From Ischnura elegans (taxonomy: Eukaryota; Arthropoda; Insecta; Odonata; Coenagrionidae), in contig NC_060258.1 in NCBI RefSeq assembly GCF_921293095.1, forward strand, positions 9,004,607-9,068,606: DNA of 64,000 nt, given 5' to 3'. This document shows, piece after piece, positions 1 to 64,000 of this stretch (its first letter is position 1; each line of letters starts with the position of its first letter). The notes beneath the pieces are model-generated. The model had not been told where the DNA came from and searched no databases. It saw only the letters and a list, made by a program, of their open reading frames with translations. Both the position numbers and the translations under genes were made by a program.

Positions 1-480
1 CTACGCCACTGCCCTTCTTCCCTTCCACCTGTCCTTCAACTATTGTTTTCATCAGGTGGCCAACTAAGTTATCTTGTTTTTTGCTTAAGGCCTTAAGAAG
101 ACTTCTCTTTTCTCCCACTATTCTTTGTACTTCCTCATAACGTATAAAATAATTTCAGGCTTAATTTTTTGGAATTTTTATATATCCATGATAACAGAAC
201 ACAAATGATTTAAATTTCCTCACCTTATTTCAAAATTCAACCATGGACAATGGTTTCAACATCTCATGTATAATTACCTTGAAAATGACATACCTAATTA
301 TGTTTAACCCATTGTCCGTTGTCGAGTTTTGAATTAAAGTGTGGAATTTTACACCATTTGCGTTCTGTTATCATGGACTTCCTACTTATACGGTTGTTAC
401 ATTTTATCTTCATCATTCTTCCACAGCACCACATTTCGACTGCCTCCACTCTTGACTTCTCTGCTGCTGTCAACGTCCAA
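1..480 (-). pseudogene. RTE-type non-LTR retrotransposon C-terminal fragment, interrupted
   Basis: The minus strand of 1-142 and about 400-480 matches the same region of the RTE tail at 11140-11545 (shared blocks such as cttccacctgtcc and agacttctcttttctcc on the + strand). This is the end of an RTE/BovB-like reverse transcriptase ORF, where the peptide normally reads like LEAFEMW followed by a [11 protein letters not shown]-type stretch. The two halves are separated by a fold-back insertion (143-377). No intact reading frame remains. The element continues off the left edge of the window, so its true extent is unknown. Confidence 0.6.
143..377. repeat. Fold-back insertion (candidate sixth member of the tail-plus-arms class)
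   Basis: Arms starting tccatgataacagaac at 185 and ending gttctgttatcatgga at 377 are inverted copies. They continue, with mismatches, to about 252 and 311. The right arm ends flush with cttcct at 378. A similar cttcct occurs at 130, leaving a tail of about 42 bp before the left arm. The duplicated target is decayed (about 8 of 13 positions agree). It is inserted in an RTE remnant. Confidence 0.5.
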
Positions 481-875
481 GCCCCGCTTTAATGGAGAAA
501 CATACCGGTGGTTTACCCTCCAAAGTAATTGTCTCTTGAGGGGTTGGACAATAAAAAATTGAATGACATTAGGGAGTTAGGGAATAATATTTTTGGTCAC
601 ATTTCATGTATTACTAATGGATACCTGTAAACATATTAACAAACATTTACCTAAATCTGCAATGAAAGTATACTATATAAATATCGAAAATAAAAAAAAA
701 AACGTCTCGTGGATGAACTGAGGATACTGGGACAGTCACCCTCTTGGTGATGATGGTCTGAGGGTGTAGAGGTTAAGTGATAAATTAAAAGAATGGATAA
801 CAATAATTATTTATTTTCATAATATCAATACAATTCTTCAGTCTGCGTTGTGGCATCTCTCACATCCTTAAAAAT
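481..875. other. No gene recognised
   Basis: Low-complexity AT-rich sequence with a poly-A run near 692. It is the 3' flank of the minus-strand gene at 932-2631. Nothing else could be supported. Confidence 0.5.
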
Positions 876-881
876 TTTATT
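876..881 (-). terminator. Poly(A) signal AATAAA for the minus-strand gene
   Basis: TTTATT on the + strand, read as AATAAA on the minus strand, lies about 50 nt past the stop codon at 934-932. That spacing suits the terminal exon of a two-exon gene. Confidence 0.55.
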
Positions 882-931
882 TCCCCCTAAAACTTCTTGC
901 TGCGTTGGCCATGATGGTACATTGGGAACAC

Positions 932-1405
932 TTAATTTTTTATGCAACACTCGTGACTTCTTGAAATATTTTGACGCAAATTTGACCGTGGGACATCGGC
1001 TTTAGAGAATGAGTAAATGTAGTGGCATTCGTATTGAGGGTATCTGTTGTATTCTCCAGTCTGGGAATAATTATTCATGGAAAAAGTATATATGAAATAC
1101 TTTTCCCACAGGTACACGTAATAGGAGACTTGAAGTGGTAGAGAACAGAATTGAGCAGATATCTGTGGTGAACCTTCTTGAGTAAACAGTTTAATGAAAT
1201 TATGGGAAATCTGCTCATCAATAAAACGGGATGGGATAGGGAGGGATCGACAAAGGTTTCTCAGTGATGAATCGTCTACTGGGTGAACTTCATAAATGGA
1301 ATGCACAAGAGACTTAATCGATAGCATTTTCAAACTCAGTGGGGTAAACTTCACTTTAGCCGGCATGTACCTTGTGAGCATCTCGCTCACAAATGGGTTG
1401 AGTTT
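932..1405 (-). CDS. Terminal exon of the minus-strand gene
   Basis: A 158-codon open frame that starts directly after a polypyrimidine-AG acceptor and ends TAA at 934-932. Composition is protein-like and not repetitive, with several aromatic-rich segments in the last 60 residues. A short SLRNLCR...LPIP stretch faintly recalls a SOCS box, but the spacing is wrong, so I give it no family. Confidence 0.55.
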   Translation of the reverse strand, partial: KLNPFVSEMLTRYMPAKVKFTPLSLKMLSIKSLVHSIYEVHPVDDSSLRNLCRSLPIPSRFIDEQISHNFIKLFTQEGSPQISAQFCSLPLQVSYYVYLWEKYFIYTFSMNNYSQTGEYNRYPQYECHYIYSFSKADVPRSNLRQNISRSHECCIKN

Positions 1406-2631
1406 CTGAAATAAGTGAGGAAAGAGAGGAAAATAAGTAGGAATATGGAGAAATAAAAGTTTGAAAAACAATTTAATTCATTATATATTTCCCATTTTCA
1501 AATAAAACAAAGTAAAAATTTAATTGAATTGAAGTCCAAAAAAAAAGAATGCGTCAAGTATCAAAATAAAAATATATACTTATAAAACTAAACTAAAAAT
1601 GCAAAAAAAAATAAAACATAAGAAATGAAATTACATATAACAGAAATCCCATGAAAAATTAAAAATTTTATATAAGTAAGAAAAAATATTAACATTATTC
1701 AATCAAAAATAGAAATATAAAAATGAAACTGAAATAGCTGAAAGTCCAAACAAAAACACAACACCACGCAAAATATATACAAAAACAAACAAATAATCAC
1801 TTTCTAAATATTCTTTCCCCTACGCACCTTCTTTCTCACACACACCACATCATCATCATCATCACCCACGGGTCCTCGTTTTGGGCACGTGATAACAGAT
1901 GGAGGAGGTGACGGTGTAGCGGACTCGAATCGCGCCCAAATACTGGAAGATTGACGCACTTGCGAGCCCGCACATGATACCGATGGCCACTGACAATGAG
2001 TCTCCTCCTCCGTCGACCACTGCGAATCGAGGACAACGATGGATGGAGATCTCGGTTCCGGCGATGGCGAACAGCGTTCTTCGAATGGTGGCGACATCGG
2101 TGAATCTACCGCTGGTGATGATGCAGGTGGTGGTGGTGACATAGGCTGCGTTTCCGGCGGTAGGCTGTAGGGTGACGCACGTGGTGGTGATGAGGAGGGC
2201 TGCGCTGCTGGTCGGGATGGTGATGTAGCTGGTGATGCCGATGAATGTGGACGAGATACTGACCGAGGGTGTGGTGGCGTTGTTGCTGGCTGAGGTCGTG
2301 GTGGTGAAGTTGCTGGCTGAGGTCGTGGTGGCGAAGTTGCTGGCTGAGGTCGTGGTGGCGAAGTTGCTGGCTGAGGTCGTGGTGGTGGTGCTGTTGCTGG
2401 CTGAGGTCGTGGTGGTGAAGTTGCTGGCTGAGGTCGTGGTGGTGAAGTTGCTGGCTGAGGTCGTGGTGGTGAAGTTGCTGGCTGAGGTCGTGGTGGTGCT
2501 GTTGCTGGCTGAGAGGCCCGAGACCGGTCCATCTCTGAAATTGGGATGAGCGGAGGCGGAGGTGAAATGGAATCACCTGACGACAAGTCAAGAGCAGCCT
2601 CCTCCTCAAACATTGTCATGAGCTCATCCAT
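932..2631 (-). CDS. Probable two-exon gene, proline-rich protein of unknown function
   Basis: I do not recognise this protein. The model joins exon 2631-1828 (268 codons from ATG) to exon 1405-932 (157 codons plus stop), giving about 425 aa. The donor reads AAG|GTGCGT. The acceptor follows a long pyrimidine tract ending TTTCAG. Both junctions are phase 0, and the 422-bp intron is strongly T-rich on this strand. The N-terminus is acidic (MDELMTMFEEE), followed by a PAT-PPRPQ repeat array, a Ser/Pro-rich stretch, an aspartate run and a basic KKVRRGK segment that could be a nuclear signal. The second exon is an ordinary mixed globular sequence. If the intron is retained, the first ORF ends by itself at 1804. 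A poly(A) signal follows. The true start could lie further upstream. It may be a host gene or a domesticated or mobile-element gene. Confidence 0.5.
1828..2631 (-). CDS. Exon a of the minus-strand proline-rich gene
   Basis: Open from ATG at 2631. It carries the acidic start, nine repeat units and a DDDDD cluster just before the basic tail. The donor is inferred at 1827-1826 (GT). Without splicing the frame runs eight codons further to a stop at 1804. Confidence 0.5.
2268..2514 (-). repeat. 27-bp coding minisatellite, nine units
   Basis: The + strand shows near-identical units around gttgctggctgaggtcgtgg. On the minus strand each encodes PAT(S/A/T)PPRPQ. One unit is 30 bp and adds a proline. 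Every change in length is a multiple of three, which fits a translated repeat. Confidence 0.85.
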
Positions 2632-4180
2632 GAATGTATGGCCCCGAGCAATGTCTCATGTGCCGGCCGATCCACAGTTATGAGGGGCCCGCAACAGATC
2701 CCACTGACAAGCCGCGGTATGACCTCTCGCGATGCGTATGTCGTACCTCCACGCCAGCAAGCACAACATCTTGGTTCCTTAATCGGCACCACAATATACA
2801 TACACATCCATATCATGCATGCTTTTATCTTTGTCATCAAATTTCCTTCCAATTTTGAGTTAAAACAAATTATTACACGTACACTTTTGGTACCTAAATT
2901 CTTGTAGTATATAACTTCATGAAATCGGACGCATTTCATTCCCGTCATAATAACGATGCCCTTTTGGGCTAAGATTCTAATAGCAGATTTTTGAAATTTT
3001 TTCTTCAAAAGTTTGAGCATGTGCAGGCAGATAAAATCCAAAGAAAGTGGGCAACTACAGTCGCGGATAGATTTTTCATTAATATTACTCGAATGCATCT
3101 AATTCCCTTGCTACTTTGCCTGAAGGATTCCTACGTTTGAGGCATATCCGAGAAAGATTAACAAAACCTATCGATACCAAGGACAGCTTTCCGAGCACCA
3201 CGAGCATTAAAGGAAACTGAATAACCAGTACCACATATTGCCAGGCCAGCTAATTGTCCCCCGGCCTAAGGAGCCTTCAGAAAGCTGTAATTAACCATTT
3301 TTCGTTAACATCCGCGTCAGATTGCTTGATACTAAAACACAACCTTGATACAAGAAGACAACTTTCGCAATACAGCGGAAACCGTCGATGTCACAGCTCT
3401 AATTAGTTTACCACCCCCAACTTAAGTATCCACATTCATTCCCTCCAGAAAAGAGCATATGAGAAGGAAATAATATGAAATTTCTATACGCATGGAAAAG
3501 TCACGGAAGTGTTTCACGAGGTTCACAAGGTGCCGCACTTCTGTCTTCAGCTGGTTAAGTTCGGAAACAGGGGACTGCGAAGAGGAGACTCCCTTCCTTC
3601 CCATTGAATGTTCATTTCCGTTGCCTCTTCGGTCGCATTTTAATTGGTTTCCAAAGATGTCCGCGATGCGGTGATAAGTGCAATGCGATCCCGTTTTTTC
3701 CAATAATTTGCATCATAATGTTTTGCGAGTAATATCATTGAAAAGATATAAATTTGATAAGTAATATAACGATAGATATAAATTACGGTTTAAACCCCAT
3801 AATAATTCCTTATTTTGCCATGAAACTCGGATCACATTGTTTGTAAGCGACGCGAGTGGCCACTATTGCAAACCCATAAATTCGCAGTGAGTGAGAACAT
3901 TTTTGTACTACGTTTGGTTATTCCCTTTTGTAATATTCGTGTTTACGTTTTGGTAACATAACATGGCGTCGTTGGTACTGGAAAATGGAATCGATGTTTT
4001 GTTGCATTTTTAGTGCTGTTTCTTAAGCATACGAATGAAGTAGTGTGCATGTGAACAAAGTGGTCGGAGTGAAAGCTTTTCCGAGGAATTTTTAAGTGTT
4101 CAGTGTGCCCGTTTTATCCCTCTGTTCTTGAAACGGGACTCAAACCAAGTTTACCAGATTATCTTACTTGCCTTTTCACG
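2632..4180. promoter_or_regulatory. Intergenic region and 5' leader between the divergent genes
   Basis: About 1.5 kb separates the minus-strand ATG (2631) from the CDC40 ATG (4181), so a shared or bidirectional promoter is possible. I see no convincing TATA box. Short open frames here look like chance frames. The CDC40 transcription start cannot be placed from sequence. Confidence 0.4.
3963..4013 (+). other. Candidate upstream ORF in the CDC40 leader (16 codons)
   Basis: The ATG at 3963 has A at -3 and G at +4, a strong initiation context. It opens a 16-codon frame (MASLVLENGIDVLLHF) ending TAG at 4011-4013, 167 nt before the CDC40 ATG. It only matters if the transcript starts upstream of 3963, which is not known. 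Confidence 0.35.
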
Positions 4181-4351
4181 ATGTTGTCTATATGCCAGTA
4201 TGGTAGCAGTGATGAGGAAGGTTCAGGAGACGAGAAGAAAAAAGCAAGTGAAGATTTGTTGAGTCATTTGAAGCCTTTGCCTCCTGGAAAGTCAATTGCT
4301 TCGCTGCAAACCTCTCTTCAAATATGCGCTGCTCCAGATGTTGTCCCTATG
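4181..4351 (+). CDS. CDC40: CDC40 exon 1 (residues 1-57)
   Basis: Starts at ATG 4181 ([18 protein letters not shown]). It is acidic and Ser-rich like the N-terminus of the family and ends phase 0 at ...DVVPM. The donor gtttgt is weak compared with the gtgagt used by most other exons. The first intron is 6.3 kb. Confidence 0.88.
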
Positions 4352-7300
4352 GTTTGTAATTCTCTATATTTCTAAAAATTTCATCTTTATTAATCCTAAA
4401 GTTAGTTCCTATTTCACGGAATGATCAAAATGTTATTCTTGTTTAGTTTAAGTGCGTAATGTTTAATTTGATCAATGAATTGAACCTCGCAATTTAGTCA
4501 TCAGAATGACTTCGTAGTTTGTTGTCATATGTCACTTCCATTATGATGTACGTACGCTCGTATTCAACTTTATATTGTTTAATTCTTATTACTCGACCAT
4601 TGGTGTAATATTTCTACTTAGTGCCGAAGTAAGAAGGATGAGCCGAAGTGAGAAGTAGATCTTTTGTTGACCAATGTCTTCTTAAACGTAAAGGTGGCTC
4701 TCAATTTATCACAGTTTGAAAATGCCATAGAGCATACTCTATGGAAAATGCCAATGAAGTGTGGGCCTGTGTTGTCCACATTTTGTTTACTGCATGTCGG
4801 AAACCGTTATCAGTCATTTCGGAAGTCTATAATCGTACCATAGTTGAGTAGACTGTAATTGGCATGGTAAAATCATTAGCTGCTAACTGTTTTGGTGTTT
4901 TACGAAAAGGAGTGAATTGCCTATTCAGAATCACAATGATTCGCAGTTATGACAGCGTCAGTGTTTTTTTTTTCATTTCTCCGTGCCACAGGACGACATA
5001 GAACCTTCGCACACAAAATAGCTGTTTTTTTACATGATCTATGAAGCCTTTTGCTATTCACATTTATACCGAAAGATCAGTGGCGTATTATTTAGCATAG
5101 TTTAACAAAATAATGGCACACTAAAGCAAAATTAAAGCATTATTAGATAAATAAGGTGGCAAAAGAAAAAAACACTGATCTTACGGAATACACATGCCAA
5201 AATATATTACATATAATACTTAATAGCAGTGGCGTATCTAGGATTATGCTTTGGGGGATGAGAGGGGATGGGGAAGGGCGACCTCCCCTCTGTATGGGAA
5301 AATTTTGGAAAAATGACATGCCTTTACGGCAGGGTTGATTGATTTAAATCACGATTTAAATCACTTGATTTTTATTTTAAAAAAATCAGGTGATTAACAT
5401 CATAATGTGATCTATATGTTTGATTTTTAAAGAGTCAAGAAAAGTCCAAGTATATTTCTTGTTGTTGTTTTCCGCAGTTCCCAGCTTTGCAGCTGTCTCC
5501 TGGGCGTTTCGTTTAGTAATGTTGCAGGCAGATTAGTTGATCACGTTTTACAGATTGGAAGAGTCATGGCATAATAATACTGGACAGGGAATTAGGGGAT
5601 AGGGATATGGTCAGGGTTGAGGGCACATCTGGGGAGGCGGTGTTTTGGTTTCAGCGGAGGTTCGTAGTCCCAAAGATTTTTTAACAGTGCATTATTTGTT
5701 TTATCAAACGTAAGGGCAAATTTTTCTAGAGCAGATTTTAGTTTCGTTAAAATAGGAGTAGTTTTGAGATCCTTTCTGATGTTTTGGTTCCGGATAAAGT
5801 CAAGAAAAGGAAGCTGTTAGTGTATAATTTTGATTTTTATTTCTTAATTGATACAATGAATCGACAGTTATCAGCACAATGGTGGCTCTTAAATAGAAAT
5901 GATACTATAGGAATGCATGTAACATGGAAATTGAAAAAATGGCTTTGGTTAGAATGCTAGTGTATATTTAAAAATAATCTTCGTCTGCCAACACGTTCAT
6001 AAGAAATATTAGCTAAACAAAACATACCAGAAGAACAAAGACCATGAGCAATTATTAAAGTGCATGAACCACTTAACCCCAAATAACTTATTGTTATTAA
6101 ACCACCGATCCGTTGAAAAAAATTGTTTTCTGATTTAACTTCTAAGCATAGGCACCATACAAAGTTGCAATTATAGAATTTTTCTAAACTTCATATGCTT
6201 TAGAACCGCATAATATAGCACATTTGATACTTCCAATGGCAATTTTATACTATGCTGGTGTAATTTTTAATTTGATACCATTGGCATTTCCATAGTTCTC
6301 TCCCCTGATTGACTAAATGTTGTATTAAGTTTAGAGTATGTTGCCTCTTGTTGTTTCTGCAAACGATCATCCTCCAACATGCTGCCCAAATAGTTAGTTT
6401 TGCAAATGACTGAAATTTTGATGAATGGAGAATCATAAAAATCTCATTTAAATCAATACAATCCGATTTAAATAAAAAAATCAACAAAAATGATTTTTTT
6501 GAAAAAATCATGATTTTTATCAACCCTGCCTGCTAATACATTTTACATAATTTTTGCTCTTAAAATTTGGGTTTCATTAAAAGGTTACGTTAAAATTTAC
6601 TAAATGTCAAAAGTACACAATAGCTTTGAATATTATTCTTATTTCTCTGAGGCTATTTGGGGGGGGGGGAGGGTGGGTAATGTATCCCCCTGGCTCTCCC
6701 CCATAGTTACACCATTCCTTAATAGCCTAAGGAGAACATTAAATTGCACCTTGCTGGATCGGTCAGGGGCCGTATGACCGTGTATATAGGGGTGTATGTA
6801 AAGAAAATGAGACATCATTTTAGTGTTCCCTTACACTAATACAGTAGATTCCGTTTAATTGGTCCACCTGTTACTTGGGGCAGCCGCTTAATTAGGGCAG
6901 ATGTAGAAGAACAGAACCCAATAGAGGAATATCCCAGAGCATTCTTATTTGGTACAGCATGCCGCTTTATTGGGCCATGAGTCGGCGACATAGACTCTAT
7001 ACTCACAATAAAATTAATATTTTTTTGTTTTCAGAATACTATTTTTTTATTTTCCTCCTTTGATTTACTCTTATTTTTCCCAAATGTTCCTATTCTTGCC
7101 CTATTTTGAAAGCTCTTGTTGTTATACTGTCCGCAAGAGGATAGAACTTTTCTTTAATATTAGTAAAAGACATTCATTCAGCGTCGTCCGAGGCTGTGAA
7201 AAATATTTTTAACAAAAATGTTATAATTCTTAAAAATGATGATAAATTAACTAATCTCGCTGATTTATTAATCAAATTAATAGTTAAATAAACTTAGATT

Positions 7301-10300
7301 GCATTGTAAACATTCTTTAGTCTTCTTTCCATCATTTCAACGTTTGTTTATGCCCATATACGAGAGAGTTCGCCTAATTGGGGCAGCCGCTTAATTAAGG
7401 CAAAGTGCACAAGTCCCGATATGTCCCAATTAACCGGAATCTACTGTAATACCATGGAGGTAGTATTTTATCCACAGCCCTGCATTTCTTTGGAAGGGCG
7501 GTGTGGTAGCTTATTTATGTTATTCCTTAGGCCAAAACCTAGGTCCCCACTAACAAATTTCAAGATGGTAATGTTATGAAAATACTCGACCTTTGTAAAT
7601 GTTCACTCATTTTATTTTATTTTGAAAAATGCATTTTGATGCTAAGGCATCATTCATGACCACAAAGATTTTAACTGGACAAATCCCCTATGCACACATA
7701 TGACATGAAGGATGCCGTAGCCCTTGAAACACATCTTACCGAATAAAAAAATGTGAAAGTTTATAAAGATTGTGTTGGGTAAATTAGAGGGAATAAGAAC
7801 CTGGGGGTGGTTGGGTTAACTGCATTTTTTAAAGAATTTTTTTCTTCTGATTATCTGTTAGGTACACCAAAATGTAAATGCATTAAATTGTAGGTATTCT
7901 AAAGTGGTTTTATTAAAATTTTTTGTATAGTTTTTTATCTTGTGTTAATATGTTTAAAAAAATAAACAGCTTTCTAATACTTTTCTCCTAATTTTGAAAG
8001 GTCTGATTAAACTTTGACGTGATACTGTTTTAAGATTTTTTTGAGATATTGAATGAATTAATGCAAATGCCAAAATGTATTTTTTGACTCATTTAAGGTT
8101 TCAGAAATAGTGTGTGATAGTTTTTAAAATTATTCTACCAAATAGTTGGGGGATAAAAAAAATAGATCCCATTCACCCCTTGCTACCCTATCTTCATTCA
8201 GCATGAATTTTCACCCAGTGGTAGTCTAATCGATTGATTTAATGATAACGAAAGTTAAAATAGGGTGGTTTCCTTCATCAAAGAAAACGAAAGGCATTGA
8301 TTGCGATTCGTTACCCACCATTAGTGCATTCATAATATACAAATTATTTGGTTTTAGAAATACGTGTTTAGACGAATGGCAATGGTCCATTTTTATCCTC
8401 ATTTGAAAAGGGCCAGATTGGCGCCCATGCGATGCCACTCCACGTGACGTCACAGGGACCTAGTTTCTATACGAGTAGATAGGAGTTTTACATCGTCTGA
8501 GATTACCAATGCATGCATGAGGCGCAGAGCTCAGGGAAACATGTCTTAATAATCACTTCTATAATCCTTATTTAAGCCAAGCGCTACCAGCCAGCAGGGT
8601 ACTCAGCTAACCGCTAGCAGCCTGTGTCGTATCAGCACTAAGCCTCGCTTCAAGGTCACCTCACAGGGCGGCAGCGGGAGCCAGACGGAGAGATTTCTCG
8701 GCATTCATACTTACGTGTCGCGTTTTCGGGCGCTTGAAAATTTTCACTTTTTATTTAATCGCGAAAAATAGATATCGTCATTTAAAAATCTAAAAGTGTG
8801 AAATAAGTACTCCAGGAGTAATAATCTTTCGATTTAGGCAATAAAAAAATAATAGGAAACCACCCTATTGGTAGAATATTAATTGCGTTTCGCTTGGTTT
8901 CGCTGTTAGTAGGGCCCCCTTCGCTTCTATAGCGTTGGGGTGTTTTTCCCTCGTCCCGTCCCTTCCGTCCCCATCCTTTCCCAGAGGCGTCGGCAGGCTC
9001 CCATCGCGGCGGCGCCTCTTTGCTTTTTCCCTTCCTCTCCTCCCCCTCCCCGGGTGATCGGGCGTATGAGCCACGGGCTTGGGTCCCGGCCCCGGTTCGT
9101 TGTATCCTTTGAAGGCTTCACCTAGAACCCTCATAGTGTCTGTCCGGTATATGGGTATAATGAAAGAGGAATAATGCGAATTGGCTTTACTGTTAGTTGA
9201 ATCGCGATGGTTGGTGGAGCAAAATGGTGGAACTCCTTCATCTACATTTACATAATGCCCTGCGAGCCACCTCTAAATTTTCGAAACTTTAAAAAAATTG
9301 AAAAAAGACTTAAAATGTATCGCATAAAAATGTTCGTACACCTGAATTTTTCACATAAAATGAAGTCATGAGGCTCACTTAACGCAATACTTCGTGCTTT
9401 GTGGCATTCATTTTGGTTTTCAGGACTGCCTGGAGGTGATTTTGTATTTAATGGACCAATTTTGCTGTGATGATAGGGGGTGCTTGGTCCAGCCTTATTT
9501 GTGCCTCCAGAATGCTCCACAGACGTTCTATCAAATTGAGGTCTGGTGATTGTGGAGGGGTTTTCAAATGTTAGGGTGTGCTATACACGATCCACAGAGA
9601 TGTATTCTTTGCCGTTTGCTGGAGATCATTGTCCTATTGAAATATAAATTTGTTTCTCAGTCCCATTTTCTCAGCTTCAACAAACAAATTTTACTCCAGC
9701 ATTTGCAAACTCTTTGCTGAGCATATTATGCGACCAGCGGTCAAAACTGTGCACATAGCACCACAGACGGAGAGCAAAGCCCGAATTTCTCCGTCTTCAC
9801 TGTCTCCTTCCTGTAGGGAGTAGACCGTAATTGGCATGGTAAAATTGATTTTGGAGGAAATGAATTGCCGAATAAAAAATAAATGATGCCATTTAAAAAA
9901 GACATGCCGCTATTCATATCTTTGTAAATAACAAAGCTACTAGGAATGCAATCATGCTTATTAATGTCCCCCTGACGGCTAATGAACATTTGCTTGACAC
10001 ATTTTTGAATTTGCACCTGGACAAAAAGTTATTTTGGGTGGTCAAGATAAATGGGACACCCTGTATATCCCATAAAAATCACTGGCCGACCGTTAACTAA
10101 AAATTTAACAAATGCAACAGCTGCTGTGAATGCAAATGCAGAAATGAAAGGACTATCTTTCATGATGTCGGAAATATATGTTTCATTCGGCAATTAATTT
10201 CCTCTCCGAAAGACTTATTCATATATGTAGCATAGTGGACCATTAATATAAAGAGAACGTTATGAAAACATAAGAAACTTGTCCACTTACTGGAGTTAGC

Positions 10301-13300
10301 AGTAAACTAATGACCAGCAAGTCAAAACGTAACACAAAATCACTTTGAGCCCAGGACCACAACCTCGTCCACGTCTATGGTGCCATACAGCTGTTCATAT
10401 CTTTGTAAAAAAACAAAGCTACGAGGAAGGCAATCATGCTGATCAATGTCCTCCTGACGGCTAATGAACATTTGCTTGACACATTTTTGAATTTGCACCT
10501 GGACAAAAAGTTATTTCAGGTGGTCAAGATAAATGGGACACCCTGTCTATGTTATGAAAAGAGAGTCCATCCGCAGCTGGTTGAGAGGACGTTTGCTGTG
10601 GGGACTCCTCTTGCGCTCTGCGCACGTCTTCATTTCCTCCGTCTGCACTGTCTCCTTCCTGTAGGGCTCAGCCGGATGGTCGAAGCAGATTGCGAGGGAC
10701 ACGAAGGAGATCAAGTTCAATCCCAAGTGCGAGGTGCTGTTTGCGCCCGACGTGGGCCCCGAACACCCGTTCAAGACGGAGCAGCAGAAGGCGCACAAGA
10801 ACATGCTCTCTGGCTACGTGGAGGAGGCGCACATGAGCGAGTTCCAGTTTGAGACGCAGCGGAGGACGTTTGCGAGCTACGGTGAGTGAAATAATAACCA
10901 TAAATGAAAAAAAAGTGAGACCGACCCACTTCAGGAATACAGGAATGTTTCTCGGGTTTCCCACCGGGTGTCGTATCGGGTTGTGGTTCCCAAAGTTTCC
11001 ATGACTAAGTCTGTCATGGAAACTTTGGGAACTACATCCCGATACGACACCCGGTGGGAAACCCGAGAAATATTCCTGCAGAGCATATGCCGGGAAAAAC
11101 TCAGATTCTACATCACTTCAGGAATAATTACGTAACACTTCTCAGTTTTCATCGTCATGACCACTGGGCAACAATCCCAAGATTGTTTAGACGCAGTCCA
11201 CTCAGTTCTCCCATCAGCTTCGTATTTCTTTTCTTTCACATCTCTCTTTAATTGTTCCGTATATTTTGTTCGAGGTCTTCCTTTTCCATTCTTGCCTTCC
11301 ACCTGTCCCTCGACGTTTGTCTTCATCAGGCCATCATGTCTCAAGATGTGGCCTACAAGGTTGTTCCATCTTCTTATTAAGGTTTTCATCTCAAGACTTC
11401 TCTTCTCTCCTACTCTTCTTAGGACTTCCTCGTTACTAACTCGGTCAATCCATTTGATTTTCATCATTCTTATGAATAGAACCACATTTCGAAGGCCTCT
11501 ATCCTTGCTTTCCCCGCTGCTCTATTTGTCTATGCCTCACTTCCGTATAGGAGTACACACCAAATGTAAGTTCTGATAAACTGTTTCCTTACTGTTATGT
11601 TTAAATTTCCCGCTGCAAGTAGGTTTTCAGTTTTACGATGCTTTATCAACACCTCTCATGGTTACATGGCAATACATTTATGGCGGATGACCTACATCGT
11701 CCGTACACAGCTGACCGCAAACCAACTACTGGGATGTACAGAGACACCTAAGAAAATGTAACTGGAATGGCAGTGTGTGAAACGACTGCGTCAGTAAAGG
11801 CATTAGCTTTTATTCAAATTCATGTTCCAACACCCTTAGAAATGAACCAATAAAAGGAAAATAGCTCTATTATGTGAACTCTCATTCAACAGAATGCTGT
11901 CCGGTCTTTGTAGTGTTAAGGTTGAATCATTGAGTGATTGCATGAGTTACAAGTAATTATTTATTTTATATTAAGTAATAACGTAGATAACTGCTCAGAC
12001 TGGATTATATACTCCCAGTAACGTAATTTGTTTTTTTTTAATCTCTGGTCCTCCTACCTTGAATGTGTGATATTTATATACCAGTGGCTTAGTCTGGCGT
12101 GAGTTACAAGTAATTATTTATTTTATATTGAGTAATAACGTAGATAACTGCTCAGACTGGATTATATACTCCCAGTAACGTAATTTGTTTTTTTTTAATC
12201 TCTGGTCCTCCTACCTTGAATGTGTGATATTTATATACCAGTGGCTTATCTGGCTTAGCTTTACCCTCAACTATCCAAACCAACCTTCAGGTTGAATTAC
12301 GGAAAGAGTGAAAGAACCGATTATAATTTGTATGTCTTTGTGTGTGTAGGCTATGCGCTTGATCCCACGGTGGATGGTGCCGCTCCAAAGGAGGGCTACA
12401 TAGGTCAGACGGAGGCGGCCGAAGAGAAGGCTGGGAAGACGGTGTTCGAGTCGGCGCCCGCCCGTCCCCTCGACAAGAGGAGGAGGAGGAAGAACGACAA
12501 CCCGGACGACGTGGAGGGGTTCCTTGGGCCGTGGGGCGGATATGTGGACGAGAGGAGAGTCATGAAGCCAAATGATGTGAGTACACACTCATTGTATCAA
12601 TAATACCCTCCGTATTAATGTTAGGTACTTAAAGGTTATTGCCAAACATTTTTAAAAAGACGAGCGTGCTGCGCCCGCTTTCAGCGGGCTTCCCCCGCTC
12701 TTTTCATTGCAGGTCCACAGAGGGATAGGCGCGTTTCTAATTTAAAATGTAGGAAAAAAAGGCAGGGTCTTTTGTACGAATTTAATTGGAATGTTCATGT
12801 ACAAATTGAGGTCATAGGACCTCTTTAAACGCAACATTGGAAGTAATTACACTATCCTCTGTTAAACGTTTATGATGACTCATACTTACGTATCAACAGG
12901 AGACTTGAATGTGGAATCAGCCGCATTTTGATAAAAGTTATTCAAAGAATGGGAGATATTGATGCAAATGAACATATATATCAGTTTGTGCGCCGTTAAC
13001 GTCAGGAATATTTACCGGTTTTTGTTTTTTTTTTTTGTTTTTTTTTTAATTATTTAAAAACCGATTTTAGGAAACAATAGCAATATTTAGGAAGTAAGAT
13101 ATGCCGTCACATGTTCTCTGATAAATTCTGTGCATTTTGGTACCTCATTTGTAGAGTTTGGTTTCGTATGAGTTGAGAAAAAGGTATCTATACAGTAGAA
13201 ATAATATAGGAGATATTTTAGATGAGAAATATGAGGAAAAAATTATTAAGCATGATTATTTGGTCGCCATGGGCATTCAATTTCCTATTTGCACTGCCAT

Positions 13301-16300
13301 TCCGGTCATAATGACCGAAACGCATACTTCATCTTCTCGATGTTTTGGCCATAATGACCGATATACGATTCTTTTTTTCGGCCACCAATAGCGAGACATT
13401 GGTCACGGCTACTCTGGTGATGCATAAACAATGTGACCAACGCGGTGCACGTGGCCGAAGGCACACAAAAACTAAAATGGAGGGGACCCAAGTACAGTAA
13501 AAACCTCTCTGTAGTGAACCTCTTTACATCATAAACCTCCATACTTCATACCACCCCTACGGTCCCCATCAGATTTACATGTAAATTTATAGGCAAACCT
13601 CTTTGTAGTGAACCTCTTTATCTCATAAAATCTCCACCTATCATACCAAGGAGACACCCCTGAAATGGCCTAACTACGTCTGCAAATCAAAACGAGACAA
13701 CTATAGACCATTAATGCAGCCGTGATTACCTAAATGGAATGACATTTTCAGCGATAAATGTTTCACACTTATTTTTGTTTTCTTATAAACCTTTAATGTT
13801 CTGTAATTTTCTCTTTAACCATTAGTTGTGGCCATTTTGTTCCTTATGAGAGCATACCTAACGGTAAATAAGAAAAAAGGTATTCAAGTATCCAAATCTT
13901 TTTAAGTGACTATTGAATTAAGAGAGATCACATCGTTTCCTCTCGAATCATGGTAAAAATCATGCAATAGCGCTCGCTTTCTGCAATTATTAAATAATAA
14001 TTATATGTTCACTGATGCGTGCATGTTTGTTGAAACACATACATATAATGGTTTAATAGGCAGTAGTGCCTTTCATTTCCAAAGGATATGAAAAAATGGT
14101 ACATATCACTGAAACCTCTCTATAGTGAACCCCCATACATTAAATTGCCCAAACTTTGGTCCCCTCCATTACGATGTAAAGAGGTTTTACTGAATTACAG
14201 CAAAAGAAAAAAGAAAAGACGTTAGGTGCAATTGGTGAATTCGTCTGAAAATGCGGCAGAGAAAGTGTTAAAAACAAATAATGCTTGACCAAATTTGACA
14301 GTGAAGTATATACAGTGAGCCCTCGTTTAACGTCACTTACCGTTCCTGAAAAATGTGACGACAAACGAAATGACGTTAATCGAAGCATAATATCCCATAA
14401 GAAAAAATGTAAAAAGTGAATATCTGCTCCTAGACCTCACAATTCCTACGCGAAAAAAATGTTAGCGTATCATATCTGGGGCATTTTTTACGGCGGGAAT
14501 GCCAAACTATCGCATAAATACGAGTTCCTGTCTTTATCGACGACAATAGCAGCAGTGACGTAAATCCTTCTCCATTTTTGTATCTTCCAGCATTTGCTTT
14601 TCGGCTTCGCTATGGTGGTCGCCCGGGCGAGCGTCGCCTGGGCATCATTTAAGGTTCTTAGAGTACAGTCTAAAAACCTTGGGCATCATCATCGCTGAAA
14701 CATCGTCGCAGCTACAGGAACCAAAATTATTGTGAACTCGGCGAAAAAAGTGACAACAAAAACTCCGAGTTCTACACGGAAAAATGCCTTGAAATCACTT
14801 TTTAGGTTCCTGAAAACCATTATGTCAAGTAAAACCTTGCGCACTTACGCAAGAATTCATTTTGCAGAAATTTTTGCTAACACCGTAATCCCAATTATCA
14901 ATAAACAACACTGTTTTACACTTTGTATAGACTGACTATATTACTGCCCACAAAACGAAGAACCTGCAACGCCCGCCGCTTCGCCTTTTATTCGCGCGAA
15001 ATTTGAAAGGCGTGACGTTATCGCGAAGCGTAGGTGCGATAAACGAATGACGGTCTCAAAATTTTCGTGACGTTATCGCGAAATGACGTTAAACGGGGTG
15101 ACGTAGAACGAGGACTCACTGTACAGTGGAACCACGATCTATCGTTTTTCAGGGCGATGGACGAAAAAACGATTAATGTGGAAAAACAATCAATGCGGGA
15201 ACGTTTGGTAGGTTGCCTATGTCCCAGGAAACACAGCATTTTTGGCATCATAATTCCCTGTAATTATGATATGCCTCATAGGATTCAAACAAGACTAGCT
15301 AATTACAGGAATATTATTACTTTATCGAAACAATTAGGTCATATTGTTGATTCGACGTAGAATAAATCCAGTGGAACCTTTATCTATCGTTTTTCAGGGG
15401 GATGGACGAAAAAAAAACGATGAATGCGGGAATGTTTAGCTAAGTTGCCTACGACCCAGGAAACGCAGCATTTTGGCGTGAAATTATGATATTTGTTAAA
15501 GGATACAAACAAGATTTTAGTTGATTACACGGATACTATTACTGTATCGAGACACTTAGGTCATATTGTTGATTTGACTAATATCTCTTTCAAATATCCT
15601 AAAGGAACAAGCCGCCTCGCTAAAAAATGTTTGCACTCCACTCTGCATTTGCACTGCTATTACAGATTTCTGTCTGATGTAAAGATTCTTATCCAGGAAC
15701 AGGGAACGATGAATGCGGGAAAACGATCAATGCAGGACCAATAGATTGGGGTTCTGCTGTACTTCTTTGACCTGCCGAGAAACAAGGGAGGAGAAATGTT
15801 GACGTGACCATAACAGTGAGAAGATGAAGTACACGTTTTTTGTCATTATGACCGGAATGGCAGTGAACTTGCTAATGGGTAATAATGAATGCCCATGGCG
15901 ACCAAACACGAGGGTTGTACCAAAAGCAAGGTTCCCATATTTTTTACAAATACAAAACTTTTTTTATTGATATTAATTTTCACATCGTTGAAAAGCTTAC
16001 ACTTTTGCCTATTTTTCAACATAGTCTCCATTTTTTCGACAAACTTTTAAAGACAGTGGTCCAGCTTTTTTATCCCTAAGTTGAAGAAGTCTCCTGCCAA
16101 CCCGTTGAGGAAGTGTGTGTGACCTGTGCTCGGACTTCATCGTCGCTCTTGAAGCATTTGCCATCTAAGAGTTTTGTTTCGGGGATATAATGAAATACCC
16201 ACGCTTCATCTCCGGTGACGATAGAGACCAACAACTTCTCCTTGTTGCCCCCTACCTTAAAATTGTTGACGAAATTTGCGAGCAGCGTCTAGGCGTTGCT

Positions 16301-19300
16301 CCATGAGTCCATCAATCAGCATCCGGGAGACCCAGCAAGCACACATCATGCGATAACCCAACGTTTGTGTTAAAGTTCTTTCAATTGTGCTGTGAGAAGC
16401 TTCAGAAATGCGTTCAACAAATTCACGGTCAGTGACCCTCTGATCTTTGAGCAGCTCACTGTTGATCTTCTGGACAACCCAAAACCAGCGGTCTTCACTT
16501 CGTTCTTCATCGTGGACTTCCATGCAGCCCTCAGCAAAAGCTCTGCAACATTTGCGGACGTGCTGAACGGGCATGCACTCTTCACCATAAAGTTCAGTCA
16601 GGTGCTGATGAATCTCCAATGGCGGTAACTTCCGTGCAAGGAGAAATCTGATTACTGCTCGATCCTCACGCTTGGCGGGAACGGGGATCATCACTTTCAT
16701 TGTTGACGGTTGCTAAGCCAATAATGAGCGACAAAGTGAATCGTGGACTGGCGGACTCGAGAGTAGGGGAACCACTGCACACGGCAATGTTGTGGGATTT
16801 AGCTTAGCACCTTTGCTCAACATTGTAGCTCATTGGGAACCTTGCTTGGTACAACCCTCGTAATTACGCTTGATAATTTTTTTCTCGTATTTCTCATCTG
16901 AAGCATCTTTTAAAAATTTTGGTGAAAAGGCTGTATGTGTGTTCTCTAGGCACAATGAATGTTATTATTTTTCTGTGGGAAAGCACCAGATCTTTTTTCG
17001 ATACTCTCATGCCATTTTAACCTCTTATCTGCTACTATGTATTCGTTTTACTTGTCAGGAGGAGGCGGCAGAGTTGGAGGAGATTTTGGCCAAGAGACAA
17101 AAGCGTGGCAAACACAGCGAGGACAAGCCGTTGGAGGAGAAGACAGTGCTTCACAGTGAGTTCTACTTCAACCTCGCCACCTCATCCTGTCTCTGTATAG
17201 TAAAATTTTCATTTCACGGAGTTGCAGGGACTGAAATATGGGCACTGTGTCAAATCAAAGTGTGTAAAATCAAGAGTTGGTATTGAGAAGGAGTATAGTT
17301 CTCAGGATAACTCTTGCTCATTATTTTTAGAAGGCTTAATCATACCTTTTTGTACATATAGTTCTGATTTAAGCCAGAACCGGAACCAGAAAAAGTCTCA
17401 TATGTGAGGTTTTACGGTAAATGAGCATGAAATCCTTTTCAATCACATCAGATGTATGTTTCCCAGATTCAATTACTCATTTGGAGGCAAGAAAATGAAG
17501 CCTATTAATCTTATTTACTCAAAAGCAACACCACAGATGATGTGTTACCTTAAGAGAAACAACGTTGCAATCCTGAACAGCGTTTCCCATGGTTGAACAA
17601 AATGGTTGAAATGCCATCATTTCTGGCACTAAGATTACTTCTGTTACCCAGGAGAAATTTTGGAATGGTGATACTTAATGGTCGCAGAGAAGCTAATTTT
17701 CGAAAATATTCTCATTAAAAGCAGTTTTCAGGAAATCCGTTTTACCACCTGCAGACAAACAAACATTGGAGATTGAAGAAATGAGAAACCTGAGGATAGT
17801 CATCCAAATTAACCCCATTAAACAAGGTGCAAAATTTCTACTTGAACCTCGCCACCTCATCCTGTCTCTGTACTTTTAATTGTCCTACTTTGTCACTGAA
17901 AATGTTTGAGTCATGGCTGGCCACCAAGGAGGTTATACTGGAGGGGGCACATCTTGTTTGGTAGGAAAAGCCAAAACTTTGACAATCCCATAAGGGTTAC
18001 TATTTGGTGAAATTTTTGGTCACAACTCGTTAATACATTAAAATACGCTACGGAACGCACACAGTAAACCTTCTACAGTAAACTCTCGATTATACGAAGT
18101 CAGTGGGACTGGAAAATTGGCACTTGGTAAGATCGAGTTTCATAATTTGAAACCTTTTTCATAAGTCATGAAAGAGTGTTCGCTTTTGTTTCCTCCGCCC
18201 TTTTGCGCCTTTAGTGGCCTTATTTAAACGTTTTCGGTGGTTATTCACGGTAGAATTCTTAGAAAAGGCTTTTTGTTATCGATTTATGCTGTGAAAGATT
18301 GTTAAATAATTATACCACCATAAAATTCCCATTTCTTGTGCATCACAAGTTCACACTGTGTCACATGTGGCGAGGGTCGTGCTTACTAAGCCACTGTCTG
18401 GGTGAAAAACCCTTATTTTGTTGCTGGTCTGCGACGACGAATTTCAAAGCACTGCAGGAACCAGTGACTTTGTATGCAGTCATGCGCACGGGTGCAAAGT
18501 TAAACACACCAAAGGATGAAGTTCGCCATGAGAAAATATTCGACTTAGCCGGGATGCAGCCACAAAGGATTAGATAGTAAGGAGTTTTACATCTTTTATA
18601 TCTATCTATCTATAGACACGCGGCCCAAAGAACATAAGCGCCACCTCCACCTAGGACAGCCCGAAAAGTCAGCCATCGCAGAGCATTGGATGGAATGCAA
18701 AAATACTGTCAAGTTTGACGACACCAAGATGCTCTGCCGATCCAATGGCTTTTGGGATCGACTCATCAAAGAGTCGATTGAAATTAGACTGTCTAATAAC
18801 ACCATCAATAGAGACTCCGGCTATGATCTGAGCAGCACTTGGAAACCTGTGCTCAAGACAATACAAAAGACTAGGCAAAACCACCAATCAGAGTGCATGC
18901 ATGAGACACAGAGCTAAGGGAAACATCTCTTAATAATCACCTATTAAAACTGCCTAAGGTCGGAAAGTTTCCTTCATTTGATAGTTTATTAATAATCCTT
19001 ATTTAAGCCTAGCGCTACCTGCTAGCAGGGTACTCCAGGTCAGCATCACAGCAGTGCACAATATCCTCGCCCCAAGGTCACCTCACATGGTGACAGCGGG
19101 AACCAGAATGACCTCACACGGGCTTTTCCCAGCATTCATACTTAGCCCTTGCATTTTCGCGCAGTTGAAAGTTTTCACTTTTCATTTAATCGTGAAAAAT
19201 AGATATTGTCATTTAAAAATCTAAAATCGTGAAATAGGTACTCCAGGAGTAATAATCTTTCGATTTAGGCAACCAAATAGAAGTAGGAAACCACCCTATT

Positions 19301-22300
19301 GTAATTCAGTAGACCTCTTACAACTCTGATGCTGTATTTTCATTGCAGAAAGTGAAATACAGAATTCAGTTTTTAAATGAGGTATATGTTTGCCATGGCT
19401 TTGGCCTGTTGGCTGCATGCAGTGATGATTGACAAACCCTATTAGAATCATTTGTGTTGAAAAGAAAGTCTGAGCATGCTGCCGAAGGTTGAGTCAAAGC
19501 ATGTGGCAACATTTAAGGTGTAAATACACCAACGGATGAAGTTCCCCATGAAAAAAATATTTGACTTAGCTGGGATTCGAACCTGGATCTTCCGATTGCC
19601 GTCAGGTGTGCTAACTAATTACACCACCAAGCGTACAAAGCCACTTGTTCCTGCAGTACAGTGAGTCCTCGTTCTACATCACCCCGTATAATGTCATTTC
19701 GCGATAATGTCACGAAAATTTTGAGACTGTCAATTGTTTATCGTACCTTCGCTTCGCGATAACGTCAAGGCTTTTAAATTTCGCGCGAGAAGAAAACGCG
19801 AAGCGGCGGGCGTTGCAGGTTGTTCGCTTTGTGGGTGGTAATACAGTCAGTCTAAACTAAGTGTAAAATGGTGTGTTTATTGTTAATTGCGATTACGGTT
19901 TTAGCATATTTTCTGCAAAATAAATTCTTAGGTAGGTGCGCAAGGTTTTACTTGACGTATTGGATTTCAGGAACCTAAAAAGCGATTTCAAGGAATTTTT
20001 CCGTGTAGAACTCGGAGTTTTTGTCCTCACTTTTTTCGCCGTGTTCACAATAATTTTAGTTACTGTGATTGCGACGATGTTTCAGCGATGATAATGCCCA
20101 GGCGACCACCGTGGCGAAGCCGAAAAGCAAATGCAGGAAGATACTAAAATGGAGAAGGATTTACGTCACTGCTGCTATTGTCGTCGATGAAGACCGGAAC
20201 TCGTATTTATGCCATAGTTTGGCATTCCCATCATGAAAAATGCCCCACATATGATACGCTAACATTTTTTTTGCGTAGGAATTGTGAGGTCTAGGAGCCG
20301 ATATTCACTTTTTACATTGTTTCTTACGGGATATTATGCTTCGAATAACGTCATTTCGTTTATCGTCACATTTTTCAGGAACGGTAAGTGACGTTAAACA
20401 AGGACTCACTGTACTTTGAAATTTGTTGTTGCAGACCTGCAGCATAATAAGGATTTTTCACCCCGACAGTGGCTTAGTAAGCACGACCCTCGCCACATGT
20501 ACCACAGTGTGGCCTTGTGACGTCAACATCTTGTTCGGTAAAACCCATCCCGAAGTTCGCTCTGAGAATATGGCTTGGTGGTAAAACTGGCTAACACGCC
20601 TGACCGGCAATCGGGAGATCCTTGTTTGAATCCCGGCTAAGTCAAACATTATTTCATGTCGAACCTCATCCTGTGGTGTATTTAACTTTGAACCCGTGCG
20701 CATGTCTGGGTACAAAGTCACTTGTTCCTGCACTTCTAAAATAACTTTATTGCTAGGCTTTGCAAAGTTATGACTCAAACATCTTTTCCTGGGAAAGAAT
20801 TAGCAATCACCATGGTTACGTTATGTTATGCACTTAAATGTTAAGATGTCAATGTTGCTTACAAAAATAACAAAGATGATAAAAGTAATTTTGCTAAGCA
20901 CTTAATGTGCAACTGCTATAAGAGCGATTTTTGAATGAATATCTTATAATTATGCAACGACAGCCGTGAATTGGACTCCAGAGAGCAGTTGGTTATTTTA
21001 AAAATTATTGAAAGTCAGGACAGCACTCTGATAAAAGAATATATCTTTAGACCCATCCTTTTCCCCTATTCTTGCGTCCGCTTTAAAATTAATCTCTTCC
21101 TCCGTTAGGTAACTAGGTAACAATAATAAGATAACGAGCGTGCTACGCCTGCTCCCAGCGGGCTTCCCCCGTTCTTTTCAATGCAGGTCCACTGATAGGA
21201 TAGGCACGTTTCTAATTTTAAAATGTTGGCAAAAAAGGCAGGGTCTTATGTACAAATTTAATTGGAATGTTCGTGCACAAATTGAGGTCAGAGGACCTTT
21301 TTTCTTGATTGAAGCTTTCGCGGCTCATGATGATTGAAAATAAGTCACATACGGGTGTATGCCGCGTGTCGTGATGGAGATAGCCCCGACGTTTCGCGAC
21401 CGACTGCTGGTCACTTTTTCAAGGGAATAGTGTTAGGATTGAGTTTTTGCTATCTTTTTATATATTTTAGGCGGAAGGGGTGGGCGAAGGGTGTGGGGAG
21501 TTCGGACTGGAGGGGGAAGATAACGAAATGTTGCAAATGACTGGGTTCCAGGTATTGCTGATTCTTAATCCAGTATCTCTATTGTAGTTGTTCTTGTTTT
21601 TCTTTATTTCTATGGCCTCGCGGATGAGTCTGGTTTTAAAATGTTTTATCCTCGCGATGACTCTTGATTTTTCGAAATCGATCGCAGGTCCGGTGGCTTC
21701 GTGCTCCGCTATGGCTGACTTTAAAGGGTAACCCAGTCGAATGGCCCGCTTGTGTTCTTCTATCCGAGTTTTGACTGTTCGTCCGGTTTCCCCGATGTAT
21801 TTCTTCTCACACGATCGGCAGGGGATTTCGTATACTCCTTCAATTTGAAGTGGCGTCCTATCCTTGGCATTTCCGAGGAGGTGTCGTACTTGGGCGTGTG
21901 GTTTAAAAATGGCTTTAATGTAAAATTTCCGGAGGATGTTACCGATCTTATCCGTTGTTCCTTTCACGTAGGGGAGGAAGGCTTTCTTTTGGTTAATGAT
22001 GTCTTCTGCATTTTGGGAATTGTTCCTGTTGTCCTTGTTGATAATCATGCACCTGAAGATGATGATAATTCATCAAAACCTGGGTCGCGCTAAGTAAAAA
22101 AGCAGTGGTATAAGTAATCGTGTAATATCCAAGAAAATTTATGCAATCCTCTTTTCTTAAATTGGTACATCTCCTACGTCCGTGATATTGCAGTCAAGGA
22201 CGCCGTGGATTACCAGAACCGCTCGTTCCTGCACCCACCCCAGGACGTTGGCATCAACCTGCACCACTCTGCGGCCGACTCCCCACCCGAGCGCTGCTTC

Positions 22301-25300
22301 CTGCCCAAGGCCAACATCCACACGTGGCGAGGTCACACCAAGGGCATCTCGGCCATCCGATGGTTCCCAAAGACTGCCCATTTACTCCTCTCCTGCAGCA
22401 TGGACTGCCGAGTCAAGGTCTGTATTACTCACGGTAAAACCTCTATGCAGTGAACCTCTTTACGTCATAAGCCTCCATACTTCATACCACCTCTACTGTC
22501 CCGTCTGATTTACATGTAAATTTATAGGCAAACCTCTTTGTAGTGAACCTCTTTAATTCGTAAAACCTCCACTTATCACACCAAGGAGACACCCCCGAGA
22601 CAGCCAAACCACCACCGCAAATCATACCGAGACAACTAGAGACCATTAATGCAGCCGCGATTATGCACACGGAATGACATTTTCACCGATAAATGTTTCA
22701 CCCTTATATTTTTTTTGCTTATACACCTTTAATATGCTGTAGTTTTCACATTAACCATTAGTTATCCCCATTTTGTTCTATATGAAAGTATACCCAACAT
22801 TAAATAAGAAAAAGGTATCCTTAACTATCCTAATCATTTTAAATCACTGTTGAATTAAGAAAGCTCACATTGTTTTCTCTCGAATCGTGGTAAAGTGATA
22901 GCACTTGTTTTCTGTAATTATTAAATAACAAATACATGTTCACTAATGCATAAATGTTTATTTAAACACTTAAATGTAATGGTTTAAAAGGCAGCAGTGC
23001 CTTTCATTTCCAAAGTATATGAAAAAATGGTGCATATCACCAAAACCTCTCTATAATGAACATCTACATACATCAAATTGCCCAAATTTTGGTCCCCTCC
23101 ATTACGATGTAAAGAGGTTTTACTGTTTTTTTATTTATTGGGGATCAGGTCGGTGGCTAGAGTGTTGGCTTCCCACCCCGTGGACCTGGGTTCAAATCCT
23201 GGTGGAGGCAGAGAATTTTCATAGACTGCCCTATTCCTTCTTGTGTGTTGTGTGGAGGAAATATCATGTGCAGCTCTCCGTCCGTCGGATGGGACGTTAA
23301 GCCGTGGTCCCCTTGGGGCCTTTTGTTAAGAGCAGGCTGATGCTGACACCGGGTTTCTCTCCACCCTTACCAGGGTTCCCACTCTTCCGTGAAAACCTTA
23401 AAACCGTGAATTAGCCGTGAATTTCGTCTGCCGTGAAAAAACCTGGAAATAGCCGTGAATCTCGTCATAAAACCTTAGAAATCTCTCAAACTCGATTGTA
23501 GAACTACGAAGGACAGATTAAAAGAAAAATCGATGCTTCGATCACGTTTCAAGGTGGAGTCACGTGCAGATACAGTCCATGCATTAATCTGCACACGTGT
23601 ATTCGAAAGCGCAATTATTAATTGGTCTGTGTGTGCCACGACAGCACATTGACCTTAAGCCTGCGATTGAAAGTTGTTTACCCTGTTGAAAAATCAGGCA
23701 CTACTTCTTCACTTCCCTGCTCTCTCCACTTTCCCACTCACACACTTTCAGCCGGACATGAATTTTGCTAACTATAGGTGACGTCATGAGAGAGAGCACT
23801 TTCATTGCTGCGTTTGCATTCGAGGCATCTGTTGCGTTTGTTACATTTTTAGTTAACGTGCGGCCGATGATTGTTACGTGACCAATATTACTGCCTAAAA
23901 CGGCCTACCAACAGACCGTGAATTTGATGACATTTAGACCGTGAAAACCTGGAAAAAAACCATGAATTTTATAATGTAGTTAGCGTGGCAACCCTGCTTA
24001 CGTCCATACCCTTCCCTCATGGCGCAAATGGCCTCAGCTGTCCATCGCCTCCTTTAAAATACCGTACTTTATTTATTAATTGAATGCAGTCCATAAACAG
24101 CACTAGGCAAATTACATCGGACAGAGAATAAAATGAGAATAATTTAATATCCCGATTATCTGTGCTAATTATGGGGAGAGACGGCACGAATAATCAGAAA
24201 GCACGGATACCCCAAACTTTCACTTTAATGTCTTGTAATGTTCATAATGTAAGTAAAAGAAAAAATACATTATTATTTATGTAGTTATTCTGTTATCTTA
24301 GAGTGCTTCCCGCGCTATAGGAAAGGTATTTAAGGAGAATAAAGCGAGATTGAGAAATTTACTAGACACATATCGTAAAGTGCACAGAACACTTGGGTGT
24401 CCCTGAGAAGATGCAATCCGCGCATCTCCTTGGTACAACTAAATCCCCTGCGGCAAAATAATGGTTTTTCTGGTCCCAACAAAGTCATTGTACAGAGGTT
24501 TTACTGTTGGTAAAATTGTTATGATTGAAGGAAACAATTTTAAGACATAAAGATGTTACAAAAAACAAGATAGCATCAGTAAATGAACATGTACAATTGG
24601 ATTTTAAAATTTTAGGATGTAAATTTTTTCTTTTATTTTGAATATTATACAATTGAAGCAGAATTATTATGTTCTGATATCATTTTGATATACAGTTGAA
24701 AATTTATTTCGAAATTATTTATTTAAAACACTCCTGTATCATTTACTGCATTATTATGTTTATTGGCATACATTTTGCTATTTGATGGTGGCTCAATTCT
24801 GGTCCTATCACCTTGGAGACCACCTAAAGCTCCTTCTATTGTTTTTTTGTATTCAGATGTAAAAAAAATGTACGAGTAATGAATTATTATTATATTTTTA
24901 TCACCAATTTGTATGAATCGATATTCAGATGTACAGTAGATTCCGCTTAATGGGTCCACCGGTTACTTGGGGCAGCCGCTTAATTGGGGCAGATCTTGAA
25001 GAACAGAACCCAATAGATAGGAATATCCCAGAGTATTCTCCGCTTAATTGGGACAGCATGCCGCTTTATTGGGCCATGAGTCGGCCACATAGACTCTATA
25101 CCCATGGCAAAATTAAAATTTTTTGTTTTCAGAGTACTACTTTTTTATATTTCCCTCCTTTGATGTACTCTTTGTTTTTTCACAAATGTTCCTATTCTTG
25201 CCCTATTTTGAAATCTCTTATTGATAAACTATCCGTAAGGGGATAGGACTTTTCTTTAATAGGACTTAGTTAAAGACATTCATTCAGCATCGCCCGAGGC

Positions 25301-28300
25301 TGTGAGAAATATTTTCAGCTAAATTGTTATAATTCTTAAAAATGATAATAAATTTACTAAACTCGCTGATTTATTAATCAAATTAATAGATTAACAAACT
25401 TATGTTCTATAATAAACATTCTTTAGTCTTCTTTCCATCATTTCAACGTTTGTTTATGCCCATGTACGAGAGGGTTCGCCTAATTAGGGCAGCCGCTTAA
25501 TTGGGGCAAAGTGCACAAGTCCTGATATGTCCCAATTAACCGGAATCTACTGTATTACCATAGTTAGTGTTAATCCCATGTGACAGTTTTGGTAAATTCT
25601 CTTTTTTTCCTTCCCTCGATCAGCTCTGGGAAGTGTACAAGGAACGCAGATGTGTTCGGACATATTACGGACATCACCAAGCCGTCCGAGATGCTTGCTT
25701 CAACAATACTGGCACCCAATTCTTATCCGCTGGTGAGTTCCTTTTTCTCATGATAGCTTCAATGAGTAAAAAAATGCGGAGTTGTTTCAGACTTTATTTG
25801 GTGAAACTCTTTGCAAATTGGTAAATTAAAAATTACGGGCAATTTTCCTAAATATCATTAATTTACATTATGATAAACTGTTTTCAATAAATTTTTGTGC
25901 CATCTCTAGGTCTGATCTGAAGTAAATATAAAATGTATCTGTGCCTATATATGTTCCAGCTTACTTTTTTGCTTGTCTTTTGAGTTCAAAAACTCAAAAT
26001 TTGTGTCAAAAACTGAATGGTTTAATGATGGCATTGGAAGCAAATCATCTGTAAAAATTAATCGAAAAACGCAGTACTTTAAATCTTTAATGATATAAGC
26101 TAATGTTGCAAGTAAATACAAAACATTACAGGAAATATGATGGTCAAAAAGTAATAGAAAACGAATTCTCAATTGGCCGTACAATTCTCCCTGCTCGTCC
26201 ACCTTGCGAGTCAGAAATGTCACTGTGTTGGTGTTGCTGGAAGGGGGAGGAATTCCCCTCAGGGACCAAACACCAGTCTCTCAACCGCAAAGCCCAAAAC
26301 ACACGCACATTCACTCACAACAAACATTCACAACAATATCCTTCGTGGGGCCTGTCCCCTACGAAAAAATTGTATAAACCTGTTTGAAATTTTTATACAT
26401 TCTTATACGTTGCCATGGTAATGTATAAGTAAAATAATGGGAAGTAAGTATAAGTAAGTATCTGTGGGAACACACGCACTCAATAAGCAGTCACTCGCAC
26501 ATTCACTCACCTATAGATGGCTTCAATGTTCCGGGAGAAAAATAATTGCTCCAAGACAGCATCGTCTGGGATCGGCAAGGGGACAAGGAAATTATGCAGC
26601 CGATTGAGAATTCGTTTTCTATAATTTCTGAGGCCGTAGAAGCTCAACCCCCATTTTTTGCATATGGTAAAAAAATGTTTATTCCAATATAATATCGCAT
26701 GGAGACAAATGGAGTATAAAACCTGACGGTCAGAAATACATTTGTCTCTGCAAAGTGCTGAAGAATATTGTTGAGGGTAAGGAAAATGAGGGTATTACTG
26801 AAATTATCTATGGTGTAACAATTTGCTGTACAGGAAGGTAAATATTACAGATACATTTCAAATTTGTTCATCTCTCTAAAGATGACAACAGAGCAATTGA
26901 AATAACACAGCAATAACATTCATATGATGATAGTAATGAAAAAATATCCAGAAAAAAAACAGATTTAATGCTAAAGCGTGAATAAATTGAATGCCCTCTT
27001 ATTTGAATTGTTTTGATGATTTTAAAAATGTTCGGCGATAATCGATAAGTACTGAGTATTGATTGATTCTGTGGCTGAGCGGGAAGATAACTTGAATTAA
27101 GTTTTAGACTCAGACATGTTATTGTAGCGAAAACAGTGTCAATTAAATTTGTGTAGACCTGAGGGATATGTGTATTATTAATTTTTGGAAGTTGCTTAAT
27201 TTAATTTTATCACTGTTACTGATTTTCCACTTGTAAAATGTACGAACTTTCTTGTCTTTTTGTAGGTTACGATCGTTACATCAAACTTTGGGATACGGAG
27301 ACGGGGCAGTGCGTGAATCGCTTTACAAGCCGCAAGATACCATACTGTGCCAAGTTCAACCCTGACGATGACAAGCAACACTTGTTTGTGGCTGGCACGT
27401 CGGATAAAAAGATCATTTGCGTAAGGCATTTCCCAACTCTGTGTTTATTAGTATTACTATTATTATTCTAAGGGCGGTTTTTTTAAAAGGTATAAATATT
27501 TCCGTCACCACCTAGTTTTATTCATCAATATCATCATTATTCTTTCATTTTCATTCATTCATTTTCTTTCGTTCAATGTCTTCTCCATCGCCCTTCCACT
27601 CTCTGAGGGGAACGGCTGCGCACAGGGGAGGTCCGCTGAAGGGGCTGGTTACCGTATCCTTGGACCCCATCCCTCTGTGCATGAGGCCCCCCCCCTCTCC
27701 GAGTGGCGATGCCCCTGGAAGGCTCCGCCCTTGTTGTTATGCTCTTTCTTTTATGGCTCCGTCCTCATGTTCAGTATCAGGTCTACGGCTTCCATGTCTT
27801 CTAACTCACACAGGACGCCGCCCTGACACCACATGTCAACGAAGGAATTCACATTACTCTTGAACTTGTGGTAATGGTATTCCCTGGTGATCCTGCCTTT
27901 GAATCTTTTTTCAAAATACTCTGCATATTTCGGAGCCGTTCGTTCGTTCTTTTTGACTGCCGTAAAGCAGTGGTAAATGCTGGCCTTCGCTTCGGATATT
28001 ATATAGTTGGGCAGCGAATCGCATTTTGCGAAGCCGCCCTTCAGAGGAGGAATTCCTTTGTGCAGCTGCAAGGCGTTTCTGAGGGTTTTGCACCCCGTGA
28101 CCTTCAACTCCGTGTGCGTGTGTTTCTCTTGCGTAGTGCGGATAAGGCTAGGCATGTTTACCAGAGGAACGAATTTGCGCTATATTGAAATTGCGTCATA
28201 CGAGGCATGGGTGTATATATAAAGGGTGTTTGAGAAGGAATCAGAAGTACTTCAGGAGGTGTTACCGGAGACAGCTATAAGCATTTTTGTACTGTAAATA

Positions 28301-31300
28301 TGGGGTTGCATCTCCTTAGTTACTGAGCTATGGTGTCGCAAACATTTTTTTGAACTTTGCAGTTACCATCAAAACGGTTTTTCTTGGAAAATCCAGCCTT
28401 TTCAACAAATTATTTAGAATTCTGGACTTAAAAATGGGATTGAATAATAAAAGTTGGATGAAAATGTGCGATTATAATTGTCAGAAACAATCTTTGAGCT
28501 CAATTAAACGAGAGCTTTGAGGGAGTAACTACTATGCGATTGTGCTTTCTCACCCATTTTGACATTAAGGCTGGTCGTACACTGGAATCGTATTCAGGCT
28601 GCTTCACGTTCACGCGTACTCAAGAGGCAAGAAGGGGCAACAAGATGAGCAGCTACAAGGGTAGGGCTCGTCCATTTCAAGCGAACTTGCGCTGCCAGTG
28701 GACGTGTGTATTCGTTACAGACATACCTGAGTTGGCTATGTTTGAAAAGCAACGTTATCGGTAAATATGGATTTCGAGGAATCACACATGCACATGACAG
28801 TACTTACCTAGTAAGACATCAGATGATAGCTGGTAAGAAAAGATCTTGTTGGGTGAACCCAATTTATCAGAAGAAGAGGACGATGGGCGAGTACAACCAT
28901 TTGCATATGGATTTGGAATATGAACCGTCAATGTTTTTTGACGACTACCAGATGACACAAGTCACTTTCCGTTATATTTTGAATAGTAAAGAGAAAATTA
29001 TAGACAAAGGAAGTCGAAATACAAGCATTTACGAGCGACAGATCCAATTAAAACGGGATGCATAGCGAGAGCATGACTTTGCCGGAATCTCCTTGCAAGT
29101 TGGCGCATGCAATGGACACGGGTATGTCTGACTCTGGGATATGGGATTTGCCACGCAAAGCCACTCGTTCACGGTTGTATAGCGTGAGCACAAATCCGCC
29201 TGAGTATGCTTCCAAAGTACGACCAGCCTAAGTCATTTCATGAGATGTAGGCCATTTCTTTTTCCCCTTTTTAACACGTTGCGTACTGGGGTATTTAAAT
29301 TCCTAGGAGTGCCGATTCTGGGAAATATGTGCCTATTAGGGTGTAATGCCTTTGGTTTAAACATGGTTAAAAAGCTAATGTTTAGAATATAACTTTACCC
29401 AATCAAACGTTATGATGCATCAATTCATTATGAATAACAAACAACAACTGAAAACGTCCTTACGATTACGTATTGCACGCTTTAAAATTGTTTAGGTTGA
29501 CGCGCCTAAATGACGAGAATCTTTGTCATCCGTCCGGAACGTTCGGGAAAAAAATGACGAGAATTCTCGCCATCCGTACGCAACGTGTGGAGACTGAATA
29601 ACTAGCATATCTTTTTCCATGTTCAAATCAAAATCTTCTTCTGATTCTAGAATCACCAGAACTGACCCCTCCTTCATCCAATACCTCATACAAACGCTTA
29701 TTTCAATTCTTTTCTCATACCTAGTCGTAATCTCTGGAATTTCCTTCCGTCGTTCACAAAATAGTTCTCTCTCTATCTATTTTGATAGTAAAGCTTTTTA
29801 ATTATTACCTCAGAGATAACTTAGTCAATCCTCTATGTTATTTCTACTGAATAGATACCTTTTTCTCAACTTATACGCAACCAAACTCTACAAATGAGGT
29901 ACCAAAATGCACAGAATTTATCAGGGAACATGCGACAGCATATCTTACTTCCTAAATATTGCTATTGTTTCCTAAAATTGGTTTAAAAAAATAAAAAATA
30001 TAATCGATTAAAAAAAATAATAATCGATTCCGGCAAGATTGTCCTCATCCCAAGAATACAGTTAACGCCATCGGATCCCACCATGCCTTTTAATTTGGCT
30101 CGCAGACAATTTCCCATTAAGGTTTCCTATGCGATGACTATTAACAAGGCTCAGGATCAGACTTTGCAAAGAGCTGGCTTATTCCTGCCTGACCCTGTAT
30201 TCTCTCATGGCCAACTTTATGTAGCATTCTCTAGGGTGAAATCTTTTCAAAATATTTTTGTAAATATTAAGGAAAACGCTAAACAAGTGTTAACAGAGGA
30301 TAGTGTAATTACTTCCAATGAAGTGTTGTCCTCTGACCTCAATTTGTACATGAACATTCCAATTACCCTGCCTTTTTTTCTACATTTTAAAATTAGAAAC
30401 GCGCCTATCCCTCTGTGGACTTGCATTGAAAAGAGCGGGGGAAGCCTGCTGGGAGCGGGCACATCGCGCTTGTAAATTATATTTATTTTTATGATGTGTT
30501 ATCATACCATAAAAATTAATCATTGTCACACATCATAAAAATAAATATATAAACTACCGACGTAAGTTAACTCTGAGATAATAATTAAAAAGCTTTCAAG
30601 TGTCAAAAGAATAGAGAGATGTATAACAATGAGTATTAGACACAAAATTAACCCTTTCCTGTACCCTATCATAACTGACTGGAAAATAATAATAATAATA
30701 TTTATTGTTTTTGGAAAAATGTCCATTAAGAACATAAGATGAATATCACATACAAAAGAGATCACAAAATAAACTTGTACAAAATGTATAAAATATTTCC
30801 GAATGAAATTCAGCACAACTAACACATCAGGGCATAGAAATGAAACCTTGAAGTTAACTCAATCAATCATAGCAAGAAAACCTAAGTATGCACGTATACC
30901 CATCACAACATTTAGGGTAGAACATGAGATAATAATTAAATAACTAAATAAGTAGAACATGAATAATGCTAAATCATTTACTCCAACAAATATGATATTC
31001 GATTTCAAACAGACCTGAGGTTAATGTTATAAAACATTAATTATGAATAGTTGAAATCTCAATGACGAACAAATAAATGCACACTTAACAAGTTTGAAAA
31101 CCAGTAAATACTTGAAAATAGTTGAATTAGTTGAAATCCTGGGTTAAGATTCCCGCAGTGATTTGTGGTCTTATCGTTGTTGCTGTTGTCTTTTTTTTTC
31201 TGCAGTGGGATATCCGTTCGGGTGAAATAGTTCAGGAGTACGACCGTCACTTGGGAGCCGTCAACACCATCACGTTTGTCGACGAGAACCGGAGGTTTGT

Positions 31301-34300
31301 CACCACGTCTGACGACAAGAGTCTTCGTGTCTGGGAATGGTGAGTCGTGACCCCTTTTCGTTGTTCTTTGTTGGAGGGAGCCCCAGTTTAACTTCCGCGC
31401 AGAATGCAGTGGGTCAATATGTAAGGGTGCAGCGGCCCGCCACCTCGAAAAGTGTCGCGCGTCGCACGCTTCGAATTGCGCGTGGGTTCTTGCCCTTGGT
31501 GTCGGGAAGCGAATAATCACTCACAAACGTATTTGAAGTTTTTGACCCAATGTTTATTTCCATTAAAAACCCATTTTCCCAAATCAATTCAAGCAAAAGG
31601 CATGAAGTAATAGTGAATATGTGTGTCCAGAATAGCCAAAATTAAGAATATTACCAATGTCTCGGGAAGGAAATGAGCTGCTGGTGATGACACGGGTGGA
31701 TAGCGAGGCGCTTAGGTCGCACGGGCCAGAAGACCCGCGCTTAGACTCCAACTGAGGGCTACATTGCTGACTGACCACTGACGAGTGACCAGTGACTGAT
31801 TATGAGTTACTGAGTGAGTCCCTGAGTGCGTGAGTGACAATAGCATCTCCACCGTGTCATTATATAGGGAGGTGGAACCAGGATGTTTTCGTCCAAGAGG
31901 AAGGGGAGGAGGAAGGTTAGGCGTTCTTGAAAGTGAAAATGTGCAAATCCCGAGGCATAGTTTGTCATAGCTGGCTATTCTGAGACGTCACACAACACCA
32001 TATTTATACATATTTTGGAAATGGAAATCTTCCATTTCCGGATCACTACAAATATGCTGACAGTCCCATTGATCATGGGTAGAGATACGCGAAAATCTCA
32101 CTTTCATTTTTATTTTATTGCACTTTCAATAACAGTTTATCGCATTTTGTAGCGTCTATTTTTTTATTTTCATAATGAGGTAGATGACGACAAGATGTAG
32201 TGAAACACAGTTAATATGACAATATACAGAATATTTTAAATAATTATGTTGTAGAACAATAATAAATTAAGGAATGAGACATATAGTAGCGATTATCTTT
32301 ATTCATCCACGGCGAGGATTGGCCCTCGCGGATGCTGTATACAACACATTTATGAAAACATTCAATACAACGAAACATACAAAACATGTACATTGGATTA
32401 AAACATTAGAAACACATACATTACAAAGATTACATTTAAATTTACATTTAAAATAAAAGAGAAGAAAAGTCCAGCTCAAAATACCCATGAATTGAGTACA
32501 GTGGATAATTGCACAGCCACTTTTCCAGCACATTTTTCAGTCTAGTGATGCTCACTGATCTGGCTTTGCTGGGTAATTTATTAAATAATTTTACTCCCAA
32601 ATTGTCAGACTGGTTGTTGGTCTTAAACAGCCTACAGTAATTAGTATTTAGGCTATTTTTAGCCCTAGTGTCATGAGAGTGGATGGTGGATCGAATGGGG
32701 TAGGTATCTAAGTTATCTTATAGTGGCAGAGGTGAAGCTTGACCGCGCCCACTTGTGGTTCACGCCCACGTAGATTCAGCCAGCCAACTAGCAGCTGGCC
32801 AGTCGCTCACATGCTTTAAGCGGTGAGTGTCGGCGGAGCATTTAAAACTGCGCTCGGCACGAAATGTACGAATTTTGCCGTCGAAATGGCAAATTTGCGT
32901 AAAAATATCATAAAATTCCAATCATCGCATCTATGTCGCATTTATCGCATTTGCGATTTTCATGCATCTCTAATCATGAGTAACTCTTGTTGGAGTATAC
33001 TTTATTAACAAAATAAGTCCTAAAGATCCACAGAGGAAAAATCATTCGCCTTGACCGGGATTCGAACCCGGATCCCTCGATTTCCGGCCGAGTGCTTTAG
33101 CATGTGACTACGTAGATTTCCGCGGTGTTCAGGTTCCAATTTCTCCATATTTCCGGTGCAACCGCGTCGGTTTGTTGGTGATGACAACAGTTTCGCTGGT
33201 GATGACAGCAGTGCTAGCGAAACTGTTGTCATCACCAACAAACCGACGCGGTTGCACCGGAAATATGGAGAAATTGGAGTGCTTTAGCAAGTTAACTTGT
33301 CAGCGCCCAAAGTTTTTTTTTAATTCGCTCATATTTCACTTTTAAAAAATATGATACATGTGAGCTCAACACAATTCAAACTGACTGAATAATAGAGGAA
33401 ACCTTCTACTAAGTATGTGCACCGAAATGTATGCTAAAATTCACATATTAAATGCATTGCAGGAGTATTGGCTCAGCACTGCACTGGGTGCCATATGGCA
33501 CCCGTGGGCGTTGACTGGTTAAGCTACCGAGGTGTCATTCTTCCCTGTGGATATTTGCGGACACTACCGGACATAGAACTATTTACATAGTGCCCGTTGT
33601 CAAATAAATTACAGATTCGAGCATAGAAGTGCAGGATATTTACATACGACGGATGAGTTTTTAAACTGTATTAAGCAACATAATTTAGTGTGATTTTAAT
33701 ATTTAATTTGCTTCAAGGGCAGAAAGGTTTGCATAGCGGTACACTAACTTAATTTGTCCGATAGTGTCCACAAATATCCACAGGGAGGAATGACGCCTCG
33801 GTAGCTTAACTGGCTAAAGCACTCGACCGGAAATCGGGGGATCCGGGTTCAAATCCCGGTCAAGGCGAATGATTTTTTCTCTGTGGATCTTTCGCACGAT
33901 TGTGCATTGCGGGTGACTCCTGTTAAAAGTTATCACCGCGGCTAGTCCCGGTATACTTTAAACTAAAATAAGTTCTTTTTTGTGTATGTATAACGTGGTT
34001 GCAGGGCCTGGGTGGAGTTCGGAAAGGTGTTGCCAAGGTTGCGTTTATGTTTGATGTAACTGTTTTGTTTTGTTCTTGGTGTAAGTGCACTTTATAACCT
34101 CTTGTGAATAAAAGATTTTTTGCGAAAAATCCACAGAGGTAAAATCATTCGCCTTGACCGGGATTCGAACCCAGATCCCTCGATTTCCGCGTGTGCTAAC
34201 ATTTTTGACATTTATTGTGTCATTTTCCTCGTTCTTGTAAAAGCAAGAAAAACTATTTTGTGGTTTTAGTAGTAGTAATTTTGGGGGTTTTAAAACTCTT

Positions 34301-37300
34301 ATCTAATTCAGTAATCACATAAGTTTTGGGGGATTTCATCTCAGATCAGGTGATCTCTCAGATATCATCATTTAAAAATCTAAATTCTTGAAGTATGTAC
34401 TCCAGGGGTAATAATTTTTTCTTTCGATTAAGGCAATAAAAAATGATTGGAAACCAACCTATTTAGACAAAAAAATGATTGCGTGAAAGGAGCACCTGCA
34501 CATGGCATCAACACTTTCATGTCTTGGTAGTTAACAGACATGGGACAACTATAGTCCGCTCGGCAAACCACACAGTCAAACAGGCTGTGACACTAACAAA
34601 TTCAGCTATAAAGACATACAGTACTCAAAATCTCACCAAGAATGACTTCATTGTGTGTTTCCGAAAAACCTGGTCAATTTCTAAAATCACTGCAGTGTCT
34701 TTAGAAGAGAATGACATTAGTGTCTCGTTTATGCATCCACATGGTCCATCGAAATGTTCCACATGGCCCAAAGTAGAAGAAAGACTTATGTGAAGTGCCA
34801 TTGAAAAATACTCTATGCTAATTGCGACTCAGTCACCATTTCCAGTCAGTAGCAGTGGGTGTTTGCACACATTGGATGCCATGGAAGTAAACAAGATTGA
34901 ACTTGCTTTCAGTCAATAGATGTAACCAATCATTCAGATATGAACTTTTCACTGTTATGAAGGCTAAGTATAGAGAAACGTCATCTTTTTCTCCCTCGAA
35001 GATATGCAATCTTGATGTAATAGAGTCGAAAACATGCGTACATTTGACATGCCTTAAAACAAAAAGTATAAAAATACTACCTTTTTTCATTTTTTTAATT
35101 GAAAGCAGAACATTTAAACTACTCCCTGAGAAATTTTAAAGAAAATAAAAGGTAGCCTTTTTTTAGTAATAAATTGTTAAATAATGACTCATTTTTATTG
35201 TTTAAACAAGTCCTATTTGTTTATTATTGCTTCAAATTACTTGCAAGTTATGCCAGAATGTACATAAATGACTTTTCTTTAAAATGATACAATAACCACT
35301 GATTTACGGGCCATGGTTCCTTAGTAATCAGCATTTATGTGATTTTTCATTTTTTACTCTGAGGCCTGACTCTGCAATTTTCAAAGGATGGTAACTTTAT
35401 AATGGTCCAGTTCTGAGCTGAGATAAAGTGATCATTATTCATCATAAGGATACTGCTTTCATATATATAACTTTCAGAGAAATCGGTGATGGCCACCTGA
35501 CATGATTTGAGATGAAATGGCCCTTTTATGTTTAATTTTGTTAAATTTCTCTCAAAAATCCTGGAATTGTGCATGAATTTTCTGCTTTTACTGGCTTGAA
35601 ACCCTTCCCTGTCCTCTGTGGCATTTGACCACCTAATGATATGAGGAGGTCAACAGTGTAGCAATATGGATATGTGGACTACGCCACTCACTTGGTCACC
35701 CTTTAAAACCTCTGGTGAGAGACATCTAAAGGTAAAGGTATTTTAACTTTTTCAAGTATACCGGGGCTAGCCACAGTGATAACTTTTACGGAGTCACCCG
35801 CAATGCACAAATTGTGCGTAAAATCCGCATAGAAAAAATCATCCGCCTTGACCGGAAATCGAGGGATCCGGGTTCGAATCCCGGTCAAGGCGAATGATTT
35901 TTCCTCTGTGGATCTTTCGCCGTATTTTAACTTTTTTTCATTTGTGTGTTCCCTGAACGACTTGTCTGTCACCTCTGTCGCACTTAAAAACCTTAAAACA
36001 ATTTATCCTTTAAAATCTTTGGTGCAGGACGTGTATAGGTATGTTAAACCTTATGTGTCGAAGGTCAGGTGGAGACGACAAGCATTTTGAATCGCAGAAG
36101 ACCTAGCATCAGGACGGCTTACGCAAGGGAAGGGAAGTGAACGCTGATGTAGCAATTGTCTGATGCATTCAGGCCCGTGATCCTGAGACACCCAGCTTAG
36201 CGAGTCCTTAGGGCCACTCCCCATGCAATAAAGCCCGACCCTCCCACTCATTTATGACCAACCTCACCGCAGGAATACGTTGCATAGTAGTTACGTTTTC
36301 AATAGTTTTTTCAATGATTTATTTTGTTGCATACTACAATTTTTTTATACTTTGAAATGAAGTCTTCATTTTGGTCTGTGCGTACGCAATTTTAAACAAA
36401 ATTTTAGCATTTCTAATAACGTACTTCTGGATTCATAGTCTTAGTACCTTGTGTTCACTAACTTTGTTGTTATCAATGCTAGAAATCCATTTTAAATTCC
36501 ACAATGCTTAAACAAATGTAAGTTATTCGTACAGATTAGAAAATTAAAAGCAAATTTTGGTTTAAAATATACTGCTAATGCAATAAGTTGACCGTGGACT
36601 CGTGCTAAGATAGGGTTAGAGGGTTAGTCTAGCGGTCGGGGTAAGGGACGTTGAGCAGGGTCCCATATCGGAGGGACGAAAATACCAGGGTAACTCTATC
36701 ATAAATAAGAACACAATACATAGAGGTTTAAAATATTCTCATGCTACTCGTAGCACGGAAAACGTTTTCCTATCTCAGGCGCCAGCAGGCAAGGGTCAAC
36801 CCTCTTTAGTGCAATCCTTCTTACAGGGTTACTGGCAATAAATGTGGAGGGTATTTTCTAGTGATGGGTCGATTCCAGAATTTTATCGATTCCGATCCCG
36901 ATTCCGATTCTGAGATTTCGATTCCGATTCTACCGATACCGATTCCATCGATTCTGATGCCATAGGCTCCAAGAAAAATATCACTTAATTCCAGGCAACA
37001 AGAAAACCACATAAAAAAATATTACTCTGTGAAAGAGTCAGTGACAAAAGCATCTTTCATATCATCACTATGTAATTAAAATATAATAGCTAAATTTCAA
37101 AACGGAACATACCTGAAAAGTGTTGTTACATGATAGGTATTACTTTAGAATATTAGCACTCATGTTTAAATTTAAAGTAAAAGTATCTCATTTAATATCT
37201 ATCTTTTATTTATAATATCTTATCAATATCAATAATGTCTCACAAATTTAGTCTCCTTTTACAGACTTTAAAGTTTTGCTCAGAAAGCAAAGCATCTTCC

Positions 37301-40300
37301 CTCTGTCAGCATAAAGCCTGTTGCATTTTACATCACATATTTTTCCTGCAGAACTAAATGTCCTTCACTGAACACAGGGGATGGCAGTATGGCAAGAAAC
37401 CTCTTCGCTAATACTTTCAGCCTTGGGTAGGAGATACAAGTCTTCCAGTATTTCCCAGGGAAGGAATTTGGTGGTGAATTCATCTCTGATAAATAAGCTT
37501 CCACTTCAGCTTCAACAATGTTTGCTATGGTGACTTTGGGTACTTTTCCAAATGCATCACTGTATCTTGACCATATACCTGTCACAGGCTCCTTAGTCTG
37601 CATTTGCTCCTTCGGAAGATAATAGGGATTTCCAAGTAGCACTTTTTGATCTTGATTCGAGTTGAAAATTACTTACGAGGGTGGAGTCGAGTATGATAAT
37701 TTCTGAACCAGGCATTAATACAGCAATGCATACTACAATATATTCTACTCCAATTTTCTATGATGAATGTCTAGCGTATTGTAAGAAGGAAAATATAATG
37801 AGGATCGTTGATGGTTATTGTCAGAAGTAGGAGACAAATGAAAACTAATGTCTCTTCAACAGTTCCATAGGGAAAATTGAAATTAATTAACCCCAAGTAA
37901 TATGTCAACCATATATATGTATCCAAACTACAAGGGAGAGCCCTGAGTATAGTAATTTTCACAGCTATAATAAAGATTACATACTACATCTATGAATCAT
38001 GCAATATTTGGCCCTTTTTGGCCAAATTCTCAAGCAGAAAAACCAATTATTCTATATGCTCAGCCAGCAGGTTTTGACGTATCCATGTTACAGTATTGCT
38101 GCTGCAGAAAATTGCCATTTGCTACACACTTGTGTGACTGAGCAAGTACTTTCCTACCAAAATTGCAAGATTTCGGAGACTTTGGAATTTTTATTAAAAA
38201 TTATATCAACGATTTTTTTGTATCTTGAATCTTCATGGAATTCAAGTGGACGAAGCAAACAAACTATAGAACTAAACTTTAGTTTTGTAGAGCCAAAAAA
38301 ATTCTATACTTCTCACGTCATTAAATCAACCTTAAAATCTCTTGCTTTTTTAAGTTCAAGAAAGAAACTAAACGCTACAAATGAATACCACATCGGACGG
38401 ACGCAGTAATAAAAAAAGGCTAAAAGAGCCTTGTGGTGTCAACACTCCCCCTTCCGCGCGACTCACCTCGGCGAAGGTGGAAAGGGAAAAAGGGTATCGA
38501 TCGTTGCCTTTCACGAAAACAGTTCATTTTTCTCTCTCTTAAGCATGCTGACTTAATCTCTTCACTTTACTTCAATACCCGAGCCATATTTCTTATGCGT
38601 GGGATGGTTACGAAAAATATCCAATCATTAGTATTTTCACTCGAGTAATGCGCTAAATGGTCCAGTCGATCTATACATAATCCTTTTTAACATCCTCAAT
38701 TATGTGTTTTAAGTCAATGAAGACGATTATTCATGCTTTAAATGACGATTTTCAAGGCTAATGTTTTAAAAAACTTGAAAAATCGGCCTCAGTTACCGAG
38801 CCTCAGAGTTCCGCGGCGTGTAGCTCAGCCTTGACGCGCGATTGAGAAATCGCTCTTATTTCCTTCGTCACAAACTTTTTTCCAAGATTTCTAATTAGTA
38901 CACTTTATAAATCTCTACTTTATATTGTGATTCAAATTTTCCGAGTTATATTTTTCGTAAACGAAAGATAATGTCTACATTTATGTCAAATTTCACGTGA
39001 AAAACGGGTCGGCCATTTTGCGTTGTAAAAGCAGACAGATGAGAGCCAAAATCCTCAAAAGTCATTGAAAGTACAGGCAAAGCACCAGGTCAAAGGAATA
39101 TTGCGTTTTTTATTCCATAAAACTCATACCAACGCAAAACCACCTGGATAAATTCAAAGATTTTTGAGGAAAAACGATAACTCGCGTGGCATTGAAATAT
39201 TGGTCATGTTTGGGCCACTGTATCTCACTAAAGGGTCGTATTTATGTAAAATGGCATGTAAATCTATATCTGGTAATGATTTATCAGTATTTACGCTAAT
39301 TTTCATATCTCTATCCCCAAATAGGTCATTTTGGACTTTATTCCAGCTTTTTCCGATTTCGGAACAGTATGCGCCGGGTAGGAAGACGATCGGCCGCCGC
39401 GGCTGGCGTAAAGGTATTCGGCGCCCACGTCGTCACGTGTATTCGGCAAGCTGAAACTACCAGGCCAAGGCATTAGAAGGACCTATATAAGGGCCATGAG
39501 AATGACTTATCGGCTTTAAAAACTGTATTATTACATGAGTTTCATGATAGCGCTTCCTGTCGGCAGATTGCTGGACTTACTAGCCTCGAAAGCACTGTAA
39601 CCTTAACTACTCGACTCGACATTCGTAATGCGACTCGAAACGCTCGAGTCGAGTACTAACTACTCGATCGACTTGAATTTTTGAGTACTCGCACATCCCA
39701 AGAAGATATGTGTTTTGTTATTACGATTACGTGGCGCGAAAATTCTAATGACTGTTGGAAATGCGGTCGTTTATTTTGTTGTTTGAAGTACTACTGGAAT
39801 CGGAATCGATTTTTCGCCTTGGCAAGTACTCGTTTTCGATTCCGGTTCTTGGCCGAGAATCGAGGAATCGAACCGACCCATCACTAGTATTTTCATAAAA
39901 TGTAGCAACTAAGAAAAAAAAACAATACAAAGATATTTTTTTGCATATCCATAAGTAGTTTTTTTAAATTGATGAGGTTAAACTGGTTAATATTGACAAA
40001 ATATTTTTACGTTTACTGAAATATAAATCTAATATAGTAAAACCTCTTTACATTGTGACAGAGGGAACCAAAATTTGGGCAATTTGATGTATGGAGGTTC
40101 ACAATAGATAGGTTTCAGTGATAGGCACCATTTTTTCATATCATTCGGAAATGAAAAGCACTACTGTCTATTAAACCATTATATTTATGTGTTTAAACAA
40201 ACAGGCATGCATTAGTGAACAGAGAGGTTTACGATAATCTTAAGCTACTCGTAGTATGGAAATCATTTTCCTCTTGTAGGCTCTGGTAGGAAAGGGTTAT

Positions 40301-43300
40301 ATTTTTTTCCTTTTGTGCTGTCCCTGAACGACTTGTCTGTAATAACATATTCTCTCTCTCTCTCGTACTCATCCAGGGACATTCCGGTGGACATGAAGTA
40401 CATTGCCGACCCCAGCATGCACTCAATGCCTGCGGTCACGCTCTCGCCGAATCAGAAGTGGCTTGCGTGTCAGAGCATGGACAACAAGATCGTCATCTTC
40501 TCAGCCCTCAACCGCTTCAAGATGAACCGCAAGAAGACCTTCTCGGGACACATGGTCGCCGGATACGCCTGCACGCTCGACTTCTCTCCGGATATGAGGT
40601 TTGTGCACTACTTGCGACCCCAACGTCTACTGCTCCCCGCAATGTAGGGAACGCCAATTACAGTAGATTCCGGTTAATTAGGACATATCGGGACTTGTGC
40701 ACTTTGCCCCAATTAAGCGGCTGCCCCAATTAGGCGAGCTATCCTGTATATTGGCATAAAAAAATGTTGAAATGATAGAAAGAAGACTAAAGAATGTTTA
40801 TAATGCAACATAAGTTTTATAAACTATTAATTTAATTAATAAATCAGCGAGTTTAGTTAATTTATTATCATTTTTAATAATTATAACAATTTAATTAAAA
40901 TATTTTTCACAGTCTTGGGCGATGCTGAATGAATGTCTTTTACCAAGTCCTATTAAAGAAAAGTCCTATCCTCTTGCGGATGGTATAACAACAAGAGCTT
41001 TCAAAATAGGGCAGGAATAGGAACACTTGTGAAAAATAAGAGTAAATCAAAGGAGGAAAATATAAAAAATATAGTACTCTGAAAACAAAATATTTTAATT
41101 TCGTCGCGAGTATAGAGTCAATGTCGCCGACTCATGGCCCAATAAAGCGGCATGCTGTCCCAATTAAGCGGAGAATACTCTGGGATATTCCTCTATTGGG
41201 TTCTGTTCTTCAAGATCTGCCCCAATTAAGCCGTTGCCCTGAGTAACCGGTTGACCCATTAAACGGAATCTATTGTACATACTTTAGCAGTCTGTTTCCC
41301 AGGCAATACTCTGCACAGGAGAACGCGTATCTTTCACTTGTTATTCAAAAAAGACGTGCGGAATTTGGATGATATTACGTGCAATATCGTTGCTTAATCC
41401 ATTTAGTGCTATCCTTCTTCCTGAGGTACAGTCGAAAAATGTGGAGGGCATTTTAATGAAATGTAGCAACTAGGAAAAATAAACATTACATGTATAGTTA
41501 ATTTTTTAGATATCTTTAAGCAGTTTTTCTAATTAGTGAGATTAAATTGGACAATAATCACAACACTTTTATACGTTTACTGATATATACAGTGGAACCT
41601 CGTTAAAGCGAGTACGGGCTATAGCGACACCCCCACTATTACGAGAGATAGCCGATGCACCGTCAATTGACCCTATAATAAGCGTGTTAAAAAATATCTT
41701 TTATGTTCTTAATGGAAAATTTGTCCAAGAACAATAAATATTATTATTATTATATTGTTGCGCTCTCCGAACATTATTAGACAGCTCCAACTAACATTCG
41801 AGTGGCTTTTTCTCAGAAATGGTAAATGTTAGAGATAAAAGGTGTAATGGCAATTTTGTAGATAATCTCCTGATGTACAATTTTGGTATGAGTAATTTTT
41901 ATTGTAATACATTCTAACTGTTTGGCCAAAAATGCAAAAAAACCCATTTTTGTGACCTTTAACCGTGAATAAAATTTTTTGCACACACGGGATTGATGGG
42001 GACTTTTGAGGATTTTGTCAGAGTGGTATTCCAAGCGTTCCTGTAAAATTTTCAGCTTGTTGGGAATTATTCAAGGGCCAATATCTACAGTGGAACCTCG
42101 TTAAAGCGAGTACGGGCTATAGCGACACCCCCGCTATTACGAGAGATAGCCGATGCACTGTCAATTGACCCTATAATAAGCGTGTTAAAAAATTCGTTTT
42201 TACGAGACCCTTTCGGCGTTGGCTCTTGCCAAAGCGAGGGTTTCACCGCCGGAAGACTTTCATCAAGACTCCTTAACCTCTGTCATTGCTAGCGATCTGT
42301 TAGAAATGAAGTTAATGGAGTGCTCAGTCTCAAATTTATGTGGTAAACTGTCGTTCGATAAATATAATGATTGACGAAACAATGCTTTGCATGATTTTTA
42401 TTTGGTGTGGCGCTTATAAATTGTTGGAAGAAGTAGTCGTTGTTTGAGTAAGGAAATTTAGTGATGCAAAAAAACATCGCCTTTTGTCTGGATTTATGCT
42501 TACGTTTATCGGATAGATGTTTATCTGTCGCCGCACCACTCCTGTTCTTGTATATCTGTTCGCAACAGGTATATTGGCTATTATTTGCTCCACCTCCGGT
42601 AAAGCGACAATTCGCTATAGCGAGTGTTTATTAGTGCACCGTGGGGTGTCGTTATATCGAGGTTGCACTGTAAGTTTTTTTTAAATTTCCATGTCCTCAA
42701 ATTTAACAACAGTAACGTAAAAGCCGATATATCGGCGTGCCGCACTAAAAGGGATAAAGAGTACATGTTGCACATGAATTAAGTAACACTATCAGAAGGA
42801 AGAATACGGTTAGAAAGAAGCACTTTAATTTATTATTTTTACTGAAACCTCTTTGTTGGTGTGTTCATTGAGAAATAACCCAAGACGTGTCCACTCGAAT
42901 CATTCCTTTATTAGGTAGGTCCGAAAACAACTGAGATGAGAACCGATCGTAGAGATGGGTGTGGTCCCCTAAACTTTGGTTGAAGAGTATTTTTTTATGA
43001 ATAGGGCGCCAGGTGCATACATTGGATGCACCACCACGTTAAGGTACAAGATCACACTGACTGTCGGCAAGTTGGATTTAAGCAGACTCACGAATAATTT
43101 ACTTATAAATTTATCCCTTAACCAGTGACGTGAAATATTTGTTGCACTACCAGTGACGTGCGGTCTTGGAGACCGCAATAAATCAAAAATTCATAAAATG
43201 TTGCAACGCTATCGTTATTGTTTTGTTCAATTTTTGTTTGAATGCTTAACTATTCTTAAACTTATATTAATATTTTTACACCCCCAATACGAACCAATTT

Positions 43301-46300
43301 GTCAAAAAAAATTGTGATTTGAAGCAGAATCAAAAAACTGATGCCAAAAACACTTGAGTTATAATTATTATATTTATGTAACAATATTTCGCCAGATTCA
43401 AAAAAGGCCTTAAATGTTTAAGTTGGAAGGCTAAGTAGTAAGTAGCTATGAAATGTATCCTGCTTATTCCTTTTCTTGATGCATTCTTAGTAAGTGACGT
43501 ACGGTCTCACAGACTGCTAATCGAATTGAAATTCAAATTTACAAAATTTAATAAAAGGAACATTAATTTTTAAGAGTGGGATGTCCTTGTTATGCAAAAA
43601 TATGAAGCTAACGAGAATTATAGATATTTTGAAAATATTCATAATTTTAGAAATGCAGAGGTCTCTCAGACCGCACGTCACCGGTTAAGGGTTAATATAT
43701 TAATTTTACTGAAAGTTCTTTGTTGGTGTCTTCATTGAGAAATAACCCAAGACGTGTCCATTCGAATCATTCCTTTATTAGGGAGGTCCGAAAACAACTG
43801 AGATGAGAACCGATGGTAGAGATGGGTGTGGTCCCCTAAACTTTGCTTGAAGAGTATTTTTTTATGAATAGGGCGCCAGGGGCATACACAGGATGCACCA
43901 CCAAGTTAAGGTACATCACACTGACTTTCGGCAAGTTGGATTTAAACAGACTCACGAATAATTTACTTATAAATTTAATAACACTTCAGAGTCATTTGGA
44001 TATTAACAAAATTATTGGCACCATTCCAAAATTTGCCGTCTTTTAGGTTGGTTTCCTCTAATGTATCCCACAAAGGTCACGCTCTCCAAACATTATTATC
44101 TTAAATTACTTGTACGATTGTGAAACAAATGAAATAAAATATGGCACCTGTCCATGGATGCCCACTCACAAAAAAATATTGGGGGGGGGCCAAAACCGGG
44201 GATCTTGCCATGGGAAATTTTATATGTAGTGGAGTTTTAAGTTTTTTTAAGCATTTTAGAAGAGTCATATGATCAACATTGGAACCCTGATAACTTTAAT
44301 CTCGATATGTGGACACTCCGGGGAAAATCGACAAGCCTGACACATTTTTTCCTCACACCCATAATGAATTTTTGAGGGGGCTCGGGCCCTCTCAGGCCCC
44401 ATGGAGTCGGCGCCACTGACGGAGGGGACGAAAGAGTCTATTGGGGCTCAGTACAGCAGTCATTCCAAGGAGAGAGAACTCCACCATCTTCAAAGGGCTA
44501 GAGGGTTGGGGAGAAATTGTGTCACGAAATTTTAACTAACACTAAGTCTAAGTTTCCGCTGTGGGTACCAAGTGAAACTTTCTCCATGTGCTTAAGTTGA
44601 CATTCCACTTATAATTTAATAAAAGCAATTTCTTAGGAAAAAATATGATGAAAAGTGAGCATTTCGCATTTCATAAAATTTAATTCTGCATGATGGTTCT
44701 ATTTTCCATTATTTAGTGTATTTTTTCCGTGAAACTGCGCTGAAATCTAAAATAAAACAAGAGTTTAAAATAGCCTTTTCAAATAACCCTATCAAAAAAG
44801 AATCAAGTTCTCTTTTATCTGCTACCACCTTTATTTTATACTGGAGACCTTGACACACACTACTCATTACACGCAGTCAACTTGACTGTCAGCGTCTCCT
44901 TGGGTTTCTCACGCTGTTCTGTCCCTACAATAGTTGCCAACTGATTCTCTGATTGGATGATTGGTACAAATTAGCAGCCCAAACTGCGATAGGTGTGGGA
45001 ATTTGGATAAGTGGACGTAAAGGTAAAAAAAAAGATTCATTTGGAAGGAAAAATCTGAAAACTTTAAAAAGTCGATTAGTTTTCGAGATGTATCGACTTG
45101 AATTAACGTGGGAGCCTTATGGGACTAAAACTTTTTCGATTTTATTCTGTATTTATAAATGTCTCAGGAACATGATGTTCCCTGGTCGAAAACTAGATTT
45201 TTTGGTGTGGTTGTCATTGCGGTAAATTGGTATTTAGTATTTTTTTATGATTTTTTTTAAAGTGCCCAATGCTTTTCTTATGGGACTAACTTTGGCATTT
45301 TTTTGACCAACTTGGAATGACAGTAGGACAAATTCCTTGAAACCCAAGATACTAGATTTTTTGCTTGGTTTTTTGGCTATCTTGGAATTTTCATTCGTCG
45401 AAACAATTCCGAGGAATAAATGATTTCGATTTTACATTGTTGAGATGGGCGAATTTTCAATCTCGGATTTCGGCCTTGAGACTTTGGCAGGTGTAAGTTT
45501 GTTGTTTTTAATGTTTCGCCTGCAGTCCAGCAGGCATCTTTAGGTCAAAGTGCTGATTATCTGGGTGGTCCATCTCATATTTGAGAATCCAGACAAGCTG
45601 TTGGCTGTATTTGGAGGTAGAGAGCTCCTAGGATATCAAGAAATTCCCTGAGGAAACCACATTGACAAATCATTGGTATTTCCGGGAATTGACTCATTTT
45701 TCTAATTATATTTTTGGTGTTAAGCTATCAAAATGTTGTTAGTAATATATTTTATGCATTCATGTTCATGTAAAATGCCTTTATTTTTATTTAAAAATTA
45801 TTTAAAATTTTATTTATATATGCCTAATTTTATTTAATATTTTCTTTGAAGATTATTGTAATAGTTAATATAACAGTGTGTTTATGACTTATTTTTACAT
45901 TTTTTTTTTGGTATATCTTTAGTAAAGTGTTATTGTAATAAGTTTTTTGAAATTTTTTCCCATGGGTTATTGTGAAAGTGTAAAATAAATTAATAAATAA
46001 ATACAGTAAAACCCCTTTACATTGTATTGGAAGGGACCAAAATTTGGGCAATTTGATGAATGGAGGTTCACTTTAGAGAGAGGTTTTAGTGATAGGCACC
46101 ATTTTCTCATATCCTTTGGAGTTGAAAGGTACTGCTGTATTTTAAACCATTATATTTATGCATTTATATAAACATGTGAGCATTATCGCATGATTTTTGT
46201 CATGATTTGAGAGAAAACGATGTGATCTCTTGTATGATCTTAGGTTTTCCCGGCGTATCAGTTGCAGAAAAGTTTCTCGGGTTTTCCACCGGTTGATGTC

Positions 46301-47582
46301 GTCCATGTCTCCCAACGTTTCGATCCGCGACTTGCTGATCATCCTCAGGGGATCTTCCGAATGAAAGAATGAAGAAATTTTCCTTATATATACACTCCAT
46401 CCAAGTTCAGATGTGACCTGATTGGTTCACGCTTGTTGAGGTTTTCCCGCCATTTTTGTCGTATATAATAGACTTCATTATTGGTCTCCAAGCATTGCTG
46501 ATTTGGAAACCAGTGTCCCTGTTGAAGTTGTTGCAGTTGACGCGGATCTGAATGGAGGAGACGAAACTGCTATGCCGAGCTGTCGGAGGAGACGAAACTG
46601 CTGTGCCGAGCACATGGCTACTGGGACCGCCTTGTCAAGGAAGCCATTCAGATCCGCATCAACCGCAACAACTTCAACAGGGACACTGGTTTCCAAATCA
46701 GCAATGCTTGGAGACCAATAATGAAGTCCATTATATATGACAAAAATGGCGGGATAACCTCAACAAGCGTGAACCAATCAGGTTACACCTGAACTCGGAT
46801 GGAGTGTATATATACTGAAAAAAATTTTTGAAGAACGGCATTCGGAAGATCCCCTGAGGATGATCAGCAAGTCGCGGATCGAAACGTCGGGAGACATGGA
46901 CGACATCAACCGGTGGAAAACCCGAGAAACTTTTCTGCGATGTGATCTCTCTTAATTCAACAGTCACTTAAAATGATTAGGATAGTTGGATACCTTTATT
47001 TATTATTTACTGTTGGGTATGCTCTTATATGGAACAAAATGGCCTTAACTAATGGTTTACGTGAAAATTACAGAATATTAAAGGTGTATAAGAATAAAAA
47101 AAATAAGGGTGAAACATTTATCGCTGAAAATGTCATTCAATATACGTAATTGCAGCTGCATTAATGGTATCTAGTTGTCTCGGTACAATTTGCAGAGGTA
47201 GTTAGGCCACCTCACGGGTGTCTCCTTGGTTTGATAAGTGGAGGTTTTACGATATAAAGAGGTTCACTATATAGAGGTTTGCCTATAAATTTACATGTAA
47301 ATCTGATGGGACCAGAGGGTTGGTACGAAGTATGGAGGTTTATGTTTTAAAGAGGTTCACTACATAGAGGTTTTACTGTATGTTACCTATCTTCTCTTCC
47401 CTAGTTACCTCGTCTCGGGGGATGCGGACGGCAAGTGTTACGTTTGGGACTGGAAGACGACAAAGCTGTACAAGAAGTGGAGGGCCCACGACAGTGTGTG
47501 CATCTCGGTGCTGTGGCATCCGAGAGAGACAAGCAAACTGGCCACGGCGGGTTGGGACGGACTCATCAAGTACTGGGACTAG
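4181..47582 (+). CDS. CDC40: CDC40/PRP17 pre-mRNA-processing factor 17, ten exons
   Basis: Orthologue of PRP17/CDC40, a spliceosomal factor that joins for the second catalytic step of splicing (nucleus). Exons 4181-4351, 10665-10881, 12350-12576, 17059-17155, 22194-22417, 25624-25732, 27266-27420, 31206-31339, 40377-40598 and 47405-47582 sum to 1734 nt, or 577 aa, against 579 in human. Every intron is GT-AG and every phase joins cleanly. Family landmarks: [12 protein letters not shown] near the start, [39 protein letters not shown], the linker [10 protein letters not shown], and WD repeats from about residue 282 to the end ([58 protein letters not shown]). The ATG at 4181 is the first in frame. 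No disabling change is seen, although the introns hold dozens of transposons. Confidence 0.97.
4352..5329. other. Intron 1, first part: nothing recognised
   Basis: AT-rich intron sequence. A 30-bp stretch near 4850 (gtagactgtaattggcatgg) recurs near 9822, showing a shared old repeat, but no boundaries can be drawn. Confidence 0.4.
5330..6528. mobile_element. hAT-like MITE with CAGGGTTGAT ends
   Basis: Begins cagggttgattgatttaaat at 5330 and ends gatttttatcaaccctg at 6528, inverted relative to each other, with further TTTAAAT-rich subterminal matches. The CAGGGTTG termini resemble hAT ends. I could not find a clean 8-bp duplication, so the superfamily is tentative. Confidence 0.6.
6842..7446. 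mobile_element. MITE-E copy 1 (pogo/Tigger-like)
   Basis: Starts cagtagattccgtttaatt, ends aaccggaatctactg, with TA on both sides. Contains ggggcagccgcttaatt near both ends in inverted orientation. Full-length (605 bp) and about the size of the two other copies. No transposase frame. Confidence 0.85.
7447..8262. other. Intron 1: nothing recognised
   Basis: AT-rich sequence without open frames of interest or clear repeat boundaries. Confidence 0.4.
8263..8865. mobile_element. MITE-B copy 1
   Basis: Termini gggtggtttcc and ggaaaccaccc, flanked by TA. The body carries cgtgacgtcacagggacc and actccaggagtaataatctt, shared with the copies at 18888, 57000, 58737 and 59402. 603 bp, no coding sequence. 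Confidence 0.8.
8866..9245. other. GC-rich intronic stretch, unassigned
   Basis: 8900-9080 is markedly GC-rich, with C/T- and G/A-rich runs giving overlapping open frames on both strands. These look compositional. No homology recognised. Confidence 0.35.
9255..9700 (-). pseudogene. Tc1-like transposase remnant
   Basis: The minus strand encodes, across frame breaks, the end of a Tc1/mariner DDE transposase: an FQ-DND motif near 9650, then [20 protein letters not shown] near 9480-9550, then an ITAKLVH / [13 protein letters not shown] tail. The PQSPDLN(P/L)IE block holds the region around the third catalytic acidic residue. Stops and a frameshift make it dead. No inverted terminal repeats were located. 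Confidence 0.75.
9902..10069 (+). repeat. Direct repeat, copy 1, ending in gacaccctgta
   Basis: Nearly identical to 10384-10546: ttcatatctttgtaaa, cctgacggctaatgaacatt, gacaaaaagttattt and gataaatgggacaccctg in the same order. The gggtgtccc-type end is common for mariner-like elements, so these are probably two solo ends or truncated copies. Confidence 0.7.
10384..10546 (+). repeat. Direct repeat, copy 2
   Basis: Second copy of 9902-10069, about 480 bp downstream and ending 118 bp before CDC40 exon 2. Confidence 0.7.
10665..10881 (+). CDS. CDC40: CDC40 exon 2 (residues 58-130)
   Basis: Acceptor tccttcctgtag, donor gtgagt, ending in phase 1 within a Gly codon. It encodes [20 protein letters not shown] and [17 protein letters not shown], strongly conserved in PRP17. 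Base composition is much more GC-rich than the introns around it. Confidence 0.95.
10940..11113. mobile_element. Penelope-type fold-back insertion 1 (174 bp)
   Basis: Arms 10940-11005 and 11013-11078 (66 nt each, about two mismatches, 7-nt loop). The left arm is flush with target duplication cacttcaggaata (10927-10939). A 35-bp tail (11079-11113) separates the right arm from the second copy (11114-11126). Tail and arm ends (tttcccggcatatg, gaaacccgagaaa) match the insertion at 46231-46937, which carries Penelope-like coding sequence. Confidence 0.85.
11140..11545 (-). pseudogene. RTE-type reverse transcriptase C-terminal remnant
   Basis: Minus-strand peptide [31 protein letters not shown] and [15 protein letters not shown] is the characteristic tail of RTE/BovB-class ORFs. 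Upstream, IEAFEMWFY occurs in another frame (frameshift). Only the last ~130 codons are present. The same tail appears at 1-480 and 49945-50300. Confidence 0.75.
11546..11943. other. Intron 2: nothing recognised
   Basis: No open frame of interest and no clear repeat boundary. Confidence 0.35.
11944..12257 (+). repeat. Tandem duplication, 157-bp unit, two copies
   Basis: gagttacaagtaattattta recurs at 11944 and 12101, and the intervening 157 bp is repeated almost without change (one clear A/G difference). The high identity suggests a recent event. The second copy ends about 90 bp before CDC40 exon 3. Confidence 0.9.
12350..12576 (+). CDS. CDC40: CDC40 exon 3 (residues 130-205)
   Basis: Acceptor gtgtgtag, donor gtgagt, phase 0 at the end. 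Encodes [10 protein letters not shown], an Arg/Lys run and [20 protein letters not shown], all colinear with human PRP17. Confidence 0.95.
12661..13204 (-). mobile_element. Non-autonomous Helitron derivative, copy 1
   Basis: On the minus strand it starts tttctactgtatagatacc, carries a decayed copy of the helicase end, and finishes with the hairpin GCCCGCT-TTC-AGCGGGC plus GCACGCTCG followed by T. The same ends occur in the helicase-bearing copy at 29837-30472. A 3' hairpin about 10 nt from the end and insertion before T fit Helitrons, although the terminal CTCG departs from CTRR. Confidence 0.75.
13495..14192. mobile_element. MITE-A copy 1 (pogo/Tigger-like)
   Basis: Begins cagtaaaaacctctctgtag and ends gtaaagaggttttactg. 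TA precedes it and AA (probably decayed TA) follows. 698 bp, with internal gtgaacctctttacat and tttacatgtaaatttatagg blocks shared with copies at 22432, 46004 and 55611. Confidence 0.85.
14313..15121. mobile_element. MITE-D copy 1 (pogo/Tigger-like)
   Basis: Ends cagtgagccctcgtttaacg and aacgaggactcactg, flanked by TA. The body has short inverted matches such as aaatgtgacgacaaacgaaa and gtgacgttatcgcgaaatga. The short open frame inside (14732-14935) is not conserved as protein among copies. Confidence 0.85.
15124..15759. mobile_element. MITE-F, composite of two partial copies
   Basis: Starts cagtggaaccacgatctatc directly after the TA that also closes MITE-D, and ends ggggttctgctg before TA. 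A second left end (cagtggaacctttatctatc) occurs at 15371, so a truncated copy lies in front of a fuller one. Confidence 0.75.
15909..16860 (-). mobile_element. Mariner element (952 bp), inactive
   Basis: Inverted ends CGAGGGTTGTACCAAAAGCA at 15909 and its complement (ggtacaaccctcg) ending 16860. The target flanks are CA (15907-15908, a decayed TA) and TA (16861-16862). The neighbouring inverted arm (13206-13362) shows the uninterrupted target sequence. Confidence 0.9.
16257..16700 (-). pseudogene. Mariner transposase N-terminal fragment
   Basis: The frame from 16700 encodes a mariner-type helix-turn-helix half ([58 protein letters not shown]). It ends at a stop at 16257. In other frames beyond it, [11 protein letters not shown] and IPETK are still readable, i.e. 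the start of the catalytic domain with its first Asp region. Frameshifts and stops make it non-functional. Confidence 0.85.
17059..17155 (+). CDS. CDC40: CDC40 exon 4 (residues 206-238)
   Basis: A short exon between acceptor cttgtcag and donor gtgagt. Encodes [18 protein letters not shown] and ends KTVLH plus one nt. It corresponds to the charged helical segment before the WD domain. Confidence 0.93.
17156..18330. other. Intron 4, first part: no gene
   Basis: Duplicated 30-bp phrase cctcgccacctcatcctgtc at 17173 and about 17848. A fragment at 18062-18150 (tacagtaaactctcgattat) looks like the end of another pogo-like MITE. Nothing else recognised. Confidence 0.4.
18345..18585 (-). repeat. SINE-2 copy, tRNA head truncated
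   Basis: Shares gggtcgtgcttactaagcca, caggaaccagtgactttg and gcgcacgggtgcaaagttaa with copies at 19505 and 20560. It preserves the uninterrupted site into which MITE-D copy 2 inserted in the neighbouring copy. Confidence 0.65.
18615..18886 (+). pseudogene. Penelope-like element GIY-YIG endonuclease remnant
   Basis: The frame reads [20 protein letters not shown], then [20 protein letters not shown] and LSSTWKPVL, the C-terminal half of the endonuclease of Penelope-like retroelements. The GIY-YIG motif itself and the whole reverse transcriptase are missing. A (TATC)n run precedes it. It joins MITE-B copy 2, which supplies the last residues of the open frame. Confidence 0.8.
18888..19296. mobile_element. 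MITE-B copy 2, left-truncated
   Basis: Matches MITE-B from gcatgcatgag to the terminus ggaaaccaccc before TA. Same orientation as copy 1. Confidence 0.75.
19505..20555 (-). repeat. SINE-2 copy split by MITE-D
   Basis: tRNA-like head on the minus strand near 19566-19632 (B-box complement gggattcgaacc, A-box region tggtgtaattagttag), then body, then MITE-D copy 2 at 19659-20411, then body again to about 20555. The sequence across 18440-18470 is the same body without the insert. Confidence 0.7.
19659..20411. mobile_element. MITE-D copy 2, reversed
   Basis: cagtgagtcctcgttctaca to aggactcactg with TA on both sides. Orientation is opposite to copies 1 and 3. Confidence 0.87.
20560..20745 (+). 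repeat. SINE-2 copy with tRNA-derived head
   Basis: ggcttggtggtaaaactggc gives an A-box-like start, and gtttgaatcccggc a B-box. It is followed by the family body to ccacttgttcctgcac-type sequence. The head is too divergent to be a working tRNA. Confidence 0.65.
21135..21305 (-). mobile_element. Helitron derivative, copy 2 (3' end only)
   Basis: Contains the 3' hairpin (GCCCGCTGGGAGCAGGC on the minus strand), the GCACGCTCG|T end and about 130 bp of the helicase end. It is cut off by the Penelope fragment that follows. Confidence 0.7.
21340..22060 (-). pseudogene. Penelope-like element: linker, GIY-YIG endonuclease and 3' UTR
   Basis: The minus-strand frame 22048-21467 (193 aa) contains the linker between reverse transcriptase and endonuclease ([30 protein letters not shown]), then [20 protein letters not shown] (GIY-YIG core with a CxxC pair), [20 protein letters not shown] and [19 protein letters not shown]. 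The endonuclease domain is open and looks well preserved. The reverse transcriptase upstream is absent, so it is a 5'-truncated copy. Downstream, the UTR carries GACC-loop-GGTC followed by GCGAAACGTC (21391-21420), a decayed hammerhead-like core typical of these elements. Confidence 0.88.
22194..22417 (+). CDS. CDC40: CDC40 exon 5 (residues 238-312)
   Basis: Acceptor atattgcag, donor gtctgt. Encodes [18 protein letters not shown] and the first WD repeat ([15 protein letters not shown] ... SCSMDCRVK). A MITE starts only 14 nt past the donor (22432). Confidence 0.95.
22432..23125. mobile_element. MITE-A copy 2, adjacent to the exon 5 donor
   Basis: cggtaaaacctctatgcag to gtaaagaggttttactg, 694 bp, same orientation as copy 1. 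It starts 14 nt after the intron 5 donor GT. Confidence 0.85.
23140..23364 (+). repeat. SINE-3, tRNA-derived
   Basis: A-box-like ggtggctagagtgttggc at 23152 and B-box gggttcaaatcc at 23188, followed by a body containing cggatgggacgttaagccgt. That GACGTTAAGC phrase is a recurrent body motif in animal SINEs and LINE tails. Confidence 0.7.
23371..23996. mobile_element. MITE with CAGGGTTCCCA ends, copy 1 (hAT-like termini)
   Basis: cagggttcccactcttccg to gcgtggcaaccctg. CTTAC occurs at both borders (23366-23370, 23997-24001). Internally rich in accgtgaatt repeats in both orientations. Second copy at 48514. Confidence 0.75.
24002..24931. other. Intron 5 remainder: no gene
   Basis: AT-rich. A MITE-A right end (cagaggttttactg) at 24493 marks a further degraded copy. 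No coding sequence seen. Confidence 0.4.
24934..25552. mobile_element. MITE-E copy 2
   Basis: cagtagattccgcttaatgg to accggaatctactg with TA on both sides. Ends 71 bp before CDC40 exon 6. Confidence 0.88.
25624..25732 (+). CDS. CDC40: CDC40 exon 6 (residues 313-349)
   Basis: Acceptor cgatcag, donor gtgagt. Encodes [20 protein letters not shown] and [17 protein letters not shown] of WD repeat 2. Confidence 0.95.
26154..26622. mobile_element. Inverted-repeat element (MITE), family not assigned
   Basis: atagaaaacgaattctcaat at 26154 is inverted at 26600-26622 (attgagaattcgttttctat). The interior has acacacgcac/cattcactca phrases repeated at 26300 and 26470. No coding sequence. Confidence 0.6.
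26623..27265. other. Intron 6 end: nothing recognised
   Basis: AT-rich sequence only. Confidence 0.35.
27266..27420 (+). CDS. CDC40: CDC40 exon 7 (residues 349-400)
   Basis: Acceptor tttttgtag, donor gtaagg. Encodes [19 protein letters not shown] and [15 protein letters not shown], then [11 protein letters not shown]. Phase 0 at the end. Confidence 0.95.
27751..28155 (-). pseudogene. Unidentified 134-codon ORF in a GC-rich island
   Basis: I do not recognise the product. The frame is compositionally protein-like ([77 protein letters not shown]) and lies in a 600-bp island (27570-28190) clearly richer in G+C than the intron around it. It could be a retrocopy or mobile-element fragment, or an exon of an unseen nested gene. 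No splice sites or promoter could be supported. Confidence 0.3.
28569..29228 (+). mobile_element. PIF/Harbinger element, internally deleted (660 bp)
   Basis: Perfect 12-bp inverted ends GGCTGGTCGTAC / GTACGACCAGCC, each bordered by the 3-bp target TAA (28566-28568 and 29229-29231), as expected for PIF/Harbinger. It contains the N-terminal part of the transposase. Confidence 0.88.
28835..29065 (+). pseudogene. Harbinger transposase N-terminal fragment
   Basis: [20 protein letters not shown] then [20 protein letters not shown] and [18 protein letters not shown] match the region preceding the catalytic domain in HARBI1-type transposases (W-hydrophobic-NP, G-(E/A)-(F/Y), FF-Y-RM-TF-(D/R)-LL pattern). 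The DDE domain has been lost and the frame stops at 29065. Sequence 5' of 28835 in the same frame is probably not coding. Confidence 0.8.
29837..30472 (+). mobile_element. Helitron deletion derivative with helicase C-terminus
   Basis: Left part (29837-29995) equals the 5' end of the non-autonomous copies at 12661 and 58953. Right part encodes the helicase end. The terminus has hairpin GCCTGCT-GGG-AGCGGGC (30444-30460) and ends CGCGCTTG followed by T. Most of the Rep/helicase gene is deleted. Confidence 0.85.
30032..30475 (+). pseudogene. Helitron Pif1-like helicase, last ~147 residues
   Basis: [15 protein letters not shown], then [20 protein letters not shown] and [20 protein letters not shown] are the final motifs of the Helitron Pif1-family helicase. 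The usual INKSQGQT motif reads INKAQDQT here. The frame remains open to TAA at 30473-30475, past the usual end, using terminal-hairpin sequence as codons. There is no start or upstream domain, so it is a fragment. Confidence 0.88.
30687..30840 (-). repeat. LINE 3' end with (TTA)n tail
   Basis: aataataataataatattta followed by ccattaagaacataagatg is the reverse of 41697-41757, where the same end is in + orientation. Non-coding UTR of a non-LTR element. Confidence 0.5.
31206..31339 (+). CDS. CDC40: CDC40 exon 8 (residues 401-445)
   Basis: Acceptor ttttctgcag, donor gtgagt. Encodes [20 protein letters not shown] and [20 protein letters not shown], among the most conserved PRP17 sequence. The next intron is the longest, about 9 kb. 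Confidence 0.96.
31340..32240. other. Intron 8 start: GC-richer stretch, possible LTR remnant
   Basis: 31400-31900 is GC-richer than its surroundings. On the minus strand a CTATATAA box (near 31860) is followed about 300 bp later by AATAAA (near 31555), an arrangement seen in LTRs, but no matching second LTR, TG/CA borders or gag/pol sequence were found. Confidence 0.25.
32245..32760 (-). pseudogene. LINE C-terminal and 3' UTR remnant
   Basis: On the minus strand, 32625-32485 reads [17 protein letters not shown] then [17 protein letters not shown], the NxLP...F..LK..L....YS pattern that closes many non-LTR (CR1/Jockey-like) ORFs. The rest is UTR, ending near an AATAAATTAA stretch at 32263. 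Confidence 0.6.
33027..33300 (-). repeat. SINE-1 copy split by a fold-back insertion
   Basis: tRNA-like head on the minus strand: ccttgaccgggattcgaacc (B-box complement) through tttccggccgagtgctttagca. It is interrupted at 33102 and resumes at 33277 with the duplicated gagtgctttagca. Confidence 0.75.
33103..33276. mobile_element. Penelope-type fold-back insertion 2 (174 bp)
   Basis: Perfect 61-62 nt arms (33136-33197 and 33216-33277, 18-nt loop). The right arm is flush with the target copy gagtgctttagca (33277-33289). A tail of about 33 bp (tgtgactacgtagatttccg...) separates the left arm from the first copy (33090-33102). The loop and right arm contain ggtgatgacagcagtgct and agcgaaac, resembling a decayed hammerhead core. 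Confidence 0.88.
33518..33810. repeat. Inverted SINE-1 ends
   Basis: About 50 bp around aatatccacagggaagaatg occurs inverted at 33518-33575 and direct at 33758-33810, giving two partial SINE-1 copies head to head. Confidence 0.6.
33795..33867 (+). repeat. SINE-1 tRNA-like head, nearly full cloverleaf
   Basis: Acceptor arms gcctcgg / tcaaggc pair at 6 of 7 positions. The D-arm is gcttaactggctaaagc, anticodon stem ctcga/tcggg, and T-arm cgggttcaaatcccg with B-box gggttcaaatcc. Position 33 is C rather than U, and the unit recurs with SINE tails, so I call it SINE-derived rather than a functional tRNA gene. Confidence 0.7.
34124..34195 (-). repeat. SINE-1 fragment
   Basis: aaatcattcgccttgaccgg and gattcgaacccagatccc repeat the family head in antisense. 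Confidence 0.65.
34380..34462. mobile_element. MITE-B end fragment
   Basis: tactccaggggtaataattt to attggaaaccaacctat, a degraded right end of MITE-B. Confidence 0.55.
34479..34793 (+). pseudogene. Fragment of an uncharacterised mobile-element ORF
   Basis: The frame contains [20 protein letters not shown] and [21 protein letters not shown](V/I)hhxF...K...Y.hxhV followed by FMHP.GP...F.WP pattern is familiar from uncharacterised repetitive proteins in arthropod genomes, but I cannot name the superfamily. It has no proper start and ends at TGA 34791-34793. Confidence 0.4.
34800..35740. other. Intron 8: nothing recognised
   Basis: AT-rich, no convincing coding frame or repeat border. Confidence 0.35.
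35740..35925 (+). repeat. SINE-1 palindromic fragment
   Basis: ccgccttgaccgg in antisense is joined to gatccgggttcgaatcccgg in sense within 60 bp, making a hairpin of two SINE-1 heads. Confidence 0.65.
36000..36735. other. Intron 8: nothing recognised
   Basis: No open frame or repeat border that I can support. Confidence 0.3.
36859..39886 (-). mobile_element. hAT element, 3028 bp, degenerate
   Basis: Ends TAGTGATGGGTCGATTCC and GGAATCGAACCGACCCATCACTA (given here in two short parts), with an 8-bp target duplication GTATTTTC at 36851-36858 and 39887-39894. A paralogous repeat near 41436-41480 shows the unoccupied target (tgtggagggcatttt...atgtagcaacta). Only the transposase C-terminus is recognisable inside. 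Confidence 0.9.
37328..37642 (-). pseudogene. hAT transposase dimerisation domain
   Basis: [40 protein letters not shown] and [16 protein letters not shown] follow the hAT C-terminal dimerisation pattern (E-x-YL...P..W...YP.L..LA+..L.hP.SVxSER.FS). Orientation is antisense to CDC40. The BED finger and catalytic part are not recognisable in the rest of the element. Confidence 0.82.
40035..40225. mobile_element. MITE-A fragment (copy 3)
   Basis: tagtaaaacctctttacat through ccaaaatttgggcaatttga to gcatgcattagtgaac. The right half is missing. Confidence 0.7.
40377..40598 (+). CDS. CDC40: CDC40 exon 9 (residues 445-519)
   Basis: Acceptor actcatccag, donor gtttgt. Encodes [39 protein letters not shown] and [16 protein letters not shown]. 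Confidence 0.95.
40661..41276. mobile_element. MITE-E copy 3, reversed
   Basis: cagtagattccggttaatta to aaacggaatctattg with TA borders. It starts 63 nt past the exon 9 donor. Confidence 0.87.
41590..41690. mobile_element. MITE-C left-end fragment
   Basis: cagtggaacctcgttaaagc to aataagcgtgttaaaaaa, identical in layout to the start of 42088. It breaks off at a LINE 3' end. Confidence 0.75.
41697..41757 (+). repeat. LINE 3' end with (TAT)n tail
   Basis: atgttcttaatggaaaattt then aacaataaatattattatta. Same end as 30687-30840 in the other orientation. Confidence 0.5.
42088..42670. mobile_element. MITE-C copy 1 (pogo/Tigger-like)
   Basis: cagtggaacctcgttaaagc to tatatcgaggttgcactg, 583 bp, TA on both sides. 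No transposase. Confidence 0.87.
42841..43110 (+). repeat. Direct repeat K, copy 1
   Basis: Contains aaataacccaagacgtgtcc and gagatgggtgtggtccccta, repeated at 43706 with roughly 93% identity by eye. Could be a solo long terminal repeat or one half of an 865-bp duplication. Confidence 0.7.
43115..43690. mobile_element. Repeat J between the K copies
   Basis: Begins taaccagtgacgtg and ends cacgtcaccggttaag. It repeats cagtgacgtgcggtct / agaccgcacgtcac inside. A part (gagtgggatgtccttgttat) recurs at 54307-54400. Confidence 0.55.
43706..43980 (+). repeat. Direct repeat K, copy 2
   Basis: Second copy of 42841-43110 in the same orientation. Confidence 0.7.
43981..46003. other. Intron 9 stretch: no gene
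   Basis: Only a shared phrase gggctcagtacagcagtcat (also at 54255) and AT-rich filler. Open frames here are short and unsupported. Confidence 0.35.
46553..46740 (+). pseudogene. Penelope endonuclease C-terminal fragment
   Basis: One + frame reads [20 protein letters not shown] then [20 protein letters not shown], matching the end of the GIY-YIG endonuclease in the other Penelope remnants here. The inverted arm 46265-46554 encodes part of it on the minus strand. Confidence 0.8.
46854..46885 (+). ncRNA. Hammerhead-like ribozyme core in the Penelope end
   Basis: CTGAGGA (CUGANGA box), stem II formed by GATC (46862-46865) and GATC (46877-46880), then GAAAC. The mirror copy is at 46317-46348 on the minus strand. 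Penelope-like elements are known to carry hammerhead motifs. Stems I and III were not folded, so activity is not claimed. Confidence 0.5.
47405..47582 (+). CDS. CDC40: CDC40 exon 10, terminal (residues 519-577)
   Basis: Acceptor cttcccttag-type (tctcttccctag). Encodes [20 protein letters not shown] and ends [10 protein letters not shown] followed by TAG at 47580-47582, the usual PRP17 C-terminus. The right end of a MITE lies only 26 nt upstream of the exon. Confidence 0.96.
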
Positions 47583-47682
47583 TTAAAGTGCTGTTACGTT
47601 CGGACCACGAGGACAATCTGTGACGGTCGAGTTCTTCCTCCAACATCGCGTGTGTCTGTGTATATAATTATAGTGTTTAAGG

Positions 47683-47688
47683 AATAAA
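47683..47688 (+). terminator. CDC40: CDC40 poly(A) signal AATAAA
   Basis: AATAAA about 100 nt past the stop. A LINE tail (TAA)n begins within a few bases of it, so the cleavage site may lie in inserted sequence. Confidence 0.7.
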
Positions 47689-47691
47689 TAT

Positions 47692-48450
47692 AATAATAAT
47701 AATAATAATAATGTCTTTATTTGCCCAAAGACCAAATACATTTGAAATATACAAGATATAAGGGACGTCAAAATCATAAGTATGTACATGTACAATTCAA
47801 AGAGGATAATTACCTGTTCTCAAAATCTATTTACAAAGGTTTAAAAGCTGTTATTAAGGTAATCGTTAACAGAGTAATACATATCGTTCAGTAATAGCCT
47901 TTTTAATTTACACTTAAACAAATTGATGTTGTTCACATTTTTTTATACATGTAGGTAGTTTGTTAAACAGTTTGATGCCCATTTCCTTTGGGCCCATTTT
48001 AGCTACCTTAGTGCGTACAAAATTGTAATGCAAGTCACTTTGTGACCTAGTGGGGTAATTATGAAAAACACTTTTCATGATGAAATTATTAAAGTTATTT
48101 TTTTACACTCATAATAGTAAATAAAATATACACACAAGGAATCGGTAGAATTTGCAATTCCTTGAAGATTGGTCTGCTGGGAGACCTATAACCTTTGTTA
48201 GCAATTATTCTCATTGCACGTTTCTGGAGATGAAAATTTTTTAAAGCTTGATGGATAGAGCCCCAGAAGATTATGCTGTAAGTAACATGAGGGTAAAAGT
48301 CCCCATAATATAAACTTAACAATGTAGTCTTTCCCACTGTGGAGCTAAGGTGTCTCAGCAAGTAGCTGGTAGAATTTAATTTACTGCTCAATTTACTACC
48401 ACATATACATGGAGATTTGAATGAACTGCAATAAAAAGTGGTCACCATTT
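47692..48450 (-). pseudogene. LINE fragment (CR1/Jockey-like) with (TAA)n tail
   Basis: The minus-strand frame 48448-48095 contains LYYGDFYPHVTYSIIFWGSI, LQKRAMRIIANKGYRSPSRP and IFKELQILPIPCVYI, the thumb/C-terminal region of non-LTR reverse transcriptases (hTYxIxxWG, QKRAhRII, h.ELxILxhP). Its 3' tail is the AAT microsatellite at 47692, directly behind the CDC40 poly(A) signal. 5'-truncated. Confidence 0.78.
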
Positions 48451-48513
48451 TTCTTCCCTTCTGCTGCAGAACCTTGGCTATCCATTGTTCAAATGAATCT
48501 ATTCATTGTATTA

Positions 48514-49628
48514 CAGGGTCCCCACTGAACCGTGAAAGCCTTAAAACCGTGAATTAGCCGTGAATTTCGTCTACCGTGAAAAAACCTGGACATAGCCGTG
48601 AATTTCGTCATAAAACCTTTGAAAGCTCTCAAACTTATAGAAAAAGAACTACGATTGACAGATGAAAAGAAAAATCTACACCGGAACCTCGTTAAAGCGA
48701 GTACGGGCTATAGTGACACCCCCGCTATTACGAGAGATAGCCGATGCACCGTCAATTGACCCTATAATAAGAGTGTTAAAAAATTCGTTTTTACGAGACC
48801 CTTTCGGCGTTGGCTCTCGCCATGGCGAGGGTTTCACCACCAGAAGACTTTCATCAAGACTCCTTAACCTCTGTAACTGCTAGCGATCTGTTAGAAATGA
48901 AGTTAATGGAGTGCTCAGTCTCAAATTTATGTGGTAAACTGTCGTTCGATAAATATAATGATTGAAGAAACAATGCTTTGCATGATTTTTATTCGGTGCG
49001 GCGCTTATAAATTGTTTGAATAGTTAGTCGTTATTCGACTAAGGAAATTTAGTGATGCAAAAAAAAACATCGCCTTTCGTCTGGATTTATGCTTACGTTT
49101 ATCGGATAGATGTTAATCTGTCGCCGCACCACTCCTGTTCCTGTATATCTGTTTGCAAGAGGTATATTGGCTATTATTTGCTCCACCTCCGGTAAAGCGA
49201 CAATTCGCTATAGCGAGTGTGTATTAGTTCACCGTGAGGTGTCGTTATATCGAGGTTGCACTGTTTATATTTGGATCATGTTTCAAGGCGGAGCCACATA
49301 GAGACACTGTCCACACATTTATCTCGACACGTATATTCGAAGTGCATTTATTGGAGCCTTGTGCCATGACGACACATTGATCTTGAGTCTGTGATTGGAA
49401 GACCAGCAAACAAAGTGTTCATTAAATATGGCAAAAAATCAGACACTTCCTTACTTCCCTACCTCACTGCTCCCTCCATTTTGCCACTCACAACCTTCAG
49501 CTTCGCCTAAATTTTGATATCGATAGGTGACGTCTTGAGGAATAGCACTTTCATTAATATGTTTGAATTCATGGTGCCTGTCGCGGTTGATAAATTTTTT
49601 AGTTAACGTGCGGGCGGTGATTGTTACT
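48514..49628. mobile_element. CAGGGT-type MITE, copy 2, with nested MITE-C
   Basis: cagggtccccactgaaccgt, accgtgaattagccgtgaat, then MITE-C at 48679-49263, then tgtttcaaggcggagccaca continuing the copy. The right terminus is missing compared with 23371-23996. Confidence 0.7.
48679..49263. mobile_element. MITE-C copy 2
   Basis: caccggaacctcgttaaagc to tatatcgaggttgcactg. TA on the left, TT (decayed) on the right. Confidence 0.83.
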
Positions 49629-49639
49629 TTTCGACAATT

Positions 49640-49944
49640 GTCCTTCCTGTGATAGCCCATTGCTCTCCTATTTGGGCGATGTCGGCTACGTCAAATCTCT
49701 CCGCCTTTAAATCTCTTACTAACTTTTTCTCAAGTATAGTAAAATTTAGAGTACCTCACATGCGTAATGTGCCCACTAACACCATTCTAACTTCTCTCTC
49801 CATTCAAAATATTTCTTCTGTACGCCTCAAAAGTGACCTTAAATTTATCTACAATATCCTCAACTCAGTCACAGGCTGTCCTTGAACTCCTTTCTTTCTT
49901 CATTTCCGAGTACTCTCCCGCCCCACGCACACCCCCCACTACTC
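49640..49944 (+). pseudogene. LINE C-terminal remnant
   Basis: AHCSPIWAMSATSNLSAFKS then SVRLKSDLKFIYNILNS follows the pattern near the end of non-LTR ORFs (RR...DLxFIYxILNG). It is repeated at 50975-51150. Both copies were probably derived from one element. Confidence 0.5.
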
Positions 49945-50300
49945 CCTTTCAATCTTTCTAAAAATCCTACTCTTTTCCTTCCCCTCCCTTGTTTCCTTAA
50001 CATTCTACCCCATTCTAACACCATTTTCAACATCCCCTCACCGCTAAGCGCTAACTTCACCCATACCTTCTGTCTCCTCCGTATCTCATCTAAAAGCTGC
50101 CTCTCCTCACCCACCATGTCCAGCACTTCGTCGTTCCTTTTCCTCTCCGTCCATTTCACCCTCTCCATTCTTCTCCATACCCACATCTCGAATGCCTCCA
50201 ATCTTCTCTCGTCTTCTTTCCTCAGTGTCCACGATTCCGCGCCGTAGAGAGCTACACTCCAAATCAAACTCTTCACTATCCTATTCTTTAAACTCTAACA
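49945..50300 (-). pseudogene. RTE-type reverse transcriptase C-terminal fragment
   Basis: KSLIWSVALYGAESWTLRK then RLEAFEMWVWRRMERVKWTE and NDEVLDMVGEERQLLDEI are a clear RTE/BovB-like tail. It cuts into the + strand LINE remnant, which diverges from its other copy at this point. Confidence 0.8.
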
Positions 50301-50974
50301 TAACGATATTATCCTCCAGAAAAATATCTCTCGTAGTCATTAGTTTGAGGTGGACCTTGAAATGTACTGCGGTTCTATGACTATGCTCTCTGCTTTGAAA
50401 TATATTTGTTCTGAACATTTTAAGTGTTCTGCGCTAATCATGTCATCTCCGATTTTCTAGCGGCTCCCAGTTCCAGCAGTCTACTTCGTGTATTAATGAA
50501 TTGCTGTGCTGATGGCGTTATGCTAATGAGTGACTGATTTGAGTTTTCTAGACAGCGTGTACAAATACTTAGGACACTCACTCCTTTTCCCCAAACATCT
50601 TTTTCTCTATCGCTTGTTTTTTCGTATTGTAAATTCTAACTTAATTTTCGACATCCTCCCATTGTATATTTTCGTAATGCTTCGTCTTGATGAATTAGAA
50701 AACGGCTTATATCTAGTCCAATGGATTCATCAGTGACCACTCAAATTTACTTCTCCCTCGAATTTCGAGAGCTACGCTCCAAATCAAACTACTCTTGGAA
50801 TGTGGGTCGAGGCTTAAATGTCAGAGTGAGCTTGTTACGTGCTTGCTCTTCTATATTGAATGCGATATTTTTAGATCTTTTGGCTTGGTGCCCTACAAGG
50901 CCTCGTACAGTGAAATCTCAGTTAGCAAGCGCCTCTGATAACGAACAATTCAGATGACGGCCAAAAATTTCACT

Positions 50975-51150
50975 AAACTTACTAACTTTTTCTCAAGTAT
51001 AGTAAAATATAGTAATATGCCCACTAACACCATTCTAACTTCTCTCTCCATTCAAAATCTTTCTTCTGTACGCCTCAAAAGTGACCTTAAATTTATCTAC
51101 AATATCCTCAACTCAATCACAGGCTGTCCTTGAACTCCTTTCTTTTCTTA
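50975..51150 (+). repeat. Second copy of the LINE remnant
   Basis: ctttttctcaagtatagtaa, caccattctaacttctctct and tctacaatatcctcaactca repeat 49720-49880. Confidence 0.65.
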
Positions 51151-51402
51151 ATTTCCCTCCCGCCCCACGTGCACCCCCTCACTGCTTCACACACCAATTC
51201 CCAAATTATCACTCATTCAACGCTCACTTTTTTACCGCCATCCCTCACTTCTCAATTCCCTTCCTCCTAGTATTGATCCCTTATCCCTATTCCCGAAAGT
51301 CTTTACTAACCTGGCTCTATCTTACCTCTCTGAACATCAATATCAACATATCACATTTAAATAAATCAATATTCAGCCCTGAAGATGAGTGCAGAGACGG
51401 TA

Positions 51403-52321
51403 CCGTAGAACGGGGTGAAAGGAAACATTGGGGTGAATAGAAACGAAACTTCTTTTTTTTATGTATAATCTATTTCCTGCATAACTATAGGTAAATAGCG
51501 GCAACTATTATTATTTTTTAGGTTGGTACACTTTTGGCTGAAATTGAAGTAATGGTTTGTTTGGTTGGCAGCACTGGTTCCTGTTTGTTTGGCATGTTGA
51601 ATTTTACCACGTGATTCTTGTTTTTTTGTCCACTTTGAACTTTCCAGGTAAGTCAGAATACGTAGTGTTCTTAAAAGTAAATAGCTGTAAAAAACATGGG
51701 TTAATTAATATAAAAAATTTAGGCTTATTTTAAGCTTTAACTTTAACAATATTATTTCAAAAATTATTCATATTTTTTAGGTTAGGTGTTCAGAATTTAT
51801 GGGGTGAATAGAAACAAATCATTTTTAGTGTTTTATTCACCCTGTAAGAAAATTTTTTCAAAGATGACCAGTCTGATCTCACGATTTATTTATCATAATT
51901 TAATCTAGTTAAATACGGTAGTTGTCTACCTATTCAATTTGTTTACTTACAGTTATGTAACTTCTTTTGTTTACGTACTGAATTAAATCATTATGTTGAG
52001 AAATAAATTTGTATTTATCCATTACAAATTAAAAATACCTTATTTAACTGTTTCCATTCACCCCCGATTCGTTTCCATAAAAAAAAAACATGAAATGGAA
52101 GTACTGTTTCGATTCACCCCCAGAATAGAATTTGAATAGAAACACCATGTTTTATTTTTTTTCTTTATAATCAAATTAAATTTTAAAAATTAAATACTAT
52201 AAACAAATAGGTCTAACAGAGACCTGTGTTTGGGCAAAAAATTGTTTACATGGAACAACTACAAATATGCAAAATTTCAAACCAAAGTTGAAAATTGTTT
52301 CCATTTACCCCGTTTTACCGG
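51403..52321. mobile_element. MITE-I with repeated GGGGTGAATAGAAAC phrases
   Basis: ccgtagaacggggtgaaagg to ttaccccgttttaccgg with TA borders, 919 bp. ggggtgaatagaaac or its complement appears at least five times inside (e.g. 51430, 51800, 52058, 52105). Confidence 0.75.
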
Positions 52322-52642
52322 TACTTGAAACGTTCGCCGTTATAAAAACATTAACGTGGTGGGAATCCCGAGAAAAGTTTACCCGCAGTGATTCCAATGT
52401 TTTTTCGTCCAATTTTATTTAAAAAAATAAAGATCACGGAAAATAGTGATTGAGAGTGAAAATCATGCACGGATAATCCGTAATACCGATAAGCCACAGC
52501 CGGATAATCGAGAATCTGCTGTACTACTAAGGAACACATATCGCAGGGGGGAATACTGATCACAAGGTAGTGCAAAATGTTGAAAACTTCAAACTTAACT
52601 CAGCAACTACCATAGCATAGAAAATAATAAATAGTCTACGTA

Positions 52643-53409
52643 CAGTGAGTCCTCGTTTAACGTCACTTACCGTTCCTGAAAAATGTGACGATAAACGAAA
52701 TGACGTTAATCGAAGCATAATATCCCATAAGAAACAATGTAAAAAGTGAATATCGGCTCCTAGACCTCACAATTCCTGCGCGAAAAAATGTTAGCGTATC
52801 ATATCTGGGGCATTTTTTACGATGGGAATGCCAAACTATGGCATGAATACGATTTCCTGTCTTCATCGATGACAATAGCTGCAGTGACGAAAAATCCTTC
52901 TCCATTTTTGCATCTTCCGACATTTGCTTTTCGGCTTCGCTATGTTGGTCGCCCGGGCGAGCGTCGCCTGGGCATCATGATCGCTTAAACATCGTCGCAG
53001 TTACAGGAACCAAAATTGTTGTGAACACGGCGAAAAAAGTGACGACAAAAATTTCGAGTTCTACACGGAAAAATTCCTTGAAATCACTTTTTAGGTTCCT
53101 GAAAACTATTATGTCAAGTAAAACCTTGCGCACCTACCTAAGAATTCATTTAGCAGAAAATTTGCTAAAACCGTAATCGCAATTAACAATATACACACCG
53201 TTTTACACTTTGTGTAGACTGACTGTATTACCGCCCACAAAACGAACAACCTGCAATGCCCGCCGCTTCGCCTTTTTTCTCACGCGAAATTTAAAAGCCC
53301 TGACGTTATCGTGAAGCGTAGGTGCGATAAACGAGTGACGGTCTCAAAATTTTCATGACGTTATCGCGAAATGACGTTAAACGGGGTGACGTAGAACGAG
53401 GACTCACTG
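52643..53409. mobile_element. MITE-D copy 3
   Basis: cagtgagtcctcgtttaacg to aacgaggactcactg, TA borders, 767 bp. Confidence 0.87.
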
Positions 53410-53438
53410 TATGCACGCAATTTAATAGCACATAACTA

Positions 53439-53612
53439 CCGTATATGTCAGAGTATAGTCCCTCCCTTTTTTTCAAAAATGCCTGTGGTATGAGTAAAGG
53501 GGGGGGGGACTATATTCAAACGCATATTTTTAAACTTTTCCCTAAACTGAAGCCTCAAAATTCGGGGGGGGGGGACTATATTCAGAGGGGGACTGTATTT
53601 GGAGAAATACGG
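53439..53612. mobile_element. Short MITE with CCGTAT ends
   Basis: ccgtatatgtcagagtatag to gactgtatttggagaaatacgg, given in parts, flanked by TA. Contains two poly-G runs. Confidence 0.65.
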
Positions 53613-55610
53613 TAGTCTCTTTATCTGCAGTTGACCAAAATTCTTAAGTCCTTACAAAATTCTTAAGTTCTTAATGTTTAGTTGGTTGGGAAAAAGACAT
53701 TATTGGTGGTTTAGAAATGTCGATGATAGCCCTTCGAATGAGAGTTCTTGGGATGCGGAAATGCGGTGGCGTCGAGAGCCTGTAGTTTAAATTCGTGGCT
53801 TCAACGATATTCGTGGATTTGTTTAAAAAGAGAAGTGCTTTTTGGTTGTTTAAAGTTTAAAAAGCAGCGAAATGATGAAAAATCATGGAAAAATTGCATA
53901 AAAAGTCAAAAACATTGGAATTTGCTTAAAAACTGAAAAAAGTGCCAAAATTCGCCAAAAAATTGCAAAATTATGCGTTCGCGAAAATCAAGGAGTCCTA
54001 TTGATTAGTCAGGTCAGGGGAAAATACAAGCCGAGGAGTTTTGAAGTACAATATACTGCTCCAAATCCAATGGATATGCAAAATGCCTTTGGCAGAGGGT
54101 ATTTGAAATAAAAAAAATAGTATTTTAGCCCTTTTGGTACCAGCCTGCATAGCTTATAAACGTGGAGGGGTCGAAAAAGGTTCAGTGAGACCCTTCTAAA
54201 CGAATGCCCTCCAAAAAAATGCTCCGTACCACGAGAAAGAAGAGTCTCTTGGGGCTCAGTACAGCAGTCATGCTTGTAAGACGAAAACTCCTCCGTCTCG
54301 AAAGGATTAAGGGTGGGATGTCCTTGTTATGCAAAAATATGAAGCTAACGAGAATTATAGATATTTTGAAATATTAATTTTGAAAATATTCATAATTTTA
54401 TGAAGTAATCGATGATGTGGAGAAAGGGGTAATGTACAAAAGTATTGGTGTAATGAATAAATAAAATCTGGGGTCATTGAAGATGGTATAATATGAATTT
54501 ACGCACATTCACCTATCTTATGGGCAGATGAAGTACTCTTTACTGTTCGGAATTAAGAACTTAGTTCTTCCGCTCCTTTAAGTACATACAGCGTAAATAT
54601 TTATCCACTCCATTAAAAAATAGCAATAAATTTGGATGATATTCAAACTAAAGATCATAGGTTGAATTTTAATCAATAAATTGCTTTAGGAGTATGTAGT
54701 GAATATGTAGGTTTGCACTTTAAAATTTTTACAAATCCTAATATGCATTTTATGAAGCTAATATTTTTTTCATGTGCTCTTATGGGTATATGTAAAAGCA
54801 TGAGAGGTACTAATGAATAATTGAAAAAGCTAATAATACGAAGCACAAAGAATGATATGTGAAAGTGTAAAAAAATCCAAGGGATGGATATGCTCCTGGA
54901 ACTCTTCTCACATACTGCTGGCCAATAATTTGGCCCACTCTCACTATAAGGGAGAAATCCTTTCAAGATAATTCGTATGGAAACTAAGACATCTTTAAAA
55001 AATATGACCTATTTTAGCATGTTAACACTTTCTGTGCCATGGACGTAAGATTACGTCTTTCCATTTAATTGGCTTTGTATGCGTGAAGCCGTAATATTTC
55101 GCCTGTCGTACTTTTCCAGTTTACTGCTTAATGGTTCTGTTATTTCAAAAATCAACTGCTCAATGGAAAAAGAGTTCACTTTATGTATACCATTCAATCA
55201 ATTCAAAAAAATACTTGATGACGAAAAGTCCTCTGTAGCTACCGGCATCCTTATCTTAGGCCACTTTGTGTGAAAATTCTTTGGAGGAATGAACCTTTCG
55301 TTGAGGGTGCAGTGACCCTTTTTGTCATCCAGGATTTTGAATGCTTTGCTTGGAACGATACTTTTGTATGTTTTACTTAGTTTAAATAGTTCAAATTGAG
55401 CGTAATAAAAAATTATTATGCATTTTATGGAGGTACATCATTTGTAGAAACTTTTTTCTTTCTCAACAACAGTAGGTTTTCATTATTATATTATATATTT
55501 AAAAATTAGCAGTAATGTTATTCAACTCATTCATAAAGAGGAGCAAAGTCCATTTTTATTGAAATACACATCGATATAAATATATTTTTTATGCTAATCT
55601 TTTATAAAAA
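53613..55610. other. Downstream region: no gene
   Basis: A fragment of repeat J at 54307-54400. Otherwise AT-rich sequence with only short chance frames. Confidence 0.4.
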
Positions 55611-56176
55611 TGGAAGGGACCAAACTTTGGGTATTTTGATGTATGGAGGTTCACTATAGAGAGGTTTTAGTGATAGGCACCATTTTTTCATATCGAAAGG
55701 CACTACTGTCTTTTAAAACATTATATTCATACGTTTAAAGAAGCATGCATGCATTAGTGAACATATATTTATTTTTTAATAATAACAGAAAGTGAGCGCT
55801 ATAATGTGATTTTCACCATGATTCGAGAGGAAACGACGTGATCTCTCGTAATTCAACAGTCACTTAAAATGATTAGGATAGTTGGATACCTTTTTTTCTT
55901 ATTTACTGTTAGGCATGCTATCATTTGGAACAAAATGGCCACAACTAATGATTAACGTAAAAATTACAGCATAGTGAAGGAGTAAAAGAAATAAATAATC
56001 ATGAAACATTTATTGCTGAAAATGTCATTCCATGTACGAAATCGCAGCTGCATTAATGGTCTCTAGATGTCTCAGTACGATTTAGCCATCTCGGGGGTGT
56101 CTCTTTGGTATGATAAGTGGAGATTTTACGAGATAAAGAGGTTCACCACAAAGAGGTTTGCCCATAAATTTACATG

Positions 56177-56562
56177 AACTCAATTGTTGAGGCCTTCACT
56201 TTGTAGAATTCCATATTTAATGTTTGGAAAGGAAATTGCTTAGCTTTTCTACAAAACAAGAGACTAACAGTTAGTTAACTAACTAACCTCTTTGTGGTGA
56301 ACCTCTTTATCTCGTAAAATCTCCACTTATCATACCAAAGAGACACCCCCGAGATGGCTAAATCGTATCAAGACATCTAGAGACCATTAATGCAGCTGCG
56401 ATTTCGTACATGGAATGACATTTTCAGCAATAAATGTTTCATGATTATTTATTTCTTTTACACCTTCACTATGCTGAAATTTTTACGTTAATCATAAGTT
56501 AACAGTTAGTTAACAGTTAACAACTATGTTTTGTAGAAAAGCTAAGCAATTTCCTTTCCAAA
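56177..56562. mobile_element. Fold-back insertion 4 containing an inverted copy of its target flank
   Basis: The target duplication cataaatttacatg is at 56163-56176 and 56563-56576. Arms 56221-56258 and 56527-56564 are perfect 38-nt inverted copies. The tail (56177-56220) is on the left. The centre, 56285-56500, is a 216-nt inverted copy of 55943-56158, the host MITE sequence just outside the insertion, with about six mismatches. Confidence 0.85.
56285..56500. repeat. Inverted duplicate of 55943-56158
   Basis: Colinear in reverse complement over 216 nt with no indels seen. It is centred exactly between the two 38-nt arms. Confidence 0.9.
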
Positions 56563-56999
56563 CATAAATTTACATGTAAATCTGACGGGACCGTAGGGGT
56601 GGTGTGAAGTACGGAGGTTTATGATGTAAAGAGGTTCACTACATAGAGGTTTTACTGCACTTTTTGTCATGTTGCAAAGGAGATTGAACTATGGATTTGT
56701 TACTACGAATTAATTCTGTAGCAGATATAATGAAATAAAACAATGTCAACAGATGGAATGTCAGTGGATATATGTCCCTTGGTACATTCCACAGTGAACG
56801 TATCACGTGCAGTTTGAGAAAGGGAAAAACTTTTAGGGTGGGGTGAAGTTCCCACAGTGGCCTCTGGCTACGTAGCTTCAGCACTGAATTTTCCGTTGCT
56901 TCCAACATCCATCCTCACCGCAATACGGGAAAATGTCCCAGGAATATTTTCTGATTCATGATTCACTTTCGTTTCTGCTTGTAGACCTGCAGGTGAAAC

Positions 57000-57646
57000 A
57001 GGTGGTTTCTTATTATTTTTTATTGCCTAAATCGAAAGATTTTTACTCCTGGAGTACGTATTTCATGCTTTTAGATTTTTAAATGACGATGTCTATTTTT
57101 CGCGATTAAATGAAAAGTGAAAATTTTCAAGCACGCGAAAATGCGACGGGTAAGTATGAATGCCGGGAAACCTCCCGCTTGACATCGTTCTGGTTCCCGC
57201 TGCCGCAAGTGAGGTGACCTTGGGGCGAGGCTTTGAGCGCTGATACTAGCAGGTAGCAGAGTACCATGCTAGCTGGTAGCACTTGGCTTAAATAAGGATT
57301 ATTAATACCATATAAAACAAGGAAAACTTTCCGAACTTAGCCAGTTTTAATAGGTGATTATAAAGAGACGTTTCCCTGAGCTCTGTGCCTCATGCATGCA
57401 TTGGTAACCTCAGACGATGTAAAACTCCTATCTACCCGTATAGAAACTAGGTCCCTGTGACGTCACGTGGAGTGGCATCGCATGGGCGCCAATCTGGCCT
57501 TTTTCAAATGAGGTTAAAATTGAACATTAACATTCGTCTAAGCTGGGATTTCTAAAATCAAATAATTTGTATATTATGAATACACTAATGGTGGGTAACG
57601 AATCACAATCAATGTCTTTCGTTTTCTCTGATGGAGGAAACTACCC
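57000..57646. mobile_element. MITE-B copy 3, reversed
   Basis: aggtggtttcttattattt to gatggaggaaactaccc, with the family's tttactcctggagtacgta and gtccctgtgacgtcacgtgg blocks. Confidence 0.78.
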
Positions 57647-58310
57647 TATTCATTTTTTTGCGACATTATGGAGTGTCGACTTTGGGGTTGAAGAACGAGT
57701 GGTCGAAAGTTATGAGCTGTTAGAGAAATTATTTTGTGATAATTAAGGTTATAGAAATCATTTCTTTTACTTTACCCCTCCCTAGTTTAGTAGACTGCAC
57801 CAATATCACGTTGCGCTGTTTTGAGCGTTGTATCCTGTTACTCAGACTGCACCGCAGTACATATTAGCATTTGCGTGTTGCCTATACTGCAGGATACATT
57901 TGCGCAATATTAATGCAGGGTCTCAATATTCACTGTCTCAGTACATAATCGCGTGTAATTATTTACCTTTCATTTTAGACACTTCCCCTCGATCTATATT
58001 CATGAAAATTGGCATACACATCGAAAAAGTTCCCACGTTTTGTTGAGTGCAAGCAAATTTTTACAATTTTGATCTTATGACCTTACAGTGAGGGTCCAAA
58101 CCAAAATCCAAATTTTGCCTTAAGGAGTTTCAATGTCACAAAACATAAGGACCTTGGACGAATGTATCATATTTACGATAATTACACCGGTATTAAACGT
58201 AAAATAACAGTAACATTAAGGAGTTCTAAGAAACTACAACTAATTCAAAACTAAATTTTAAGGGGATTGTTAATTACACTGGTATCAACTACACTGTTGA
58301 AGTGATTCGC
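57647..58310. other. No gene recognised
   Basis: AT-rich intergenic sequence without recognisable elements. Confidence 0.35.
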
Positions 58311-58323
58311 CATGAAAAAAGTC

Positions 58324-58492
58324 CATGATAAAAAGAAGAACACAATGGTAATTTCCACACTTTTAATGTCACAACTCAGCAACCGACCATGGTTTCAACA
58401 CGTAAGTGTCATTTTCAAGGATTATTTATGTGTTCTTCTTTTTATCATGGATATAAAGAACTTCCACAAAATCGAGCCGGATACGATTTCAT
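58324..58492. mobile_element. Fold-back insertion 5 (169 bp)
   Basis: Target duplication atgaaaaaagtc at 58312-58323 and 58493-58504. Arm catgataaaaagaagaacac (58324) is flush with the left copy and inverted at 58429-58449. A 43-bp tail (58450-58492) precedes the right copy. Inserted in SINE-2. Confidence 0.85.
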
Positions 58493-58720
58493 ATGAAAAA
58501 AGTCATTTGGCTTTGCCGGGATTCGAACCCGGATCACCCGAATATAGATTAGTTGTGCTATCAGTTACACTACCAAGTCATGTTCTTCAAAAACGAATCT
58601 CAGAATGGGTTTACTGAACAAGCTGTTGAATCTCATGTCAACACTGTGACACAAGAGATGGAGGTCGTGCTTACTAAGTCACTATCCGAGATAAAAACCT
58701 ACTTTTAGCTATGATTTTTA
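58493..58720 (-). repeat. SINE-2 copy with tRNA-like head
   Basis: B-box complement gggattcgaacccgg near 58518, gttacactaccaagtcatgt for the D-arm side, then gtcgtgcttactaagtcact of the body. Confidence 0.68.
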
Positions 58721-58736
58721 TTAGCTGGGTACAATA

Positions 58737-58952
58737 GGGTGGTTTCCTATTATTTTATTATTGCCTAAATCCAAAGATTATTACTCCTGGAGTACGTAAT
58801 TCACGCTTTTAGATTTTTAAATGACGATATCTATTTTTTGCGATTAAATGAAAAGTGAGAATTTTCAAGCGCGCGAAAACGTGATGGCTAAGTATGAATG
58901 CCAGGAAAAGCCAGTGTGACATCATTCTGGTTCCTGCTGTCGCCATGTGAGG
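58737..58952. mobile_element. MITE-B fragment (copy 4)
   Basis: gggtggtttcctattatttt to ctgtcgccatgtgagg. Cut off where the Helitron derivative begins. Confidence 0.75.
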
Positions 58953-59343
58953 ATGTACAAATAGAGGTCAGATGACCTCTTTAAACACAACATCGGAAGT
59001 AATTTCACTATCTTCTGTTAAACGCACATGACGACTCATACATAGGTATCAACAGGAGACTTGAATGTGGAATCAGCTGCATTTTGTTAAAAGTTATTTA
59101 AAGAATGCGAGATATCATTGCAAATGAACAACTGCATCAGTTTGTCCACCGTTAACGTCAGGAATATCTACAGGTTTTTTTTATTATTATTTAAAAACCA
59201 ATCTAAGGAAACAAAATCAATATTTAGGAAGAAAGATATGCCGTTGCATGTTCTCTGATAAATTCTGTGCATTTTGGTACCTTATTTGTAGAGTTTGGTC
59301 GTGTATAAGTTGAGAAAAAGGTATCTATACAGTAGAAATAAGA
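58953..59343 (-). mobile_element. Helitron derivative, copy 3
   Basis: Shares cacaacatcggaagtaattt, caacaggagacttgaatgtg and aaaaaggtatctatacagta with 12661-13204. Lacks the 3' hairpin. Confidence 0.7.
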
Positions 59344-59986
59344 GAGGTTCCTGAGATGTCTCATGCAGAGGCTGTCTGGCCAGGTCAGCTGGTTGTCAAT
59401 AGGGTGGTTTCCTATTATTTTTTTATTGCCTATATCGGAAGATTATTACTCCTGGAGTACGTAATTCACGCTTTTAGATTTTTAAATGACCATATCTATT
59501 TTTTGCGATTAAATGAAAAGTGAGAATTTTCAAGCGCGCGAAAACGCGATGGCTAAGTATGAATGCCGGGAAAAGCCCGTGTGACGTCATTCTGGTTCCA
59601 ACTGTTGGCGTGTGAGGTGACCTAGGAGCGAGGCTTTGAGCCCTGATACGACCCAGGATGCTAGCATGTAGCAGAGTACCATGCTAGCTGGTAGTGCTTG
59701 GCTTAAATAAGGATTATTAATTCCCTATCAAACAAAGGAAATTTTCCAACCTTAGACAATTTTAATAGGTGATTATTAAGAGATGTTTCCCCGAGCTCTG
59801 TGCCTCATGCATGCATTGGTAACCTCAGACGGTGTAAAACTCATATAGTCTCGTGTAGAAACTAGGTCCCTGTGATGTCACGTGGAGTGGCATCGCATGG
59901 GTGCCAATCAGGTCTTTTTCAAATGAGGTTAAAATTGGCCATTAACATTCATCTAAACTGGGATTTCTAAAACCAAATAATTTGTA

Positions 59987-60935
59987 CAGGTGGTCCTCGA
60001 CTTTTGTACAATTCGCACTTTCGTACCTTCAAAATGGACACCTTTTACTCGACTTTCGTACGCTAAATTCGGACTTTCGGACGCTGATCTGTAATTTTTT
60101 TTAAATTCCCGCTATGTTTATTGCGCATCCCAACATTCAATTGTTTCAAATTGCAGTATCGGCAGTATATGCGAACAATATGAACGTATGTAATGAAGGG
60201 AATTGTTGGTAATTGACTCTGATCTAGGTGATTTATTTGGGAGAGAGACTGCCTGCTATAGGCTCCTTTATCAAGAGAAGAGAAAAGCCTTCATTGAAGA
60301 TATTTTTCAAAAGAAGTTGACTAGACATCATCGAATAGCTTTCAATAAAACTAGTAAGACCTTCTTTCTAATTGTGTTTTTTCGTTTGAGTGCTGTTTAA
60401 TTCATGTAAACCTTCAGCAACGATATTGCACGACATATCACCCGAATTCCGTTTGTCTTTTGTCTTTATTGAATAACATGCGGAACATACGCGATCACGA
60501 ATGTCACCTGCCAAACATCGAATTTTGGTGTAAAAATTAAAAGGTATCCAGAGTGCGGGTTCAACGAATACATTTTTTTATGCTACTTGATATGTCCTTT
60601 TATTTATAGTGGACGTAATAAGTGGAATGTCAACTTAAACGCCAAGAGGAAGTTTCACTCGATAGCCAACGGAGTTCTTGTTTTTTAAACTTATATTTGC
60701 ATTTTCTGCGTATTTTCGAAATAAATTATATGATTTGAGGAGTTTTATTAATATATTATTAAAATTAAGTCAATTGAAATGAATTCCGTGATAAAAAAGG
60801 TTTTAGTACGTAAATTCCGCTCTTTTGGAACGTGACCCCTAATTTAGTATGGAAGGCAATGGTTTGACTTTCGTAGATTCGACTTTCGTACAAGTTTTCG
60901 GGAACGCATTGTGTACGAAAGTCGGGGACCGCCTG
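59987..60935. mobile_element. MITE-G (pogo/Tigger-like)
   Basis: caggtggtcctcgacttttg to gaaagtcggggaccgcctg, TA on both sides (59985-59986, 60936-60937). 949 bp. Repeats of gactttcgtac in both orientations near the ends. No transposase seen. Confidence 0.85.
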
Positions 60936-60947
60936 TATTAAATTTCA

Positions 60948-60986
60948 AAAGGAACCGTCATCAAATCATTTGATGACGGTTCCTTT
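60948..60986. repeat. Perfect 18-bp palindrome with 3-nt loop
   Basis: Arms aaaggaaccgtcatcaaa (60948-60965) and its complement (60969-60986), loop tca. It lies in MITE-B copy 5 beside the MITE-G insertion and is absent at the same position in MITE-B copy 1. Confidence 0.9.
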
Positions 60987-61293
60987 CCTTTGATGAAGGA
61001 AACTACCCTATTGCTGAGGGCTCCGAGCCACGAAGGTAGCCTTTTAAGTTCTGGGAATAGAATTTTCCTTATCACCTAGCATCTATAATCATATTCATAA
61101 ACAAATTTTTGAGTTGGTTAATGCCCATGCAAAGTTTAATTAAGATCGGCCTGATAGTTTTAACAGTGGCGTGTTAAAGTTTCCAAGTCACTGTATGAGA
61201 TGGAATTAAGTCATGAACAGTACCGCACCATAATTTTCTTTTTCTCATAACTTTCAACCAAGCCTCACCCAGCAAGAATGCGTTACTTTAATT

Positions 61294-62108
61294 CCCACAT
61301 AGCACAAAATATCTTCTAGATGTCTAGAAAATATCTAGAATGTCTTCAGCTAATGTCTAGAAAATATCTTGTAATATCTTCTAGATATCTGAATGTCCGC
61401 TTTTCTGATATCTATAAGATATCTCTGAGAAGATATTTTCTAGACATTCAGATTCAAATTGGATCCATTGGGAAAATTCAGGGTAAATGATTCGCTAATG
61501 ATCCCGGCCAACATAGGAGGATTTATGTGGGGGCAAGGGGGCATGTGCCCCCCCCCCCCCAGATGGTTTAAAATTAGGCAAGGTTTATCAGTATGATCGT
61601 TTTGTGTATTCCGGACCCACTGGACCCTGCCGAAATATAAAAATTGATGATTTTTTCAATTTTTCCTTTTATGAGGCAAAGTGAATGTGTTTCTATGTTT
61701 CGGATTTCGGGGGGGGGGGGGGGTCAAAGGGGGTCTGGACCCCCCTCAACAAATTATAAAAATTGATGATTTTTCATTTTTTTTCTTTTATGAAGCAAAG
61801 TAAATGTGTTTTTATGATTCAGGGGGGGTTCGGACTCCTGGATCCCCCCTCAAATTTGAAAATTAATGATTTTTTTCTTTTATGAAGCAGAGTAAACATG
61901 TTTAAATATTTCGAGGGGTAGGGGAGGTGCGAACTCCCTGGTCTGCACTGTGCAGCACAAGAATATTCTAAGCATGATAAAGAAGGGTATATTATTTAAA
62001 GTATCCAAGACCTTGAAGATATTTTCTAGAGATCTAGCAGATATTTAAGATATCCAAGACATTGAAGATATTTTCTAGATATCTAGAAGATATTTTGTCC
62101 TATCTGGG
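61294..62108. mobile_element. Element L: palindromic AGATATCT/CTAGA-tiled MITE
   Basis: Long inverted ends: cccacatagcacaaaatatc at 61294 against cccagataggacaaaatatc (complement) at 62108, continuing about 50 bp. The subterminal regions consist of tcttctagatatctagaaaa-type tiles. The middle holds poly-G runs and three direct repeats with aattgatgattttt. Confidence 0.75.
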
Positions 62109-62250
62109 TTTTTGTTGTTCTTGGTGAAGAAGCACCATCAAAGACAACTGTTTATAGATAGTATGCAGAGTTTCAGCGAGGACGCTCTAGCCTCAGTGAC
62201 AAAACGCATTAAGGGTGACCGAAAACCAGCGTCACTCAAAAAAGTATTTA

Positions 62251-62390
62251 CCCAGTGAGAAATGGGTGGTGGAATCCACGTGGAACCCACGTGGAATCCA
62301 CGTTGAGCGGTGGATATTTGGTGGTGGTGGATATTGAGTGGTGGGACCCACGTGGAATCCACGTTGATTTCAAGTGGATTTGTGGTGATT
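62251..62390. repeat. Element M: CCACGTGG-tiled repeat
   Basis: Starts cccagtgagaaatgggtgg, then ggaatccacgtggaacccac and further cacgtggaatccacgttga units, two blocks about 75 bp apart. The opposite end is not recognisable. Confidence 0.6.
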
Positions 62391-62505
62391 ATCATAAAAT
62401 GTTAAACAGAATTTCTAATTTGTGGAACTTAACTCTCTGGTGACATTGCGTCATTTATCATCCTGAAACCACGCTAGTTATGTGAAAACCCTAGTAGAAA
62501 AATTG

Positions 62506-64000
62506 TGTTCTTTTGGTGTTCTTTATATGTTCATTCAGTGTTCAAGTGTTCTTTTGATGTTCTTTTGGTGTTCTTTTATGTTCACCAATTTCTTGGTGTG
62601 TTCTTTTGATGTTCAATTTATGTTCTTTTTATGTTCATCTCAGTGAACACAAAATGAACATTTTTCTTTATGTTCATTTTGTGTTCCCTTTGAGTTCATT
62701 TTATGTTCACCATGGTGAACACAATATGAACATTTTTTTATGCGTTCATTTTATGTTCACTTTGTGTTCATTTTATGTTCACCATGGTGAACACAAATTG
62801 AACATTTTTTTATATGTTCATTTTATGTTCACTATGTTGAACACAAAATGAACATTTTTCTTTATGTTCATTTTGTGTTCCCTTTGAGTTCATTGTATGT
62901 TCACCATGGTGAACACAATATGAACATTTTTTTATGCGTTCATTTTATGTTCACTTTGTGTTCATTTTATGTTCACCATGGTGAACACAAATTGAACATT
63001 TTTTTATATGTTCATTTTATGTTCACTATGTTGAACACAAAATGAACATTTTTCTTTATGTTCATTTTGTGTTCCCTTTGAGTTCATTGTATGTTCACCA
63101 TGGTGAACACAATATGAACATTTTTTTATGCGTTCATTTTATGTTCACTTTGTGTTCATTTTATGTTCACCATGGTGAACACAAATTGAACATTTTTTTA
63201 TATGTTCATTTTATGTTCACTATGTTGAACACAAAATGAACATTTTTCTTTGTTGTTCTTTAAAATAAACCAGTATAAAAATTCTCATTCCTTGGAGGTG
63301 ATTGTGGATAACTGCAGTTCATGTGTCATGACAAGTAGCTTTACATAAAACAAGTAATACAGATGATTTTGGAGACTTTGTCTACCAAAAATGAGTTTGA
63401 ATTTCGCTATCTTGAAATTCACAAAACTGTATTTTTTAGCAGTTTTCCATAATATTTCTAGAAATTTAAAATAATGAATTTCCGCGAAAATTATCCCAAA
63501 ATGAAGGCATATCATAAAAAAATGGACATTGAACGATCCGAGAATGCAATCAAGGAACACCTGAAAACACTCTCAATATGTACTTTATTGCATACTAAAC
63601 AGGGATAAGGCCTGAGCATTCGGCTTTCTTCAAATAAGTTCGTTTCTAATGAAAAAAGCTGGACATAAAATGGTTTGAAACTTATCCAAACACTGACATC
63701 TGATTCACAAAATTGTGAAAGTGTTCATGGTAATGATGGGACTTCCGTGAAAGCTTTTTCTTTGTTGTTCAACAAAATGTTCTTTTAATGTTCATTTTGT
63801 GTTCTTTTGATGTTCAAAAAAGTGTTCATTTTGTGTTCAAATAATGTTCTTTTTATGTTCACAGGCGAGTGTTCATTTTGTGTTCTTTTTATGTTCTTTC
63901 TGTCACAAAACACATAAAAAGAACATAAAGTGAACATTCGGTGAACATAGAAGGAACACAATTTGAACATTAAATGAACATAAAAAGAACACTGAATGAA
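62506..64000. mobile_element. Element N: GTTC/GAAC-tiled inverted-repeat element
   Basis: ttcattcagtgttc at 62530-62543 is inverted at 63987-64000, so the element runs slightly past the window edge. Both flanks consist of GTTC (left) or GTTC then GAAC (right) words at near-regular spacing. The core 63250-63750 is unrelated sequence with no coding frame. Confidence 0.7.
62654..63235 (+). repeat. 194-bp tandem repeat, three units, in element N
   Basis: Units 62654-62847, 62848-63041 and 63042-63235 are almost identical. Each has two copies of the palindrome GTTCACCATGGTGAAC, with GTTC or GAAC words 11 bp apart on either side. The length is not a multiple of three, and the open frames are side effects. 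Confidence 0.92.

Follow-up and report, generated by a model that had tools for sequence, protein, structure and literature searches.

The window analysed here, the whole 64,000-nucleotide stretch from Ischnura elegans, contains five fold-back insertions, indicated as el1 to el5, and raises the question of whether such palindromes form a class of small elements of their own, as originally predicted, or are produced by the integration of Penelope-like elements (PLEs). All five are present in the sequence where the prediction had placed them, at 10940-11113, 33103-33276, 46231-46937, 56177-56562 and 58324-58492, and all share the expected layout: one inverted arm is flush with a target duplication, while a tail separates the other from the second duplication. 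For el1 to el5, target duplications are exact, and 13, 13, 13, 14 and 12 bp long (12-14 bp had been predicted); tails measure 35, 34, 34, 46 and 43 nt (33-46 bp predicted); total lengths are 174, 174, 707, 386 and 169 bp, including the two elements of exactly 174 bp already noticed. The equal size of el1 and el2 probably reflects similar distances from start site to ribozyme, rather than kinship. A likeness claimed for the first three tails holds for el1 and el3 (78% over 65 bp, arm included), while el2 resembles them weakly.

Table 1. Features of the five fold-back insertions and of related sequences in the window
Feature	Position	Strand	Remarks
el1 left target duplication CACTTCAGGAATA	10927..10939	.	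right copy 11114-11126
el1 left arm, antisense	10940..11005	-	flush end = site 2
el1 right arm, sense	11013..11078	+	matches left arm at 63/66; 60 nt between site 2 and GAAAC core
el1 tail, 35 nt	11079..11113	+	ends at site 1; codons continue PLE reading frame
el2 left target duplication GAGTGCTTTAGCA	33090..33102	.	within tRNA-like repeat; right copy 33277-33289
el2 tail, 34 nt	33103..33136	-	site 1 end on left
el2 left arm, antisense	33137..33197	-	
el2 right arm, sense	33216..33276	+	flush end = site 2; 58 nt between site 2 and GAAAC core
el3 left target duplication CGATGTGATCTCT	46218..46230	.	in repeat R; right copy 46938-46950
el3 tail, 34 nt	46231..46264	-	translation continues frame from start codon
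el3 left arm, antisense	46265..46557	-	PLE 3' end, TATA region, ribozyme motif, first codons
el3 right arm, sense	46644..46937	+	flush end = site 2
el3 PLE GIY-YIG endonuclease C-terminus	46586..46789	+	81% to P0012 residues 642-709; position converted from that in L001
el3 hammerhead-type motif CTGAGGA...GAAACGTC	46854..46888	+	putative, by pattern; no Rfam hammerhead match
el4 left target duplication CATAAATTTACATG	56163..56176	.	in repeat R; right copy 56563-56576
el4 tail, 46 nt	56177..56222	-	N-terminal codons of 860-codon PLE frame in L134
el4 left arm, antisense	56223..56258	-	
el4 captured inverted copy of left flank 55943-56158	56285..56500	-	97% identical; other repeat R copies 78-80%
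el4 right arm, sense	56527..56562	+	flush end = site 2
el5 left target duplication ATGAAAAAAGTC	58312..58323	.	at SINE end; right copy 58493-58504
el5 left arm, antisense, ~99 nt	58324..58422	-	flush end = site 2; 73 nt between site 2 and GAAAC core; ribozyme-like motif
el5 right arm, sense, 21 nt	58429..58449	+	
el5 tail, 43 nt	58450..58492	+	ends at site 1
el6, older el5-family copy	about 141..377	.	tail on left; decayed duplication
PLE fragment with GIY-YIG coding region	21303..22069 (first coordinate approximate)	-	single orientation; uninformative on element ends
PLE endonuclease-like fragment	18580..18893	+	inside repeat S copy; assigned by eye; no Pfam match

The five insertions were all recovered by a mechanical scan of the window for direct repeats of at least 11 bp with an inverted arm flush on one side. 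The same scan returned many rows in a satellite at 62.5-63.9 kb and a few from SINE-type or other repeats (19.6, 33.0 and 43.1 kb); one row, 19642/20719, was read as SINE-like repeats surrounding another element. One hundred dinucleotide shuffles gave a single match in total. When the scan was relaxed to repeats of 9-20 bp, satellite excluded, 13 rows featured one flush end, and a tail of 34-46 nt was present only in el1 to el5; the sole row flush at both ends lies inside el3. Paralogous empty sites spanning the junction are available for four of the five insertions (el2 to el5, with just 6 nt on the left for el5); none was found within the window for el1. Duplications, empty sites and shuffles, taken together, rule out chance or assembly artefact. 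Matches of 0-3 nt between the flush duplication and the start of the tail (permutation 4/120) are suggestive only.

A Penelope origin, also part of the original prediction, is supported by coding sequence: el3 encodes the C-terminus of a PLE endonuclease (81% to P0012, a protein containing a reverse transcriptase, RT), while in el1 and el4 arms and tails correspond to the opening codons of PLE reading frames located elsewhere in the genome (L064 and L134, respectively). In both loci the frame runs on through the tail; this stretch, at the beginning of the PLE reading frame, is bounded by two internal sites where reverse transcription starts, indicated as site 1 (tail end) and site 2 (flush end). 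RT and GIY-YIG frames are known here for three families: el1 (RT part in L064, endonuclease part in L072), el3 (P0012-like frames, mostly 79-89%) and el4, where the frame of L134 spans 860 codons, with a best tblastn value of 7.8e-85 against PLE proteins, and an array with 2772-bp spacing occurs on contig C8. For el2 and el5, whose autonomous partner was not seen, layout and GAAAC core would fit PLEs; similarity between the el2 tail and other PLE N-termini is weak (p 0.01 and 0.03), and el2 is therefore assigned by layout, frame and GAAAC position. The distance between GAAAC core and site 2 is 57-60 nt for el1, el2 and el3, 60 nt for the el4 family (manual count) and 73 nt for el5 and el6. The start codon of the el1 and el3 families features a putative ribozyme motif, CTGATGA or CTGAGGA; Rfam reported tRNAs in the window at the gathering cut-off and weak matches below it, none of them a hammerhead. 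Hallmarks of PLEs such as short target duplications and 5' truncation are observed, and the tandem or inverted partial copies typical of these elements are represented by the head-to-head pairs and by the el4-family array. No PLE relatives were found in viral and prokaryotic contigs, and the final protein search returned its own query as the sole match. Repeat family S was also considered as a group of 5'-truncated PLEs, and rejected: its longer copies carry terminal inverted repeats AATAGGGTGGTTTCC, indicating a MITE-like family.

Further copies with the same layout, tail and duplication length are present in the genome, as the prediction required. In 105 of the 106 head-to-head insertions whose letters were read, distributed over five families, the tailed end lies at site 1 and the flush end at site 2. 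Such mixed ends are found in 35 of 35 true pairs of the el1 family (L064, whose right copy extends into the reading frame, was omitted), in 19 of 19 paired el2-family loci, in 14 of 15 for el3 (in L003 one end is far from both sites), and in 16 of 16 and 5 of 5, el4 included, for the el5 and el4 families, whose loci were chosen for both arms being visible in the lists. Most searches used tail-containing queries and the best 40 candidates only: among 40 el4-family places, five showed a nearby inverted partner, four of which were fetched, and a recount of one list of 40 candidates gave 34 with a tail on one arm only, five with the second arm unassigned and one with a shortened tail. The single tail-blind list, obtained with el1 arms, comprises 38 places (manual count): 25 of 25 pairs are mixed and none symmetric, three insertions are one-sided and ten are unassigned in 601-bp stretches. 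Pairs not read before were mixed in 13 of 13 cases, as were 3 of 3 among apparently single matches. The one-sided insertions (L135, L136, L142) carry duplications of 11-14 bp; their existence indicates that two-ended priming is not obligatory. L021 features an additional internal tailed copy within the insertion.

Target duplications are exact in 33 of 35 el1-family pairs (9-15 bp, mode 13) and present in 12 of the 13 tail-blind ones; in the el3 family all 15 show at most one mismatch, and 400 random pairs fell in score bins of 6 or less. No duplication was found at L067, L092 and L123. The sites fall at 95-103 (mode 99) and 128-138 (mode 132) in reference numbering; site 1 is located at +112 (el3), +109 (el2) and +118 (el1 family) from the ATG.

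Thirty of 75 aligned 5' ends fall at -5 to +2 of TTAACCCC (mode -1), a cluster that in longer copies is preceded, about 30 nt upstream, by TATAAATA; many arm 5' ends coincide with a predicted mRNA start (CATTAACCCC position, el1 family). Lengths range from 164 to 384 bp for 47 el1-family elements, plus one of 1216 bp, from 475 to 1846 bp in the el3 family and from 156 to 188 bp in the 19 el2-family loci read. Junctions were compared as anchored junctions, since comparison of whole central strings (47/47 distinct) overstates diversity: 41 of the 42 read in the el1 family (51 loci given) are distinct, one pair sharing its junction, and in the el2 family 8 of 12 (20 given), one palindrome junction recurring in five loci and some pairs being near-identical. 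Several el2-family centres are the ribozyme-stem palindrome. The arms of el3 differ by 14 substitutions and by 15 internal gap columns grouped immediately upstream of the ribozyme motif, a block that suggests two non-identical templates; in el4, the copy of the flank ends 2-4 nt from the duplication.

Each fold-back is most probably the outcome of a single event of PLE target-primed reverse transcription, in which both cut ends act as primers; layout and one-site-per-end counts make these insertions best read as de novo two-ended products, rather than as a self-copying class. The GIY-YIG endonuclease would cut the two strands mostly 12-15 nt apart, the duplication corresponding to the stagger, with 3' overhangs as the likely polarity. 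On one side, the 3' end would then prime cDNA synthesis at site 1, located about 109-118 nt from the start of the frame; the 3' end of the opposite side would do so at site 2, 34-46 nt upstream, so that the one-sided tail would be the stretch between the two. Each enzyme would copy toward the RNA 5' end, on RNA that may or may not be one molecule serving both ends. On a monomeric mRNA, run-off at the transcription start, or a stop in the ribozyme stem, would give arms of up to about 130 nt; longer or tandem RNA would give long copies such as el3. Finally, a presumed joining enzyme would connect the two antisense cDNAs within the insert, by microhomology, palindromic ribozyme stem or short templated filler, into a head-to-head palindrome. 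Priming by one end only may sometimes occur, leaving a one-sided insertion. Of this scheme, end positions, duplications, empty sites, junction diversity, frame continuity and the cluster of 5' ends are directly observed; the sequence of steps, like overhang polarity and joining enzyme, is deduced.

In LINE twin priming, two target 3' ends prime on the element RNA, leading to an inversion, with each cDNA covering a different part of it. In the present insertions, by contrast, both cDNAs would start within the same 34-46 nt, duplicating the same region.

Inverted copies have also been attributed, in 2013 and for rotifer PLEs, to self-priming of an antisense PLE RNA folding back. Head-to-head orientation with junction palindromes, as reported in the available part of that account, and the ribozyme-stem palindromes of the el2 family would be expected; yet in 105 of 106 insertions the outer ends coincide with start sites of the sense RNA, a different one at each end, el3 arms suggest two non-identical templates, el4 includes a copied target flank and el1-family junctions are nearly all different, all of which makes this origin quite improbable. 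A single cDNA, primed at one end and snapping back on its own 3' end to be copied into a hairpin, may similarly exploit a palindromic ribozyme stem, and one-sided insertions do exist. The copied arm, however, would have the same outer end as the first, so that two tails or none are expected: one tail in 105 of 106 insertions, and no symmetric one, leave very little room for this route.

It is also hard to believe that the palindrome itself is the transposing unit of a propagating non-autonomous family. Many candidates in the genome, the similar el2-family sizes and the shared junctions (five el2-family loci, one el1-family pair, several near-identical ones) speak for it; against it, almost all el1-family junctions are distinct, arm lengths vary within families, and the el1 and el3 families also yield long coding copies. 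The proposed distinct class of small elements is accordingly not supported: several PLE families make fold-backs, their lengths vary and anchored junctions mostly differ. Fold-backs are best read as insertion products rather than self-copying units, with occasional copying of a fold-back, as in the recurrent or near-identical el2-family junctions, a process that could take place. DNA-transposon fold-backs of MITE or Foldback type, unrelated to PLEs, would share terminal inverted repeats and duplications, but the asymmetric tail, the PLE coding frames in arms and tails, the ragged 5' ends and the variable duplication length reduce their probability to almost nothing.

Among the systems closest to these insertions is Pen2a_Av, a canonical rotifer Penelope element, for which the available part of PMC3846280 describes an inverted pLTR, one inverted copy of which may carry a 31-bp tail, along with 5' truncation, short duplications and palindromes where inverted copies meet. 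One-sided tail, inversion, short duplications, junction palindromes and 5' truncation are shared; unlike Pen2a_Av as described there, many copies here consist of two short inverted starts only, lacking endonuclease or RT region, and duplications are mostly 12-15 bp, against 8-10 in that text (PMC3846280). For PAc, an Anolis PLE studied in vitro, the accessible text of PMC11167929 reports cutting and extension of both target strands, two internal start sites, a tail made of the stretch between them and a hammerhead over the start codon; starts are 111-118 nt into the reading frame, against 109-118 for site 1 here. In vitro, start sites are alike on both strands, whereas one of each is used per head-to-head insertion in this genome: the one-each rule is therefore left unexplained by that text, where the term "inverted" was found only within "3' inverted dT". 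Metazoan retrozymes, as presented in the available part of PMC7229834, are small, carry type I hammerheads and have PLEs as suspected mobilisers. Small size and the PLE link are similar, as would be the putative hammerhead-type motif; retrozymes, however, consist of units in tandem and are expressed as small circular RNAs (PMC7229834), while the paired loci described here contain reading-frame starts and are inverted head-to-head, with no tandem head-to-tail units.

Inverted PLE copies, tails and duplications are already known; in the literature searched, neither the rule of one site per end nor an origin of tiny copies by run-off was found. In small palindromes with intact duplications, the two starts and two stops of one event are preserved together with its join, so that a genome census can read the mechanism directly. 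On balance, we lean slightly towards PLE integration being two-ended by default, a single ribonucleoprotein, perhaps a dimer on one RNA, providing each cut end with a different start site: symmetric site 1/site 1 or site 2/site 2 insertions would hardly occur, and one-sided ones do, hence "by default" rather than "obligate". Because start sites are only about 110 nt into the message, the default product of a monomeric mRNA would be a very small palindrome that ends where the mRNA begins, and long copies would need tandem or read-through transcripts. The use of a different start site at each end is a quantitative rule, testable with purified protein, and offers an alternative to antisense self-priming. 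If true, one-sided tail, inverted pLTR, junction palindromes and the large number of minute copies would all be accounted for by a single scheme.

All five fold-back insertions of the window, el1 to el5, lie at the positions originally predicted and carry exact target duplications (see table). Each was picked up by a mechanical scan; 100 dinucleotide shuffles produced one match in total. When the satellite was left out, a looser scan gave 13 rows with one flush end, a 34-46 nt tail being present only in el1-el5; the single row with both ends flush is located within el3. In four of the five, joining the flanks gives a sequence whose alignment to further copies of the host repeat spans the junction: a tRNA-like repeat for el2, repeat R for el3 and el4, the end of a SINE for el5, where just 6 nt align on the left side. 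No empty-site paralogue of el1 is found within the window.

As to the neighbourhood, the 22.2-kb exon of the host gene matches PRP17 structures, the 40-kb frame has WD40-type matches, and the 10.8-kb piece presumably belongs to CDC40; el1 lies about 59 bp past an apparent splice donor. Longer copies of repeat S feature AATAGGGTGGTTTCC terminal inverted repeats and are MITE-like. The helicase-like frame is possibly that of a Helitron.

Insertions and other features of the window
Feature	Position	Remarks
el1	10940-11113	174 bp; duplication 13 bp
el2	33103-33276	174 bp; duplication 13 bp
el3	46231-46937	707 bp; duplication 13 bp
el4	56177-56562	386 bp; duplication 14 bp
el5	58324-58492	169 bp; duplication 12 bp
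Pre-mRNA-processing factor 17 (CDC40) exons	10409-10880, 22196-22420, 40255-40647	host gene
Repeat R	13490-14197, 22431-23139, 45992-47380, 55609-56662	four main copies; host of el3 and el4
Repeat S	8259-8870, 18894-19303, 34360-34470, 56996-57650, 58730-58952, 59393-59986	
Interspersed family, ~760-815 bp	14311-15124, 19652-20414, 52640-53415	copies 84-90% identical
LTR-like direct repeats, ~289 bp	42825-43113, 43692-43977	94% identical, ~579 bp apart
Helicase-like frame	29987-30475	Pfam helicase match below its cut-off
Palindrome-rich tandem satellite	62500-63950	units with TGTTCATTTTATGTTCAC; dominates inverted-repeat scans

The proposed origin from Penelope-like elements (PLEs) is supported: el3 codes for the PLE endonuclease end, and el1 and el4 match PLE frames elsewhere in the genome. 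The el3 coding region matches P0012, a database protein of 709 aa containing a reverse transcriptase (RT), at 81%, and longer P0012-like frames are present in many el3-family loci. A single frame is open from arm through tail in el1, el2 and el3. The likeness originally noticed among their tails holds for el1 and el3, whose translations are homologous (shuffle p 0.0002), and is weak for el2, only weakly related to them. In one surveyed locus (L064), arm and tail of the el1 family are the first codons of a frame continuing into the RT region; in another (L134), the el4 arm and tail start an 860-codon frame with PLE protein matches (E down to 7.8e-85). Since these arms and tails begin PLE frames, the tail belongs to the coding part of the PLE message, close to its start. 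L134 (C8:5718950-5721950) belongs to an array at C8:5716244-5727010 whose units are spaced 2772 bp apart; three units share an orientation, and the next two have the opposite one. The array's units are 99% identical to the el4 arm and tail, and it looks recently active. No autonomous partner of el2 or el5 was seen among the loci read.

In the survey of the 1.72-Gb assembly containing the window, ends were assigned to two reverse-transcription start sites: site 1, at the tail end, and site 2, at the flush end, 34-46 nt upstream, the tail being the stretch between. Head-to-head pairs with one end at each site are called mixed, those with both ends at the same site symmetric. First-look candidates, which are not copy numbers, were 1972 for el3, 632 for el1, 464 for the el1 arm only, 888 for el2, 1719 for el5 and 861 for the el4 arm plus tail; the best 40 were scored per search, so that the results refer to best-scoring copies only. 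The search suggested by the original prediction did find further copies with one flush and one tailed end: over all families, 105 of 106 head-to-head pairs, read by letters, are mixed. L064, the start of a long element, was left out because its right copy continues into the frame, its apparent site-1 end not being an end. By family, mixed pairs are 14 of 15 for el3 (in L003 one end is distant from both sites; in L030 the flush end falls some 7 nt short), 35 for el1 (38 loci, 36 paired; the tail-blind list below contributes 16 more), 19 of 19 for el2 (one of 20 fetched loci is unpaired), and, among loci picked because both arms were visible in the list, 16 of 16 for el5 and 5 of 5 for el4, el4 included. 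By coordinates, the best 40 el2-family places comprise 34 with a one-arm tail, 5 unclear and 1 with a shortened tail (manual recount). The tail is on the left in 26 and on the right in 21 of 47 el1-family elements.

Target duplications are exact in 33 of 35 el1-family pairs (9-15 bp, mode 13). In the el3 family all 15 pairs show at most one mismatch; L027 supplied the fifteenth. Exact duplications of at least 8 bp are found in 18 of 19 el2-family pairs (at least 12 bp in 14 of these), and of at least 7 bp in 15 of 16 el5-family pairs (at least 11 bp in 11).

A query made of the el1 arm without its tail, blind therefore to tails, gave 60 listed matches, corresponding to 38 places by manual count. 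An inverted partner is nearby in 22, of which 9 had been read earlier; the 13 newly fetched pairs are all mixed, 12 with exact duplications. The 16 places with no visible partner, examined as 601-bp stretches, include three more mixed head-to-head pairs (L137, L144, L145; duplications 12-15 bp) and three one-sided insertions (duplications 11-14 bp), L135 and L142 at site 1 and L136 at site 2; for 10 of the 38 places of this single list, the structure is not readable within the 601-bp stretch. In total, all 25 head-to-head pairs of this list are mixed, with no symmetric one among them; under a free choice of either site at each end, such an outcome would have a chance of about 3 in 100 million.

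Relative to the start codon, flush and tail ends are located at +78 and +112 in el3, at +75 and +109 in el2, and at +84 and +118 in the el1 family. For an anole PLE studied in vitro, PMC11167929 describes cDNA beginning 111-118 nt into the frame, two adjacent start sites with the tail as the stretch between, and cutting and extension of both target strands. In position, the genomic ends match the start sites found biochemically in this distant relative.

A GAAAC core lies 60 (el1), 58 (el2), 57 (el3) and 73 nt (el5) from the flush end, and 60 nt from it in the el4 family (manual count); a putative hammerhead ribozyme near the start codon is suggested by motif; an Rfam search of the window gave no hammerhead match. 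Of 75 aligned 5' ends in the el1 family, a few of which belong to matches other than fold-back arms, 30 fall at -5 to +2 of TTAACCCC, the peak position being -1 with 12 ends; ten more are at +11 to +13, in the ribozyme stem. Two longer copies (L069, L072) feature TATAAATA about 30 nt upstream of the TTAACCCC point. The cluster may be read as run-off at a presumed mRNA start. The one-sided L142, of 128 bp, consists of no more than the stretch from the presumed mRNA start to site 1.

Most centres are different: of the 51 el1-family loci given, 42 had a centre that was read, 41 of these being distinct; of the 20 el2-family loci given, 12 did, 8 of these being distinct. Five el2-family loci have the ribozyme-stem palindrome in common, and some further pairs of centres are nearly identical. 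Several centres (e.g. L066, L087, L088, L090, read by eye) contain filler repeating nearby sequence. Within el4, 216 nt repeat the left flank of the insertion in inverted orientation, with 97% identity to that flank and 78-80% to other repeat copies; this copy stops 2-4 nt from the duplication (read by eye). The pattern resembles end joining in which the filler is templated; our guess for the joining agent is a polymerase-theta-like activity. Between the two el3 arms there are 14 substitutions, of which the inner part holds 13 (Fisher p 0.04), and a block of clustered gaps immediately upstream of the ribozyme motif, a pattern that suggests copying from two non-identical templates. In six el5-family loci (L116, L118, L121, L122, L125, L128) the centres are longer and include a stretch of the GGTATATA...GAGAGTACTGG type in inverted orientation, which perhaps represents further upstream sequence of the element.

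Rotifer PLEs (PMC3846280) feature inverted pLTRs, one of which may carry a 31-bp tail, along with duplications and palindromes at the junctions, antisense self-priming being proposed for the inverted copies; inverted pLTRs are also noted in a curation guide (PMC8969392), as are short 3' extensions. The literature searched, non-exhaustively, yielded no account of PLE insertions that are both minute and two-ended, or of a one-site-per-end rule. The fold-backs very probably derive from two-ended target-primed reverse transcription of PLEs, with a different start site used at each cut end; as one-sided insertions also exist, two-ended priming is common, not obligatory.
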